Shown one piece after another: positions 1-64,000 of a stretch of 64,000 nt of DNA. The notes beneath the pieces were generated by a model that saw only the letters and a program-made list of their open reading frames with translations, did not search any database and was not told the origin of the DNA. This DNA comes from Corynebacterium faecale (lineage in GTDB: Bacteria > Actinomycetota > Actinomycetes > Mycobacteriales > Mycobacteriaceae). How positions within the stretch are numbered: the stretch's first letter is position 1; each line of letters begins with the position of its first letter. The position numbers and the translations under genes were made by a program. The stretch is from contig NZ_CP047204.1 in assembly GCF_030408735.1 (NCBI RefSeq), positions 1 to 64,000 on the forward strand, given 5' to 3'.

Positions 1-1746
1 GTGAGCCAAAACTCATCTTCCCTGCTCGAAACCTGGCGACAGGTGGTCGACGACCTCAACTCCCTGAGCCAACAGAAGGACAGCGGAATCCCACCGCTGA
101 CCCCCACCCAGCGGGCCTACCTCAACCTGGCCAAGCCCATCGCCCTCGTTGATGGTTATGCCGTGCTCTCCACCCCTCATGCCCTGGCCAAAAACGCCAT
201 CGAGCATGACCTGGGGGAGTCCCTGACCAAGGTGTTGTCCATGCGTATGGGCAGATCCTTCAGCCTCGCCGTCAGTGTGGAACCCTCGAAAGAACAAGAC
301 GATCCCGCGGCCCCGCCGGCCCCACGGCAGCAGGAGATCAACTATCCATATCCTGGGCAGGCCCAGCATGAGACCCAGCAGGCCCAGCAGGCTCAGCAAC
401 AACCCCCGCAGCAGACCCAGTTCCAGGGACATCACCCAGGTCAGCAGCAGGTTCCGCCCCAGATGACACCGCCGCAGCCACACAATCAGGCTCATAATCA
501 GACCCATAATCAGGCGCCGGGACAATATGTGGTGGGAGGTGGGGAACAGGGAGGTGGTTCGTCGCAAAGCAGGGGTGGCTGGGAACAAACCCACAGCATG
601 CCAGCCTTCGACCAGGGTTTTGACCCCAACCCGGCTCCCGTGGAGCCGCCGCAGCAACCCACTCATCCGCTGCGCATTCCGCGTGAAACCCCAGCTCACA
701 ACCCGAATAGGGAAGTGTCGCTGAACCCGAAGTACACCTTTGAGAACTTTGTGATCGGCCCCTTCAACCGATTCGCGAACGCGGCCGCCGTGGCCGTGGC
801 GGAGAGCCCCGCGAAAGCTTTCAACCCGCTGTTCATCTCCGGCGGTTCCGGGCTGGGGAAGACGCACCTGCTGCACGCAGTGGGGAATTACGCCCAGGAG
901 CTGCAGACCGGACTGCGGATCAAGTACGTCTCGAGTGAGGAATTCACCAACGACTACATCAACTCCGTGCGTGATGACCGGCAGGAATCCTTCAAACGCC
1001 GATACCGCAACCTGGATATTCTCATGGTGGATGACATCCAGTTCCTAGCCGGTAAAGAAGGTACCCAGGAGGAGTTCTTCCATACCTTCAATGCACTGCA
1101 CCAGGCGGAGAAGCAGATCATCCTGTCCTCGGATAGGCCACCGCGCCAGCTGACCACGCTGGAGGATCGCCTGCGTACCCGTTTCGAAGGCGGGCTGATC
1201 ACCGACATCCAGCCGCCTGATCTGGAGACCCGCATTGCCATTCTGATGAAGAAGGCGCAGGCAGACGGCACAGAAGTGGATCGTGAAGTGCTGGAGCTCA
1301 TTGCCAGCCGTTTCGAATCCTCCATCCGTGAGCTCGAGGGTGCGCTGATTCGTGTCTCGGCATATTCCTCGTTGATCAATCAGCCGATCGATAAGGAAAT
1401 GGCCATCGTGGCGCTCCGGGACATCCTCCCGGAACCGGAAGACATGGAGATCACCGCACCTGTGATCATGGAGGTGGCGGCGGAATACTTCGAGATCTCC
1501 GTGGATACCCTCCGTGGCGCCGGCAAGACCAGGGCTGTTGCCCACGCCCGCCAGCTGGCCATGTACCTCTGCCGTGAACTCACCGACATGTCCCTGCCCA
1601 AGATCGGTGATGTGTTCGGCGGCAAAGACCACACCACAGTCATGTACGCCGACCGGAAGATCCGCCAGGAGATGACCGAGAAGCGCGATACCTATGATGA
1701 GATTCAGCAGCTCACGCAGTTGATCAAATCCAGGGGTCGGAGTTAG
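1..1746 (+). CDS. dnaA: Chromosomal replication initiator protein DnaA
   Basis: DnaA binds TTATCCACA boxes at oriC, unwinds the origin and recruits the replicative helicase. The 581-residue protein starts with GTG on the first base of the window. It has an N-terminal domain I, a long Gln/Pro-rich linker (about residues 100-225), an AAA+ domain with Walker A GGSGLGKT at 281-288 and Walker B ILMVDDIQ at 340-347, and a C-terminal DNA-binding domain with the DnaA signature GKDHTT at 541-546. The linker is longer than in E. coli DnaA, as is common in actinobacteria. The gene is followed by a strong hairpin terminator and then oriC. Confidence 0.99.
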
Positions 1747-1930
1747 TCGCAGCTAGAGGATGTAGTTAAGGTCCTGTGCTGGGGGCTGTTTTGGTCTGGA
1801 TTGTTCCCGTTGGTGCGCCATCCGCGACCGTGCGAGGTGGCGACCCCGTTGGCGGACTCCTGGGCGGCATGGGCGGCTTGGGCGGCAACGTTGGTTGTTG
1901 CCCAACCGCACGGGCAGGAAATGTAAGTAA

Positions 1931-1969
1931 CAAAAAATCGGTTCACCGTTGAGGTGGACCGATTTTTTG
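1931..1969. terminator. Bidirectional hairpin terminator after dnaA
   Basis: Arms 1931-1947 and 1953-1969 pair over 17 bp with one G-T pair. An A-run begins the left arm and a T-run ends the right arm, so it can terminate on either strand. Confidence 0.85.
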
Positions 1970-2840
1970 TTGTTTCAGCCTTTGCCCGGTTGTTCCAGGT
2001 TGTTCCAGCACCCGCACCGGGGTGGAAGCCTCGGCGGTGGGTGACGAGTACTAGTTGAAAAATGTCATTTTCGTTGGTTTCTCCACAAGGATCCGGTTGA
2101 GAAACTGCAGGTCAAACAGGCCAGCCGGCGTCAGTGGCCTCCAATTGAAGCGAATGACAAGAAAAAGCGGTGCGAAAAGGCGCGGAAACACTCCGTATTT
2201 ATCCACAGGACCATTCACAGCTGTGTAATTACAGAATTGTAATTCGGTGATTTATGCCACTTTCGGGGTTTGTGGGCGGACCATTTCCGCCTGTGCACAA
2301 CTGGTCCAAAAGTGTGGATAACCTGGGGATACATTTCACTGATCTGGGGATAGAAACCGGTCGGCGGAAGTTATCCACAGACACTCGAAGTTATCCACAG
2401 GAATTCCACAAGTGGTTTCACAATGCCAATTTTCATGGCTACCTTGGACGATGATGCTCCATCCACAGAGTGCACAGGACCTACTGTTACTACCAATCTT
2501 CTTACTAGAAGTTAACTAAGAGAAAGAGGGGTTGGGGAGAAAGCTTGATGAATGACAAAATCTGCGATCGGAGCATCGCTGAAAAACGCAAAGATCTGAA
2601 ATTACAAATTCCCGAAGTGCTCCCTGCCCAGGTACGTTAGGGATGTGTAATTCCAACAACCGTTCCTCGGTGATCTCGGATCCACAGGCCCCCTCGGTGC
2701 CAGGTGCGAACCACACGGGATCCGATGAACACAACCCGGCATCGGCAATCCGATGTCCTGGTATTCCACTGGGTCATCCTGGAAAGTTGGGATGACGGTG
2801 AAACAACGAACTTTTCTTTTCAAGGAGCTTTGAAGTCAGC
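1970..2840. other. oriC region between dnaA and dnaN
   Basis: This 870-bp gene-free stretch holds four perfect DnaA boxes: 2199-2207 (+), 2313-2321 (reverse), 2371-2379 (+) and 2391-2399 (+). A near match lies at about 2459-2467. An AT-rich stretch of repeated TAATT/GTAAT words lies at about 2220-2255, between the boxes, and could be the unwinding element. The dnaN promoter must lie in its right part. Position and content match the usual actinobacterial oriC. Short reading frames here show no coding character. Confidence 0.88.
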
Positions 2841-4025
2841 ATGGAGCCACAAAACGTGTCATTCCGTGTGGCCAGGGAGGATCTGGTCACGTCCGTCGGC
2901 TGGGTTGCTCGAAACCTGCCCACCAAGCCAACCCAGCCGGTGTTGCGAGCCATGCTGATCACAGCTGATGATGAGGGGCTCGAACTCGCAGGCTATGACT
3001 ACGAGGTTTCCACCCGGGTCCGTGTCTCCGCCGAGGTTGCAGTTCCAGGTCGCATCGCTGTCGCCGGCAAGATCCTCGCTGAGATCATCGGTACCCTGCC
3101 CAACAAGCCGGTTGATTTCCGTCTTGAGGGATCCAAGGTTCTGGTTTCCTGCGGCACCACCAGCTTCGAGCTGCCCTCGGTCCCACTGGATGACTACCCC
3201 ACCCTGCCCACGCTCCCGGAACGCACCGGCGTCATCGACCCGAAGCTGTTCACCGAAGCCGTGACCCAGGTTGCTTCCGCAGCAGGCAAGGATGACTCTC
3301 TGCCCATGCTGACCGGCGTGAACATGGAGATCAACGGCAACCAGATCAGCCTCGCGGCAACTGACCGTTTCCGCCTGGCGCTGCGCAGCTTCGAATGGGA
3401 TCCTGCAGGCCCGAGCGTTGAGGCCAAGCTGCTCATCCCGGCGAAAACCCTCCTGGAAAATGCCCGCACCCTGGATACCGGCCTGAATGAACCAGTCGGT
3501 ATCGCTGTTGGTACCGGTGAACAGGTCGGACGTGAAGGTCTGTTCGGTATCCACACCGATAATCGTGAGAGCACCACCCGCATGCTGGATGCTGATTTCC
3601 CTAACATCCAGCCACTTCTTCCCAAGGAACACACCGCGATCGCCTCCGTGGAGATCACCCCACTGCTGGATGCAGTTCGCCGTGTCTCCCTCGTCGCGGA
3701 CCGCAACGCCCAGATCATCATGGAATTCAGCGAAGGGCAGGTCATCCTGTCTGCAGGTGGCTCCGATGCCGGTCATGCCCAGGAAGTCCTGCCATGTGCC
3801 TTCACCGGAAAGGACCTCAAAATCGCCTTCAACCCGGGTTATCTCAAGGATGGACTTTCTGTCATTCCGACATCCCGTGCGGTTTTTGGTTTCACCGAAC
3901 CATCCCGCCCGGCCATCATGATTCCCGAGCCTGATGAATACCCCGAGGCCGATGAGCGTGGTGTATTCCAGACCCCTGACACCTACTTCACCTACCTACT
4001 GATGCCGGTGCGTCTTCCGGGTTAA
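2841..4025 (+). CDS. dnaN: DNA polymerase III beta subunit (sliding clamp)
   Basis: The beta clamp is a ring-shaped dimer that tethers DNA polymerase III to DNA. The 394-residue protein has the usual length and the three-fold repeated clamp architecture, ending in the conserved MPVRLPG tail. The ATG at 2841 is preceded by AAGGAG at 2822-2827. It follows oriC and precedes recF in the conserved actinobacterial order. The 246-bp gap to recF contains no other gene. Confidence 0.98.
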   Translation: MEPQNVSFRVAREDLVTSVGWVARNLPTKPTQPVLRAMLITADDEGLELAGYDYEVSTRVRVSAEVAVPGRIAVAGKILAEIIGTLPNKPVDFRLEGSKVLVSCGTTSFELPSVPLDDYPTLPTLPERTGVIDPKLFTEAVTQVASAAGKDDSLPMLTGVNMEINGNQISLAATDRFRLALRSFEWDPAGPSVEAKLLIPAKTLLENARTLDTGLNEPVGIAVGTGEQVGREGLFGIHTDNRESTTRMLDADFPNIQPLLPKEHTAIASVEITPLLDAVRRVSLVADRNAQIIMEFSEGQVILSAGGSDAGHAQEVLPCAFTGKDLKIAFNPGYLKDGLSVIPTSRAVFGFTEPSRPAIMIPEPDEYPEADERGVFQTPDTYFTYLLMPVRLPG

Positions 4026-4271
4026 GTTCCCCGGGATTCTCATCGTGGGGGTGACATGCAGAAGTCACCCCAACACGTGAAATCACCATCTACCTGGGCT
4101 TTCCTGATCACCGCGGACACCGGGTTCCGCAGCTGGATTCACGATATCCGCGGTAAAAACCGGTAGCTGCGGACCAGCTGGCCTCGCTAGATTGTCGGAA
4201 GAATATTCCTGGAGACAGCCATCAGAACACGCCCCCACGTTTGAGTACCTGAAGGGAGGGACTGAAAATCC

Positions 4272-5456
4272 ATGTACATCCGATCCCTGGAATTACGTGA
4301 TTTCCGGTCCTGGCAGGAGCTCCAGGTGGATCTGGAACCAGGAATCACCATTTTCCTCGGCCGCAACGGCTTCGGAAAAACCAATATCGTCGAGGCAATT
4401 GGTTATCTCGCGCATCTCTCCTCCCACCGGGTGTCCACTGATGCGCCGCTGGTCCGGGCGAATGCCACGAATGCACGGATCTCCGCGGTGGCGGTCAACC
4501 AGGGCCGGGAACTGGCTGCGCATCTGTTGATCAAACCCCATGCCGCCAATCAGGGTCAGATCAACCGCACCCGGGTGAAATCACCACGTGAACTACTCGG
4601 GGTGATCAAAACCGTGTTATTCGCACCGGAGGATCTGGCACTGGTTCGAGGCGAGCCCGCAGAACGCCGCCGGTATCTGGATGACATCATCGCCACCCGG
4701 CGCCCCCGGATGGCGGGCGTTAAGGCTGATTATGACAAGGTGCTCAAACAGCGCAATGCTCTGCTCAAGACCGCGACCATCGCCCTGCGCCGCGGTTATG
4801 GAACCGATGAGGGGGCCTCCGCTCTGACCACCCTGGACACCTGGGATGGGCAGCTTGCACGTCTGGGAGCCGAGGTGATGGCTGCCCGGTTTGCCCTGGT
4901 GGCAGAGCTGTCCGATCAGATCCATGATGCGTACAAGACCATTGCCCCGGAATCACGACCTGCTGCGGTGAACTACAAAACCACCATTGACCAGGGATTA
5001 TTAAAGTTAGAAGAATTCGATGCCGGCATCATCGAGGCCACCCTCCTGACAGAACTGGCGAGCAAACGCCAACGCGAAATCGAACGCGGTCTGAGCCTGG
5101 TGGGCCCGCACCGTGATGATCTGGAGCTCTACCTCGGGGGCCAGCCGGCGAAGGGTTTCGCCAGCCACGGGGAGACCTGGTCTTTTGCGTTGTCCATGCG
5201 TATTGGTGAGTTCAATCTGTTGCGTTCCGATGGCACCGACCCGATTCTTATCCTCGATGATGTCTTTTCCGAACTCGATGCCGGTCGCCGCGAGAAACTG
5301 GTCGGCATCGCCCAGGAGGCTGAACAGGTGATTATCACGGCTGCGGTCAATGACGATCTGCCCGACAATCTCACCTCAGCCATCACCGGTCGCCACGTGG
5401 TCACCGTGCAGGACACCGATGAAGGCCGAATCTCATTTCTGGACGCACAGCCATGA
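4272..5456 (+). CDS. recF: DNA replication and repair protein RecF
   Basis: RecF is an SMC-like ATPase that helps load RecA at single-stranded gaps. The 394-residue protein carries Walker A GRNGFGKT at residues 30-37, the ABC-type signature region with VGPHRDD at about 277-283 and Walker [13 protein letters not shown] from residue 325. The ATG at 4272 follows a GAAGGGAGG-type ribosome site at about 4251-4260. Its TGA overlaps the ATG of the next gene by 4 bp, indicating translational coupling. Confidence 0.97.
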
Positions 5457-6019
5457 CCGGTCAGGATGATGATTTCATCGCCCAGGCCTTTGAACGGGTT
5501 CGCAACGAGGCCCGCCGGCGCAACGGCCGGGTGCCGGATCTCAACGGACGGGATGCTTTTCGACGCACACCCCCACGTCCCCAGGGTGGCCGGTCGGGTT
5601 CTGGTTATCAAAAGTTGAAAAAAGGCCGCCCGAGCGGCCCTGATGGGCGCTATAAACCATATGTCCGCTCTGCGGAATCATTGGGATCCATTCTCAATAA
5701 GGAGATCCAGTCCCGTGGCTGGGGCAAGGATATCGCCGCGGGGTGGGTCACATCGCACTGGGAGGAGCTGGTCGGACCGAAGATCGCCCAGCACACCAGG
5801 ATTGAGATGATTAAAGACAAGAAACTGTTCATCACCTGCGATTCCACTGCGTGGGCCACCAATCTCCGCATGATGCAGAGGCAGATTCTCCAGGTTATCG
5901 CGGAGAAGGTGGGCCCGGATATCATCGCTGAGCTGCGCATCTATGGTCCGAAGGCGCCTAGCTGGCGGAAGGGTCCGCTCCATGTGAAGGGGCGGGGTCC
6001 GCGAGACACCTATGGGTAG
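5453..6019 (+). CDS. dciA: DUF721 protein, DciA-type helicase operator
   Basis: Proteins of the DUF721/DciA family interact with the replicative helicase DnaB in bacteria that lack DnaC or DnaI; the mycobacterial counterpart is Rv0004, in the same recF-gyrB interval. The 188-residue protein has a basic, low-complexity N-terminal half and a conserved domain from about residue 75 to 170, with the typical [13 protein letters not shown] and LRMMQRQI stretches. It overlaps recF by ATGA. Family assignment rests on synteny and motif recall. The helicase role is inferred from the family. Confidence 0.88.
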
Positions 6020-6081
6020 TTTTGAGTCGCAAACGCTCAGAATCCGCCTTATTTTGCCGTCTCCCGCTTTAGGTGCGCTAC

Positions 6082-8215
<2,134 letters not shown>

Positions 8216-8255
8216 GAAAACGCACAGGCCGCTTCAGCACAAGAAGCATGAAATA

Positions 8256-8308
8256 AGCGCCCCGATGGGATCTCCCCTGCATAATCACAGGAGATTCTAC
8301 GGGGCGCT
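8256..8308. terminator. Imperfect hairpin downstream of gyrB
   Basis: AGCGCCCCG (8256-8264) pairs with CGGGGCGCT (8300-8308), with a second inner stem GATCTCC/GGAGATTC. No T-run follows, so its role as a terminator is only likely. Confidence 0.55.
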
Positions 8309-8348
8309 CTGGTCTCACCAGGGCCTTGTTCTGGCTACCCTGGGACGG

Positions 8349-9230
8349 GTGACCCCAACTGAACCCGCCACCACGATCCCCACCGAGATGCCCGATGGAT
8401 CCACCTCACCCGTGCAGATCTGGCATGGAGCAGGAGAGGACAAACCCCTGGTCATGATATGGCCGGGTTTCGGCATGGGAGGATATTATTTCCGTCCCCT
8501 CGCCACAGAATTGGCGGATCGTGGTTTCCCGGTGGCCGTCGGTGAATTACGAGGTCAGGGCCAGAGTTCCGCACGAGCCACCCGATCCACCACCTGGGGA
8601 TACCACGACCTGGCCTCAGAGGATTTCCCCCGCCAGATACGCGCCGCCAAGGAAGAATTGGAATTACCGGAAGATCACCCCATGATCTTTCTGGCCCATT
8701 CCATGGGTGGTCAGATCTCCTGTCTCTTCGCAGCCCGGGATGATCTTCAGGTGCTCAACCTCAAGGGCATCTTCGGTGTGGGAGCAGGATCGCCGTACCG
8801 GCCCACCTTCGATCCGCAGATGGGTCGACGTCTCGGCATCGGGGCGCTGTTTCTGGGACGTGTGGGTGGACATGGCCTGGGGTATTGGCCAGGGAAGGTC
8901 CTGGGGAAGGATTTTATTGGTTATGGACGCCAGGCCGGCGCCCACATGCGGGAATGGCTGCGGTTCCATAAGCACAATTCTCTTTCGGACCTCACCGGCC
9001 AGGACATGGACTATGTGGCGGCAATGAGCCGTCTGGAGCTGCCCGTTCTGTTCACCCGTTTCACCAATGACCAGGACTGCCCCACGGCCTCCAGTGAGGC
9101 CCTGGCTGAGTTCCTCCCCAACGCCGATGTGCGTTATGAGGATCTGCCCGGCGAGCTCGGTCACAACCGCTGGGCGCGGGAACCCGGAATCGTGGCGGAT
9201 CGTTTTGTGTCCTTCGCGGGGCTGCTCTAG
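8349..9230 (+). CDS. Alpha/beta hydrolase
   Basis: Predicted cytoplasmic serine hydrolase of the alpha/beta-hydrolase fold, substrate unknown. Visible features are an oxyanion region (WPGFGMGGYY), the nucleophile elbow AHSMGG, and a candidate acid and base near FTNDQDC and ELGHNRW. The start is uncertain: GTG at 8349 is used because the in-frame ATG at 8265 lies inside the gyrB-distal hairpin; an ATG at about 8388 is also possible. It is followed by about 380 bp without a gene. Confidence 0.82.
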   Translation: MTPTEPATTIPTEMPDGSTSPVQIWHGAGEDKPLVMIWPGFGMGGYYFRPLATELADRGFPVAVGELRGQGQSSARATRSTTWGYHDLASEDFPRQIRAAKEELELPEDHPMIFLAHSMGGQISCLFAARDDLQVLNLKGIFGVGAGSPYRPTFDPQMGRRLGIGALFLGRVGGHGLGYWPGKVLGKDFIGYGRQAGAHMREWLRFHKHNSLSDLTGQDMDYVAAMSRLELPVLFTRFTNDQDCPTASSEALAEFLPNADVRYEDLPGELGHNRWAREPGIVADRFVSFAGLL

Positions 9231-9377
9231 TAGATAAACCGGGACACCCCACCGGATGGAATGCACAATAATCGCGCCTGGCCATGGGGTGAGGACCGCC
9301 GTAATAAAAAGGCGACCCAGGGTGCTACATCAGAGCGCACTCTGCTGCCATTCGGCGTCACTATGTATGCGCTGAAC

Positions 9378-9401
9378 TTAAAGTCTCAACCTCGACTTTA
9401 A
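9378..9401. promoter_or_regulatory. Inverted repeat in the gap before 9610
   Basis: TTAAAGTC (9378-9385) and GACTTTAA (9394-9401) form a perfect 8-bp inverted repeat with an 8-bp spacer, about 210 bp upstream of the next gene. It looks like a regulator binding site. The rest of 9231-9609 shows nothing convincing except the AAGGAG ribosome site at about 9597. Confidence 0.4.
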
Positions 9402-9609
9402 CTTGTTATGACACTGTTATTGGCTGTTGTCGGCGCGCCCTAAGCAGCAGTTTTGCTCAGGAAAGGACATGTCGTGGAAGCCCGGATCAATAAAATCGGC
9501 CTTATGTCAGCAATCTGATAAACCAGGGTTTTCTCATCTCTTTATGGTGGGGGTCACATGCCGACGATGGCGTCGGAAGACGATCACCAACACCCTAAGG
9601 AGCGCACTC

Positions 9610-10383
9610 ATGGCCGATAAGATAAACCGTCCCGCAGATCAGCCAACAGCCTCCAATCGTGACGCGGGGGTGAATATCGCGCCGACTTCCAGCCGGGTCA
9701 GAAATGGAACTGCCCCCTCAGATCATTCCGCACAGGAGGCCTGGATCGGTACCGATGACCCGCACGTATCAAGCCGTAACGTTTCTTGGGGAGCGATCAT
9801 TGCGGGTGCCGTTACCTTCATTGCTCTCATGGTGCTTCTGGGCATTGGAGCCGCAGCCCTTGGACTCCAGGATTCCAGTGCTACCGTCCTGGGCATCTGG
9901 ACCCTGGTTGGCCTGGTGATCGCCTTCCTGGTTGCCGGTTATATCGCAGGAGCTCTGGGCGTACGTAGCGGTCTCCTGCATGGCTTCCTGACCTGGGCCA
10001 CTTCGATGCTTGCCGTCATTTTCCTGGCAGGCTGGTTGAGTACCAGTGTCCTGGGTGCGTTCGGCAGTATCGCAGGTACGGTAGCCACCACCGCCTCGGA
10101 AGCTGTCAATATAACCAGCGAGGACGCCCAGGGGGCAGCGGAGGGCACAACCCAGGAGGACATGGATCAGGCACAGGCAGAGGCTGAGGCTACTGCTGAC
10201 CAGCTGGCTGATGAAGCCACACAGACTGTGGAGGATATCGCGCCCGAAGCTGCAGAAGGTTCCTGGTGGACCTTTGGTGGTCTGTTGGTCGGTGCAGTGC
10301 TTGCCTCCTTGGCCGGTGTTGCAGGTTCCCGCAGTGTGATCAACAAGCGTGAGCAGGTTGTTGCAGGCCCGAACCGTCTCTAG
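9610..10383 (+). CDS. Multi-pass membrane protein of unknown function
   Basis: A 257-residue protein with a polar N-terminus of about 57 residues, then hydrophobic segments beginning at VSWGAIIAGAVTF, TVLGIWTLVGLVIAFL, LHGFLTWATSMLAVIFL and, after an acidic Ala/Glu/Gln-rich stretch, WWTFGGLLVGAVLASLAG. The ATG at 9610 has AAGGAG 7-8 bases upstream. An upstream in-frame ATG at 9427 would add residues that look non-coding. The family was not recognised with confidence. A clear terminator follows. Confidence 0.8.
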   Translation: MADKINRPADQPTASNRDAGVNIAPTSSRVRNGTAPSDHSAQEAWIGTDDPHVSSRNVSWGAIIAGAVTFIALMVLLGIGAAALGLQDSSATVLGIWTLVGLVIAFLVAGYIAGALGVRSGLLHGFLTWATSMLAVIFLAGWLSTSVLGAFGSIAGTVATTASEAVNITSEDAQGAAEGTTQEDMDQAQAEAEATADQLADEATQTVEDIAPEAAEGSWWTFGGLLVGAVLASLAGVAGSRSVINKREQVVAGPNRL

Positions 10384-10417
10384 AGACACCAGCTACCAGG
10401 TTGCCTGCTCAGACAGG

Positions 10418-10452
10418 AGCCCGGGACACCGTCGAGGGTTCCCGGGCTTTTT
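10418..10452 (+). terminator. Rho-independent terminator
   Basis: AGCCCGGGA (10418-10426) pairs with TCCCGGGCT (10440-10448), followed by a T-run. Confidence 0.88.
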
Positions 10453-10489
10453 CTGCTGGAACGCGGTCTGGGCTGGGTGTCGGTTCATG

Positions 10490-11173
10490 TCAGGATGCAT
10501 CCGGCTCGGCTTTGTCAGGTGTCACGGTCGTGAGATACAGCTTCTGCCAGAGACGCACGAAGAAGCCGATGCCGAAGGCTGCGAAGATCGTTCCTTCACG
10601 GACACCCACCAGATCACGCATGGTGATCCAGGAGATGATCGCCGCGGAAATCACCAGCGTCCAGTCCACGATCTGTTTACAGGCACCGAAATCCAACCGG
10701 GTCAGTTTGGTGTTCAGGGCTTGAACGATGGCCTCGCCAGGCATGAAGGCGATCTGGCCGAGGAGCTGCATGACGATCCCCACCGCCACCACCATGGTGC
10801 CGAGGACAACGATGACCCAGGCCACCAGGTAGTTCTGTGGATCAATCCAGCGGGTCAACCACAGGCTCACATCGCACATCACGCCGAACAGGATCGAGAT
10901 GGGCAATTGCCACAACATGTTTGCCTTGTAGTTCCGGCCCAGGATCAGCGCAGTGATGATCATGATGAGCACATTGACCACCACGGTCCAGGTGCCCAGT
11001 GAATAACCGGTGGCAGCGGCCAGCACGGCAGGTGGGGAGGAGATGGTGGTGGTGCCCAGCCCGGCGTGGACAGTGGCGGCCACGCCGAGTGACAGGGTGA
11101 ACATCCCGGCGAGGAACAGTGTCCACCTGGCGGGCAGACTGAACCGGTGTGCCGGATTGGATGAGGCGCTCAC
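10490..11173 (-). CDS. YczE-like integral membrane protein
   Basis: A 227-residue protein with about five hydrophobic segments, resembling the YczE/YitT-type membrane family often found beside transporters or regulators. The N-terminal region (FTLSLGVAATVHAGLGTT) and the internal MPGEAIVQAL loop are typical of this family. Its function is unknown. It ends beyond the terminator of the convergent gene and starts 3 bp from the end of the next minus-strand gene (11177), so the two are probably co-transcribed. Confidence 0.75.
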   Translation of the reverse strand: MSASSNPAHRFSLPARWTLFLAGMFTLSLGVAATVHAGLGTTTISSPPAVLAAATGYSLGTWTVVVNVLIMIITALILGRNYKANMLWQLPISILFGVMCDVSLWLTRWIDPQNYLVAWVIVVLGTMVVAVGIVMQLLGQIAFMPGEAIVQALNTKLTRLDFGACKQIVDWTLVISAAIISWITMRDLVGVREGTIFAAFGIGFFVRLWQKLYLTTVTPDKAEPDAS

Positions 11174-11176
11174 GTT

Positions 11177-11617
11177 TTAGTTGGCGTGTTTTTCCACGAG
11201 CTGGCCGATGGCGGGGAGCTCCTGCTCGATGACCTTGGCGGCCTTGCCGCGGACACCCTTGTACACCTTGGACAGTCCGGGGACGTTGATGTTTTCCGCA
11301 TTGCGGTCTGCCACGCTGAGGATGGCGTCCAGCGCGCGGTCCTTGTTGTCTGCCAGGTGGGCGCCGAAATCGGTGCCGCCACCTGCGGTGTGCTCCTGCC
11401 ACAGGGGATCCAGGGAGTCCGCCATCTCTGGAAGGACGCGACGTGAGCCCTTGGAGACGATATTGGAATCCACCTTCGTGGCTGCAGCCATTGCGCCCTT
11501 GAGCGCCATGCCGGTGAGACCTGACTGCTTGTCCACGGTGGTGGAGATGAAGGTGGCCATGTCGGAGACTGCAGCGTCGAAGCCAGTATCGACAAGAAGG
11601 TTCTTGAGTGAAGTCAT
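11177..11617 (-). CDS. Conserved hypothetical protein (DUF6918-like)
   Basis: A 146-residue soluble, mostly helical protein starting MTSLKNLLVDTG. No catalytic motif is visible. It resembles a conserved actinobacterial family of unknown function. The ATG at 11617 is only a few bases downstream of a TACTAT -10-like hexamer and has no Shine-Dalgarno sequence, which points to a leaderless mRNA. An upstream in-frame start at 11761 gives a Cys/Arg-rich extension that looks spurious. Confidence 0.75.
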   Translation of the reverse strand: MTSLKNLLVDTGFDAAVSDMATFISTTVDKQSGLTGMALKGAMAAATKVDSNIVSKGSRRVLPEMADSLDPLWQEHTAGGGTDFGAHLADNKDRALDAILSVADRNAENINVPGLSKVYKGVRGKAAKVIEQELPAIGQLVEKHAN

Positions 11618-11815
11618 GAACACATAGTAGCTAGTAAAAGACCGGTGTTCCCGGCTTGGGGGCTGGGACACCGGACTTCTACGAAGGTGGAACCATGTTG
11701 CAATTCTTCCGCCACAGCACGCCCGTGGTTTCACTTGCGCCACTGTAATCACAACAGTCACAAAGCTTACAGTTGTCGGGTGATGGCGCGCAATGGGGGA
11801 GTGGTCGGTGTTCCC

Positions 11816-12079
11816 TCAACCGTTCAGATGCAACAGAATCCGTTGTGCAACGGCCGCCAACTGCTCATTTCGCCCGCTCAGGGGCCTGAGTCTGATGATG
11901 GTGTCTGCCACCTGGGCGGCCATGGCGCTTGCCGTGGCATGCACCCTCACCCCGTGGAATCCGGTAGTGCTCACCGCAGCAGCCGCGGCCAGTGCCCCGA
12001 AATCCCGCACCGTCTCCCCATGGGCGGAGCACACCTCATCCGCGATGAGCAACATCTGCTCGGGGCTTAACCCCCTCAC
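11816..12079 (-). CDS. Doc/Fic-like toxin with degenerate active site
   Basis: An 87-residue protein with the overall plan of small Doc-type toxins: an N-terminal LSPEQMLLIADE helix and a C-terminal SGRNEQLAAVAQRILLHLNG segment aligned with the Fic loop and following helix. Canonical Fic/Doc proteins carry H-x-F-x-D/G-N-K-R. Here the His, Phe and terminal Lys-Arg are not conserved, so kinase or AMPylation activity is doubtful. Its ATG overlaps the TGA of the upstream small gene by 4 bp, the usual toxin-antitoxin layout. Assignment is by motif shape and context. Confidence 0.6.
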   Translation of the reverse strand: MRGLSPEQMLLIADEVCSAHGETVRDFGALAAAAAVSTTGFHGVRVHATASAMAAQVADTIIRLRPLSGRNEQLAAVAQRILLHLNG

Positions 12080-12285
12080 CGGCTTTGCCGGATGCGCTTC
12101 TCGACGCCCGCATATTCCGGTACGTAGGTACGCGCGAGGTCGGCCACTTCCGCATCACCCACGACGCGGCTCGCTGCCGACACTATCGCCCTAATGGCGG
12201 CCTCCTGTTTGCTGGAACCCTGTGTCCGGGCCAGCAGGGTGAGCGCGCGGTCCTGGTCTTCGGTGAGTCTGAGTGTCATGGCCAT
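12076..12285 (-). CDS. Ribbon-helix-helix antitoxin-like protein
   Basis: A 70-residue protein whose first 40 residues (MAMTLRLTEDQDRALTLLAR and the following helix) match the ribbon-helix-helix/CopG DNA-binding antitoxin pattern. The basic C-terminus may bind the toxin. It is translationally coupled to the Doc-like gene. A TAGTAT hexamer at 12293-12298 lies 7 bp upstream of ATG 12285, suggesting a leaderless transcript, so this start is preferred to the in-frame ATG at 12303. Pairs of this kind usually autoregulate. Confidence 0.65.
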   Translation of the reverse strand: MAMTLRLTEDQDRALTLLARTQGSSKQEAAIRAIVSAASRVVGDAEVADLARTYVPEYAGVEKRIRQSR

Positions 12286-12360
12286 GCGTTCAATACTAAG
12301 CAAAATTTGGTATCACAGTGGTATCGAGGTGGAGGGGTGGTTCGTCGAAAAGCGCTTAGA

Positions 12361-12424
12361 AGGCCGCTTAATGCGGCCGTGGGGGTACAATTGGCGTAGT
12401 TCTAACACCATTGGAAGGTAACTA
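12361..12424 (+). promoter_or_regulatory. gyrA promoter and leader
   Basis: A TACAAT -10 box lies at 12386-12391, preceded by a small GGCCGC/GCGGCC hairpin at about 12362-12378. The GGAAGG ribosome site at about 12412-12417 precedes the GTG start. Confidence 0.6.
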
Positions 12425-15019
<2,595 letters not shown>

Positions 15020-15022
15020 TTC

Positions 15023-15367
15023 GTGGCAACCCGAGACGTAACGATCACCCGTATCTCACCGTTGGCCACCTTCCGGGTGGCGCTGGCGCTGTCCATCATC
15101 GGACTGGTCGCCTGGCTCATCTGCGTTGTTGTCCTGTACTTCGGACTGGACACCGCAGGGGTATGGCAGAACCTCAATGATGTCATCGGAGGCGTCGGCG
15201 GCGAACAGGCCGTCACCTTCGGTTTGGTCATGAGTGTCTCTGCCCTCCTGGGTGCGATCGTGGCGATCACCATCGCCATTCTCGCCCCGCTCACCGCGAT
15301 CATCTACAACGCGATCGTTGACCTCTTCGGCGGCATCACCGTGCAGCTGCAGGAGGAAGTCGACTAA
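15023..15367 (+). CDS. DUF3566 membrane protein
   Basis: A 114-residue protein with two clear membrane segments (about residues 16-42 and 70-95) and a cytoplasmic C-terminus rich in Ile and Val. It matches the DUF3566 protein found just downstream of gyrA in mycobacteria (Rv0007). The GTG start at 15023 lies 3 bp after the gyrA stop. Function is unknown; the mycobacterial position suggests an envelope or division-related role. Confidence 0.88.
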   Translation: MATRDVTITRISPLATFRVALALSIIGLVAWLICVVVLYFGLDTAGVWQNLNDVIGGVGGEQAVTFGLVMSVSALLGAIVAITIAILAPLTAIIYNAIVDLFGGITVQLQEEVD

Positions 15368-15490
15368 ATCGCATGCTCACAACTGTGGGTAAGTGCGAAA
15401 AACACCTCCGCTGGCAGACCAAATAAACATGGTTTGACCAGCGGATTTGTGTCTTTCGTGAACTATGGGTAAAGTTCTATCTCGTTCCCA

Positions 15491-15567
15491 GGGCCTATAG
15501 CTCAGTCGGTTAGAGCGCATCGCTGATAACGATGAGGTCGCAAGTTCGATTCTTGCTAGGCCCACCA
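15491..15567 (+). tRNA. tRNA-Ile (GAT)
   Basis: Complete cloverleaf: acceptor GGGCCTA/TAGGCCC, D-loop with GG, anticodon loop CTGATAA (GAT), T-arm with GTTCGATTC, discriminator A. The 3' CCA is encoded. Confidence 0.97.
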
Positions 15568-15574
15568 GGAACAT

Positions 15575-15647
15575 GGGGCATTAGCTCAGTTGGTAGAGCA
15601 CTTGCTTTGCAAGCAAGATGTCAGGAGTTCGATTCTCCTATGCTCCA
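15575..15647 (+). tRNA. tRNA-Ala (TGC)
   Basis: Complete cloverleaf: acceptor GGGGCAT/ATGCTCC, anticodon loop TTTGCAA (TGC), T-arm GTTCGATTC. The 3' CCA is not encoded. It lies 7 bp after tRNA-Ile. Confidence 0.97.
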
Positions 15648-15653
15648 CAGATA

Positions 15654-15687
15654 AGCACCTCAGAACTTCGGTTCTGAGGTGCTTTTT
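15654..15687 (+). terminator. Terminator of the tRNA operon
   Basis: AGCACCTCAGAAC (15654-15666) pairs with GTTCTGAGGTGCT (15671-15683) over 13 bp, followed by a T-run. Confidence 0.93.
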
Positions 15688-15723
15688 GTTGTTGGCACTC
15701 CTACGGGGTGGGAAGCTGGATTG

Positions 15724-17415
15724 TCAGTTTCGAAGGTAAGCCCGGTTCCTGCTTGAAGGTGGGGCTGTCGCGACAACCAGTTGCTGTTCAATTAGTGAAC
15801 GCAGAATAGGACGAATCGCGTTTGTGGTTTTCCCAGTCAGGTTACTGATTTCCCTGATGGTGACCGGGGTGCTGGAGTCGATGGTTTCCAGGATGCCTCG
15901 TTCTGCTTCGGTGAGGTCACCAGTAGTGGAAATCGTAAATCGATCCGGATATGGTTCAGCAAGGATTCCTCGGCTGACGAGTCCTTTGAGTAGTTCCCGC
16001 ATATCGTCAGAATCATGGCCAGTTTGGTTTCTGAGATCTCTGGGGGACACCGCACCCAGTTGTTCAGCCATGACCAGCGCAATGCCTTCTGGGACTGAAT
16101 AAGCACTACCTAAATGGCTGCTTAGCCAGTGGTTAGTGTCGGGCTTCAATAAACCGTGTCGGCTGAGTTTGACGGTGACCCTAGCAATGTCAACGTCATA
16201 ATCCGGTACGGGCAACCCAGCTTCCCGCATGAGGTTAAACATGCGGGGAATACCCGAGCCATTAATCTCAGCGAGAACGCCACCAGGATCCTCCGGCCAT
16301 GGAACATCCATGAGGATACGAGCGAGAGTCTGATTTCGTGCTATTGAATGCCCATCTGTAATCGAGGTGATTGATTTTCCACCGGGGAAACCTCCAGGAC
16401 TGGAGATTTCAACTCGATCCTTATAAATATCTACTGAGACGGGGGAATCGAGAGCGAGATCTGAATAGTCGCGGTGGACGACTGCATTCGCAAGTGCCTC
16501 GCGCAGAACCTCCTCTGGAATTTCGAGGCTATCGTGTCCTGTCATTCCGGTTACTATCCGTCGGGTGCGGAGGTTCTTCCTGATTGCAGTGATGGCGCTA
16601 CGGACCATCTCCAATAAGTTTCCTTCGCAAATAACACGATCTTCAAATCGTACTGTTGTTCCGACCGGAGCTTTATGATTCCCGGGATGGACGGCGACAT
16701 CGATGTACAGCATGGGGAAGAATTGTTGCGGATACTTCCCCAGGGCAAGAAGCCCAGCGATGGTGAGAGCGCCACTGGTGGTGCAGATGTTTTTCCGGGT
16801 GAGCCATTGATCCGCGTCTCCATAAAGGACACGGCTGCCTACGGACTTGAGCCGGTTGTAGACAGAATCGATCATGGATTTATCCAGGTCTGACACCGAA
16901 GATCCCGAGACCGGGTTCCGAGAGATATCTACTCTGTCAAAACGATGCTGAAGTTCATATATCTCAAGCGTATTAAGTTTCCGATCTTTATCACCAACCC
17001 GCTTGTAGCTTCCATTCTTTATCCCTGTTTGTGTGAGGTGGCACGGACCATTTTGATCTAGAGCCCCGATGGAGATGATTAAGATTTCAGCGTCATCGAC
17101 CATCTCAGTGATCACGACATGCGGCGGTATCGGGTTTACCTTCTGGCCATCTCTGCTCTGGCCATTGAGTCCTTCACGCACTACCTGCGCGGCTTTCACA
17201 GCATCAAAACCCTTGACTGGAATGAAATCAGGCTCGCTTAGCCCAAGGATTATGTAACCACCGTCAGTGTTGGCAAAGGCGCTGACTGACTCCCAGAAGC
17301 TCTTCGCGTCTTTTCCTTTTGGGGTTTGACTCCACGACTTAACTTCTACGAGTTCATCATCTTTTTTCGTGCGTCGAAGCCTGGCGAGGTGCTCCGGGAA
17401 ATCAAAATCACGCAT
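15724..17415 (-). CDS. AlbA_2/Schlafen-type ATP-binding protein
   Basis: A 563-residue protein. The N-terminus (VEVKSWSQ, then FWESVSAFANTDGGYIILGL) is the AlbA_2 (divergent AAA-4, Schlafen-related) domain, about residues 10-130. The middle (EVLREALANAVVHRDYS and EISSPGGFPGG, about residues 280-370) is the associated GHKL-like ATP-binding domain. The C-terminal ~130 residues contain winged-helix-like segments (TIREISNLTGKTTNAIRPIL). Members are annotated as transcriptional regulators or as parts of defence islands; function here is unknown. It has lower GC than its neighbours, sits beside tRNA-Ala and has a repeat array just upstream of its start, suggesting acquisition and autoregulation. 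Confidence 0.85.
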   Translation of the reverse strand: MRDFDFPEHLARLRRTKKDDELVEVKSWSQTPKGKDAKSFWESVSAFANTDGGYIILGLSEPDFIPVKGFDAVKAAQVVREGLNGQSRDGQKVNPIPPHVVITEMVDDAEILIISIGALDQNGPCHLTQTGIKNGSYKRVGDKDRKLNTLEIYELQHRFDRVDISRNPVSGSSVSDLDKSMIDSVYNRLKSVGSRVLYGDADQWLTRKNICTTSGALTIAGLLALGKYPQQFFPMLYIDVAVHPGNHKAPVGTTVRFEDRVICEGNLLEMVRSAITAIRKNLRTRRIVTGMTGHDSLEIPEEVLREALANAVVHRDYSDLALDSPVSVDIYKDRVEISSPGGFPGGKSITSITDGHSIARNQTLARILMDVPWPEDPGGVLAEINGSGIPRMFNLMREAGLPVPDYDVDIARVTVKLSRHGLLKPDTNHWLSSHLGSAYSVPEGIALVMAEQLGAVSPRDLRNQTGHDSDDMRELLKGLVSRGILAEPYPDRFTISTTGDLTEAERGILETIDSSTPVTIREISNLTGKTTNAIRPILRSLIEQQLVVATAPPSSRNRAYLRN

Positions 17416-17439
17416 GCATCCACCTTCCGTCTGAGATGT

Positions 17440-17544
17440 CTTCAGTGTAGAACACTGAAGCCCTCACTTTCTACACTGAGAGCGTCACTTTCTACACTGA
17501 GGCCCTCACTTTCTACAGTGAGGCCCTCACTTTCTACAGTGAGA
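17440..17544. repeat. Operator-like array: 21-bp repeat x4 plus palindrome
   Basis: A palindrome CTTCAGTGT-AGA-ACACTGAAG (17440-17460) is followed by four 21-bp direct repeats at 17461, 17482, 17503 and 17524 with the core TCACTTTCTACA(C/G)TGAG. Two copies contain the inverted repeat CTCACT-N6-AGTGAG. The 21-bp period puts all copies on one face of the helix. The array begins 25 bp upstream of the AlbA_2 start, so binding by that protein or another regulator is likely. Confidence 0.85.
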
Positions 17545-17766
17545 GCCTCTGTTGCCCTTCAGAACCTATCGCGGCGCGCCGTACCAGGCGCGATCACGGT
17601 GACGGGCTGGGATGGTGGGCCCGTCGCAAAGCGCGAAGGTCTGACCACGGTGCGCCGATCCACGCGCGACCAGGGTGCGTTGTGTGCGCGTATGCTTTTC
17701 GACGATCACCTCGCCACCCTGGACGCCCCCTGTACCGTCATCGCCCGGTCCGCCACCAGTAGATGA
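17545..17766 (+). pseudogene. C-terminal remnant of a LacI-family regulator
   Basis: The frame ending at TGA 17764-17766 encodes about 70 residues that read like the C-terminus of LacI/GalR regulators: VPGAITVTGWDGGPVA, then LTTVRRSTRDQGALCARML and a closing PCTVIARSATSR. No DNA-binding head or ligand-domain N-half is present, and the similarity stops at the end of the 21-bp repeat array. It lies just upstream of a sugar ABC importer, the usual place for its regulator. The 5' part was probably lost when the AlbA_2 segment arrived. Confidence 0.72.
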
Positions 17767-17851
17767 AACCCCCTGTTAGAGCCATCTGAATCGATTAACC
17801 GTGGGTGTCAGATGTTTGACTTGAGCCTCTGACCTGCGTTGACTTGGACAG

Positions 17852-18841
17852 GTGAGACTAATTAAAACTGCTGCAATTGTGCTCGGAATGGTCCTGGCCA
17901 TCTCCGGATGCTCAGCCACCGGCGGTGCCCCACGCCCCACGGACACTGGTGAGGGCGGCGGCACCGTGGATACCCCACGCATGGTCGTGTCCATGATCAG
18001 TCACGGCGCTCCCGGTGACACTTTCTGGGATCTGGTGCGCAAGGGTGCGGAAGACGCTGCACAAAAGGACAATATTGAACTGCGGTACTCCGCTGATCCA
18101 GAGGTGCCCAACCAGGCCAACCTCATTCAGTCGGCCATTGACTCGGACGTTGACGGCATCGCGCTGACCATGCCGAATGCTCAGGCCCTTGGACCCACCG
18201 CCCAGAAAGCCGTGGATGCAGGCATACCTGTGGTGGGGCTCAACGCCGGCATGGATTCCTATCAGGATTATGGTCTGAGCGGGTTCTTCGGTCAGGAGGA
18301 GCGCGTGGCGGGTGAACTCGCCGGTGAACGCCTCGCCGATGACGGTGCCGAGCATGTCCTCTGCGTGATCCACGAACAGGGTAATGCCTCGCAGGAGGCA
18401 CGCTGTGGTGGTGTTGCTGATGGCATGGGTGGCACCGGCCGGGTGGAAACCCTCTATGTCAACGGCATGGACCTCACGGCCGTGCAGTCGACTCTTCAGG
18501 CCAAGCTGGCGCAGGACCCGGGGATTGACTGGGTGATGGGTCTGGTCGCACCGGTGGCGCTCACCGCCGTGCAATCGGCAGAGAACGCGAACGCGGAGGT
18601 GTCCATAGGCACCTTCGATACCAACGCCGCGCTGGTTAACGCCATCAAAAACGGTGACATCGCCTTCGCCATCGACCAGCAGCCCTACCTCCAGGGCTAC
18701 CTGGCCGTGGATGCCCTCTGGTTGGCACACCGCAACGGCACCACTGTCGGTGGTGGCCGTCCTGTCTACACGGGCCCCAGCTTCGTGGATGTCTCCAACG
18801 TGGACATCATTGCTGATGCCGCACAGGCGGGTCTGCGATGA
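17852..18841 (+). CDS. Sugar ABC transporter substrate-binding lipoprotein
   Basis: A 329-residue type-1 periplasmic binding protein (RbsB/Peripla_BP_4 type) that captures a sugar or polyol outside the membrane. It has a lipoprotein signal (LAISGC, lipid Cys at residue 20) and the two-lobe pattern with SHGAPGDTFWDLVRKGAEDA and IDSDVDGIALTMPNAQA. The start is GTG at 17852. It overlaps the permease gene (ATGA), so the three genes form an operon. The substrate cannot be read; the single-ATPase organisation resembles fructose or inositol importers more than RbsA-type ribose systems. Confidence 0.9.
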   Translation: MRLIKTAAIVLGMVLAISGCSATGGAPRPTDTGEGGGTVDTPRMVVSMISHGAPGDTFWDLVRKGAEDAAQKDNIELRYSADPEVPNQANLIQSAIDSDVDGIALTMPNAQALGPTAQKAVDAGIPVVGLNAGMDSYQDYGLSGFFGQEERVAGELAGERLADDGAEHVLCVIHEQGNASQEARCGGVADGMGGTGRVETLYVNGMDLTAVQSTLQAKLAQDPGIDWVMGLVAPVALTAVQSAENANAEVSIGTFDTNAALVNAIKNGDIAFAIDQQPYLQGYLAVDALWLAHRNGTTVGGGRPVYTGPSFVDVSNVDIIADAAQAGLR

Positions 18842-19881
18842 GCACCCCGGTTATAGCAGCATCATCTGACAAGGGCGAGAGCACAGACAGCCTGTTCACC
18901 CGCCTCATCCGCCGGCCCGAATTGACCAGCCTGCTGGGTGCGGTCATCATCTTCGTCTTCTTCATGATCGTGGCCCCGGCATTCAGGTCCTGGGATTCCA
19001 TGGCCACCGTGCTGTACGCCAGCTCTACCATCGGCATCATGGCGATCGCCGTGGGGCTGCTCATGATCGGTGATGAATTCGATCTGTCCACCGGTGTTGC
19101 CGTCACCACGGCTGCGCTGGCGGCCTCCATGTTCAGCTACAACCTGTGGCTCAATACCTGGGTGGGTGCACTGCTCGCCCTGGTTATTTCACTGGCCATC
19201 GGCTTCTTCAATGGCTATCTGGTGGTGAAGACCAGGATCGCATCCTTCCTCATCACCCTGGCATCCTTCCTCATGTTGCAGGGGCTCAACCTGGCGCTGA
19301 CCAAACTGGTCGCCGGTGCCGTGGCCACCCCGACCATCGCCGACATGGAAGGTTTCCCCTCCGCACAGGCGGTGTTCGCCAGCTCCATCCCGATCTTCGG
19401 GGTGAACATCCGCATCACCGTGTTCTGGTGGATCCTGTTCGTGGTCTTAGGCACCTACCTGCTGTTCAAGACCCGCTTCGGCAACTGGATCTTCGCCATC
19501 GGTGGGGACCAGGAGGCAGCCCGCGCCGTGGGTGTCCCGGTCCGCCGCGTGAAGATCACCCTGTTCATGTTCATCGGTTTCGCCGCCTGGTTCCTGGGCA
19601 TGCACAACCTGTTCACCTTCGATTCCATCCAGGCAGGACAGGGCGTGGGCAATGAGTTCCTCTATATCATCGCCGCCGTCATCGGCGGGGTGTCCATGAC
19701 CGGTGGACGCGGCACTGTCATCGGCACCATGATCGGCGCCCTCATCTTCGGCATGACCAACCAGGGCATCGTCTACGCCGGTTGGAACCCCGACTGGTTC
19801 ATGTTCTTCCTCGGCGGCATGCTGCTGTTCGCCGTGATCACCAACAACCGTTTCGCCAGGTTTAATAAGGAGCGGTCATGA
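18838..19881 (+). CDS. Sugar ABC transporter permease
   Basis: A 347-residue inner-membrane permease of the BPD_transp_2/RbsC family with about ten hydrophobic segments. The conserved GGDQEAARAVGVPVRRVKI cytoplasmic loop contacts the ATPase. It overlaps the upstream binding-protein gene and the downstream ATPase gene by 4 bp each. Confidence 0.93.
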   Translation: MSTPVIAASSDKGESTDSLFTRLIRRPELTSLLGAVIIFVFFMIVAPAFRSWDSMATVLYASSTIGIMAIAVGLLMIGDEFDLSTGVAVTTAALAASMFSYNLWLNTWVGALLALVISLAIGFFNGYLVVKTRIASFLITLASFLMLQGLNLALTKLVAGAVATPTIADMEGFPSAQAVFASSIPIFGVNIRITVFWWILFVVLGTYLLFKTRFGNWIFAIGGDQEAARAVGVPVRRVKITLFMFIGFAAWFLGMHNLFTFDSIQAGQGVGNEFLYIIAAVIGGVSMTGGRGTVIGTMIGALIFGMTNQGIVYAGWNPDWFMFFLGGMLLFAVITNNRFARFNKERS

Positions 19882-20639
19882 CAGAACTCATCCGCCTGGA
19901 GGGGATCTCCAAGGACTACGGCGTATTCAGCGCATTGAAGGACATCAACCTGTCAGTGCGTGCCGGGGCCGTGACCTGCGTGCTGGGTGATAATGGTGCG
20001 GGTAAATCCACGCTCATCAAGATCCTCGCCGGCCTGCACCCCGCCAGCGCCGGAACCATGGGTGTGGATGGTGAAGAAGTCTCCTTCTCCTCACCGCGTG
20101 ATGCCCTCGATGCCGGCATTGCCACCGTGTACCAGGATCTGGCCGTGGTGGGGCAGCTGAGCGTATGGCGCAACTTCTTCCTCGGCCAGGAACTCACCGG
20201 CCGCTTCGGCCGGATGCGCGAGGAGGAAATGCGCCGGGTCACCGATGAACAGCTCCGCGAGATGGGCATTGAACTACGCAATGTGGATGTCCCGGTGGCG
20301 TCCCTCTCTGGTGGGCAGCGCCAGGTGGTGGCCATTGCCCGTGCCATCTACTTCGGCGCCCGCGTCCTCATCCTGGATGAGCCCACCGCAGCCCTCGGCG
20401 TGAAACAGTCCGGCATGGTGCTGCGCTTCATCGCCGCCGCCCGCGACCGTGGCATCGGCGTCATCTTCATCACCCACAACCCTCACCACGCCTATCTGGT
20501 GGGCGATCATTTCATCCTGCTCAACCTGGGACGTCAGGTACTTGATGTGCCGCGAAGTGAGGTCACCCTGGAGGAACTCACCCTCCAGATGGCTGGTGGT
20601 GGCGAGCTGGACTCACTCAGCCACGAATTACAGCGGTAG
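19878..20639 (+). CDS. Sugar ABC transporter ATP-binding protein
   Basis: A 253-residue single-domain ATPase with Walker A GDNGAGKST, Q-loop VYQDLA, signature LSGGQRQ, Walker B VLILDEPTAAL and switch His in ITHNPHHAY. RbsA-type sugar ATPases are usually tandem duplicates of about 500 residues. The single domain here matches FrcA-like systems, in which the subunit works as a homodimer. It is the last gene of the operon; a bidirectional terminator follows at 20698. Confidence 0.93.
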   Translation: MTELIRLEGISKDYGVFSALKDINLSVRAGAVTCVLGDNGAGKSTLIKILAGLHPASAGTMGVDGEEVSFSSPRDALDAGIATVYQDLAVVGQLSVWRNFFLGQELTGRFGRMREEEMRRVTDEQLREMGIELRNVDVPVASLSGGQRQVVAIARAIYFGARVLILDEPTAALGVKQSGMVLRFIAAARDRGIGVIFITHNPHHAYLVGDHFILLNLGRQVLDVPRSEVTLEELTLQMAGGGELDSLSHELQR

Positions 20640-20697
20640 CAACCCGTCTCTCCTTCCGGCATGAGAGGGGAGGGCACTGTGTGATCCCACGACGCAA

Positions 20698-20729
20698 AAC
20701 GGCCATTCCCCCTTGAGGGAATGGCCGTT
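20698..20729. terminator. Bidirectional terminator between convergent genes
   Basis: AACGGCCATTCCC (20698-20710) pairs with GGGAATGGCCGTT (20717-20729). It sits between the ABC operon and the convergent minus-strand gene. The flanking T-runs are weak. Confidence 0.75.
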
Positions 20730-20751
20730 GGCAGTTCAGTGCTGTGTGAGA

Positions 20752-21549
20752 CTACTTCTCTTTGTCGCTCTGTTCGCGCTGTGGTGCGTTCTTCGCATCG
20801 AACTCAGCCTGGATGGCCTCAGCCTCAGACAGACCCTCTGCGGCCTCTGCATCGGCGTCTGCCGCAGCTTCCTGCTCGGTTTCCTCAGCTGCATCGGCCA
20901 CCGCATCAACGGCGGCATCAACCTCGAGCTCGGCGGCGGCGTCATCGGCGGCCTGATCCGCGGAGACCTCCACCGGCGCATCATCACCGGTCTGGGTGGA
21001 GTACACCAGCACCGGTTCATCCTCCACAGCAGCTTCTTCCACTGCGGTGAACTGGTCCTCCACGCGTGGTGGGGTGGTGCCCGGGGTCTGCTTGCGCTTG
21101 TTCAGCACGGTGTACACCACCGCGGCGATACCGGAGGCGGTCAGCGCGGCCACTGCGATATTGCGAACCCAGTGGCTGTCATCGCCGGACGCGGCCTTGC
21201 GCGCCTTCTTGTCCAGCTTGGCTGCTTTGCGACGCCCCTTCCGGTTCAAGTCCTTACCCGAGGAGCGCATATCCTTCAGGGCGTCCCCACCCTTGTCCTC
21301 CGCGGTGGCGAGAGCTTTCTCCAGACGGACCCGGGCAGCCTGGGTGACGTGTCCGGCCTTTTTCACGGAATCGTCATAGCGGTTGCGGGCCATCTCCAGG
21401 GCATCATCAGCCTTGGGACCATAGTTTTCAGCGGCGGATGACAACGTATCGTAGGCCTCGTCCATCTTGCGGTCGCGGAAGTCCGCGTAGGCGTTATAGG
21501 CCGAACGTGCGCCGGTCAGAGCCATTTTGAGTGTGGTGAAGGTGCTCAT
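20752..21549 (-). CDS. Single-pass membrane protein with acidic tail
   Basis: A 265-residue protein. Residues 1-120 are charged and helical, rich in Ala, Lys, Asp and Arg. One hydrophobic segment (HWVRNIAVAALTASGIAAVV, about residues 126-146) is followed by Lys/Arg, so the N-terminus is probably outside or the helix is a membrane anchor. The C-terminal ~100 residues are very acidic and low-complexity (Glu/Ala/Asp). The ATG has AAAGGAG about 9 bp upstream. No known family was recognised. It is divergent from ppiA. Confidence 0.8.
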   Translation of the reverse strand: MSTFTTLKMALTGARSAYNAYADFRDRKMDEAYDTLSSAAENYGPKADDALEMARNRYDDSVKKAGHVTQAARVRLEKALATAEDKGGDALKDMRSSGKDLNRKGRRKAAKLDKKARKAASGDDSHWVRNIAVAALTASGIAAVVYTVLNKRKQTPGTTPPRVEDQFTAVEEAAVEDEPVLVYSTQTGDDAPVEVSADQAADDAAAELEVDAAVDAVADAAEETEQEAAADADAEAAEGLSEAEAIQAEFDAKNAPQREQSDKEK

Positions 21550-21635
21550 TTAATGCTCTCCTTTAATCGGAAGTGTTTTAGAATCCCCAGACTAGTGAAA
21601 CATGCGGACCCTTGGTTGAGGTTATGATGGATTGC

Positions 21636-22160
21636 ATGACTTTGAAGACTGCAACTGCGATTCTGCACACCAACCGTGGAGACATCTCCATCGACCTCTT
21701 CGGAAACCACGCTCCTGAGACCGTGAACAACTTCGTCGGCCTGGCTCAGGGCACCAAGGAGTACAAGGCTGCCAACGCCGCCGGCACCAACGAAGGCCCA
21801 TTCTACGATGGCGCCGTGTTCCACCGCGTGATCAACAACTTCATGATCCAGGGTGGCGACCCAACCGGCACCGGCCGTGGCGGCCCAGGCTACAACTTCG
21901 GTGATGAGTTCCACCCAGAGCTGCGCTTTGATCGTTCATACCTGCTGGCCATGGCTAACGCCGGCCCGGGAACCAACGGCTCCCAGTTCTTCATCACCAC
22001 CGCTCCAACCCCGCACCTGAACAACGCCCACACCATCTTCGGTGAGGTCACCGATGCGGAGTCCCAGAAGGTCGTCGACGCCATCGGCACCACCGCAACC
22101 GATCGCATGGACCGCCCAGTTGACCCAGTGGTCATCGAGTCCATCGAGATCGTTGAGTAG
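21636..22160 (+). CDS. ppiA: Peptidyl-prolyl cis-trans isomerase (cyclophilin)
   Basis: Cytoplasmic cyclophilin that isomerises X-Pro bonds. The 174-residue protein has the active-site region FHRVINNFMIQGGDPTGTGRGG and the conserved MANAGPGTNGSQFFIT. The start ATG 21636 follows TATGAT (about 21624-21629) by 6-7 bp with no ribosome site, so the mRNA is probably leaderless; in-frame ATGs from 21612 lie in the promoter. The short actinobacterial insert (KEYKAANAAGTNEG) is present. Confidence 0.95.
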   Translation: MTLKTATAILHTNRGDISIDLFGNHAPETVNNFVGLAQGTKEYKAANAAGTNEGPFYDGAVFHRVINNFMIQGGDPTGTGRGGPGYNFGDEFHPELRFDRSYLLAMANAGPGTNGSQFFITTAPTPHLNNAHTIFGEVTDAESQKVVDAIGTTATDRMDRPVDPVVIESIEIVE

Positions 22161-22188
22161 TTAACCACTGCTCACCCACACTTCTTCA

Positions 22189-22221
22189 GGCCTCGCCAAC
22201 TACCGGCGGGGCCTGTTTTTC
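22189..22221 (+). terminator. ppiA terminator
   Basis: AGGCCTCGCC (22189-22198) pairs with GGCGGGGCCT (22206-22215), followed by GTTTTT. Confidence 0.9.
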
Positions 22222-22223
22222 AT

Positions 22224-22898
22224 ATGGAGACCCTTGTTGCAGTGAAATTTGCAGACATCTACCGCCAGGCACCGGCCAGCACCGGCATTTCCCTGGCTGT
22301 CATAGCGGTCTACCTCGTGACCGCCGTCCAATCGAGGTCCATCCAGAACAACCTCTGGAACAGCTCCATCGCCGACGACTGGATCCTCTGGGGCCCGGGC
22401 ATGATCGACGGTTTCGGTCCGCTCCGGGCCGTGGGAGGCATGTTCCTCCACATCGGACCCGGGCACATGATCCTCAACCTGGTGCTGCTGTGGTTGTTGG
22501 GACGTGAGATAGAGAACTATTTCGGGCCCCTGCTGTTCACCCTCATGTACTTCGTCGGCGGCATCGGTGCATCAGCTGCGGTGGTGTGGTTTGATCCACT
22601 CACACCCACCGCAGGTGCCTCGGGCGCGGTGTACGCGATGATGGCCATCCTGGTCGGTCTTTTTGTCATTCGCGGTGATGATCTGCGTGCGCCACTGGCC
22701 TTGATCGCCGTGAACATCGGATATACCTTCCTGGCTGTCAACGTTTCACTGTGGGGGCATCTGGGTGGCCTGATCGCCGGTGCGTTGCTGACCTGGCCCA
22801 TCATCAAGGCCAGATCGCGCCGGGATCAGTGGATCATCGCTCTCGCTGGACTGGTGGTGGTCATCGTGGCCCTGTTCCTCGGCATCCCCTACCCCTGA
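22224..22898 (+). CDS. Rhomboid family intramembrane serine protease
   Basis: Cleaves transmembrane substrates within the membrane. The 224-residue protein has six or seven hydrophobic segments. The rhomboid signature is present: FLHIGPGHMILNLVLLW in the L1/TM2 region, catalytic Ser133 in TAGASGAVYA and catalytic His179 in SLWGHLGG. The start may be ATG 22224, which abuts the ppiA terminator, or GTG 22242, which has GGAG about 12 bp upstream and gives a more normal N-terminus. Confidence 0.92.
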   Translation: METLVAVKFADIYRQAPASTGISLAVIAVYLVTAVQSRSIQNNLWNSSIADDWILWGPGMIDGFGPLRAVGGMFLHIGPGHMILNLVLLWLLGREIENYFGPLLFTLMYFVGGIGASAAVVWFDPLTPTAGASGAVYAMMAILVGLFVIRGDDLRAPLALIAVNIGYTFLAVNVSLWGHLGGLIAGALLTWPIIKARSRRDQWIIALAGLVVVIVALFLGIPYP

Positions 22899-22941
22899 AA
22901 AGACCACTTTTCACCCCTGTAACTACTGATCGAATCACAAC

Positions 22942-22974
22942 AACGGTGCCTCCGCTTATGGACGGCACCGTTTT
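22942..22974 (+). terminator. Terminator with a CTTATGGA-bearing loop
   Basis: AACGGTGCC (22942-22950) pairs perfectly with GGCACCGTT (22964-22972), then TTTT. The loop contains CTTATGGA (22955-22962), the first copy of the iterated octamer in this window. Confidence 0.87.
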
Positions 22975-23114
22975 GTCATTCCAGGGTGTGGAGGAAGGTA
23001 TCTCCACAGCATGTGAAATAACAAAAACTCACTTGTTTCACACCGGAGGAATAATATCCCACACAGCTGTCCACAGATCCTGTGGAGAATGTGGAGAAAA
23101 CCCATCGGAAGAAG

Positions 23115-23434
23115 TTATCCACAGAAGTTATCCACATTGTGGATAGTAACATTCTTGTAATTCACTGCGGTTGTACGGCTCTCATGCTCTTCGAACATGC
23201 AGATATGATCGATAAATGCCTGGTAGCAGGTAAAATAATCGAACAATCCAAGTCCTGTTGAAAACTGTTCACAGAGTTATCCACAACCTGTGGAAAGTGG
23301 TCAAATGACAAAATATCACGCGGATACCCCCTGAATCCACAACTTTATCCACAACCTGTGGATAACTTTTCCCCCCGGTCGCGAACAGGGTTATCCACAA
23401 TTACATGTGTGTAACTCACTGGGCCTGTGGATAA
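23115..23434. other. Second dense DnaA-box cluster
   Basis: Seven perfect TTATCCACA boxes lie in 320 bp: 23115, 23128, 23277, 23345 and 23391 on the plus strand; 23357-23365 and 23426-23434 reversed. Near matches lie at 23138 and about 23290. Two pairs form inverted repeats (23345/23357, and 23277 with a near match). There is no gene between the rhomboid and crgA. The cluster is denser than the dnaA-dnaN one, so it is a candidate part of the origin or a DnaA-titrating site. Bases 23435-23774 hold nothing else recognisable. Confidence 0.85.
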
Positions 23435-23774
23435 CTTTTAATGACGGGGTCAAACTGCACAATTGCAGGGTGCAGAGCTCTAATAGACAACATGTTCGAC
23501 CCCGAAGAAGGGGGAGGGTGATAGGAAAATGGTATATATTCGCAGGTTAGTCGCGCTCCCTGTTCGAATAGTTTCCAGCTCTGCCCAACGTACATCAGTT
23601 CAATAGTGTAATTACAAGACTTCCCTCCCGGAAAGGGGGATGAGGGGGAGTGAAACCACCTATTGTGCCCCTGCCATGTCCGTTTGGCAGTGGGGAGTGT
23701 CCGAATAAGGGCACTTCTCAGGGCGCAATGGCGCCTCCTTCAGTGGGCGGGCCACCCTGTCTCATCAACGGACA

Positions 23775-23822
23775 CAAAAAACCGGGTACCACCGAGACAC
23801 TAGCGTCTCGGTGGCACCCGGT
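23775..23822 (-). terminator. crgA terminator
   Basis: A long stem (about 23779-23822) with arms ACCGGGT-A-CCACCGAGAC and GTCTCGGTGG-C-ACCCGGT. The A-run at 23775-23780 supplies the T-run for minus-strand transcripts. Confidence 0.9.
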
Positions 23823-23855
23823 TGTGCCTTCGCCGTAGAAGGTGGGGGAGGGCGG

Positions 23856-24128
23856 TTAACGCCAACCCATGGTCATCAACAGACCGATGATGATCAGGGC
23901 GAAACCGATACCGTAGTTCCAGGCATCCAGCTGTGCCATGAAGGCGATGTCCTCGCCTGCCAGGTAGTTGGTGACCAGCCAGATCAGGCCGATCAGCATG
24001 AAGGCGAACATGAGCACTATGTACCACTTGGGTGTTCCGGAGGAGTTGATCTTCACCGGGGTGCGGTTGGCGCTCGGGTTGCTGGATACCGGAGCGATTG
24101 CGTTCTTTGTAACTTTTGCCTTTGGCAC
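23856..24128 (-). CDS. crgA: Cell division protein CrgA
   Basis: CrgA is a small actinobacterial membrane protein that interacts with FtsZ, FtsI and other division proteins. The 90-residue sequence has a basic N-terminus and two transmembrane helices (about residues 35-55 and 70-88) with the conserved [20 protein letters not shown] and MTMGWR end. It precedes the pknB operon on the same strand, as in other actinobacteria. The 120-bp gap to pknB holds its promoter. Confidence 0.95.
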
Positions 24129-24248
24129 GTGATTACACCTTCATTTTTCTAGTCATTTGTGGGGTTCAAATAACCGTTACGTTCGTCTCTCGAGCTTAAC
24201 GTACCAGTTGTGTTCCCGGTAGCCGGGTAGCGGTACAGCTGCACCGGC

Positions 24249-26189
24249 CTATGGATTAGGCACCAGTGCAGTCAGATCAAATTGGTAGAGCCTGACTGTC
24301 ACCACGGAATCCTTACGGATCGTGTCACCGGGGGCGGGTTCCTGGAAACCGATGCGTGATTGGTCCACCAGGGCTGGAGTGGGGATCGGATCACCAACGG
24401 ACAGTGACTCAGCCGGTGCGGTCCAACCGGCGTCACGGAGCGCGTCCTCGGCAGCTGAGATATTCAGACGCGCCAGGTCAGGCATCTGGATGAGCATGCC
24501 GTTGGAGATCTCCACCACGAGTGTGGAACCCTTGGCCAATTCCGTGCCCTGTCCGCTTATGGAAAGGACCTGGCCTTCCGGCTGGCTGCTGTCCACGTAG
24601 CGGAGGTCCGGGATGAAACCCAGCGTGGTGATATTGCTCTGCGCCTGTGACCACTGCATGCCGTCGATCACCGGAACACGCACCAGGGATGCACCCGTGG
24701 AGATGGTCAGGGTCACGGTGGATCCGATGCTGACTTCCTCACCGGAGGGTGGGTTCTGTTCGGTCACGGAACCGGCGGCGTAGTCATCGGAGGTTTCTTC
24801 ACGGATGGACTGGTTGAGCACCAGTCCCGCGGCCTCGAGCTGACGGGTTGCTTCCTCGAGGGGGAGTCCCTCCAGGTCGGGGACCTGGACCATTTCGCGT
24901 CCCGTGGAGATGGTCAGGGTGACGGTGGCGCCTTCACGGATTTCAGAGCCCACGTTGGGGCTGGTGCGGATGACCAGGCCCTCGGTGACATCGGGGCTGG
25001 GTTCGGTGGTCACCACGACTTCGAAGCCGAGGTTGCGCAGTTCCAGGACGGCTTCGTTCTCCGGCAGACCCACGATGTTGGGGATCTGTTGGGTGCTGGC
25101 GGTGGAGCTGTTGGTCATGAAGTCATAGGTGAAGGCACCGGCCACACCGATCACGCCGAGGGTGAGCACGATGGCGAGGGTGGTCAGAATGGGTGATCCA
25201 CGTTTTTTCTCTCTGGCAGGAATGGTGGCCGGGGTGGGTGTGGATAAGCGTTGCGGTTCCACCCGGGTCGGCGCAACTGGGATGGGGGCCGGGGTCACCG
25301 GTTCGTCGGGTTTTTCCACGTGCGCACGCGCGGCGCGGGAGACCGCGTTGCGGGAGAGCAGTTCAAGATCAGCGGCCATCTCCGCGGCGGTCTGGTAGCG
25401 GTCGGCGGGGTGCTTGGCCATGGCGGTGAGCACCACCGCGTCCACGTTGAGGGCTGCGGTGGGGGAGAGGTCGGGGATGTACTCCGACGGTGGGGTCGGG
25501 TCCTCCTGCACATGCTGATAGGCCACGGCGAAGGGGGATTCGCCCTCAAAAGGTGGCCGGCCGGTGACCAGTTCGTAGAGGACGCAACCGGCGGCGTAGA
25601 CATCTGAGCGGGCATCGGCGGGTTTGCCGCGCGCCTGCTCTGGGGAAAGGTATTGAGCGGTGCCGATGACCGCGGAGGTCTGGGTCATCGCGGAGGTGGA
25701 ATCATCCAGGGCGCGCGCGATACCGAAATCCATCACCTTCACGCCACCGGTGTTGGTGATCATGATGTTGGCGGGTTTCACATCGCGGTGCACAATGCCC
25801 GCCTCGTGTGAGGACTGCAGGGCGTGGCACACCGGGATCATGATGGTGGCGGCCTGATTGGGGGTGTAGGCGCCGTCGTTACGGATGATATCCCGCAGGT
25901 CGCGGCCATGGACACGTTCCATGACGATATAGGGAACCGAGATGTCATCGCGGTGCACCTCGCCGGTATCAAACACAGCCACGATGGAGGAGTGGCTGAG
26001 CTTGCCGGAGTTCTGTGCCTCACGGCGGAAACGTTCCCGGAAGTTGGCGTCCTTGGCCAGGTCACTGCGCAGCATCTTCACGGCCACTTCGCGGCCGATG
26101 AGTATGTCGGTGGCGGAGAATACCTCGCTCATGCCACCGGAACCGATGCTGGAGCCAAGCTGATAGCGATCAGCGATCACAAAGCTCAC
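24249..26189 (-). CDS. pknB: Serine/threonine protein kinase PknB with PASTA domains
   Basis: Membrane kinase that controls cell-wall synthesis and division and senses muropeptides or lipid II through its external PASTA domains. The 646-residue protein has a Hanks-type kinase domain (about residues 9-270; VAVKML lysine, HRDVKPAN with catalytic Asp136, DFGIAR), a juxtamembrane linker, one TM helix (about 335-357) and four PASTA repeats to the C-terminus. The octamer CTTATGGA at 24556-24563 lies in the third PASTA repeat, where the sense strand uses a rare ATA codon. It is the last gene of the operon and overlaps pknA by 4 bp. Confidence 0.98.
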   Translation of the reverse strand: MSFVIADRYQLGSSIGSGGMSEVFSATDILIGREVAVKMLRSDLAKDANFRERFRREAQNSGKLSHSSIVAVFDTGEVHRDDISVPYIVMERVHGRDLRDIIRNDGAYTPNQAATIMIPVCHALQSSHEAGIVHRDVKPANIMITNTGGVKVMDFGIARALDDSTSAMTQTSAVIGTAQYLSPEQARGKPADARSDVYAAGCVLYELVTGRPPFEGESPFAVAYQHVQEDPTPPSEYIPDLSPTAALNVDAVVLTAMAKHPADRYQTAAEMAADLELLSRNAVSRAARAHVEKPDEPVTPAPIPVAPTRVEPQRLSTPTPATIPAREKKRGSPILTTLAIVLTLGVIGVAGAFTYDFMTNSSTASTQQIPNIVGLPENEAVLELRNLGFEVVVTTEPSPDVTEGLVIRTSPNVGSEIREGATVTLTISTGREMVQVPDLEGLPLEEATRQLEAAGLVLNQSIREETSDDYAAGSVTEQNPPSGEEVSIGSTVTLTISTGASLVRVPVIDGMQWSQAQSNITTLGFIPDLRYVDSSQPEGQVLSISGQGTELAKGSTLVVEISNGMLIQMPDLARLNISAAEDALRDAGWTAPAESLSVGDPIPTPALVDQSRIGFQEPAPGDTIRKDSVVTVRLYQFDLTALVPNP

Positions 26190-27664
26190 GGGTTTCCTCC
26201 AACGTTCAATAATTCATCGAGCGAGACCAGCAGTTCATCCGCAGGGGAGAGGGTCTCCCCAGGTGCTCCTGGATTCTGCTGACCGGGACCGCCCGGCCCT
26301 GTTGGACCACCGGGGCCGGTGGGGTTGCCGGTTGGGACCCCGGGGGTTCCGGGTGCAGTGGGTTCGGCTGGTCCCCCTGTCCCGGTCGTCTGGGTTGGTG
26401 AGGTGGGGCTGGTGGTCTCCTCCTGGCTAGTCGGTGTTTCCGGCTGTGATGTTTCATTCTGCGTCGGAATCGGCTGCGGTGACGGTTGAACCGGGGGTGG
26501 TGTGACCACCTGCGGTTCCTCAGGTGTGGCCTCCTCCGGGGTGATCGTCTGCGTCACGGTCGCCGGGGTGGTGGTCTCCTCAGAGTCACCGAACAGCATT
26601 CCGGTGGCACCGGCATAGATGACAGCACCAATGATAACCGCCAGCAGCACCGCAATGAACAACCCGATCCCCACACCTGAACCGCGCGGCTCCGCGGTGG
26701 GTACCACGGTGGTGGGGCGTGCCACCTGGCCCAGCATGGCGGTTGATGCGCTTGGCGACGGCGCCACCGCCACCGCCTGCACCGCTTCCGTGCGCGGGTG
26801 CGGTGGGCGTTGGCCCAGGCGCACCGCAGAAACCGCGAGTGCGAGTTCATTACCATCAGCGAACCGGCGGGCGGGATCCTTGCGCAGGGCGATGCCGATG
26901 AGTTCCCTGGCCTGGGCGCTGATAGTGGTAGACATCTGTGGAGGTGCTTCATTGATGTGGGCAATCGCCACCGACACGGAGGAATCCCCGGTGAACGGGC
27001 GCCTGCCGGCGAGCATCTCATAACCCACCACACCCAGGGAATAGACATCGCTGGCGGGGGTGACCTGATGGCCCTGAGCCTGCTCCGGGGAGACGTACTG
27101 GGCCGTGCCCACCACCATGCCCGTGCGGGTCAACGGCACAGAGGCAGCCGCCTTGGCGATACCGAAGTCCGTGATCTTTAAAATGCCATTGGCCGTAACC
27201 AGCATGTTGCCCGGTTTGATATCGCGGTGCACCAGACCCATCCGGTGGATCACCGACAACCCGTGCGCTGCCTGTTCCATCACATCGAGCGCCAGCTCCT
27301 CAGGGAGGGTGCCTTCGCGCTCCAGCATGTCCGCCAGGGACTCGCCACGGATATATTCCAGGACGATGAAACAGAAGGTGTGCCCCGCCGGATCCGCCAC
27401 CTCACGGTAGTCATGGGTGGTCACCACATGATCGGAATGGATGTTCTCCGCGGCCTGCGCCTCCTGGCGGAAGCGGGTGAGGAACTCCTGGTTATCGGAG
27501 AACTCCGGTCGGAGAACCTTGAGTGCCACCTCGCGGTCATTGACCACATCATCTGCCAACCACACGGTGGACATCCCGCCGTGGCCCACGATCCACTGCA
27601 GCCGGTAATCCGGTCCGATCAGGTTCTGTAGGCGGTCTTTTCCTGTGGAGTCGGGGAAACTCAT
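26186..27664 (-). CDS. pknA: Serine/threonine protein kinase PknA
   Basis: Companion kinase of PknB that phosphorylates division and wall proteins. The 492-residue protein has a Hanks kinase domain (about residues 18-280; HRDIKPGNML, DFGIAKAA), one TM segment (IGLFIAVLLAVIIGAVIYAG, about residues 340-360) and a Pro/Gly/Thr-rich external tail with no PASTA repeats. It overlaps pbpA by 1 bp and pknB by 4 bp. Confidence 0.97.
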   Translation of the reverse strand: MSFPDSTGKDRLQNLIGPDYRLQWIVGHGGMSTVWLADDVVNDREVALKVLRPEFSDNQEFLTRFRQEAQAAENIHSDHVVTTHDYREVADPAGHTFCFIVLEYIRGESLADMLEREGTLPEELALDVMEQAAHGLSVIHRMGLVHRDIKPGNMLVTANGILKITDFGIAKAAASVPLTRTGMVVGTAQYVSPEQAQGHQVTPASDVYSLGVVGYEMLAGRRPFTGDSSVSVAIAHINEAPPQMSTTISAQARELIGIALRKDPARRFADGNELALAVSAVRLGQRPPHPRTEAVQAVAVAPSPSASTAMLGQVARPTTVVPTAEPRGSGVGIGLFIAVLLAVIIGAVIYAGATGMLFGDSEETTTPATVTQTITPEEATPEEPQVVTPPPVQPSPQPIPTQNETSQPETPTSQEETTSPTSPTQTTGTGGPAEPTAPGTPGVPTGNPTGPGGPTGPGGPGQQNPGAPGETLSPADELLVSLDELLNVGGNP

Positions 27665-29091
27665 CAGTTCAGGCCCCCTGAGGCCTGCAATACGGCACGG
27701 CCGATGGGGGCGGCCACGGCACCACCGGTGGCGCCGGTTCCGAACCCACCACCGTTTTTCACGAGCACGGCCACGGCCACATCATCGGCGAAGGCCACGT
27801 ACCAGGTGTGCGGAGGGGTGCCCTCACCACCGTGTTCGGCAGTACCGGTCTTGGAGGCGATATCCGCTCCGGTGTATCCCGAGGTGTTGCGCTCGGAGGC
27901 CTTCATCAGCTCGGTGAGCTGTTCAGCGATCTCAGGTTCAATGCCACCATCGGACTCCGGATCATGGGTGGACAGCTCGCTCAAGTCCTGAGCTGTCACC
28001 TTGGATACCAGATAGGGCTCCATGCGGACACCACCGTTGGATACGGTGGCGGCCATGACGGCGGCCTGGAGAACATTCATCTCCACATCGCGCTGGCCGA
28101 TGGAGGACTGACCCAGGGCGGCATCATCCGGGAGGTCTCCCAGGCCACCACTGACATTGGGGATACCCAGATCGTAGTTCCTGCCCACACCGAAATCACC
28201 GGCGGAGTCACGCAGGGCATCCGCACCCACATCAACACTCATCTCCACAAATGCGGTGTTGCAGGACAGGGCGAAAGCGGTTTGCAGGGTGGTGGTGCCA
28301 CCACCCGCGCAGGCCTGACCGGCGTAGTTGGTCAGGGTGGTGTTGGTGCCAGGCAGCGTCACTGCGGCCGCGGCGGTCACGGAGGAGTCCGGGGTGTAAC
28401 CGTTCTCCAGACCTGCTGCGGTGGTGATGATCTTGAAGATCGATCCCGGTGGCAGTGATTCCTGCGTGGCGTGATTGAGCAGCGGAGCCTGCGGATCGGA
28501 GGTGTACTCAGCCCAGGCGTCCTGCGCGGTGGCGGGGTTCACGATGTCATTGGGATCAAAACTGGGGGAGGACGCCATCGCCAGCACCTCACCGGTGCTG
28601 GGGCGCAGAGCCACCACAGCGCCCTCATAACCATTGTTGGTCAGCTGGTTATAGGCGGTTTCCTGCAGGGTCGGATCAAGTGTGAGCTCGATATTGGCAC
28701 CGCGGGTGGAGTTGCCTGAGATCACGTCCAACCACTGGGAGGTGAACAGTGAGGAGTCCGTGCCGTTGAGTACTGAGTTATAACCGGATTCCAGACCTGC
28801 TGCTCCATAGATATCGGACAGATAGCCCTGCACCGGGGCAAAGGCTTCCGGGCTGGTGACATACTGGCGCTGGTAGTAGCCGTTGGCATCTTCATAGGAC
28901 TCCGCCAGCACCTGGCCACCCGCGGAGATCTGCCCACGCGGGGTGGATTTGGTCTCCAGGAAGGCACGGTTGTTCAGGGGGTTCTGGGCCAGGTCATCCT
29001 CGCGGAAACCCTGGATCCAGGTGAGGTTGCCCAACAGGACCACGATGAGGATCAGGGCGAAGAGAGAGGTGATGCGGATGGACTTGTTCAT
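27664..29091 (-). CDS. pbpA: Class B penicillin-binding protein (PbpA)
   Basis: Peptidoglycan transpeptidase that partners the SEDS protein encoded upstream. The 475-residue protein has an N-terminal signal anchor, a linker domain, and a transpeptidase domain with SIFK (nucleophile Ser217), SCN (SCNTAF) and KTG (SKTGTAEHG) motifs. It overlaps rodA by 4 bp (ATGA). Confidence 0.96.
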   Translation of the reverse strand: MNKSIRITSLFALILIVVLLGNLTWIQGFREDDLAQNPLNNRAFLETKSTPRGQISAGGQVLAESYEDANGYYQRQYVTSPEAFAPVQGYLSDIYGAAGLESGYNSVLNGTDSSLFTSQWLDVISGNSTRGANIELTLDPTLQETAYNQLTNNGYEGAVVALRPSTGEVLAMASSPSFDPNDIVNPATAQDAWAEYTSDPQAPLLNHATQESLPPGSIFKIITTAAGLENGYTPDSSVTAAAAVTLPGTNTTLTNYAGQACAGGGTTTLQTAFALSCNTAFVEMSVDVGADALRDSAGDFGVGRNYDLGIPNVSGGLGDLPDDAALGQSSIGQRDVEMNVLQAAVMAATVSNGGVRMEPYLVSKVTAQDLSELSTHDPESDGGIEPEIAEQLTELMKASERNTSGYTGADIASKTGTAEHGGEGTPPHTWYVAFADDVAVAVLVKNGGGFGTGATGGAVAAPIGRAVLQASGGLN

Positions 29092-30431
29092 ACCGTGACG
29101 CCCTCCGCACTGTCGGCTTCCTCACGGGCCCGCATGATGGCGGGACGACGTGCGCTGTCGGAGATCCGCAGCAGGATGGCCACCAGGATGTAGTTGGCCA
29201 TGAGTGAGGAACCACCCTGGGACATGAACGGGGTGGTCAGTCCGGTCATGGGCATGAGTGCTGAGATGCCCGCAACCACCACGAACACCTGGATCATGAT
29301 GGTCATGGACAGACCGGAGGCCACGAGCTTTCCATAGGTATCGCGGGTGGCCATGGCGGTGCGCATGCCGCGGGTAACCAGCACACCGAACAGGATGATG
29401 ATGGCGGACAGGCCGATCAGACCCATCTCCTCGCCGATGGCTGCCAGAATGAAATCTGAATGCGCCACGGGCACCATATTGGGATAACCCTGGCCCACAC
29501 CGGTGCCGGTGATGCCACCCCAGCTCATCCCGAACAGGGACTGCGAGAGCTGATAACCGGTGGTGTCATAGTGAGCCACCGGGTCCAGGAAGTTCTGTAC
29601 ACGTTCCTGGATCTTGCCGGAGACCTGGTACACCGCATAGGCGCCCACGGCCACCAGCACGGCGCCGATGAGCAGCCAGGAGCCACGCCCCGTGGCCAGG
29701 TACACCATCACCAGGACGGTGGAGAACAACAACAGGGCGGGGCCGAAGTCATTCGCGCCGGCCATGATGAGGATGGCCAGGGCCCACACCACCAGGATGG
29801 GGGCCAGGTCGCGCAGACGTGGGAAATCCATGCCCAGGAAGCGGCGACCAGCAACGGTGAACAGGGCACGCTTGGTGGCCAGCAACTGCGCGAAGAAGAG
29901 CAGGAGGAGGATCTTGGAGAACTCACCCGGCTGGATGGAGAACGGTCCCAACCAGATCCAGATGCGGGCCTCCACGTTGGCGGGCTGCGGCCACACCAGG
30001 GGCAGCGCCAGGAGGACAATGCCCACGATGCCCAGCAGGTAGGAATAGCGGGACAATGCCTTGTAATCACGCAGGATCAGCAGCACCACCACCATCAGGG
30101 CCACACCGATGAAGGTCCACATCAGGTGGCTGTTCACGGTGGAGAAACCTGTGGCCAGGTCGAGCCGGTAGATCATCACCAGGCCGATACCGTTGAGTAC
30201 GGCCACCACCGGCAACATGATCTGATCAGCGAAGGGGGCCACAAAACACATGGCCAGGTGGGCAGTCACCAGCACACCCATGTAACCCAGGATGAGGATC
30301 AGGATCTGTGAATCCAGCTCGTTGCCCATGGCCAGCTCGAGGCTCACGAACATGACAGCCACCACCAGGGTGGCCAGCATGAGCAACCACATCTCGGTGC
30401 GGCGCATCTTCAATTTCTCTACAACGTTCAT
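29088..30431 (-). CDS. rodA: SEDS-family peptidoglycan polymerase (RodA/FtsW)
   Basis: Lipid II-polymerising SEDS protein of elongation (RodA) type by synteny. The 447-residue protein has ten or more membrane segments and the conserved LIFFAQLLATKRALF, GSWLLIGA and QGYPNMVPVAHSDFILAAIGEE regions. It is immediately upstream of, and coupled to, its cognate class B PBP. It overlaps pstP by 4 bp. Confidence 0.95.
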   Translation of the reverse strand: MNVVEKLKMRRTEMWLLMLATLVVAVMFVSLELAMGNELDSQILILILGYMGVLVTAHLAMCFVAPFADQIMLPVVAVLNGIGLVMIYRLDLATGFSTVNSHLMWTFIGVALMVVVLLILRDYKALSRYSYLLGIVGIVLLALPLVWPQPANVEARIWIWLGPFSIQPGEFSKILLLLFFAQLLATKRALFTVAGRRFLGMDFPRLRDLAPILVVWALAILIMAGANDFGPALLLFSTVLVMVYLATGRGSWLLIGAVLVAVGAYAVYQVSGKIQERVQNFLDPVAHYDTTGYQLSQSLFGMSWGGITGTGVGQGYPNMVPVAHSDFILAAIGEEMGLIGLSAIIILFGVLVTRGMRTAMATRDTYGKLVASGLSMTIMIQVFVVVAGISALMPMTGLTTPFMSQGGSSLMANYILVAILLRISDSARRPAIMRAREEADSAEGVTV

Positions 30432-31744
30432 GACACCTCCCTGCAGTTCACTCCTGGTCTGTCGCGGAATCCGCCCTCCTGTGTACTCACACAGGCAGGC
30501 AGTGCCTGTCCCGCAAGGCGTTGCATCTGCGCCTGGACCTCGTCATAGGATCCTGACGGCAACCCCTCGATGCTGCCCCGGAGGCTTTCCGGGAGATCAT
30601 CCACGGTGAATGGGGGATCGGTGGTGCAGTCATCCAACAGGGTCAGTTCGCCATCGCGGTCGATGCAGGCCACCTTGTACGGTTCGTGGAGATCAACTCC
30701 GAAGACGCGGTAATCCACACCCTGTTCCACGGTGATGGTGTCATCGGTGCCGGCGGCAACGAAGTAGGTGGTGTTGATACGGTTGTAGCCCCACCATCCA
30801 GCGGCGACTACACCGATGAGGACGATCAGGGCTACGACCAGTGCACCTAGCTTGCGGGAGGATTTCTCCGGTGGTTGTTCAATCTCCGGAACCGGATCAA
30901 TGGTCTTGGGTTCACGGGAGATGGCGGCGGCACGGCTTGCGGCGGTATCCGGGCGGGCGATATCCGGCTGGTCACCGTTGAGAGCGCCGGCGGTGACGGC
31001 GGCAGCGGTGCCCACTGCTGGGTCATCACCGGCTACCTCCACCACATCGGCCACCACGATGGTGACATTGTCGGGGCCGCCGGAACGCAGAGCTAGATCC
31101 ACCAGACGCTGGGTTGCCTCCTCCGGGGTGCCCAGGCGGAGGGTTTCCTCAATGGTGGAGTGGGTGACGGGATCGGACAGTCCGTCGGAGCACAACAGCA
31201 CGCGGTCGCCCACCCGGGCGTCGAAAGTCAGCAGGGTCGGCTCAACCGGGTGACCGGTGTAGGCCTTGAGGATCAGCGAACGCTGCGGGTGGGTGGACAC
31301 ATCCTCGGGGTCGAGTTTGCCCTCGGCCACCAGCGACTGCACGAACGTGTCATCCACGGTGAGCTGGGTGAGGTTGCCATCGCGCAGCATATAACCGCGG
31401 GAGTCACCCACATGGCACAAGGCCAGTTCCCGGCCGTTGAACATCATGGCGGTCAGGGTGGTGCCCATGCCATCACGGGTGGCATCCTCGCGGATACCTT
31501 CAGCGATGGCGGCGTTGGCCTCATCGGCGACCATGCCCATCAGGGCGAGCATGTCATTGTCACCCGGGTAGGTGTCCAGCGTCCGCAGATGGTTGATCAT
31601 CAGCTGCGAGGCGATCTCCCCAGCAGCGTGTCCACCCATTCCATCAGCCAACGCCAACATGAAGGGCCCCGCATAAGCGGAATCCTCATTGTTGGCACGC
31701 ACCAGCCCGCGGTCCGAGGCCACGGCAAAATCAAGTTTCAGCAT
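30428..31744 (-). CDS. pstP: PP2C-family Ser/Thr protein phosphatase
   Basis: Dephosphorylates PknA and PknB substrates. The 438-residue protein has an N-terminal PPM/PP2C domain (about residues 1-235) with metal-binding motifs RANNEDS, ADGMGGHAAG, CSDGLSD and GGPDNVTIV. A linker, one TM helix (about residues 295-318) and an external C-terminal domain with four Cys residues follow. In C. glutamicum this gene is called ppp. It overlaps fhaB by 1 bp. Confidence 0.96.
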   Translation of the reverse strand: MLKLDFAVASDRGLVRANNEDSAYAGPFMLALADGMGGHAAGEIASQLMINHLRTLDTYPGDNDMLALMGMVADEANAAIAEGIREDATRDGMGTTLTAMMFNGRELALCHVGDSRGYMLRDGNLTQLTVDDTFVQSLVAEGKLDPEDVSTHPQRSLILKAYTGHPVEPTLLTFDARVGDRVLLCSDGLSDPVTHSTIEETLRLGTPEEATQRLVDLALRSGGPDNVTIVVADVVEVAGDDPAVGTAAAVTAGALNGDQPDIARPDTAASRAAAISREPKTIDPVPEIEQPPEKSSRKLGALVVALIVLIGVVAAGWWGYNRINTTYFVAAGTDDTITVEQGVDYRVFGVDLHEPYKVACIDRDGELTLLDDCTTDPPFTVDDLPESLRGSIEGLPSGSYDEVQAQMQRLAGQALPACVSTQEGGFRDRPGVNCREVS

Positions 31745-32211
31745 CAGGGCACAAGCCTCACCGTTGTTCGACCAATACGAATATCCGTCCCCACCTCGAC
31801 CCCCTCAGGTTGGTCAATTCTCAGACCACCCACGAAGGTGCCGTTGCGGGAATCCAGGTCCTCCACAAACCATTCCGACCCACGCTTAAAAATCCGTGCA
31901 TGTCTGCCGGAAGCATAATCATCCCCCACCACGAACGTGCAGTCCATACTCCGACCAAGCACCATGTCATCCGCCACCTCCATCGAGGAGCCGGCGAGCG
32001 GCCCTTCAATGACGGTGAGCAGACGCGGCGGGGAGGAACGGTTGAAGGCGCGCGCAAGGCCCTGCGGAGCGGCCACCGACGTGCTTGTCGACGCAGCCCC
32101 CACGACCTTCAGGTCATTCTTCATTGCTCTCAATGCCAGGACCACAAACAGCCACAGCACCACCAGCAGTGCCACGCGCAACCCCAGAAGGACCAGCGAA
32201 TCCATACTCAA
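31744..32211 (-). CDS. fhaB: FHA-domain protein FhaB
   Basis: Phosphothreonine-binding adapter that links the kinases to wall and division machinery. The 155-residue protein has an N-terminal membrane helix (about residues 6-28) and an FHA domain (about 75-150) with VLGRS, GRHARIF and DLDSRNGTFVGG motifs. It lies 9 bp downstream of fhaA. Confidence 0.95.
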   Translation of the reverse strand: MSMDSLVLLGLRVALLVVLWLFVVLALRAMKNDLKVVGAASTSTSVAAPQGLARAFNRSSPPRLLTVIEGPLAGSSMEVADDMVLGRSMDCTFVVGDDYASGRHARIFKRGSEWFVEDLDSRNGTFVGGLRIDQPEGVEVGTDIRIGRTTVRLVP

Positions 32212-32220
32212 CCTCTCCCG

Positions 32221-33120
32221 TTACGGGCTGACAATACGTACTTCGATACTTGAATGTCCCACCGTGATGACATCCCCATCAGCCAACAACCAATTATCCA
32301 CCGGGGTGTCATTGACGGTGGTGCCATTGGTCGACTTCAGATCCACCAGAATCGCATCCCGCCCATCCCAGGTGATCTCAGCATGCTGACGGGACACACC
32401 CGTATCCGGAAGACGCAGATCAGCATCATTACTGCGGCCAATGATGTTGGAACCCTCCTTCACCACATAGGTGCGGCTGGAACCATCCTGCAGCAGCAGT
32501 GACACCACAGGCCCGGAGGACTGCGGAACACTATGGCGGTTGGCATCCGCCGGGGGCTGTTGCGGCACTCCCTGTGCCAATGGGCGACCCGCGGGTTGTG
32601 CGGGCAGAAACTCAGTACCGGAATAAGGGGAATCGTCAGACATGTTCTTTGACTCGCTTTCTGTGACAGTCAGGACACCATCACCGTCCATAGGCAGGAA
32701 ACCACTGTTCAACTCCGGATCCGGATCCTTCTCCGAATCAGACTTCAACTGGCCCGTGTGCCTCGCCTGGTCTTCAGCGATCAACACAACCACCGGACCG
32801 GCCAGTGACCAATCGTTATTCCTACAGAACCTCATCATCTGATCAGCGAAACGGCCAGCCAGACCCGGAGAAGTCTCCAGGAGGTTCGAAAAATCATTGG
32901 GACTCACAGACACCTTGAACACATTCGGTGCCTCAACATAACCGTCTGCCGTGTGAACCACATTATCCTCAGCCTCCTGCTTGAGCAGTTCCTCAAGCTC
33001 AGCTGGGACAACACGGCCCCGAAAGACAAACGCCAACGCATTATCCAGGCCGCGCTGCAAAGAACTGTCCAGCTTTGCCAGACTGTTCATCGCATTAGCC
33101 ACTCGACCAGAACCAGCCAA
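32221..33120 (-). CDS. fhaA: FHA-domain protein FhaA
   Basis: Cytoplasmic adapter whose mycobacterial homologue binds phosphorylated MviN in lipid II export. The 299-residue protein has the N-terminal FhaA/DUF3662 domain (about residues 10-125), a disordered linker and a C-terminal FHA domain (about 215-298: IIGRSNDADL, VSRQHAEI, LKSTNGTTVN). The TTG start at 33120 is chosen because AGGAGG lies 9 bp upstream; an in-frame ATG at 33090 is the alternative. First gene of the seven-gene kinase operon; its promoter lies in 33121-33413. Confidence 0.94.
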   Translation of the reverse strand: MAGSGRVANAMNSLAKLDSSLQRGLDNALAFVFRGRVVPAELEELLKQEAEDNVVHTADGYVEAPNVFKVSVSPNDFSNLLETSPGLAGRFADQMMRFCRNNDWSLAGPVVVLIAEDQARHTGQLKSDSEKDPDPELNSGFLPMDGDGVLTVTESESKNMSDDSPYSGTEFLPAQPAGRPLAQGVPQQPPADANRHSVPQSSGPVVSLLLQDGSSRTYVVKEGSNIIGRSNDADLRLPDTGVSRQHAEITWDGRDAILVDLKSTNGTTVNDTPVDNWLLADGDVITVGHSSIEVRIVSP

Positions 33121-33413
33121 TTGGTGCGACCTCCTTCAAGATAAATGTGTATTCAATAGGTAGAAACGCCTAAGGACATGCGTTTGTCCCACCCTGTGAC
33201 TTAAAACTTCATACAGGGTTTATCTATTGCCTCGGTGGGGCAAGCGCACGATAGCGTCATTATAAGGGTGCGGACCGAAGAAGTTATAGGCTGAACCGCC
33301 CACCAGCAAATCTTTATAGGTTTGTTGTGAACGCTGAAATAGGGTTTGAGCTGCCGATTTGGTATTCCCGCAGGAGTGCGTGCTATCTTAGATAAGTCGC
33401 AAAAACAACACCC

Positions 33414-33496
33414 GCCCGGGTGGCGGAATGGCAGACGCGCTGGCTTCAGGTGCCAGTGTCCGCAAGGGCGTGGGGGTTCAAGTCCCCCCCCGGGCA
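33414..33496 (+). tRNA. tRNA-Leu (CAG)
   Basis: Class II cloverleaf: acceptor GCCCGGG/CCCGGGC, anticodon stem-loop CTGGC-TTCAGGT-GCCAG (CAG), a variable arm, T-arm GGTTCAAGTCC and discriminator A. CCA is not encoded. Confidence 0.96.
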
Positions 33497-33502
33497 CAAC
33501 TC

Positions 33503-33536
33503 AAGACCACCCTCCTCATGGAGGGTGGTCTTTTTG
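33503..33536 (+). terminator. tRNA-Leu terminator
   Basis: AAGACCACCCTCC pairs with GGAGGGTGGTCTT across a TCAT loop, followed by a T-run. Confidence 0.93.
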
Positions 33537-33554
33537 GTCTCCGGGGTCGCCGAC

Positions 33555-33621
33555 GTGCATAACGTCACAAGATTTCAGTGAAAACACACCCTTTTGGTTG
33601 AAATCTTGTGACGTTATGCAC
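33555..33621. repeat. Perfect 23-bp inverted repeat, 21-bp spacer
   Basis: The left arm 33555-33577 (starting GTGCATAACGTCACAAG) is the exact reverse complement of 33599-33621. There is no T-run, and it is not needed as a terminator because one lies just upstream. It ends 15 bp before the first possible start of the next gene, so it could be a regulatory hairpin, a recombination site or a nuclease target. Confidence 0.88.
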
Positions 33622-33635
33622 GGCATGAGCAAAGA

Positions 33636-34583
33636 ATGGAACCAAACGTCCTCTCAAAACAGTCCGACTTGGATATGGCACAGAAAATTTGGACCTATCA
33701 AGAACTGATTAACTCCGGCAAGACCCGCCGGCAGATCGATACCGCGGTGAAGGATCGAAAAATCACCCGGATATTCCGGGGCATGTACATCATGGGCACG
33801 CCGACAGGAAGCTTGGTGTGGGCGGCGGTGAGGCAACACCGAAGGGAGGTGGCGCTGGATGGCCGCTCTGCAATCGAGTCCTATCTGGATCGCCCCCTGA
33901 GCATTCCGATCACGGTCCGGATGCCAGCCACGTCTCGAACTGATCTGAAGAGTAATTATGTCAGGGGAATTCGCAGCTCCCGTATGCCGGATGCGATGCG
34001 GGTGACGTTGATCGATGCGATCGCAACATGTTTGGACGACGCGAGCCTTGCTAATCGGTATCTGCACCAGGCCGTTGAGCAGTATTACCGGGGCGATCTG
34101 GGAACTCGGCGTCTCCACCAAGAGCTCTCCCAGTTGGGGGCACGTTCAGGTCAGAAGCTTTCGGCTTTTCTTATGGTGGCCATAACCGGTACGGACAGTG
34201 AGCTGGAGGTCAAGCTGGTTAGCCTGCTGCAACGTCATGGTTTCATAACTGAGCAGAACATATCGATCGGCGGATACAAGTGGGACGTATGCATCCGGGG
34301 ATTGTGGGTGCTGATTGATCTGGACAGTTGGCATTATCACGGTGGATCGAATGGTGATCAGTTCATTCTTGATCGATGGAAGAACAACCACGCAGCAGCT
34401 CTAGGGTGGACAGCACTGCGCATCACAGACACGTGCTTGAACTACAACCAGGAGGAGCTCATCAACTTCCTGAAGCAAATTCACGCCTTCCGGGTGGATT
34501 TTCCGAATGCCAGACTTAAAGATATTGAATCCAGCCCTGTCTGGTCCTGGCATTCAGAGTTAATTCCTTCCGAGTTCCGCTAG
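33636..34583 (+). CDS. DUF559-like predicted nuclease-fold protein
   Basis: A 315-residue protein. The N-terminal ~60 residues (WTYQELINSGKTRRQIDTAVKDRKITRIFRGMYI) resemble the winged-helix antitoxin-type domain of AbiEi-like proteins. The C-terminus (SELEVKLVSLLQRHGF, then YKWDVCIRGLWVLIDLDSWHYHG) resembles DUF559/Vsr-type PD-(D/E)XK folds, with candidate residues in the E-x-D-x-D spacing. Start is ATG 33636 or ATG 33675; neither has a good ribosome site. It lies beside tRNA-Leu and just after a 23-bp inverted repeat, and has lower GC, suggesting an acquired element. Function is unknown. Confidence 0.7.
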   Translation: MEPNVLSKQSDLDMAQKIWTYQELINSGKTRRQIDTAVKDRKITRIFRGMYIMGTPTGSLVWAAVRQHRREVALDGRSAIESYLDRPLSIPITVRMPATSRTDLKSNYVRGIRSSRMPDAMRVTLIDAIATCLDDASLANRYLHQAVEQYYRGDLGTRRLHQELSQLGARSGQKLSAFLMVAITGTDSELEVKLVSLLQRHGFITEQNISIGGYKWDVCIRGLWVLIDLDSWHYHGGSNGDQFILDRWKNNHAAALGWTALRITDTCLNYNQEELINFLKQIHAFRVDFPNARLKDIESSPVWSWHSELIPSEFR

Positions 34584-34589
34584 GGCAAG

Positions 34590-35384
34590 CTAACCCGTGA
34601 TATCGCGCCGGGCCAGAGCCCAGGCAGCTACCGCAACGAGGACTGCGCTCAATCCCCACAACAGAGCCAAGCCGACCCAGTCGAAACCCATGCTCAGGGG
34701 CGCATTGCCGAAGGCCCAGTGATAGGGGGAGAAAGGCTGTAGCCATTCCACGTTCTGGTTCGTATTGCCCAGGGCGTCAAAGGCATAACCGAGTACCGCC
34801 ACGCCTGAAGCAGCGCCGATGGCCCACATCCGCCTGCCTGTCACGGCACCCGCGGCAAGTGCGATGGTGCCGGCGAACAACCCCAGACCCATCCAGGCCA
34901 GGGTGACAGCAAGCAGATTACCGGCGTCCAGGCCCAGTTCAGACGGCTCATTGAGCAGGGAGATTCCACCGAAGGTGACCACCCCGAGCAACAGGATCTT
35001 CATTATCAGGGCAGCAGCGGATTCCAGTGCGTACTGAACTCGCCCCACGGCATGGGCCAGGGTCAGTTCCAGTTGTCCTGATTCTTCATTACCGGCGATG
35101 GCGGCGGCACCCCAGGAAATGCCCGCGATGGTGATGAGGACAAAACCGAGCAATCCGAAGAAGGTGGCCTGGGTGTAGCCGTCGCCGGAGGAGATCTCTT
35201 CATAACCCAGGGCCTGCACGAGTTCGGTGGGCAGGTTGTTGAGCATCTGGTTGAGCTCGGGTGTATTCATGGAGGGATACAGCGGGAGATACAGAATAAG
35301 CACGGCGATGATCGCCACGGCCCAGCTCAATAGTCCGCGCCAGCTGCTCACAACACTGCGGAGGAAGATCGGTGCGTTAGGCAT
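34590..35384 (-). CDS. ABC-2 type exporter permease
   Basis: A 264-residue integral membrane protein with about six hydrophobic segments and the conserved NEESGQLELTLAHAVGRVQY loop typical of ABC-2 permeases. It overlaps the ATPase gene by 8 bp and forms an exporter with it. The substrate is unknown; such pairs often export drugs or antibiotics. Confidence 0.9.
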   Translation of the reverse strand: MPNAPIFLRSVVSSWRGLLSWAVAIIAVLILYLPLYPSMNTPELNQMLNNLPTELVQALGYEEISSGDGYTQATFFGLLGFVLITIAGISWGAAAIAGNEESGQLELTLAHAVGRVQYALESAAALIMKILLLGVVTFGGISLLNEPSELGLDAGNLLAVTLAWMGLGLFAGTIALAAGAVTGRRMWAIGAASGVAVLGYAFDALGNTNQNVEWLQPFSPYHWAFGNAPLSMGFDWVGLALLWGLSAVLVAVAAWALARRDITG

Positions 35385-36303
35385 CGTTGGTCGCCTTGGG
35401 GGAGTAGAGGTTGAGGATGGACTCTTCCAGGTCAGGTTCCTCTATGGAGAGTGTGAGTACCTGGTAGTGGGCGAGGGCTTTGATCACTGCATCGATATCG
35501 CCCTGGATATTGGCGCTGAGTCTGACGGTGTGGTCCGGGGCGGGGGTTGCGTGGATGGCGTGCAGTTCGGGGATGGTGGCGAAGTGGGTGAGGAGGTCGT
35601 CGATAAGCGCTCCGGCGAGCACAGCTCGCAGGTGGGAGACGCCGGCCAGGCGTAAGGAGGAGACGTCGTTGTTGGCTACGATCCGGCCGCCGGCGAGCAC
35701 GGCGACCTCATCGGCGGTGTGCTGGATCTCGCTGAGTATATGCGAGCTGAGCAGCACTGTCTGGCCGTGGTCCCGGGCTTCGCGGACCAGGCCTAGGAAC
35801 TCGCGCTGCATGAGGGGGTCGAGGCCGCTGGTGGGTTCATCGAGGATGAGTAGTTCGGGACGGTGCATGAAGGCCTGCACCAGGCCGATCTTCTGCTTAT
35901 TGCCCTTGGACAGCGCACGCACCGGGCGGGTCAGGTCAAGGCCGAGGCGTTCGACGAGTGTGGCGGTGAAAGCCTCATCCACCGGGCCGCTGATCTTAGC
36001 CAGTTGTTTAAGCAGTGCTTTTCCGGTGACGCGGGTGTTGAGTTTTAATTCGCCGGGCAGATAACCGATGCGTTGACGTAACCGTGCATCCGAGTGGCGT
36101 GGAACCTCGCCCAGTACCGTGAGTTCGCCGTCGGTGGGGCGGATGACATCAACAAGCATGCGCAGAATCGTGGTCTTGCCTGCGCCATTGGGGCCGACCA
36201 GACCGAAGATGGAGCCCTGGCGCACAGTCAGGTCAATATCATCAACCGCGAGGTGCTGACCGTACCTTTTCTTCAGATGATGGGCGCGGATCACGGCAGT
36301 CAT
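35377..36303 (-). CDS. ABC exporter ATP-binding protein
   Basis: A 308-residue ATPase (CcmA/DrrA type) with Walker A GPNGAGKTT, signature LSKGNKQK, Walker B LLILDEPTSGLDP and the switch His in LLSSHILSE, followed by a C-terminal ~80-residue domain. The word GTCGATAAGC occurs inside the gene at 35599-35608. It is first in a two-gene operon with the permease. No regulator gene adjoins. Confidence 0.94.
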   Translation of the reverse strand: MTAVIRAHHLKKRYGQHLAVDDIDLTVRQGSIFGLVGPNGAGKTTILRMLVDVIRPTDGELTVLGEVPRHSDARLRQRIGYLPGELKLNTRVTGKALLKQLAKISGPVDEAFTATLVERLGLDLTRPVRALSKGNKQKIGLVQAFMHRPELLILDEPTSGLDPLMQREFLGLVREARDHGQTVLLSSHILSEIQHTADEVAVLAGGRIVANNDVSSLRLAGVSHLRAVLAGALIDDLLTHFATIPELHAIHATPAPDHTVRLSANIQGDIDAVIKALAHYQVLTLSIEEPDLEESILNLYSPKATNDA

Positions 36304-36580
36304 GGGGGAGGGGTCCTCCTTACGCTTCAGGAAGTGTCGATATTCCTTGTATCTACTGACTTTACGTGTGGGGTGGGCGTCGCACTAGGGGTTGTTGGTG
36401 CTGATCAGAAACGACACCGACTTTGCTATCTGCTTCGTCTAATATGTTGTGACTGGTCCCACAGCCTGCGTTTTTGGAAGGGTTCCTTGTATCAATCCCG
36501 GGGGTTGTGTTGACTGGCGTTTAACCGCCCTGAAACGAAGTTCTGACTCAGGTCAGTAATAAAGTCCGCTAGGAGCCGAA

Positions 36581-38239
36581 ATGCGAATCGCCGTTGTTGG
36601 TGCAACCGGAAACGCAGGAACAGCCGTGCTGCGTGCACTCCACCGCCATCCCGAGGTTGAAGAGGTGGTGGGCATCGCCCGCCGTCTGCCCGATGAGGAA
36701 ATTGAACCCTATGACCAGTGTGAGTGGCGGTCCATTGATATCGCCGCGGCCATTACTGAAGCTGAAGCCATTGAGGGCCTGACGGATGCCTTCCAGGGAT
36801 GTGATGCCGTCATCCACCTGGCCTGGATGATCCAACCCAATGACCGCCGTGAACTACTTGAACGTGTCAACGTTGAGGGCACCAGGCGTGTGGCCAAGGC
36901 AGTTGCTGAAGCTGGTGTGGGCCATCTTGTGGTGGCCAGTTCCGTAGGTGTCTATTCGCCCGATGAGGCCCGCGATGCCCTGCGCAAGGAGGGCACGGAA
37001 CCTCCACTGCGGGATGAAACATTTCCCACCGAGGGAATCGACAGTTCCCATTACAGCGTGGACAAAGCAGCACAGGAAGATGTGCTTGACCAATTCGAAG
37101 CGGAGCATCCGGATGTCACCGTCACCCGCCTGCGCCCCGGTCTGTTGTTCCAGTCTGATGCGGCCTCGTCGATCCAGCGGTATTTCCTTGGTAAGGCGGT
37201 GCCGACCCGCTTCTTGGCGCCGGAGACCATGCCATCAATTCCACTTCCTGCCGGCTTGAGGTTGCAGGCTCTTCACACCGATGATGTGGCGGAGGCTTAT
37301 GTGGCTGCAGCAATCGCTGGAAAGGGTGGCGCATTCAACGTGTGTGCCGATGATGTCCTCGGCCCAGAGGAACTGGCGGATATCCTCACCAGCACCGGGA
37401 AGTTCGTGGAGATACCCCCGGGGATCGTGCGGGCAGCCCTGGTCACCGCCCACCGGACAGGTGTGGTGCCAGCCGATGTCGGATGGTTGGACATGGGCAT
37501 GCAGGTACCGCTCATGGATAACAGCAAAGCCAAAGCGGAATTGGGCTGGGCACCGACGCGCAGCGCGGCGGATGCTCTCCGTGAATTGCTGGATGGGCTG
37601 GCGGAGGGGCGTGGACATGCGTCGCCTGTGCTGCGCCCGCGTGCCAGCGACGATAAAAACGTCAATGCCTTCCATCAGCCGGTTTCTGTGGGTGCATCAG
37701 CCGGTGATAGTGATGCCACCCCGCGTGTGCCGGAGAAGATGAGCCGGGATCTGCTGCAGTTGTATATGTCGGATCACCTGACGGGCGCCACCGCCGGCGT
37801 GGGCCGTATCAACCGCATGGCCAATGACTTTGTAGACACCCCGATGTTTGGCAGGCTGGGTCGTTTGGTTGATGAGATTTCTGCTGAGCGGGATTTCCTT
37901 GAGCGTCTGATCAATGATCTGGGGCTGCAGCAAAAACCACACCGCCAGGCTGCGGCCTGGGTGGGGGAGCGGGTTGCCAGGATCAAAAGTGATGGCCGGA
38001 TCCTGGATCGTTCACCGATGACCATGTTGTTGGAGACTGAACTTATGCGCGGTGCCGTCACCGGCAAGCTCGGCGGCTGGGAGGTCCTGCTGGAACACGC
38101 TGAAACACTGGGTCTGGATCCGGAGGTCTTCGTCGCCCTCATTGAGATGTCCAAGGATCAGGTCAAGATTTTGGATGAGATCCACGCTTATGCCCGCCCG
38201 CGCGCCCTGCGCGGTGACAAGGACATCTACTGGGACTAG
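36581..38239 (+). CDS. NAD-dependent epimerase fused to an uncharacterised helical domain
   Basis: A 552-residue protein. Residues 1-320 form a short-chain (extended SDR/NAD-dependent epimerase) fold: GATGNAGTAV dinucleotide motif, DAVIHLAW, VVASSVGVYS and an active-site SHYSVDKA (Tyr-x-x-x-Lys). Residues about 365-552 form a second, all-helical domain (DLLQLYMSDHLTGATAGVGRINRM, ERDFLERLINDLG, VLLEHAETLGLDPEVF) that is not part of the epimerase family. ATG 36581 follows AGGAGC by about 7 bp. Substrate is unknown; the C-terminal domain may bind a partner. Confidence 0.85.
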   Translation: MRIAVVGATGNAGTAVLRALHRHPEVEEVVGIARRLPDEEIEPYDQCEWRSIDIAAAITEAEAIEGLTDAFQGCDAVIHLAWMIQPNDRRELLERVNVEGTRRVAKAVAEAGVGHLVVASSVGVYSPDEARDALRKEGTEPPLRDETFPTEGIDSSHYSVDKAAQEDVLDQFEAEHPDVTVTRLRPGLLFQSDAASSIQRYFLGKAVPTRFLAPETMPSIPLPAGLRLQALHTDDVAEAYVAAAIAGKGGAFNVCADDVLGPEELADILTSTGKFVEIPPGIVRAALVTAHRTGVVPADVGWLDMGMQVPLMDNSKAKAELGWAPTRSAADALRELLDGLAEGRGHASPVLRPRASDDKNVNAFHQPVSVGASAGDSDATPRVPEKMSRDLLQLYMSDHLTGATAGVGRINRMANDFVDTPMFGRLGRLVDEISAERDFLERLINDLGLQQKPHRQAAAWVGERVARIKSDGRILDRSPMTMLLETELMRGAVTGKLGGWEVLLEHAETLGLDPEVFVALIEMSKDQVKILDEIHAYARPRALRGDKDIYWD

Positions 38240-38246
38240 CCGCCAC

Positions 38247-38314
38247 CTAAACCCGGAGATGCCTAACCCCCAAGATGCCTGAACCCCCAAGACGTCTAAA
38301 CCCGGAGATGTCAG
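38247..38314. repeat. Degenerate 16-17 bp tandem repeats
   Basis: Four imperfect copies of CCTAAACCCGGAGATG-like units (CCTAACCCCCAAGATG, CCTGAACCCCCAAGACG, TCTAAACCCGGAGATG) follow the epimerase stop codon. They have no coding role. Confidence 0.6.
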
Positions 38315-38345
38315 GCCCCTGATGTGATCCACATGGGGGGCTGAT

Positions 38346-38379
38346 CGGATCCTGCGCCGGCCTCCCGGCGCAGGATCCG
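38346..38379. terminator. 15-bp perfect hairpin
   Basis: CGGATCCTGCGCCGG (38346-38360) pairs with CCGGCGCAGGATCCG (38365-38379) across a 4-base loop. No T-run; probably a transcription terminator or mRNA 3' end. Confidence 0.65.
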
Positions 38380-38399
38380 AGTAACCAATTAAGTACCCG

Positions 38400-38638
38400 A
38401 AACCAATGGTGTAATTATTAACCAGAGTTGAATATTTAACCTTGGTTAAATTGTTATTTTTAATTAAATTCACAAAAGAGCCCACGGCGTTCACAGGGTT
38501 TTAGCAAAAAGCCTGCAAGGTGTAGGTGAATTCTGTCACAATCATAAATGTGAGATGCATTTTTTCTGCTTCCTTGAATTGGTTTTCAAAAATCAGCAAA
38601 CTCGTTAGTAGACAAACGCACCGACGAAAGGCTTTCCA
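38400..38638 (+). promoter_or_regulatory. AT-rich leader of the FAS1 lipoprotein gene
   Basis: An unusually AT-rich stretch with the palindrome TTAACCTTGGTTAA (38436-38449) and an upstream TTAACCAGAGTT half-copy, suggesting an operator. GAAAGG at about 38628 is the ribosome site. Confidence 0.5.
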
Positions 38639-39241
38639 ATGAAGCGCATCCTTGCAGTAACCGGAGTTATCAGCCTCGCCCTCACCCTGGCTGCCTGCGG
38701 TGAAGAAGACGACACCACCACCGACACCGGCACCACCACCCAGACCGCAACTGAAGCTGCGACCATGGAAGAGACCACCACCGAGGAAACCACCGTTGCA
38801 GAGGAAGCTGGCGAGGACATCGTCGATACCGCTGTCGGTGCAGGTTCCTTCAACACTCTGGTTGCAGCAGTTCAGGCCGCCGGCCTGGAAGAGACCCTCC
38901 GTGGCGATGGACCATTCACCGTCTTCGCACCTACCGATGAGGCATTCGACGCACTGCCAGAGGGCACCCTTGATGCCCTGCTCGCAGACCCAGAGGGCGA
39001 TCTCACCGAGATCCTCACCTACCACGTTGTTGACGGCGAGGTTCCTGCCGCTGATGTTGTCGAGATGGATGGCCAGGCCGTAGAAACCCTTCAGGGTGGC
39101 AGCTTCACCGTTGAGCTCGAGGGCGAGGCCGTTGTGCTTGTCGACGCCGCCGGCAACCGCGTCAACGTCACCACCACCGACGTTGAGGCCAGCAACGGTG
39201 TCATCCACGTCATCGATACTGTTCTGAGCCCTACCCCATAA
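38639..39241 (+). CDS. FAS1 (fasciclin) domain lipoprotein
   Basis: A 200-residue secreted lipoprotein. Signal peptide [20 protein letters not shown] with lipid Cys at residue 20, a Thr/Glu-rich linker to about residue 62, then one fasciclin domain (about residues 65-200) with [16 protein letters not shown] and [10 protein letters not shown] motifs, ending [11 protein letters not shown]. It resembles mycobacterial MPT70/MPT83. The role is probably adhesion or envelope stress; this is inferred from the family. Confidence 0.92.
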
Positions 39242-39279
39242 GGGATTAGTCATCTCGCAGTAACTCACTGAACTCACTC

Positions 39280-39331
39280 GAGTCGGGCACCCTCTCATCA
39301 CCATGATGGGACGGTGCCCGGCTCGATTTTT
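39280..39331 (+). terminator. Terminator of the FAS1 gene
   Basis: GAGTCGGGCACC (39280-39291) pairs with GGTGCCCGGCTC (39313-39324), then a T-run. CTTATGGA follows immediately at 39334-39341. Confidence 0.85.
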
Positions 39332-39426
39332 CGCTTATGGAAGCTTTTCCCCACGATGCCCCCGGTGTGTTCTACCCTGGGGACACAATTGACGCCGGGG
39401 TCAACAACACCCACGAGGAGACCTGT

Positions 39427-39936
39427 ATGGATCACATACCTGAGAAACGCGCCGGGGATGCCGAGCGTTCGCAGGCCCTGGACCGACTGGGGCAGTACTT
39501 CGCTGATGGATACCTGGATATCCATGAATTCGACGATCGCACCGGCAAGGCTGCCTTGGCGCGAACCCAGGGGGAGATTGACGCTCTCTTTGTGGATCTA
39601 CCTGCGCAACCCGCCACCGCTGAACCCCGGCGGGAGCTCAGTGCGCAGCGGGAGCTGGATGAGGTGATGACCAGGGGAAAGAAACTCCAGCGCATCGACG
39701 GCGCCATCTGGGCAGCGGTGTTCATCCTGTTCTTTCTGGGTGTTTTCGTATTCAGCGTGGGCTTTGCGTGGGTGATGTTCCCGATTGGTGCTTTCGCGTC
39801 CTGGGGTGCCAGATCCTTCCTGGATGTAGGCGATGAAGAGGAGAAACTTTATGCGGAATTGACCAAGCAGGAGCAGGAGGAGCGTGCCGAGCGGTTGCGC
39901 AAAGCCGTGGAACGGCGCCGCGAGCTGGGCCAATAA
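39427..39936 (+). CDS. DUF1707 membrane protein
   Basis: A 169-residue protein with an N-terminal DUF1707 domain (about residues 8-55: AGDAERSQALDRLGQYFADGYL, then a D-D-R-x-G-K-A motif), two closely spaced membrane helices (about 88-130) and a charged coiled C-terminus (EEEKLYAELTKQEQEERAERL). ATG 39427 has GAGGAG about 7 bp upstream; the in-frame ATG at 39337 lies at the preceding terminator. Function is unknown. Confidence 0.88.
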   Translation: MDHIPEKRAGDAERSQALDRLGQYFADGYLDIHEFDDRTGKAALARTQGEIDALFVDLPAQPATAEPRRELSAQRELDEVMTRGKKLQRIDGAIWAAVFILFFLGVFVFSVGFAWVMFPIGAFASWGARSFLDVGDEEEKLYAELTKQEQEERAERLRKAVERRRELGQ

Positions 39937-39998
39937 GGCCCCCGCGGCCTGCTGAACCGCAGGTCCCCTTCGTGTGGTCGGTCCGGTAGGAGGGGAGG

Positions 39999-40013
39999 GG
40001 GGCGTCGATAAGC
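39999..40013 (+). repeat. GGGGCGTCGATAAGC word, left of DUF2254 gene
   Basis: Exact copy of the 15-mer, 18 bp upstream of ATG 40032, embedded in a G-run. It is paired with the inverted copy at 41352 across the gene. Confidence 0.9.
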
Positions 40014-40031
40014 AAAGGATGGAAGTCAGTG

Positions 40032-41345
40032 ATGGCCAGGAAACGGAAGATGTCATGGCGGCTGCGGTGGGCCGCGGTGCGGTACCGCTTCAAGGAGAGT
40101 CTGTTTGCCTATCCCACGCTGCTGATGCTGGTGGGTGTGGTCCTGGCGGTGATCACCACCCTGATTGATGATCGGATCGGGCATGATGCTGATCTGCCGC
40201 TGACGATCGCGCTGAGCAGCAACGCGGCGATGTGGTTGCTGTCCACGGTGGCGGGGGCGATGATCACCACGGTGGGTGTGGTGTTCTCGCTGACGGTGGT
40301 CAGTCTGCAGCTGGCCAGTGATCAGTTCTCCCCGCGGGTGATGCGTTCCTTCATCAGGGATCGGCTCAGTCAACGGGTGATCGGCCTGCTGGTGGCCACT
40401 TTCTTTTATTGTGTGTTGATCTTGCCGAATGTCAGCGGTGAGGCCACCGACCCGGCCCCGCAGGTGTCGGTGACGGTGGCGGTGATCCTCACGGTGGTCA
40501 CGGTGATCGGTATTCTCGCGCACCTGGATCATCTGGCGCATGGCCTGCAGGTGGGCAATGTGGCGCGCGTGATCGTTGATGAGGGGGAGCGGATCGCAGG
40601 CGAACGCGAGAGCATCCCGGAGGGACTCACCCAGGCCGATCCGGCGGATTTCCACGATGTGCCAGATGATGCCCTGACCATCCCCGCCGCGATCAACGGG
40701 TGGGTGACCCAGGTGGACATCGAGTACCTGTTCCGCACCATGGCGCCGGGCACCACCGTCCGCCTGGAGACCCGCATCGGTGCCTATATCCACACCGGTG
40801 AAGCGCTGTTGAAGGTGTGGCCGACGCCGGCTGAGGGGAGCCCGGATCTCGGGCAGGCCGTGGAGATCGCCGATGCGCGTGCCATGCTGCAGGACACCGA
40901 CTTTGCCATCCGCCAGCTCGTGGACATCGGCCTGCGCGCCCTGGACAGCGATGATCCCACCACCGCCGTGGAGATCACGCTGCGTCTGGGCAGCCTGCTG
41001 CGCACCGTCCTGATCACACCACTTATTCCGGAGGCGCTGCGCGATGATGAGGAGCGCGTGGTGGTACAACCCTGGAACCTCTCCCATGAGGAATTCATCG
41101 TCCACGGCTTCGACCAGCTCCGCCTGGCATCCCGCGAGCAGCCTGAGGTCATCGGAACCCTGCTGCGTGTGCTGCGCATGCTTGCCGATCACGTCCGTGA
41201 TGACCACCCCGAGCTCATCCCCGTGCTTGACCGCCAGAGCCGCCTCATCCTCGAATCCCTGCCCACCGACCTGCACCCCGAGGACCTTGCGCGCCTGCGC
41301 GCCCTCACGTCCGATAAATCGGACCCGGCTGATCACAGCCGTTAA
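40032..41345 (+). CDS. DUF2254 predicted membrane protein
   Basis: A 437-residue protein of the DUF2254 family. The N-terminal third carries about four transmembrane segments (YPTLLMLVGVVLAVITTL, AAMWLLSTVAGAMITTVGVVFSLTVVSLQL, VIGLLVATFFYCVLILP, VTVAVILTVVTVIGILAHL); the rest is soluble and helical. ATG 40032 is preferred over the in-frame GTG 40029 because of the spacing to GGAAG at about 40021. Function is unknown; a channel-like role has been suggested by others for similar proteins. Inverted 15-mers flank the gene. Confidence 0.85.
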   Translation: MARKRKMSWRLRWAAVRYRFKESLFAYPTLLMLVGVVLAVITTLIDDRIGHDADLPLTIALSSNAAMWLLSTVAGAMITTVGVVFSLTVVSLQLASDQFSPRVMRSFIRDRLSQRVIGLLVATFFYCVLILPNVSGEATDPAPQVSVTVAVILTVVTVIGILAHLDHLAHGLQVGNVARVIVDEGERIAGERESIPEGLTQADPADFHDVPDDALTIPAAINGWVTQVDIEYLFRTMAPGTTVRLETRIGAYIHTGEALLKVWPTPAEGSPDLGQAVEIADARAMLQDTDFAIRQLVDIGLRALDSDDPTTAVEITLRLGSLLRTVLITPLIPEALRDDEERVVVQPWNLSHEEFIVHGFDQLRLASREQPEVIGTLLRVLRMLADHVRDDHPELIPVLDRQSRLILESLPTDLHPEDLARLRALTSDKSDPADHSR

Positions 41346-41351
41346 AAGCGT

Positions 41352-41366
41352 GCTTATCGACGCCCC
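41352..41366 (-). repeat. GGGGCGTCGATAAGC word (inverted), right of DUF2254 gene
   Basis: Exact inverted copy (plus strand GCTTATCGACGCCCC), 7 bp after the stop at 41345. Confidence 0.9.
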
Positions 41367-41408
41367 GCCCGTACCCGCCCACGCCGTGTGCGCCCCACCC
41401 GCACCCGC

Positions 41409-42155
41409 TCACACCGTGTGTGGGAGGATCCTCCGCCCGGGACGCACATCGGCCCACGTCAAGGGGATGTCGGAGATACTGACGATCAGCTTGGACTTAT
41501 CATCCAGCCCATCAGCGGCCTCGAAGTCCTCAGCGCTTTGGGTATCATCAACAAACACGAAATAGGGATAGTCCAGGCACTCCTCATTCATCCCCGCCAA
41601 CTGAGCGGCCCATTTTCCGTGCTGATCCTCCGGTTCCGTCGGGAGGTAGCGGCCCAGATCGCGCGGAATACGGCGCTCAAATCCCTGGATTTCCTCTATG
41701 GAACCCGCAATATCGAACTCCTCAGCCAGCTGCAGCGCAGAATGGGCGATGGCCACGGCCTGTGACATGGTCGGATTCCTACGCACCGCCGTGCCCAGGC
41801 TGTCCACCAGCTGCCGCAGCAACAGCACCCGGCGGGTCAGATCAACCTGGGCGCGATCCTCGCACAGTGCGTCAATCAGGTGGTGTGCGAAGGCAAGTTC
41901 CACGTAATACTGCACAGCACTGACCGGGCGGTCCGCCGAGAACAACAACTCCTGATCCTCCCGGTAGTAATGGTGGAGCTGGCAGTATGTGGTGATCGAT
42001 TCCCTCAGGCCCTCCACGAAGGCCATGTGCTGCAGATCAAAGGCAGCCCCCTCATGCGGGTGGAGCTCGATGGACACCGAGGTGGTGGCATCAGGCAGGT
42101 CATAAACGACACTGACATCCGGGTCGAACTCTTCAACTGGGTCATCTGTGTGCAT
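41409..42155 (-). CDS. Hypothetical protein
   Basis: A 248-residue soluble acidic protein starting MHTDDPVEEFDPDV. The middle is strongly helical (QYYVELAFAHHLIDALCEDRAQVDLTRRVLLLRQLVDSLG). No signal peptide, membrane segment or catalytic motif is visible, and no family was recognised. It runs convergent to the DUF2254 gene and lies 91 bp from the FUSC gene on the same strand. Confidence 0.75.
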   Translation of the reverse strand: MHTDDPVEEFDPDVSVVYDLPDATTSVSIELHPHEGAAFDLQHMAFVEGLRESITTYCQLHHYYREDQELLFSADRPVSAVQYYVELAFAHHLIDALCEDRAQVDLTRRVLLLRQLVDSLGTAVRRNPTMSQAVAIAHSALQLAEEFDIAGSIEEIQGFERRIPRDLGRYLPTEPEDQHGKWAAQLAGMNEECLDYPYFVFVDDTQSAEDFEAADGLDDKSKLIVSISDIPLTWADVRPGRRILPHTV

Positions 42156-42246
42156 TGAGGGGGTCTTTCAGGTTCGTATTTCAGGCTCAGGGGACTTGAC
42201 CAAAAAATCAACAACATGTGGGCGCCCACTGTCATATCTACTGCAT

Positions 42247-43362
42247 CTATTGCAGGATCTCTTCACGTCGGGCGGCGCGGACTTCATCCACTAATGACAC
42301 GATATGCCTCAACCCCGTGATCAATGATCCATAGACAGGCCATAGTTTAGAGGGCAGGTCTTCGTCCTCGGACATCTCCCGGGACAGATCATCGATCCGC
42401 ATCCTGAGCCGCTCGGAATCAGTGTCCACATCCGGATCGGAGATCGCCTGCCCGGCATCACAGGCGATGGCAGACCACTTCTCACGGAAACGCTCGTCCC
42501 AGGGACTGTTGTCATAGGTGGCGTCGCGGAGGATATGGGTGATGGTATGCAGGTGGGATAACCCATCCTTCGCCTGTTCCAGCACCTGCTCCCAGTTGGG
42601 GCCATCAACCGGATCAGGCGCAGTGGGTTGACGCCGCAGGTGGATATGCCTACGGGGATTGGCCCGGCGGCTTTCCCGCGCAAACCGCACCGTGGACCAG
42701 GCCGATTCCAATTCCGACTCCAGTGATTCGATCTCCTTGATCCATTCCTCGGCACATTCCGTATCCCAGGATGAGGAGATTTCCTGGCCCATGTCCCCCA
42801 AAACATCACCCATGCGCCTGGTGATGCTATCCAGATAACCCGCAGCCTGCCGATCCCGCAACGGGGGCATGATCAACAGATTCACCAGAATGCCGATGAG
42901 CACGCCGACGATGATCTCCACCATGCGTTCACCGAAGTTACGGGATTCCTCAGTAAAACCATCGCTGAGCAGGAAGATCGCGGTGGTGGCCACCGTGATG
43001 CCCTCTTCACGGATCCACCTGATCCTGGCGATCACCAGGCCGACGAAGATGGCCACCGCATAGGACCACACCGTCACACCCAGGAAATTACCCACCATAA
43101 ATGTCACCACGATGCCCAACACTGATGCGATTGTTGATTGCACACCCCGCGACAAGGTCCGGTAGGCGGTGGCCTGGATGGTGAGCAGCGCCGTCCACGG
43201 CGCCAGGAACGGCAGGGAGGTTTCCAGGAAGTTCACCGAGATCCACCATGCGAGGGTGGTGGCAAAGATGATCTTCACCATCTGGATCAATGAGGTCTGG
43301 AATTCCGGTCGCCTGAGCCGTTCCATAAGCGGATTACCAAGACGTTGCACGGCTGGGTTCAT
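42247..43362 (-). CDS. FUSC-family (aromatic acid exporter-like) membrane protein
   Basis: A 371-residue protein. The N-terminal half has about six membrane segments with the FUSC/ArAE pattern (FLAPWTALLTIQATAYRTLSRG and RIRWIREEGITVATTAIFLL), and the C-terminal half is a charged soluble domain. Related proteins export aromatic acids or resist drugs. The start is chosen at ATG 43362; ATG 43404 in the same frame is also possible. Longer upstream extensions look non-coding. Confidence 0.82.
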   Translation of the reverse strand: MNPAVQRLGNPLMERLRRPEFQTSLIQMVKIIFATTLAWWISVNFLETSLPFLAPWTALLTIQATAYRTLSRGVQSTIASVLGIVVTFMVGNFLGVTVWSYAVAIFVGLVIARIRWIREEGITVATTAIFLLSDGFTEESRNFGERMVEIIVGVLIGILVNLLIMPPLRDRQAAGYLDSITRRMGDVLGDMGQEISSSWDTECAEEWIKEIESLESELESAWSTVRFARESRRANPRRHIHLRRQPTAPDPVDGPNWEQVLEQAKDGLSHLHTITHILRDATYDNSPWDERFREKWSAIACDAGQAISDPDVDTDSERLRMRIDDLSREMSEDEDLPSKLWPVYGSLITGLRHIVSLVDEVRAARREEILQ

Positions 43363-43542
43363 AACCGCCACTGTAAAGAGATACGGTGGAGTTTGTCTGG
43401 GCATCGGCTGATGGGGCACTGTGTGACACCGATCTCGGCAGTCCGCCATGCTCACATCAGGATCCTGCACGCATTGACCCAGCTCATGATCCCTATCCCC
43501 ATCAGATGCCAGCCCGCAGCCCTCCTCATATGCAAAGAGACG

Positions 43543-43646
43543 TATGATTGCGGACACTCGCCGACACCCGCCGACACTCGGCGCACCCATCAAGGCCTGA
43601 CCCCATTTCCGAGGATTCCCGCTTATGGGACGGGGCGTCGATAAGC
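43543..43646 (+). promoter_or_regulatory. Promoter region of the ATP-grasp gene with 10-bp repeats
   Basis: A TATGAT-like -10 at about 43544-43549 is followed by three near-identical 10-mers (CGGACACTCG, CCGACACCCG, CCGACACTCG; 43551-43580). Then CTTATGGGA (43622-43630) and a GGGGCGTCGATAAGC word (43632-43646) follow. Together the last two form CGCTTAT...ATAAGCG. The rest of the 43363-43687 gap holds nothing else. Confidence 0.45.
43632..43646 (+). repeat. GGGGCGTCGATAAGC word, left of ATP-grasp gene
   Basis: Exact copy, 41 bp upstream of ATG 43688, paired with the inverted copy at 44685. Confidence 0.9.
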
Positions 43647-43687
43647 GCGCTTTGAAAACCGCAACCACAAGGGAGGCTGGACCCCCG

Positions 43688-44683
43688 ATGCTGAGCCGGC
43701 TTGACGACGACCTCCACTCCGACCGCCCCCTTGTAGTCTTCCTCGGCGACAACATTGATGAGGAAGACCACGATGTGTTGTTCCCCGCGATGCGTGAACG
43801 CGGGGTGGCGGTGGTGCGCGTACACCCGGATGACCTGGTCGTGGAAATGACCGACACCGGCATCGGGTTCTTCGTGGCGGGTCAACGCCTTGAACCCGAC
43901 CTGGTGATCGGATGGGTGCTCGACGAGCTGCTTATCCCCGGCATGGCGCACCTGGATGTGTTCCGTCGCGCCGGGATCCCCGTGATCAATGATGCGGTCA
44001 CCCTCTTCCGCGCGCAGAACAAATACCTGGACAGCTCCATGCTGAGCCTGGCCGGTGCACTGGGGTATCCGGTGCTCACCAGCCACGACCCGGAGGCACT
44101 GGAGAAGTGGGTGCGTGATCTCAACGGCCCGGCAGTGATCAAACCGCTTGTCGGTTTCGGCGGACGGGGCCTGCGCAAAATCGAGGGTGAAAACGACCTG
44201 CAGGACCTCCTGACGGAGCTGCGTCGCGACGGTGGCTCCTACTACGCCGTGCCATGGATCGAGAACCCCGGCCGCGACATCCGCGTCTACACCATCAACC
44301 ACCAGCCGGTGTTCGCCATGTACCGCTACGCCCCGCCGGGCAAATGGATCACCAACATCCACGCCGGTGGTGGACTGTCCATGTGCCCCCTGACCCCGGA
44401 GATCAGTACTCTGGCACGCCGGGCCTCCCAGGGGGCCGGCGCCCTCATCGGCGGCATTGACATCGGTGAGAACACCGCCACCGGCGAGCTGGTGGTCTAC
44501 GAGGTCAATTCCTGTCCCACCTGCGAACCCCCCGCACTGGAGGCCCTGGCGGATTTCCTCGCCCTGGCCGCCCGCGATCTCGACCACGCGCTGGTCACCT
44601 GGGAGCCGTCAAAGGTCTATACCGAACTGGACACCGCTCCCGACCTCTTCCATAAGAGCAAACAGGGGCTGTTGCGCGCATAA
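43688..44683 (+). CDS. ATP-grasp (RimK/GshB-like) ligase
   Basis: A 331-residue ATP-grasp protein that would couple ATP hydrolysis to carboxylate-amine ligation. The sequence shows VIKPLVGFGGRGLRKI (ATP-binding loop), PWIENPGRDIRVYTI and the metal-binding VVYEVNSCPTCEP. ATG 43688 follows GGGAGG by about 11 bp; upstream in-frame starts run through the 15-mer. Substrate is unknown. RimK or glutathione-synthetase-like enzymes in this fold modify peptides or proteins. Confidence 0.85.
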   Translation: MLSRLDDDLHSDRPLVVFLGDNIDEEDHDVLFPAMRERGVAVVRVHPDDLVVEMTDTGIGFFVAGQRLEPDLVIGWVLDELLIPGMAHLDVFRRAGIPVINDAVTLFRAQNKYLDSSMLSLAGALGYPVLTSHDPEALEKWVRDLNGPAVIKPLVGFGGRGLRKIEGENDLQDLLTELRRDGGSYYAVPWIENPGRDIRVYTINHQPVFAMYRYAPPGKWITNIHAGGGLSMCPLTPEISTLARRASQGAGALIGGIDIGENTATGELVVYEVNSCPTCEPPALEALADFLALAARDLDHALVTWEPSKVYTELDTAPDLFHKSKQGLLRA

Positions 44684-44684
44684 C

Positions 44685-44699
44685 GCTTATCGACGCCCC
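44685..44699 (-). repeat. GGGGCGTCGATAAGC word (inverted), right of ATP-grasp gene
   Basis: Exact inverted copy starting 2 bp after the ATP-grasp stop. On the minus strand it contains the last codons and the TAA stop of the 866-residue gene that ends at 44687. Confidence 0.92.
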
Positions 44700-47287
44700 G
44701 CCGCCACCCGGTCATCGTGGGGCAACCTGTCCCGAATCTCCCGGGCCAGAACAATCGCCCGGGTCTTTCCGGACCGCGCCGCCAGCTCTCGGACACCGGG
44801 GAGGTCAAGGTGGGAAGGCTCTGCCCGACCCTCATCTACCGCTGCCATGACGTGAGGCAGCAGTTCAGCGATGACCTGCAGTAGATCAGGAGTGCCTGTG
44901 AGCGGTTTGTCCTGCTGGGCGGAGGCATCCACCAGATCATTGAGGATCGGCCAGACCAGAGTCAGCATTCCCATATCCGCCAGATCGCGGAAGGTTTTTG
45001 CCAACGATCCTAACCGCTGTGGGGGAGCATCACTCCATCCCAGATGGGCAATATCTGGGACACCGGGGATCAGCAGACCACGGTTCCATGCTTCACTGGC
45101 GGCGGTCCATCCCACCTCAGATTCCCGGGTGTGCAGGTTGCTCAGAGCCGCGAGGAAATTGATGGCTGCTGCCGGGGTGAAGGGGGAAGATGAACGAGCG
45201 AGTTGGCGCAAGGGGAGCCCGGTCCCCAGGGAGGAGCGGTAGGTGTAATCAAGACGGCGGAAAGCCTGCTCGGCCGTGGAGGGAAGAAAATCCTGGCGGT
45301 TTCTGCGGGCGAGAGCATTGACGATCCGCTGGGAGAATTTCCGTGGTACGACGCCCTGTTCAGGGGCCACCTCCGTTTTCAGTGGAACCCACTCAGCATC
45401 GACGGAGGATTCCTGAAAAATCAAGGAAGACATGGTTGCACCCACTGTCACCTTTTCATCCTCTCCCCGGGTGTGGAAGAGCAAGGAGGATGATTGCAAG
45501 GCCGAAATCACGGGACGGCGATCTCCCCGGATGCGCAACAGGGCGAGGGAAAGATCGATAGGACCGACAGGCGCCTGGGCTTGTGCATACTCAGCCAGCC
45601 GGTCAAGGATGGTCTCGACACCGATGGTGAGGTCTTCACGGTCCGGGGTGGACAATAATACAGGCACAGACCCCAGGAGCTCTAAGATCTCCGCTTCGCG
45701 CTTGCTGCGGTCCGAACTCTTCAAGTACAACGCGAGTTCTCCGGTCACCCACTCCCTAATTCCCTCCAGAGACTTGCTGGCTCGAGGAACGCCCACCAGT
45801 GATATTTTGGTCGCCTCAAGATCGGAGTATGCACACCGGACGAGAGCGTCTGTGAACTGCTCCGATTCCACGTCACGGAACCAAGACCAGACACGGTTGC
45901 CTGCGGCGATCGCCGGGCCAAACCTTTCGAGCTCATGTGCAGCAAGTTCGACCAATGGAGTATCAGATGGTGTCAGGTCAGGTACCTGCCATAATACCGG
46001 AGCCTTCTGCCATAAAGAGGCATCACCTGTGGCTTCTGTCCCAGGTTCTTCCATATTGAGGTTCCAGACGGCCGCAAGCTTATCCACGGCTTTGGAAAAC
46101 TGCGGATGCTCATCCATTGCCAAGGCATCCTCCAACAGGAACTGACACTGTTCGAGAATATCCGGTGACGGTACTGCGTCGCGTCTGGCGGCAGCATTGA
46201 GCACCTTGATACGTGTTGCCCGGCCGGCGAGGGTGAGGCAGGCAGTGAACACCTCAGTCAGGATGTCCTCGGATCCTTTCTGTGCCAGCACCGTGCCGAA
46301 GCGGAGCAGAGAGGTGGAATCCTTGCGGAACAACAGTGGCACCAGTTCATGGCTGTGGGCAACAATCTCCTCATCGCTGATCTCTAGGGAATCCAGGAGA
46401 AATTCCGCCCAGGCCTTGACCGGTTCAGGCTTCCTTGCTTCCCGGTAACCATTAAGTCCGTCACGCAGGAGGACTCCGCGGTCTTCTGCAGACAGGTGTT
46501 GATCCTTGGTTATCAATTCGATGTGGGAGTAGAAGGGTGGTCTGTTCTCATAACTGAACAAAGTGGCGCGGAACCAGTCGAGACGACGGTCGAAAATCAC
46601 TTCACGTGGTTGTCGTATTTTTGGATCACCCCAGTGGTTTCGATGTCCAAGAAAGAAATTCATGTGCCGTTCCCACCGGAAGTGGGTGGAGGAATTAACT
46701 AAAACCACAGGAATCTGCAGGGGGTCATCCTGGGAAATGATGGGGCGTTGCTGGCGGTGGATCAGGCTGATCCACAGTTCTTCCGCGTGCTGCGGATCCC
46801 ACTGCTTCTCCACTGTTTTTTGATATGAGGGGGATGTTGACAGCAGGAGGTCGACAATCAGTTCTAAGGCCATCTCTTGCAGTGTTGGATTGAGTTTCTC
46901 AATGGCCCGGACTGATTCGTTGAGCCACCGCCCGGTGACTTCAGCGGGTGCATTCCCCCGCAGCAGATAAAGCGCGACACGCAGATGGTCCACCTGCTCC
47001 CAACAGGGGTGGTGGAAGCGTTCCGACCCGCGGATTCCGTGCGGTTCCCGCACGACATCGAGGATCACGGAGTCAAAGAAGTGCTCCTCGGCAACCACCG
47101 TCTCGATGAACCGCTGCTGCTCCTCATCAGGCCCCAGGGATGCGGTGCGTAATTCCGCGAGCGGGGCAGCGTTCCACCCAATGAGGTCGAGAAATTCCAT
47201 TATCTCGGCGAAATCGGGACTTGCTTGGGGCAGCTTCTCCGGTTCCTGCGCGACTACCACGGTGTCAGCAGTGTACTTCACGGTCAT
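44687..47287 (-). CDS. Large helical protein paired with a SWIM protein
   Basis: An 866-residue soluble protein, probably an all-helical repeat (HEAT-like) scaffold; many Leu-rich helices (LRVALYLLRGNAPAEV, MALELIVDLLL, TEVFTACLTLAGRATRI). No catalytic motif is visible. It resembles large uncharacterised proteins (DUF6493/MolR-like) coded beside SWIM zinc-finger proteins in other bacteria; that match is from memory and uncertain. It overlaps the upstream SWIM gene by 4 bp, so the two act together. Its stop codon is inside the 15-mer word. Confidence 0.7.
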   Translation of the reverse strand: MTVKYTADTVVVAQEPEKLPQASPDFAEIMEFLDLIGWNAAPLAELRTASLGPDEEQQRFIETVVAEEHFFDSVILDVVREPHGIRGSERFHHPCWEQVDHLRVALYLLRGNAPAEVTGRWLNESVRAIEKLNPTLQEMALELIVDLLLSTSPSYQKTVEKQWDPQHAEELWISLIHRQQRPIISQDDPLQIPVVLVNSSTHFRWERHMNFFLGHRNHWGDPKIRQPREVIFDRRLDWFRATLFSYENRPPFYSHIELITKDQHLSAEDRGVLLRDGLNGYREARKPEPVKAWAEFLLDSLEISDEEIVAHSHELVPLLFRKDSTSLLRFGTVLAQKGSEDILTEVFTACLTLAGRATRIKVLNAAARRDAVPSPDILEQCQFLLEDALAMDEHPQFSKAVDKLAAVWNLNMEEPGTEATGDASLWQKAPVLWQVPDLTPSDTPLVELAAHELERFGPAIAAGNRVWSWFRDVESEQFTDALVRCAYSDLEATKISLVGVPRASKSLEGIREWVTGELALYLKSSDRSKREAEILELLGSVPVLLSTPDREDLTIGVETILDRLAEYAQAQAPVGPIDLSLALLRIRGDRRPVISALQSSSLLFHTRGEDEKVTVGATMSSLIFQESSVDAEWVPLKTEVAPEQGVVPRKFSQRIVNALARRNRQDFLPSTAEQAFRRLDYTYRSSLGTGLPLRQLARSSSPFTPAAAINFLAALSNLHTRESEVGWTAASEAWNRGLLIPGVPDIAHLGWSDAPPQRLGSLAKTFRDLADMGMLTLVWPILNDLVDASAQQDKPLTGTPDLLQVIAELLPHVMAAVDEGRAEPSHLDLPGVRELAARSGKTRAIVLAREIRDRLPHDDRVAAGRR

Positions 47288-48636
47288 ACTCCTTCTCTGG
47301 TCTCAGTCGACAGGGCTGCAGCCAGCAGATGTTTGCATGGTCCCCGGGAACCGCGGGTGCGCAGATACCAGGTGCAGGAGCAGGTGCCCTTGTCCGGAAT
47401 GACCTGATAACTGCGGGCACCGCTGCGTACATTGGCGGTGAGTCGGTCCTTGCTCCAGTGGACGGCGCGGGCGTCGACAAGCCGTCGGGCCCCGACCAGA
47501 CGCGGGTTATCGCGTGCCACCTGCTCCGGATCGTGGGGTAACTCCCGGTGATAGTAAGCCTGCTCGGCGATGTCCCAACCCACCTTCCCGCTGGCAGCGA
47601 GGGAGGCAAGGGCCTGGTCAACCCGGACCCGCTCCAATCCTGTGTCCAGTGCCAGGAGATCAGGGGAGATACGGGAAGAGAAACCCAGCTGCGTGGCCAG
47701 CAGATCTGCATCATCAACCACATCTTCAGAGGCCATTGCAGACAACAGGGACCCCTCTCCGGAGAAACCACGGGAGGGTTCTTCCGACAGTGCGAGAGTG
47801 ATAGCCGCCCCGGGCAACCGGCATTCCATCACCACACCGGCGCCGGATCCGGCGTCCTGGTAGATCTGCACACCGGTGAGCAGAGATAACAGGCGTCGCA
47901 GCGGCTGGAGGCGGACAGGCCCAGGGATGCGCACAGCACCAGGAACCGGACGGGCAGATACGTTCACACCTCTGGTGGAGGCCTGGACCCACACCGTGTC
48001 CACCTTTGCCTGGGGCAGGGCCATCAATAGACGACGCGCCCCACGTCCATCCAGGTCGAGCACTCCCGAGAAGCCGCGGTGGATCTCCGCGACATTGCCG
48101 AAGGCCCGTACCCACCGGGTAGGCATGACAACCTTGCGTTCCGACTCCGTGCGCTCCAGGGTTGAGACATTCACATGCTGGGAACCGACATCGAGATGAA
48201 GCAGTTCATTGTGGTGGATCCCGGAGAGCATCTGTTGGAGATGATCCCCAAGGTCGACATTGGTGGTGCCATAACCGATCTCCCCACCATCAAGGCCGTC
48301 AGCGCCCAGATCCAAGCGTGCGCTGACACTGTTGCAGGCAGAAAAGACCTCTGCACGCAGGCGATCACCGTGGGCGGTGAATACCGGATCGCGCATTGCT
48401 GCGGCTGCTGCCATCTGCGGCGGGACGAAATAACGGGTTCGGGTGACCTCTGCCAGAACCAGGAGACACTGAGCGTAGACCTTCGGCTGAGTAAGAAAGC
48501 CATGGAAGAAACTGGGGGAGGAATCCACCCCCTCCGGGGTCAGCGCCGGGGCCAGGGCGAGTGCCAGGCCTGTTTCATCCAAGGTTGAACTGGTGCTGAA
48601 GGATGGACCCTCTGGTGCAAGTGTTCTGCGGGTCAT
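47284..48636 (-). CDS. SWIM zinc-finger protein
   Basis: A 450-residue protein whose C-terminus carries a SWIM finger (about residues 410-445: CSCTWYLRTRGSRGPCKHLL, pattern C-x-C-x(n)-C-x-H), which binds zinc and usually nucleic acid or a protein partner. The rest has no recognised enzyme domain. ATG 48636 follows GGGAG by about 9 bp. It is the first gene of a two-gene operon; MoxR, VWA and DUF5682 genes that accompany similar SWIM proteins elsewhere are absent here. Confidence 0.8.
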   Translation of the reverse strand: MTRRTLAPEGPSFSTSSTLDETGLALALAPALTPEGVDSSPSFFHGFLTQPKVYAQCLLVLAEVTRTRYFVPPQMAAAAAMRDPVFTAHGDRLRAEVFSACNSVSARLDLGADGLDGGEIGYGTTNVDLGDHLQQMLSGIHHNELLHLDVGSQHVNVSTLERTESERKVVMPTRWVRAFGNVAEIHRGFSGVLDLDGRGARRLLMALPQAKVDTVWVQASTRGVNVSARPVPGAVRIPGPVRLQPLRRLLSLLTGVQIYQDAGSGAGVVMECRLPGAAITLALSEEPSRGFSGEGSLLSAMASEDVVDDADLLATQLGFSSRISPDLLALDTGLERVRVDQALASLAASGKVGWDIAEQAYYHRELPHDPEQVARDNPRLVGARRLVDARAVHWSKDRLTANVRSGARSYQVIPDKGTCSCTWYLRTRGSRGPCKHLLAAALSTETREGV

Positions 48637-48783
48637 CTGACTTATCTCCCAGTTGTTTTAAAAGATGGTGGTGGCGTTCTAAACGAAAAATACCTTAGTG
48701 GTAAAAATAGGCGACCGCAGAGAAACCACCGGGAGATCAATTTTTTAGCTGCCATATGGGTGCGGCAGACCAGAGCAGAGAAC

Positions 48784-48823
48784 AACCCCGCTGACCAGAT
48801 AACCGGATCTGATCAGCGGGGTT
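48784..48823. terminator. Terminator after the catalase gene
   Basis: AACCCCGCTGA (48784-48794) pairs with TCAGCGGGGTT (48813-48823), with an inner AGAT/ATCT stem. In the catalase sense strand TCCATAAG (48839-48846) lies between the stop and this stem. Confidence 0.75.
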
Positions 48824-48850
48824 GAATTGGTTATTTCCCTTATGGAGGGA

Positions 48851-50983
<2,133 letters not shown>

Positions 50984-51184
50984 TTCAGCCTCCTGTGGCA
51001 GATAGTTAGCTTGGTTAATACGTATGTATAGACGGACCTCAGTGGTGCTTGAAGGTCCGCCCGCGCTGAACTTTCTTCATGCGAGTCTGGCTCGCAGTGT
51101 GACCCATGGTACATAAATTTGAAACTCATGCACGGAATCTGATGTGAGCTCTCCGCCTACGGCGAAGAGAAAAAGATAAACCGC

Positions 51185-51199
51185 GCTTATCGACGCCCC
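51185..51199 (-). repeat. GGGGCGTCGATAAGC word at the mgtE 3' end
   Basis: Plus strand GCTTATCGACGCCCC; in mgtE sense it reads GGGGCGTCGATAAGC directly after the stop codon. Confidence 0.92.
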
Positions 51200-51200
51200 C

Positions 51201-52574
51201 CTAAATCCCCAACACCGCCTTCGCGATGAGGAAATAGATCACCAACCCCACCGCATCCACGAACGTGGTGATGAACGGATTCGAGAACACCGCCGGATCA
51301 GCACCCACCACCTTCGCGATGATCGGCATGATCCCGCCCACCATTGCCGCCAAGGTACACACCACAAACAGCGTCATCCCCAGCACCAACCCGATCGACA
51401 CTCCATAGAGGACACCGAGCAGGATCCCGAACAGTGCGCCCAGCATGGTGCCCAGGGTCAGGCCCACCCTCGTCTCACGCCACAGCACAGCCATCACATC
51501 GCGTTTACGCACATCCCCCAGCGCTAAAGACCTGGTCACCGTCGTGGCCGCCTGGTTTCCGGTGTTCCCACCCGTACCCGTGATCAACGGGATGAACAGA
51601 CTGAGCACCACCGCTGCGGCCAGGGCATCCTCGAAGGCGTCGAGCACACTGACCGTGAGCAACGCCGACACCGCCAGCACTCCCAACCAGACGATCCGCG
51701 ACCGCACCAACCGCCACACCGGCGTGGTCAGATACGGCTGCTGGAGCGGTTCAGCACCACCGGAACGGGCGGTGTCCTCGTTGTCGGCATTCTCGATGAT
51801 GTCCACGGCATCATCAATGGAGAGGATCCCCACCAGGCGGGTGGAATCATCCACCACCGGCAGGGCCAACAGATCCAGGGCACGGAACCAGCGTGCGGTC
51901 TCCTCATCCGGGGCAGCGGTGTGTGCGTAGACGGGTGTGTCCATAAGCGAGGCAACGGGTTCATCGGCATCCGCCATCAGCAGTTTCCTCAGGCTTGTCA
52001 CACCCACCAGTTTCCGATCGCCCCTGATGATGGGGACGGTGTAGATCGTCTCTACACGGTCATTTTGTTCCCGCAGTGCAGTCAGGGCTTCGGCGGCGGT
52101 GAGATCCACCCGGACCATGGGCACCTCCGGGGACATGTGCCGGCCTATGGAACCCCTCGGATAACCCAGAACCACACTGGTCAGGCCATACTCCGAGGCA
52201 TCGAGACTGCGCATGAGCCTCTCGACGATCTCCGCAGGCAACTCATCCAACAGGGACACCCGGTCATCAGGGTCGAGGGCTTCGAAGAAGGAGGCGAGGG
52301 AATCGTCGCCAAGCGCGTCAACCAGGTCCGCCTGATGGGCGGCGTCGAGTGCCTCAAAGGCCACAATCGAACGCTGGCGGGGCAACAACCGCAAGATCAG
52401 AGCCGCGCGCACCGGCGACATTCGCTCCAGGAGGCTGATCACATCCTTGATCGGGATATCCTCCGAAAGCTCAGAGATCATCCGCGCACGTTCCGGCGCC
52501 AGGTCGCCGTTGGTCCGCAGAATCAATTCGAGCTGGTTGATGGCCTCATCCGGGCGTTGTGCGGACTCCGACAT
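51201..52574 (-). CDS. mgtE: Magnesium transporter MgtE
   Basis: Mg2+ channel gated by cytoplasmic Mg2+. The 457-residue protein has the N-domain of Leu-rich helices (about residues 20-130), two CBS domains (about 135-260) and five membrane segments from about 300, with the conserved LIPLITGTGGNTGNQAATTV pore region. Start ATG 52574 has AAAGGAG about 9 bp upstream; an in-frame ATG at 52628 is less likely. TCCATAAG (plus strand 51940-51947) lies within the CBS region. It is flanked by the 15-mer (3') and by an inverted pair of octamers (5'). Confidence 0.95.
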   Translation of the reverse strand: MSESAQRPDEAINQLELILRTNGDLAPERARMISELSEDIPIKDVISLLERMSPVRAALILRLLPRQRSIVAFEALDAAHQADLVDALGDDSLASFFEALDPDDRVSLLDELPAEIVERLMRSLDASEYGLTSVVLGYPRGSIGRHMSPEVPMVRVDLTAAEALTALREQNDRVETIYTVPIIRGDRKLVGVTSLRKLLMADADEPVASLMDTPVYAHTAAPDEETARWFRALDLLALPVVDDSTRLVGILSIDDAVDIIENADNEDTARSGGAEPLQQPYLTTPVWRLVRSRIVWLGVLAVSALLTVSVLDAFEDALAAAVVLSLFIPLITGTGGNTGNQAATTVTRSLALGDVRKRDVMAVLWRETRVGLTLGTMLGALFGILLGVLYGVSIGLVLGMTLFVVCTLAAMVGGIMPIIAKVVGADPAVFSNPFITTFVDAVGLVIYFLIAKAVLGI

Positions 52575-52590
52575 GGTGACGCTCCTTTCC

Positions 52591-52652
52591 GGCAGGCTCC
52601 CGCTTATGGAACGGGCAATCCGAAGCACATCTTAATCACCCTTCCATAAGCG
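52591..52652. repeat. Inverted octamer pair CGCTTATGGAA / TTCCATAAGCG
   Basis: CGCTTATGGAA (52591-52601) and TTCCATAAGCG (52642-52652) form an 11-bp perfect inverted repeat with 40 bp between. They lie between the divergent mgtE and metal-binding genes. Confidence 0.85.
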
Positions 52653-52685
52653 GGGCGGTCCGGATGCAGACGAGTTCGGAGGTAC

Positions 52686-52699
52686 TTGATCCAGGTCAA
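52686..52699 (+). promoter_or_regulatory. FNR/CRP-like operator before the HMA gene
   Basis: TTGATCCAGGTCAA matches the TTGAT-N4-(A/G)TCAA pattern of FNR/CRP-type regulators. The surrounding 60 bp closely resemble the region upstream of the ATPase gene at 53126. Confidence 0.6.
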
Positions 52700-52781
52700 G
52701 GAACTCACGGTTGAAGTGCCATAAATTCATATATGTACATAAGAGAAACAGACAAAGAAAAGACGAAAGGACCTGGTTATC

Positions 52782-53018
52782 ATGACCGCCCCCACTGCCC
52801 TGAAGAAGACCACCCTGCGCTCCGATGAGTTCACCTGCCCGAGCTGTGTAGCCAAGATCGAGAACAAGCTCAACGGCCTGGATGGTGTTGGGGCAGCCGA
52901 GGTGAAGTTCTCCTCCGGACGGATCCTGGTTGACCACGATCCCCAGAAGGTCAGTATCCGCGATCTGGTCAAGGCGGTGGCTGATGTTGGTTATACCGCT
53001 AAGCCATCAGCTATCTGA
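52782..53018 (+). CDS. Heavy-metal-associated (HMA/CopZ-like) protein
   Basis: A 78-residue metallochaperone-like protein with one HMA fold; the metal-binding motif is C-P-S-C (FTCPSCVAKIE). It probably delivers metal to the P-type ATPase encoded downstream. ATG 52782 follows GAAAGGAC by about 9 bp. Confidence 0.93.
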   Translation: MTAPTALKKTTLRSDEFTCPSCVAKIENKLNGLDGVGAAEVKFSSGRILVDHDPQKVSIRDLVKAVADVGYTAKPSAI

Positions 53019-53035
53019 CACCCCCGTCCATAAGG

Positions 53036-53073
53036 CAATCCGCCGGCACCGAAACTATGGTGCCGGCGGATTG
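53036..53073 (+). terminator. HMA gene terminator
   Basis: CAATCCGCCGGCACC (53036-53050) pairs with GGTGCCGGCGGATTG (53059-53073), then TTG-rich sequence. TCCATAAG (53027-53034) directly precedes the stem. Confidence 0.9.
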
Positions 53074-53125
53074 TTGTTGCTGGTGGAAGAGGTGTGGGGA
53101 AGCTTCGGGAGAAGTTTCGGGGTAC

Positions 53126-53139
53126 TTGATCCACGTCAA
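53126..53139 (+). promoter_or_regulatory. FNR/CRP-like operator before the P-type ATPase
   Basis: TTGATCCACGTCAA, the near twin of the site at 52686, suggests that the HMA protein and the ATPase are co-regulated from duplicated promoters. Confidence 0.6.
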
Positions 53140-53215
53140 GGAACTTGGGTGGGGAAGTCCATAGATTAATAAGTGTCATCAAGAATAAACAGTGAAAAAC
53201 AAAGGAAGAAACACC

Positions 53216-55087
53216 ATGAAGACCTGGAAAACCTGGGGTGTAGTTGCTACTTCAGGACTCTTAATCGTACTGTCCTGGATCACCGGCTGGGATTGGCTCA
53301 TGCTGGTTGCCGCTGTGGTTGCTGGTTGGCAGATCGCCATCAGCGCGATCCAGGCCTTGAGAATCAAGATGGTCTCGATTGATCTGCTCGTGGTCGTGGC
53401 CGCGGTCGGTGCCATCTTCATCAACAACTTCTGGGAATCCGCAGCCGTCACCTTCCTCTTCGCGCTGGGCAAGGCGTTGGAGCGGGCGACCATGAACCGC
53501 ACCCGCAAGGCGTTGTCGGATCTGGTGGATGCGGCACCGGAAACAGCCACGAAGCTTAATCACGATGGCTCGACTGAAACGGTTGAGCTCTGGGAACTGG
53601 AACCCGGCGATATCGTGCTCGTGAAAAACGGTGAGCAGGTGCCTGTCGACGGCAAGGTGATCTCCGGTCACGGTGGCGTGGACGAGGCAACCATTACCGG
53701 TGAGTCCGTCCCTGCCGAGAAGGCCGAAGGCTCTGAGGTCTTCGCCGGCACCTGGTTGCGCTCCGGTCTGCTGCGTGTTGAGGCAGTCGGCATCGGTTCT
53801 GATTCCACCCTGGCCAAGATCATCCACCGCGTCGAGGACGCACAGGATGATAAGGCGAAAACCCAGACCTTCCTGGAGAAGTTCTCCAAGTGGTACACCC
53901 CCGGTGCGATGCTTGCGGCCCTGTTCGTGGGCCTTGTCACCCGCAACACTGAACTTGCCCTGACACTGCTGGTCATCGCCTGCCCCGGTGCTCTGGTCAT
54001 CTCCATCCCGGTCTCGATCGTTGCAGGTATCGGACGCGCCGCCAAGGATGGTGTGCTCATCAAGGGTGGCGAATACCTCGAGAATGCAGCCAAGGTTGAC
54101 GCGGTTGTGGTGGACAAGACCGGTACCCTCACCAATGGTCGTCCGGAACTGACCAACGTTGATGTCCTGGATCCGAGCTTCACCGAAGATGAGGTCCTGC
54201 TCCTGGCAGCCCGCGCCGAAACCGCTTCCGAGCACCCACTGGCCGAGGCGATCATCCGCGGAGCTGAGCAACGTGGCCTGAATGTGGGTGTGGTGGATAA
54301 GGCTGAACCTGTCACCGGCAAGGGCATCCGCGCCCTGGTGGATGGCCAGACAGTCGCGGTTGGTTCCGCTGACCTGCTGGACCACACCCCGGATAACGCC
54401 CGCATCCTGGAACTGAACAATCAGGGTAAGACCGCCATGTACGTCGGAGTCAACGGTCAGGTAGTTGGCATCGTCGCCGTCGCCGACACCATCCGCGATG
54501 ACGCACCGGCCGCCATCAAGGCCCTGCACGACAAGGGCGTGAAGGTGATCATGGCAACCGGTGATGCCCGCCTGGTGGCAGAGAACATCGCCGCCCAGCT
54601 GGGAGTGGATGAGGTCCGAGCGGAACTCATGCCGGAGGACAAACTGATCATCGTCAAGGAACTGCAGGCACAGGGTCATGTGGTCGCCATGGTCGGCGAC
54701 GGTGTCAACGACACCCCGGCACTCGCACAGGCTGACATCGGTGTGGCCATGGGTGCCGCCGGCTCCCCGGCAGCAATCGAAACCGCCGACATCGCCCTGA
54801 TGGCCGACAAGCTTCCCCGCCTGCCCTACGCACTGGGACTGGCCAAGCGCACGGTCAACACCATGCGGATCAACATCGCAATCGCATTGATCACCGTTGC
54901 AGTCCTGCTGGCTGGTGTCCTCTTCGGAGGCGTGACCATGGCTGTTGGAATGCTGGTCCACGAGGCCTCGGTCCTGCTGGTCATCGGCATCGCGATGCTC
55001 CTGCTCCGCCCAACCTTGAAAGAGAACAAGGCCCTGCCCGCAGACCGCCCCGCACGGTCCGCAACCAAGAAGGAACTGATCGCTTAA
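53216..55087 (+). CDS. P1B-type heavy-metal ATPase with a CPG motif
   Basis: Metal-exporting P-type ATPase. The 623-residue protein lacks a fused N-terminal HMA domain; that function is probably supplied by the preceding gene. It has an actuator TGES (TITGESVPAEK), phosphorylation site DKTGT (Asp300), ATP-binding HP (SEHPLAEA) and hinge GDGVNDTPAL. The membrane metal motif is C256-P-G instead of the usual C-P-C, which marks a less common subgroup of unclear specificity. ATG 53216 has AAGGAAG upstream. A terminator follows. Confidence 0.93.
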   Translation: MKTWKTWGVVATSGLLIVLSWITGWDWLMLVAAVVAGWQIAISAIQALRIKMVSIDLLVVVAAVGAIFINNFWESAAVTFLFALGKALERATMNRTRKALSDLVDAAPETATKLNHDGSTETVELWELEPGDIVLVKNGEQVPVDGKVISGHGGVDEATITGESVPAEKAEGSEVFAGTWLRSGLLRVEAVGIGSDSTLAKIIHRVEDAQDDKAKTQTFLEKFSKWYTPGAMLAALFVGLVTRNTELALTLLVIACPGALVISIPVSIVAGIGRAAKDGVLIKGGEYLENAAKVDAVVVDKTGTLTNGRPELTNVDVLDPSFTEDEVLLLAARAETASEHPLAEAIIRGAEQRGLNVGVVDKAEPVTGKGIRALVDGQTVAVGSADLLDHTPDNARILELNNQGKTAMYVGVNGQVVGIVAVADTIRDDAPAAIKALHDKGVKVIMATGDARLVAENIAAQLGVDEVRAELMPEDKLIIVKELQAQGHVVAMVGDGVNDTPALAQADIGVAMGAAGSPAAIETADIALMADKLPRLPYALGLAKRTVNTMRINIAIALITVAVLLAGVLFGGVTMAVGMLVHEASVLLVIGIAMLLLRPTLKENKALPADRPARSATKKELIA

Positions 55088-55101
55088 GCTCCTTCCATAA
55101 G

Positions 55102-55136
55102 CCCCACCGTTATCCGCAGGTTGGATAACGGTGGGG
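55102..55136 (+). terminator. ATPase gene terminator
   Basis: CCCCACCGTTATCC (55102-55115) pairs with GGATAACGGTGGGG (55123-55136), then TTCTTCTT. TCCATAAG (55094-55101) directly precedes the stem. Confidence 0.92.
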
Positions 55137-55225
55137 TTCTTCTTATCAGAACTTATGCTTCTGGTGAACACGTGGGCGTGGGGCCCGCGCCCACGGCACC
55201 CACCGTTTCCATAGGCGGGGCGAGG

Positions 55226-55240
55226 GGGGCGTCGATAAGC
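55226..55240 (+). repeat. GGGGCGTCGATAAGC word at the corA 3' end
   Basis: Exact copy 3 bp beyond the corA stop (minus strand), preceded by GAGG. TCCATAGG lies at 55208-55215. Confidence 0.92.
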
Positions 55241-55243
55241 ACA

Positions 55244-56377
55244 CTACATCCACTTACTGCGCTTGAAAATCCAATAAAGCAGCACCGCCAGCGCCACCAT
55301 GGCGAGCAACGCCACCGGGTACCCGAACGCCCAGTGCAACTCCGGCATGACATCGAAGTTCATGCCGTAGATAGAACCGATGAGGGTCGGAGCGAAGAGG
55401 ATCGCGGCCCAACCGGAAATCTTCTTCATATCCTCGTTCTGTCGCTCCGCCACCAGCGTGGCGTTGACGCTGAGGATCTGCGAGAGCGATTCGCGGTACT
55501 CCGCCACCCGGCTGTTGTCGCGGGTGAGGTGATCGGCCACGTCCTCGAGATAGGCACGCAACTCATCCGGCACACCATTACGGATGAAATCCTTCTGCAG
55601 GCGCTGCACCACCTCGCTTATGGAAGACGTGGTGTGCTGCATGTCGATGATCTCCTGGCTCAGGCGGTAAATACGCTGCGCGACGGCGACATCCCCACTG
55701 AACACCTGGCGTTCAATCTGCTCCTGGTCAATGGAAATACCGCGCAGCACCGGGGCATAACCATCAACGATGAGGTCAATGAGCCGGTAGGCCACCGCGC
55801 GCGGTCCCAATTTGAGCAACTCACCATCAGACAGGAGAGCTTTCACCCGACGGTCGAATTTCCTGCTGTCCGAATCCGCAAACAGGGAAGCGGCGGTGCC
55901 ATCAACCCACTGATTATCCTGACACAGCACCACAATCGCGTTGCCCTTCATCACGATGTGGAACTCAGCGAACTCGACTTCCTCAGTTTCATCGATATAA
56001 CGCGCCGACCGCACCGCCATGAACACCACATCCCCATAACGATCCAGTTTGGGACGCTGCTGCGCCACAATGAGATCCTCCACGATCATGGGGTGCAGAT
56101 CCCACGCATCGGCAAGTTCCTGGATCGCGGCGCGGGTGGGGGCGGGATACAACGACATCACCATCCGGTTGGATGCACCGTCCGCAAACCTCAGACCATC
56201 CGCCACCGTGGCCCCCAGCGGAGGTTTATCCGCCACGCCGTCAGTCACCCAACGGGTCAGGGGAGCGGTCTCAGAGTTCTGCGCGGGCGGACTGGGAGCC
56301 CCCGGAACGGCAACATACCTGCGGCGCAGAATTTCCCTGCGCCGCGAGATTCCGTTTGCATCGTTCTTCTTCGGCAT
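55244..56377 (-). CDS. corA: CorA-family magnesium/divalent cation channel
   Basis: Mg2+/Co2+ channel. The 377-residue protein has a large cytoplasmic domain and two C-terminal membrane helices with the YGMNFDVMPELHW signature (GMN) and a short basic tail (FKRSKWM). ATG 56377 has GAGG about 8 bp upstream; ATG 56404 is less likely. CTTATGGA at 55617-55624 falls in the gene where the sense strand reads TCC ATA AGC, a rare Ile codon. Together with MgtE this gives two Mg2+ systems in 5 kb. Confidence 0.94.
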   Translation of the reverse strand: MPKKNDANGISRRREILRRRYVAVPGAPSPPAQNSETAPLTRWVTDGVADKPPLGATVADGLRFADGASNRMVMSLYPAPTRAAIQELADAWDLHPMIVEDLIVAQQRPKLDRYGDVVFMAVRSARYIDETEEVEFAEFHIVMKGNAIVVLCQDNQWVDGTAASLFADSDSRKFDRRVKALLSDGELLKLGPRAVAYRLIDLIVDGYAPVLRGISIDQEQIERQVFSGDVAVAQRIYRLSQEIIDMQHTTSSISEVVQRLQKDFIRNGVPDELRAYLEDVADHLTRDNSRVAEYRESLSQILSVNATLVAERQNEDMKKISGWAAILFAPTLIGSIYGMNFDVMPELHWAFGYPVALLAMVALAVLLYWIFKRSKWM

Positions 56378-56479
56378 TCCACCCTCATTCCGCCCTCGGT
56401 CCACGTCACACGTACCTCACCAGTATCGCTTATGGACGGTGGTGGGGCGGTAACGGGCGTGCGGCGCCGGGCCCGTGGA

Positions 56480-57943
56480 TTAGATCGGGTAGGCGTCGGT
56501 GCCGGTGGTCACGCTGACCCAGTGATCGGTGGTGAACTCATCGATGGCCCATTCACCGTTGAAGCGACCCAGGCCGGAGTTCTTCTCGCCACCGAACATG
56601 ACGTGGGCTTCATCGTTGACGGTGATGTCATTGATGTGGGTCATGCCGGCCTCCACCTTGCGGGCGAAGTTGAGGCCACGCTGCAGGTCCTCGGTGAACA
56701 CCGCGGAGGAGAGGCCAAATTCGGTGTCATTGGCCAGCTCCAGTGCATGGGCCTCATCATTGGCCTTGACCACGCCGACCACCGGTCCGAAGATCTCCTC
56801 ACGGAACAGCTCCATATCCGGGGTGACATCGGCGAACACATGCGGTGAGATCACGCGGCCTTCGATCGGGCCGGCCACGAGCTCGCGGGCACCCTGCTCG
56901 CGGGCGAGGGTGATTTTTCCGGTGACGGATTCCACCTGGGAATCATTGACGATGGGGCCGATCATGGTGGCATCGTCAAGCTGGTCTCCATAAGCGACAT
57001 TCTTGACACGTGCAGCGAAGGCCTCGAGGAACTGGTCATAGACCGGGGCCTCGACGATGATGCGGTTGACCGCCATGCAGATCTGACCCTGGTGCAGGAA
57101 GCTACCCATCGAGGCGGCGGCGACGGCCTTGTCCATATCGGCATCGCTGAGCACCACCATCGGGGCGTTGCCACCCAGTTCGAGGGCGACCTTCTTGATG
57201 TGCTTGCCGCCCGTAGCCGTGGCACCTACCTGCTTGCCCACCGGGGTGGAACCCGTGAAGGAGATCAGACGCGGAATGGCGTGCTCCACAAAATAATCAC
57301 CGATCTCTGAACCGGCACCGACCACCACGTTGAACAGTCCAGTCGGCAGGCCGGCAGCCTCGAAGATATGCGCCAGCAGGGTGCCGCCCACGAGCGGGGT
57401 GTCAGACGCAGGCTTGAGCACCACGCCGTTGCCGCAGGCCAGGGCAGGTGCCACCGAACGCATGGACAGTGCAAACGGGAAGTTCCACGGGCTGATCACA
57501 CCCACCACGCCCAGCGCCTCACGGAACACATAATTGGACTTACCCGGGGTGTTCGACGGCAGGATCTGGCCGGTGATGCGCGCCGGGAAGGTAGCAGCCT
57601 CACGCAGCGAGGCGATGGCCAGGCCAGCCTCGATATTGGCCTTGAGTGCGGTGGAACCTGACTCCCGGCGGATCAGCTCCACGATGGCCTCACGGTTATC
57701 GCCGATGACATCCGCCGCCTTGTTCAGGATGGCCGTCTTCTTCACCGGCGGCAGAGCCGCCCAGTCCTTCTGGACCTGCGCCGCGGTGGAGTACGCCTTG
57801 TCCACATCCTCCTGGGAGGCATTCTGGATGGTGGTGATCTCCTCACCGTTGAACGGGTTCACCGTGGTGGTGGCCCGCTCCGAAGAACCATCGGCCCAAC
57901 CGCCGATGAAGATCTGGTTGCTCACGAAATTCTCAGTACTCAT
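56480..57943 (-). CDS. Aldehyde dehydrogenase (benzaldehyde/vanillin type)
   Basis: NAD(P)+-dependent oxidation of an aldehyde, probably aromatic, to its acid. The 487-residue protein has PWNFPFALSM, the catalytic Glu in VALELGGNAP, catalytic Cys289 in QGQICMAVNR and a C-terminal GGEKNSGLGRF motif. ATG 57943 is preferred to the ORF-extending ATG at 58000. The neighbouring catIJ-pcaD genes support an aromatic substrate. TCCATAAG occurs at 56987-56994 (inside) and at 57969-57976 (upstream). Confidence 0.92.
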   Translation of the reverse strand: MSTENFVSNQIFIGGWADGSSERATTTVNPFNGEEITTIQNASQEDVDKAYSTAAQVQKDWAALPPVKKTAILNKAADVIGDNREAIVELIRRESGSTALKANIEAGLAIASLREAATFPARITGQILPSNTPGKSNYVFREALGVVGVISPWNFPFALSMRSVAPALACGNGVVLKPASDTPLVGGTLLAHIFEAAGLPTGLFNVVVGAGSEIGDYFVEHAIPRLISFTGSTPVGKQVGATATGGKHIKKVALELGGNAPMVVLSDADMDKAVAAASMGSFLHQGQICMAVNRIIVEAPVYDQFLEAFAARVKNVAYGDQLDDATMIGPIVNDSQVESVTGKITLAREQGARELVAGPIEGRVISPHVFADVTPDMELFREEIFGPVVGVVKANDEAHALELANDTEFGLSSAVFTEDLQRGLNFARKVEAGMTHINDITVNDEAHVMFGGEKNSGLGRFNGEWAIDEFTTDHWVSVTTGTDAYPI

Positions 57944-58142
57944 CTGACGTCCTCGTTTTCTCCTGCGCTCCATAAGCGCGCCGATACGGATTCTCCCCAC
58001 AGGTTAATGATGATCCGCCCACTCCTGTGGTAAGGGTTACACCTGGGGGTGTCGACCAGGGGTCATCGGATGCCCCTCGGCGCAACGCGCCGCTTATGGA
58101 ACGCCGCAAGTCCCGCATGAATGTTGGCTGGGTGCGGCGAGG

Positions 58143-58157
58143 GGGGCGTCGATAAGC
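58143..58157 (+). repeat. GGGGCGTCGATAAGC word, left of the ClC gene
   Basis: Exact copy, 33 bp upstream of ATG 58191; TTCCATAAAGG (58168-58178) follows and merges with the ribosome site. A variant GCTTATCGAT ends the gene at about 59397. Confidence 0.9.
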
Positions 58158-58190
58158 TTGGGTTCGCTTCCATAAAGGAAAGGATCTCCC

Positions 58191-59462
58191 ATGACCACAA
58201 TTCCACTGAACCGCCTGGCGGTGGTCGCGACGATCATCGGTGTGCTCACCGGCCTGTTCGTGGCCGCGCTGAACTGGGCGGCGATCGGGGTGGAGCGGCT
58301 CGTCTATGGGGCGGATCATCTGCACAATTCGAATCCGATCGCGGATGTGTCACCGGTGCGGCTCGCGGTGACGGTGGTGGTGCTGGGTGTTGTCACGTCC
58401 TGGGCGTGGTTCATCGTGCACCGCTGGGGCAGGCGTGAGGTGTCGGTGGTGGGTGCGATGCGCGGTGAGAAGGTCCCCATCCCCGAAACCGCGGCATCGG
58501 CATTTCTGCAGGTGATCACGGTGGCTGCCGGTGCGCCGGTGGGGGCGGAGAACGCCCCGCGCATCGCCGGCAGCCTGATCGGCGAGCGGTTTTCCCGCTG
58601 GTTGCAGCTGGATCTGGACGCCAAACGCATCCTGGTGGCCTCAGCTGCCGGCGGTGCGCTGGGCGCCAGTTTCCACCTCCCGCTGGCCGGGGTGCTGTTC
58701 GCACTCGAGGTGCTGCTGGTGGAGGCATCCACGCGCACGGTGGTCATCGCGATCGTCACCACCACGGCGGCCGTGGGCACCACCGGCCTGTTCGTGCCCA
58801 TCCCCGATGTCTTCGCCACCGTGCCCCTCAACGAGAGCCCCGGCATGCTGGTCGCCGCCGCCCTCACCGGCATCGCCGCAGGCCTCGGCGGCCACTGGTT
58901 CAGCACGGCCGCCACCCACGCCGCCCGACGCTCACCGCGCGGTGCGGCGATCCTCTGGCAGATGCCGCTCGGCTTCCTCGTCATCGCGGCGGTCGTCTAC
59001 GTGTACCCGACCGCGCTGGCCAACCCACGGTGGGTTGCAGACCAACTGCTTAACGACGCCTTTCTCCTCCCCACCCTCCTCCTACTACTAATACTTCGCC
59101 TCTTCCTCTTCCTGCTGGCCTTCCGCGTCGGAACAGTCGGCGGCAACCTCATCCCCTCCTTCGCCCTCGGCACCATCATCGGCGCCATCGTGGGCACCCT
59201 CCTCCAACCGCTCATCGACATCCCCATCGCCGCCTTCGCACTCCTCGGCGCAGCCGCGTTCCTCTCCACCACGATGTCCGCACCCCTCTTCGGACTCATC
59301 GCCGCCGTCGAATTCACCGACATGGAACCCCAGGGCTACCTCCCGATCTTCCTCACCGTCGCCTCCGCCGTCCTCGCCGTCCGCGTCTGGGCCGTGCTTA
59401 TCGATTCCGACCTCCGCACCATCCCCATCACTTACGCCACCTGGACCGGCGAAACCAAATAA
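58191..59462 (+). CDS. ClC-type chloride channel/transporter
   Basis: ClC family Cl-/H+ antiporter or channel. The 423-residue protein has about 10-12 helices. Family motifs are GALGASFHLPLAGVLFALE and GTVGGNLIPSFALGTIIG. The selectivity filter region reads GAPVGAENAPR, where most ClC proteins have G(K/R)EGP, so selectivity may differ. The sequence upstream is AAAGGAAAGGATC, a good ribosome site. Confidence 0.9.
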   Translation: MTTIPLNRLAVVATIIGVLTGLFVAALNWAAIGVERLVYGADHLHNSNPIADVSPVRLAVTVVVLGVVTSWAWFIVHRWGRREVSVVGAMRGEKVPIPETAASAFLQVITVAAGAPVGAENAPRIAGSLIGERFSRWLQLDLDAKRILVASAAGGALGASFHLPLAGVLFALEVLLVEASTRTVVIAIVTTTAAVGTTGLFVPIPDVFATVPLNESPGMLVAAALTGIAAGLGGHWFSTAATHAARRSPRGAAILWQMPLGFLVIAAVVYVYPTALANPRWVADQLLNDAFLLPTLLLLLILRLFLFLLAFRVGTVGGNLIPSFALGTIIGAIVGTLLQPLIDIPIAAFALLGAAAFLSTTMSAPLFGLIAAVEFTDMEPQGYLPIFLTVASAVLAVRVWAVLIDSDLRTIPITYATWTGETK

Positions 59463-59551
59463 CCCCTCGAACAGCACTTCCGCTTGTGCCGCAAGGGGAG
59501 GTGAGGTGGGCGTGGGCAAGCGTCTCTCATGAAAGTATCCAGGCCATACTT

Positions 59552-59588
59552 TTCCAATATTGGAACCTTTGGGTGTTGTGAATCACAA
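59552..59588. promoter_or_regulatory. Operator-like palindromes before catI
   Basis: TTCCAATATTGGAA (59552-59565) is a perfect 14-bp palindrome, followed by TTGTGAATCACAA (59576-59588), a second perfect palindrome. A one-mismatch copy of the first, TCCGATATTGGA, lies at 62333-62344 before the transporter gene, so a shared regulator (IclR type is typical for pca/cat genes) is likely. Confidence 0.62.
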
Positions 59589-59617
59589 TCAGTGTGAGGA
59601 TCAAGGAAAGGGTTCTG

Positions 59618-60538
59618 ATGGAAAAGACAAAGGTAACAACACTCAGCGAAGCCATCGCCACATATGTCCACGACGGTTGCTCACTCTCCATAGAGGGTTT
59701 TACCCACATAATTCCCTATGCCGCGGCCCATGAAATCATCCGCCAACGGATCAAGAATTTAGATATTTACCGGATGACCGCGGATATCGTGGTTGATCAA
59801 CTCATCGCGGGGGACTGCGTTAAGTCACTGACCTCATCATTCATCGGCAACAGCTCGGTGGGTTCACTACATGAACTAAGACGCCGAATTGAAGGACGTG
59901 GACGTGCACCCCTCAAATTCAATGAATACAGTCACGGCGGAATGATCGCCCGATACCTCGCCGGTGCCTCAGGCCTGCCCTTCTATCCGGTTCTTTCCTA
60001 CGCAGGATCCGATCTTCCGAAGATCAACCCCGAGATCCGCGTGATGGAATCCCCTTATGGAGGCGAAAAGGTATATGTCGTGCCACCAATCAACCCCGAC
60101 GTTGCGATCCTCCACGCACAACGCGCCGACCGGAAAGGCAATGTCCAAATCTGGGGCCTCACCGGCATTCAGCAGGAAGTGGCCTACTCCGCCAAGCACA
60201 TCATTGTCACAGTTGAAGAAATCGTCGAAGACGATGTCATCACCTCCGACCCCAACCGCACCCTCCTCCCCAGCCATGTGGTTGACGCGGTAGTTCCCGT
60301 CCCCCGCGGTGCACACCCCTCCTTTGTGCAGGGTTATTACGACCGCGACGGCGACTTCTACCGCGCCTGGAACGACATCAGCAAAAACCCTGACACCCTC
60401 GACCGCTGGATGCAGGAATGGATCTTCGACCTGGAAGTCCACAACAACTACGTGAACAAACAAGGCGCAGCATTCTGGGAACGCCTGGACGCGCCGTATG
60501 TCCCATCCCTGCCAGTCAACTACGGAAGCAGGAAATAA
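59618..60538 (+). CDS. catI: 3-oxoadipate CoA-transferase subunit A (CatI)
   Basis: With CatJ, transfers CoA from succinyl-CoA to 3-oxoadipate in the beta-ketoadipate pathway. The 306-residue protein has the glutaconate/CatI-type features: VALEGFTH-like start (LSIEGFTHIIPYAAAHEIIRQ), RMTADIVVDQLI, YAGSDLPKINPEI and DVAILHAQRADRKGNVQIWG. The start is ATG 59618, with AAAGGG upstream. Its TAA overlaps the catJ ATG (TAATG). Confidence 0.93.
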   Translation: MEKTKVTTLSEAIATYVHDGCSLSIEGFTHIIPYAAAHEIIRQRIKNLDIYRMTADIVVDQLIAGDCVKSLTSSFIGNSSVGSLHELRRRIEGRGRAPLKFNEYSHGGMIARYLAGASGLPFYPVLSYAGSDLPKINPEIRVMESPYGGEKVYVVPPINPDVAILHAQRADRKGNVQIWGLTGIQQEVAYSAKHIIVTVEEIVEDDVITSDPNRTLLPSHVVDAVVPVPRGAHPSFVQGYYDRDGDFYRAWNDISKNPDTLDRWMQEWIFDLEVHNNYVNKQGAAFWERLDAPYVPSLPVNYGSRK

Positions 60539-61314
60539 TGACCACCACCATCCCAACCCAGGCCACCATCTCCGAACTTCTGGCCGTTGTTGCCTCCCGT
60601 GAACTCGCAACCACCCGCACCGTCTTCGCCGGCATCGGCCTCCCCACCCTCGCCACCTCGCTGGCACATCTCACCACCGCCCCCGAAATTGAAATCATTT
60701 ACGAATCCGGAGTCTGCGGAGCGCACCCGGCAAGCCTCCCGGAAACAGTCGCCGACTCAGTCCTCATCACCGGTGCGGAAGCCGTCCTCGATATGACCGC
60801 ACTCTTCAACTACGTACTACAGCGTGGCCACATCGACGTAGGATTCCTCGGCGCAGCGCAAATCGACAAATACGGCAACCTCAACAGCTCCGTCATCGGC
60901 GACTGGAACAACCCCACAGTCCGACTCCCCGGCTCCGGCGGTGCCGCCGAAGTCATGGCCAACTCCAAAGAGGTCTACGTCATCATGCGTAGACATGAAA
61001 AACGCTCCCTCGTCGCTGAACTAGATTTCTGCACCTCCCCCGGCCCCGACCGTGCCCTCGCCGCCGGCTTCACACCCCGGGGACTGGGCGTGACCAAAGT
61101 GATCACCGAATTCGGCATCCTCAGCAGAGGTTCCATAGGTGAAGAACTCACACTCACCGCCATACACCCCGGGGTGGACGTAGACGACGTCATCCGATCC
61201 ACCGGATGGGACCTCCGCATCAGCGACGATCTACACACCGTCCCATCACCCACCGCGGAGGAATTGCACCTCCTCCGAGACGACATCGACCCCAATCGGG
61301 TCTACCTACGCTAA
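60538..61314 (+). CDS. catJ: 3-oxoadipate CoA-transferase subunit B (CatJ)
   Basis: Second subunit; supplies the catalytic Glu in the IIYESGVCGAHP motif. The 258-residue protein shows GHIDVGFLGAAQIDKYGN and VRLPGSGGAAEVMANS, matching CatJ. The start ATG 60538 overlaps catI. TCCATAGG at about 61132 falls on an ATA codon. It ends 75 bp before pcaD, with TCCCTCCATAAGGGA (a mini-hairpin with the octamer) at about 61319-61333. Confidence 0.93.
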   Translation: MTTTIPTQATISELLAVVASRELATTRTVFAGIGLPTLATSLAHLTTAPEIEIIYESGVCGAHPASLPETVADSVLITGAEAVLDMTALFNYVLQRGHIDVGFLGAAQIDKYGNLNSSVIGDWNNPTVRLPGSGGAAEVMANSKEVYVIMRRHEKRSLVAELDFCTSPGPDRALAAGFTPRGLGVTKVITEFGILSRGSIGEELTLTAIHPGVDVDDVIRSTGWDLRISDDLHTVPSPTAEELHLLRDDIDPNRVYLR

Positions 61315-61389
61315 CCATCCCTCCATAAGGGATTCCCTCCGGAATTTCTCACCAGATTTTTCCACACACATTAAATAAGGAGAACAATC

Positions 61390-62190
61390 ATGCTTCATTA
61401 CATCCAGTCCGGAAACATCAACGGACCAGCAATCCTCATGGGCAGCTCCCTCGGAACTACCTCCCGCATGTGGGAAAATGTCCTTCCGTATCTAGAAGCC
61501 ACCCACAATGTCATCCGCTTCGACACCGCCGGCCACGGACAGTCCGCAGCGGGAAGCGCACCGGTACCCGCTGGGGAAACCTCCGATGCCACGGTGGAAG
61601 CCTTCGCAACTGATGTGCTCAAACTTGCCGATGTACTGAAGATTGAAAAATTCTCCTACATCGGACTTTCCCTCGGCGGTGCCATCGGCCAGCAGCTGGC
61701 ACTGGATGCACCTGAGCGACTCGAGAACCTCATAGTCACCTGCACCGCCGCCAAGTTCGGCGCACCAGAAATCTGGCAGGACCGCGCCAAAAACGTCCGT
61801 GAACAAGGCATGGACTGGCTCCGTGAACCCAGCGCCAGCAAATGGTACACAGAAGGTTTCGCTGACAAGAGCCAAGAAGCTCAACTGCTCCTGGATGACC
61901 TCGTAGCGCTCGACCCAGAAGGCTACGCACAAGCGTGCGACGCCGTCTCCAAATTTGATGTCACCAACCGACTCAAGGACATCACCACCCCAACACTCGT
62001 CATTGCCGGCTCCGAAGACGTATCCACCCCACCAGCCGTCGTCCAGATCATCGCCGACAACATCCCAGAAGCCAGCTTCGAAGTCATTGAAGGCGCAGCA
62101 CATATCGGCAACATCGAGGCACCGGAACAGTACGGTGCCATGATTGCCAGCTTTCTCCAGCCTTCCATAAGGGAATCAGCGCGTCTGTGA
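61390..62190 (+). CDS. pcaD: 3-oxoadipate enol-lactonase (PcaD-like)
   Basis: Alpha/beta hydrolase that opens 3-oxoadipate enol-lactone. The 266-residue protein has nucleophile Ser94 in GLSLGG, DTAGHGQS and the base His in EGAAHIGNIEAPEQ. The coding 3' end contains TCCATAAGG (62164), read as S-I-R with two rare codons (ATA, AGG). It lies in the cat/pca cluster after catJ. Confidence 0.9.
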   Translation: MLHYIQSGNINGPAILMGSSLGTTSRMWENVLPYLEATHNVIRFDTAGHGQSAAGSAPVPAGETSDATVEAFATDVLKLADVLKIEKFSYIGLSLGGAIGQQLALDAPERLENLIVTCTAAKFGAPEIWQDRAKNVREQGMDWLREPSASKWYTEGFADKSQEAQLLLDDLVALDPEGYAQACDAVSKFDVTNRLKDITTPTLVIAGSEDVSTPPAVVQIIADNIPEASFEVIEGAAHIGNIEAPEQYGAMIASFLQPSIRESARL

Positions 62191-62219
62191 CGTTGCGAAT
62201 CCGGTAGTTTCCTTTCCCC

Positions 62220-62276
62220 AGAGCCGACTGTCTAGGGGATCCCTCCATAAGGGGGATCCCCTAGACAGTCGGCTCT
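62220..62276. terminator. 24-bp perfect hairpin with TCCATAAGG loop
   Basis: Arm 62220-62243 is the exact reverse complement of 62253-62276, with a 9-base loop TCCATAAGG (62244-62252). No T-run follows. It probably terminates pcaD, but the length and the loop content are unusual. Confidence 0.8.
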
Positions 62277-62332
62277 ATGTGCTGGTTGCAGGACTATGGG
62301 AGGTGCTGTTTTGGGTATCGGCTTCTTAGCGA

Positions 62333-62344
62333 TCCGATATTGGA
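62333..62344. promoter_or_regulatory. Operator copy before the MHS transporter gene
   Basis: TCCGATATTGGA, one mismatch from the palindrome core at 59552. Confidence 0.5.
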
Positions 62345-62442
62345 CTCAAAAGTGATCTCTTGCGAGAGTATTGATAGATGTAATTCACATCACAAACAAT
62401 TACCGTTGTTCCATTGTTGGATATTCCTCTGAGGGGGTCCCC

Positions 62443-63783
62443 ATGCAAACCTTGACCGAAACCCAGGAGCTGAAAGCAGCTCGTCGTAAAGCAATCACTG
62501 CTGGCGGTATTGGAAACTTCGTTGAGTGGTTCGACTTTGCGCTCTACGCACAGTTCGCCACCATCATCGGTTTTCACTTCTTCCCATCGAATGATCCAAC
62601 CGCCAGTCTTCTCGCAACCTTCGCCGTGTTCGCAGTGGGCTTCCTCGCACGCCCCCTCGGTGGCCTCCTCTTTGGCCAGTACGGTGACCGTAAAGGCCGT
62701 AAGGCCGCATTATCCCTAGCGGTTCTCCTCATGAGTGGCGCGACCCTCGCCATCGGCCTAACCCCCTCCTACGCCACCATCGGCGTCGCAGCACCCGCCC
62801 TGCTCCTTGTCTGGCGCATCCTGCAGGGACTTTCTGCCGGCGGTGAATACGCAGGAGCCAGTAGCTTCGTGGTGGAATACGCCCCAGTAGGGAAACGTGC
62901 ACTCTTCGCCAGCATCAACCCGGTAGCAACCGCACTAGGCACCATCGGTGGCGCAATGACCGGCCTCATCGTCACCTGGGCTGTGCCCGACGATGCCCTC
63001 GAAGCATGGGCGTGGCGCATCCCCTTCATCGTCGCCGGCCCCCTCGGCATCGTAGGCCTGTACCTGCGCTCCAAGGTCGAAGAAACCCCAGAGTTCAGTG
63101 CAGTACTCAAGCAAACCGAGAACACGGGGAAACAACACGCCCCGGTAGTAGAGGCTTTCCGTACCACCAAGGGACGCATGCTCATTCTGTTCGGATGGTC
63201 AGCGCTCAATGCAGTGGCCTTCTACCTTCTGACCAGCTACATGGTTGCCTACATGACACAACGAGTTGGTTTCGAACAATCTGAAGCCCTCGGAATCTAC
63301 ATCATTGGTCTGGTCGCCTTCGCACTCGCCTGCCCCATCGCCGGCATACTCATCGACCGGTACGGACCACCCAAGGTCGCCGTCGGTTCCGCAATCCTCC
63401 TCGCCGCCCTAGTCATCCCAGCGTTCGGCCTTATGGAAACAGCAACCCTTACCTCCGCAATCATCGGACTGAGCATCTACGGCATGGTAGTAGCCTGCAT
63501 CGCAACCCTCACCCCGCTGCTCATGGTCGACCTCTTCCCAGTACACATCAGATACACCGCCAGCGCTGTGTCTTACAACCTGGCCTACGCAGTATTCGGC
63601 GGAACCGCCCCATACTTCGCCACCTGGATTGTCGCCCGCACTGACATCGGTGAAATGCCTGGCTATTACGTCATGAGTCTCTGCGTCCTTGGTGTCATCG
63701 TTGCCACGGTTGGCATGACCAAAATGTACCGAGGTAATAAGGTCCAGGATCCGGAAATCGCCAAGGTTATGGCAACCGTTTAA
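62443..63783 (+). CDS. MHS-family MFS transporter
   Basis: Metabolite:H+ symporter with 12 membrane helices. The 446-residue protein has the MHS signatures IGNFVEWFDFALYAQ, GQYGDRKGRKAAL and RILQGLSAGGEYAGASSFVVEYAP. ATG 62443 follows a GAGGGGG site. The context suggests uptake of an aromatic or dicarboxylic acid of the beta-ketoadipate route. CTTATGGA occurs at 63430-63437. Confidence 0.92.
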   Translation: MQTLTETQELKAARRKAITAGGIGNFVEWFDFALYAQFATIIGFHFFPSNDPTASLLATFAVFAVGFLARPLGGLLFGQYGDRKGRKAALSLAVLLMSGATLAIGLTPSYATIGVAAPALLLVWRILQGLSAGGEYAGASSFVVEYAPVGKRALFASINPVATALGTIGGAMTGLIVTWAVPDDALEAWAWRIPFIVAGPLGIVGLYLRSKVEETPEFSAVLKQTENTGKQHAPVVEAFRTTKGRMLILFGWSALNAVAFYLLTSYMVAYMTQRVGFEQSEALGIYIIGLVAFALACPIAGILIDRYGPPKVAVGSAILLAALVIPAFGLMETATLTSAIIGLSIYGMVVACIATLTPLLMVDLFPVHIRYTASAVSYNLAYAVFGGTAPYFATWIVARTDIGEMPGYYVMSLCVLGVIVATVGMTKMYRGNKVQDPEIAKVMATV

Positions 63784-63815
63784 ACCCTCCATAAAGGAAA
63801 GCGAAAGTCTGCATC

Positions 63816-64000
63816 ATGCGTGAAGTTGTCATCTGCGATTCAGTCCGAACCCCCATAGGCGGATTTGGTGGAAGTCTCCGAAATGTCACAGCACTGGAGC
63901 TGGGAACCACAGTTGCCCGGGCCCTTGTGGAAAGAAACGGACTCGATCCTGCAACGATTGATGAAGTGATCCTTGGTCAAGGCTATGGAACCACCGATGC
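63816..64000 (+). CDS. pcaF: Thiolase, N-terminal part (probably PcaF)
   Basis: Truncated by the window end. From ATG 63816 it encodes MREVVICDSVRTPIGGFGGS and ELGTTVARALVERNGL, the N-terminus of an acetyl-CoA acetyltransferase-type thiolase. With catIJ it is most likely 3-oxoadipyl-CoA thiolase, the last step to succinyl-CoA and acetyl-CoA. The ribosome site (AAAGGAAAG) is joined to TCCATAAA at 63788. Confidence 0.85.
   Translation, partial: MREVVICDSVRTPIGGFGGSLRNVTALELGTTVARALVERNGLDPATIDEVILGQGYGTTD

Follow-up and report, generated by a model that had tools for sequence, protein, structure and literature searches.

An iterated octamer and its extended form

The 64,000-nt stretch of DNA analysed here (the window) carries 22 copies of the octamer TCCATAAG, against a mean of 1.02 and a largest count of 4 in 100 dinucleotide shuffles. 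A sequence-only reading had listed 21 octamers; 20 of its positions were correct, but 52593 was wrong by 10 and should be 52603, and its statement that the first 22.9 kb hold no copy failed on an overlooked one at 8965. In its fuller form the word is TCCATARRSG, which is non-palindromic. Sites, bare octamers and variants lie in the window as follows.

8965..8972, +, isolated octamer TCCATAAG, then CA
16819..16828, +, variant TCCATAAAGG
22953..22962, −, site TCCATAAGCG
24554..24563, −, site TCCATAAGCG, within PASTA kinase gene
35439..35448, −, variant TCCATAGAGG
39332..39341, −, site TCCATAAGCG
41693..41702, −, variant TCCATAGAGG
43322..43331, +, site TCCATAAGCG
44649..44656, +, octamer, then AG
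48837..48846, −, site TCCATAAGGG
51402..51411, +, variant TCCATAGAGG
51940..51949, +, site TCCATAAGCG
52601..52610, −, site TCCATAAGCG, corrected position for 52593
52643..52652, +, site TCCATAAGCG
53027..53034, +, octamer, then GC
55094..55101, +, octamer, then CC
55208..55217, +, variant TCCATAGGCG
55615..55624, −, site TCCATAAGCG
56427..56436, −, site TCCATAAGCG
56987..56996, +, site TCCATAAGCG
57969..57978, +, site TCCATAAGCG
58091..58100, −, site TCCATAAGCG
58169..58178, +, variant TCCATAAAGG
59687..59696, +, variant TCCATAGAGG
60052..60061, −, site TCCATAAGGG, in the 59.9-66.5 kb segment without blastn match in the stretches compared from four relatives
61322..61331, +, site TCCATAAGGG, same segment
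62164..62173, +, site TCCATAAGGG, same segment
62244..62253, +, site TCCATAAGGG, same segment, loop of a long inverted repeat
63430..63437, −, octamer, then GC
63788..63797, +, variant TCCATAAAGG, same segment; array continues past the window

By simple scripted gene calls, which are not a standard annotation, 13 of the 22 octamers were fully noncoding against a noncoding share of 0.204 (binomial 8e-5). The noncoding excess reported earlier was thus borne out, with 13 rather than twelve copies. The remaining nine fall within genes; their reading frame varies, as claimed earlier, and both orientations occur. The whole genome contains 141 octamers, 73 on the + strand and 68 on the − strand.

The window is just the left flank of a larger TCCATARRSG array. 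In C1:40-120 kb we counted 74 sites, whereas first- to third-order Markov models predicted 0.8 to 1.05. An origin by chance, through base composition or from a mobile repeat has practically no probability in view of this excess, of flanks that carry almost no information past the first 3 or so bases, and of the retention of sites between species described below. Among the + strand sites listed for genome G000, 72 of 80 lie within 400 kb of oriC and 8 in the 73% of the chromosome beyond, so that a single word is mostly restricted to one chromosomal region, as in MatP/matS-type systems. On the terminus side, sampled as 12 stretches of 20 kb (240 kb), 4 TCCATARRSG were seen against 1.5 to 2.5 expected, and 1 octamer against 2.7 to 3.9; the full word is there at about chance level, yet not absent. 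Since these counts approximate the Markov expectation, we rejected terminus depletion in place of origin enrichment. The claim of iteration stood for the window, with 22 copies against about 1, and near-Markov counts were confined to the terminus side. Strand use was balanced in G000 (38 of 75 sites on +), which speaks against a replication-direction word.

An uptake sequence, a protein-binding site and an mRNA-end signal had been offered as explanations. DNA uptake words are iterated, conserved, present on both strands and genome-wide; TCCATARRSG shares the first three features but is regional, and an uptake function is therefore unsupported. The 32 fully noncoding TCCATARRSG of C1:38-125 kb are divided into 15 in tandem, 13 in divergent and 4 in convergent spacers (9402, 5245 and 3432 bp, respectively), and with the sites spread over all three types, the positional bias to gene ends described earlier does not hold up. 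Because convergent spacers are not favoured, an mRNA-end signal is likewise unsupported, which leaves the protein-binding site as the best of the three. A broader version, in which the word is the operator of a transcriptional regulator or an mRNA-end element, could draw on the noncoding over-representation (32 of 76 sites against a share of 0.208), but 42 of the 76 are wholly in genes on either strand, spacer-type use roughly tracks spacer length, and the scanned genes of the array region have unrelated functions. Moreover, Rfam returned only three tRNAs and an FMN riboswitch over the window and C1:60-100 kb, with no family coinciding with sites. We consider such a regulon or RNA-level signal very improbable.

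A DUF222-HNH gene at the array centre

The array is centred on a gene for a DUF222-HNH protein at C1:70989-72359 on the − strand, 7 kb past the window end and so out of sight of the sequence-only reading. In all four species mapped, site density peaked inside this gene or within 100 bp of it. The distance from the gene to dnaA differs in all four, and the peak was centred on the gene each time; therefore the peak tracks the gene and not oriC. This gene-centred density largely refutes a regulon or RNA-level signal. It also weighs against the view that the word marks the origin domain for a different chromosome-organising protein, with the DUF222-HNH gene central by coincidence. The latter would fit a low shoulder of sites that spans the origin-proximal part of both arms, left-arm stretches having been sampled too: in G000, 34 of the 80 + strand sites listed, and in G079, 18 of 87 sites, are within 400 kb of oriC yet over 50 kb away from the gene. 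It accounts poorly for C. glutamicum, where gene and sites are missing together, and we regard it as quite unlikely.

The HNH domain lies near the C-terminal end (residues about 340-421). Its motif (HH...N...HH) is intact in 5 of 5 orthologues, and Pfam HNH is present in 25 of 26 homologues. The N-terminal domain (residues about 50-185) is predicted to form a helix-turn-helix resembling the DNA-binding domains of ParB and Noc. This likeness comes from a structural model, for which the Noc-site complex of B. subtilis (7ol9) ranks first among the matches listed. When the 26 homologues were examined by sequence only, with E values up to 10, no ParB-type family was found in the 25 listed of 28 Pfam families. 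PADLOC matched the protein to no defence family. A scan of neighbouring genes, not all of which match a family, showed no antidote, methylase or mobile-element family.

Occurrence and retention of the sites in Corynebacterium

Tight orthologues of the DUF222-HNH protein are present in 5 of 242 Corynebacterium genomes; the non-pathogenic C. efficiens is one of the carrier species. Four of these carriers have high genome-wide site counts, and in the draft genome of the fifth, 23 sites lie on one 28-kb contig. In C. glutamicum the neighbours are kept, but the DUF222-HNH gene and the sites are both absent. No other word of comparable strength occupies the same locus, the best z being 9 in C. glutamicum and 12 in G089, where little of the local gene order is kept. 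The tree that would favour loss in C. glutamicum over gain in the others was weakly supported (FastTree 0.914; IQ-TREE 68), and we do not claim such a loss. The immediate gene order around the gene is common to the four mapped carriers (G153 having an additional 10 kb or so on one side), and therefore the gene has not moved recently.

From one carrier species to another, sites are kept more often than permuted control words. In the comparison with C. glutamicum, codons within sites show lower conservation, 72 of 104 residues being identical, than the remainder of these genes, where the fraction is 0.791. The earlier description of a DNA-level word is upheld by this lower codon conservation and by the retention, as well as by the word's occurrence in either orientation and in different reading frames. 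Five sites lie inside, and one just before, the 59.9-66.5 kb segment, which has no blastn match in the stretches compared from four relatives.

These observations could also be explained if the DUF222-HNH gene were a selfish element, a drive or addiction module with linked sites that serve as decoys or are cleaved conditionally. These would protect the carrier or promote transfer and conversion of the linked region, and sites would build up according to their closeness to the gene. A peak that follows the gene and not oriC, sites in a segment unmatched in relatives, lower codon conservation at sites, and a sporadic gene that is missing in C. glutamicum with its HNH motif intact are all consistent with this. 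However, cleavage is expected to remove sites, not to accumulate them; the scanned neighbours offered no antidote, methylase or mobile-element family, and the shared gene order argues against a recent move. We judge a selfish element rather unlikely.

Proposed recognition sites and related systems

Computation shows here that the array exists, where it is centred, that it occurs together with the gene and that it is retained. All this would be accounted for if the DUF222-HNH protein recognises TCCATARRSG sites and forms with them a gene-centred, origin-side nucleoprotein region, a reading to which we assign a probability of roughly 0.55. Binding of the word by the protein is its more secure part and is probable. 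That the array is a binding or sequestering region of the chromosome and not a set of nuclease targets has somewhat less than even odds. The word would be read through the ParB/Noc-like helix-turn-helix domain. The protein would load preferentially close to its place of synthesis, so that it would coat the neighbourhood of its own gene and, at lower density, both arms close to the origin, and the resulting region would be gene-centred and on the opposite side of oriC from parS. Selection tied to the gene would maintain sites, including those in coding sequences, and none where the gene is missing.

The array resembles ParABS in its short iterated sites, which lie near oriC and close to the presumed binder's gene, and in the predicted ParB-like DNA-binding domain of the protein. 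However, parS is a 16-bp palindrome, a different word. With a consensus typed from recall, we located 7 exact parS and 1 with one mismatch at C1:2915403-2963108, left of oriC, and a single two-mismatch match at C1:140230; identity of the array with parS was rejected, as the true parS are elsewhere, across oriC. The array also differs in its number of sites (about a hundred against 7 exact parS), in a binder that has an HNH domain and no Pfam-listed ParB-type domain, and in its occurrence in 5 of 242 genomes of the genus. Ten parS are described for C. glutamicum (PMC7083940). Likeness to Noc and its NBS sites lies in the modelled N-terminal domain, for which Noc-DNA was the top match listed; the array differs in peaking on the gene itself, and the protein in its HNH domain. 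The Noc site sequence is unrelated to TCCATARRSG.

In E. coli, MatP with 23 matS in Ter and MaoP with a single maoS in Ori are described as macrodomain systems (PMC5441646). Each is likewise a protein with a short word marking one chromosomal region, but the present array is origin-side, has far more sites and is centred on a nuclease-domain gene. Bacterial ParB-CTPase-HNH fusions, in which a ParB-type portion is combined with HNH, have been published (PMC12704722); those have the ParB-CTPase fold, whereas the DUF222-HNH protein has a modelled likeness in the DNA-binding domain only, and the term DUF222 is absent from that paper's main text. Among the open-access matches listed there was no report of the word or of DUF222-HNH function, which is no proof of absence from print, and the titles listed for DUF222, a match that also takes longer numbers such as DUF2220, show no family study.

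To our knowledge, few proteins mark a bacterial chromosome region through an iterated word, and none combines a nuclease domain with an array peaking on its own gene. Our results suggest that in a small Corynebacterium group the words around a predicted DNA-binding nuclease gene are its landing sites, a new kind of marked region. More tentatively, and at clearly lower odds, they could represent a new class of chromosomal element, in which the recognition word of a nuclease-domain DNA-binding protein accumulates around its own gene by closeness along the chromosome, perhaps also in space; the gene would thereby write and maintain an address region for itself. The array is a candidate DNA target for the DUF222-HNH family. 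It occurs in species related to C. glutamicum, a much-used laboratory organism, and provides a natural contrast, gene and sites being jointly present or absent, which is useful for asking how regional DNA words originate and persist.

DUF222-HNH-like proteins gave 3 to 12 matches per genome in six genomes, many in the HNH part only. Around 17 paralogue loci of 40 kb each, representing only some of the better-scoring paralogues (8 from G000, G153 and G099; 9 from G241 (twice), G247, G150, G103, G072, G173, G242 and G076), there were 0 to 3 TCCATARRSG per locus and no private word like that of the positive control. In the nine-locus scan the control reached a z of 57; the best others were both in G241: a palindrome at 27, its count taken over both strands, and the genome-wide second word at 21. 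A sister word, GTCGATAAGC, has one base different in the shared core and is genome-wide in 165 of the 242 Corynebacterium genomes searched; DUF222-HNH paralogues may be its readers.

The octamer array and its centre

The stretch (C1:1-64000) opens with dnaA at its first base, followed by dnaN, recF, gyrB and gyrA, and contains 22 copies of the iterated octamer TCCATAAG against 1.0 expected. The sequence-only reading had listed 21 copies; one at 8965 was added and one coordinate was moved to 52603, and the other entries held. Octamer density climbs along the window and past its end (10, 11, 17 and 12 in the successive 10-kb bins of 50-90 kb, falling to 4 and 2 in the next two), and the complete C. 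faecale genome has 141 copies. Compared with control stretches, the set enriched at 38-120 kb was TCCATA followed mostly by AGC, GGC, GAG or AGG, and TCCATA itself occurred 131 times where about 26 were expected. Sites were counted with the word TCCATARRSG, which occurred 74 times at 40-120 kb of the chromosome contig C1 (0.8-1.05 expected) and 4 times in terminus-side stretches of 240 kb (1.5-2.5 expected).

The array centres on a gene lying past the window, in a neighbourhood common to C. gallinarum (G091), C. pacaense (G153) and a genome that we take to be C. efficiens (G079), as determined by mapping the C. faecale genes onto all three.

C1:70989-72359, minus strand: DUF222-HNH gene, the presumed reader of the sites

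The genes at the peak are phoH2, a 2-hydroxyacid dehydrogenase gene, the DUF222-HNH gene, and genes for a 141-aa protein and a biotin-synthase-like protein, with about 10 kb extra following the DUF222-HNH gene in C. pacaense.

Peak of site density (maximum of a 3-kb Laplace kernel) and DUF222-HNH gene in pieces from four species
Piece 1: kernel maximum 70900; gene 70989-72359
Piece 2: kernel maximum 90750; gene 89866-91227
Piece 3: kernel maximum 121450; gene 121525-122886
Piece 4: kernel maximum 93350; gene 93395-94738

Since the gene lies at four differing distances from dnaA (+71, +90, +116 and +151 kb), the peak tracks the gene.

Site strands were balanced, and all pairs no more than 25 bp apart were convergent (3 in C. 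faecale, 2 in G079, 2 in G091, 1 in G153). The preceding base varied by species: C in 42/59 sites of G079 and 43/61 of G091, C or T in 63/75 of C. faecale, and in G153 T in 64/77, with C before that in 65/77. Downstream of a gene ending at 62190, the sequence letters show a long, near-perfect inverted repeat (about 62219-62276) whose loop coincides with the octamer at 62244.

Co-occurrence with the gene and retention of sites

The array co-occurs with the gene across species. Among 242 Corynebacterium genomes, with up to 6 candidates scored per genome, tight orthologues of the C. faecale protein were found in 4 further genomes (63-84% identity), making 5 of 242. A scan of the same set for TCCATAAGCG gave 108 copies in G153, 65 in C. 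faecale, 37 in G091 and 32 in G079, and at most 9 in each remaining genome except G089. The fifth carrier, draft G223, has a 28-kb contig with 23 sites, sparser farther from the gene. G089 has 14 scattered copies of TCCATAAGCG in no cluster, and no tight orthologue. In the genome presumed to be C. glutamicum (G099), the immediate neighbours are the same, no DUF222 gene lies between the dehydrogenase and 141-aa genes (aligned starts 116 bp apart), none of 26 aligned coding positions is a site, and no comparable word is enriched locally.

Coding sites of C. faecale were retained as sites in G079 (23/36 vs 0.28 for permuted words), G091 (25/40 vs 0.30) and G153 (12/27 vs 0.15), with 400 permuted words pooled as control; the first two figures are non-independent, because those two genomes are closely related (98%). 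Codons overlapping a site encoded the same residue as in C. glutamicum in 72/104 cases (0.69) vs 0.79 elsewhere in the same genes, and this lower identity suggests that the word has had a price in amino-acid changes. Noncoding DNA was favoured (32/76 sites at a noncoding share of 0.208 by our own gene calls), and no spacer type was clearly preferred. The segment 59900-66500, partly past the window, has 5 sites inside and 1 just ahead, and gave no blastn match in the pieces of G079, G091, G153 and G099; its site density is nonetheless about the local level.

Farther out, more than 50 kb from the gene and less than 400 kb from oriC, lay 34 of the 80 listed (+) sites in C. faecale and 18 of the 87 G079 sites, and beyond 400 kb from oriC 8 of 80 and 10 of 87, respectively. 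Left-arm stretches of 90, 120 and 100 kb from C. faecale, G079 and G153 contained 17, 8 and 22 sites, respectively, confirming a broad low-density shoulder. Matches to parS, the ParB centromere sites, lay left of oriC in C. faecale and G079 (contigs taken as circular), except one 2-mismatch match at C1:140230 in C. faecale. In G091 and G153 they stood to the left of dnaA. C. glutamicum parS is likewise confined to one side, according to PMC7083940.

Possible function of the array

A model supports a ParB/Noc-like reader domain in the DUF222-HNH protein. The protein would bind the word, most strongly close to where it is synthesised, and the coated region might serve the cell, through organisation or sequestration of the nuclease. 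Alternatively, it might serve the gene through drive or addiction, a reading compatible with the sporadic, gene-centred pattern. Of the two, benefit to the cell is the slightly more probable, since sites persist at places where cleavage would carry a cost.

In ParB/parS, Noc/NBS and MatP/matS, as here, a word marks a region; by membership tests the array cannot be classed with any of them. There are 23 matS in Ter for MatP and one maoS near oriC for MaoP (PMC5441646). ParB-CTPase-HNH fusions are already known (PMC12704722); these carry a CTPase, whereas Pfam listed no CTPase domain among the families of the present protein.

A second word and neighbouring genes

During tests of neighbours we found a second iterated word, GTCGATAAGC, one base off in the shared core TC[C/G]ATAAGC; (C)GTCGATAAGC is frequently preceded by about 20 G-rich bases. 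In the window it lies near 35600, 40005, 41353, 43638, 44686, 49605, 51186, 55232 and 58149. Genome-wide, on both strands, it numbers 255 in C. faecale, 307 in G099 and up to 798 in G218, against 0-16 for the reversed word. Counts over the 242 genomes were bimodal, with at least 23 copies in 165 and near-absence in 77, the cut of 23 having been set once counts were seen. Of the 20 genomes in which a close homologue of DUF222-HNH was present (E <= 1e-75), 19 fell in the high group, vs 146/222 of the others (Fisher p 0.005, uncorrected for relatedness). Against a link, the number of first-look DUF222 candidates correlated only weakly with copy number (Spearman 0.30, p 0.06, 40 genomes listed), and the word was lacking in two genomes where candidates exceeded 20. 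Taken together, the counts point to DUF222-HNH paralogues as readers of such words but fall short of showing it.

Three adjoining genes at 43688-48636 are RimK-like ATP-grasp, DUF7824-like and SWIM-domain genes, of which the SWIM-domain one matches PADLOC SWIM_XIII. They share 94-99% identity with their counterparts in G079 and G091, with flanking genes at 71-90%, pointing to either recent exchange or strong constraint. Past the window, five genes at C1:101288-107116 show 94-99.6% identity to G091, and the G079 piece lacks a match to four of the five, a pattern suggestive of recent transfer.
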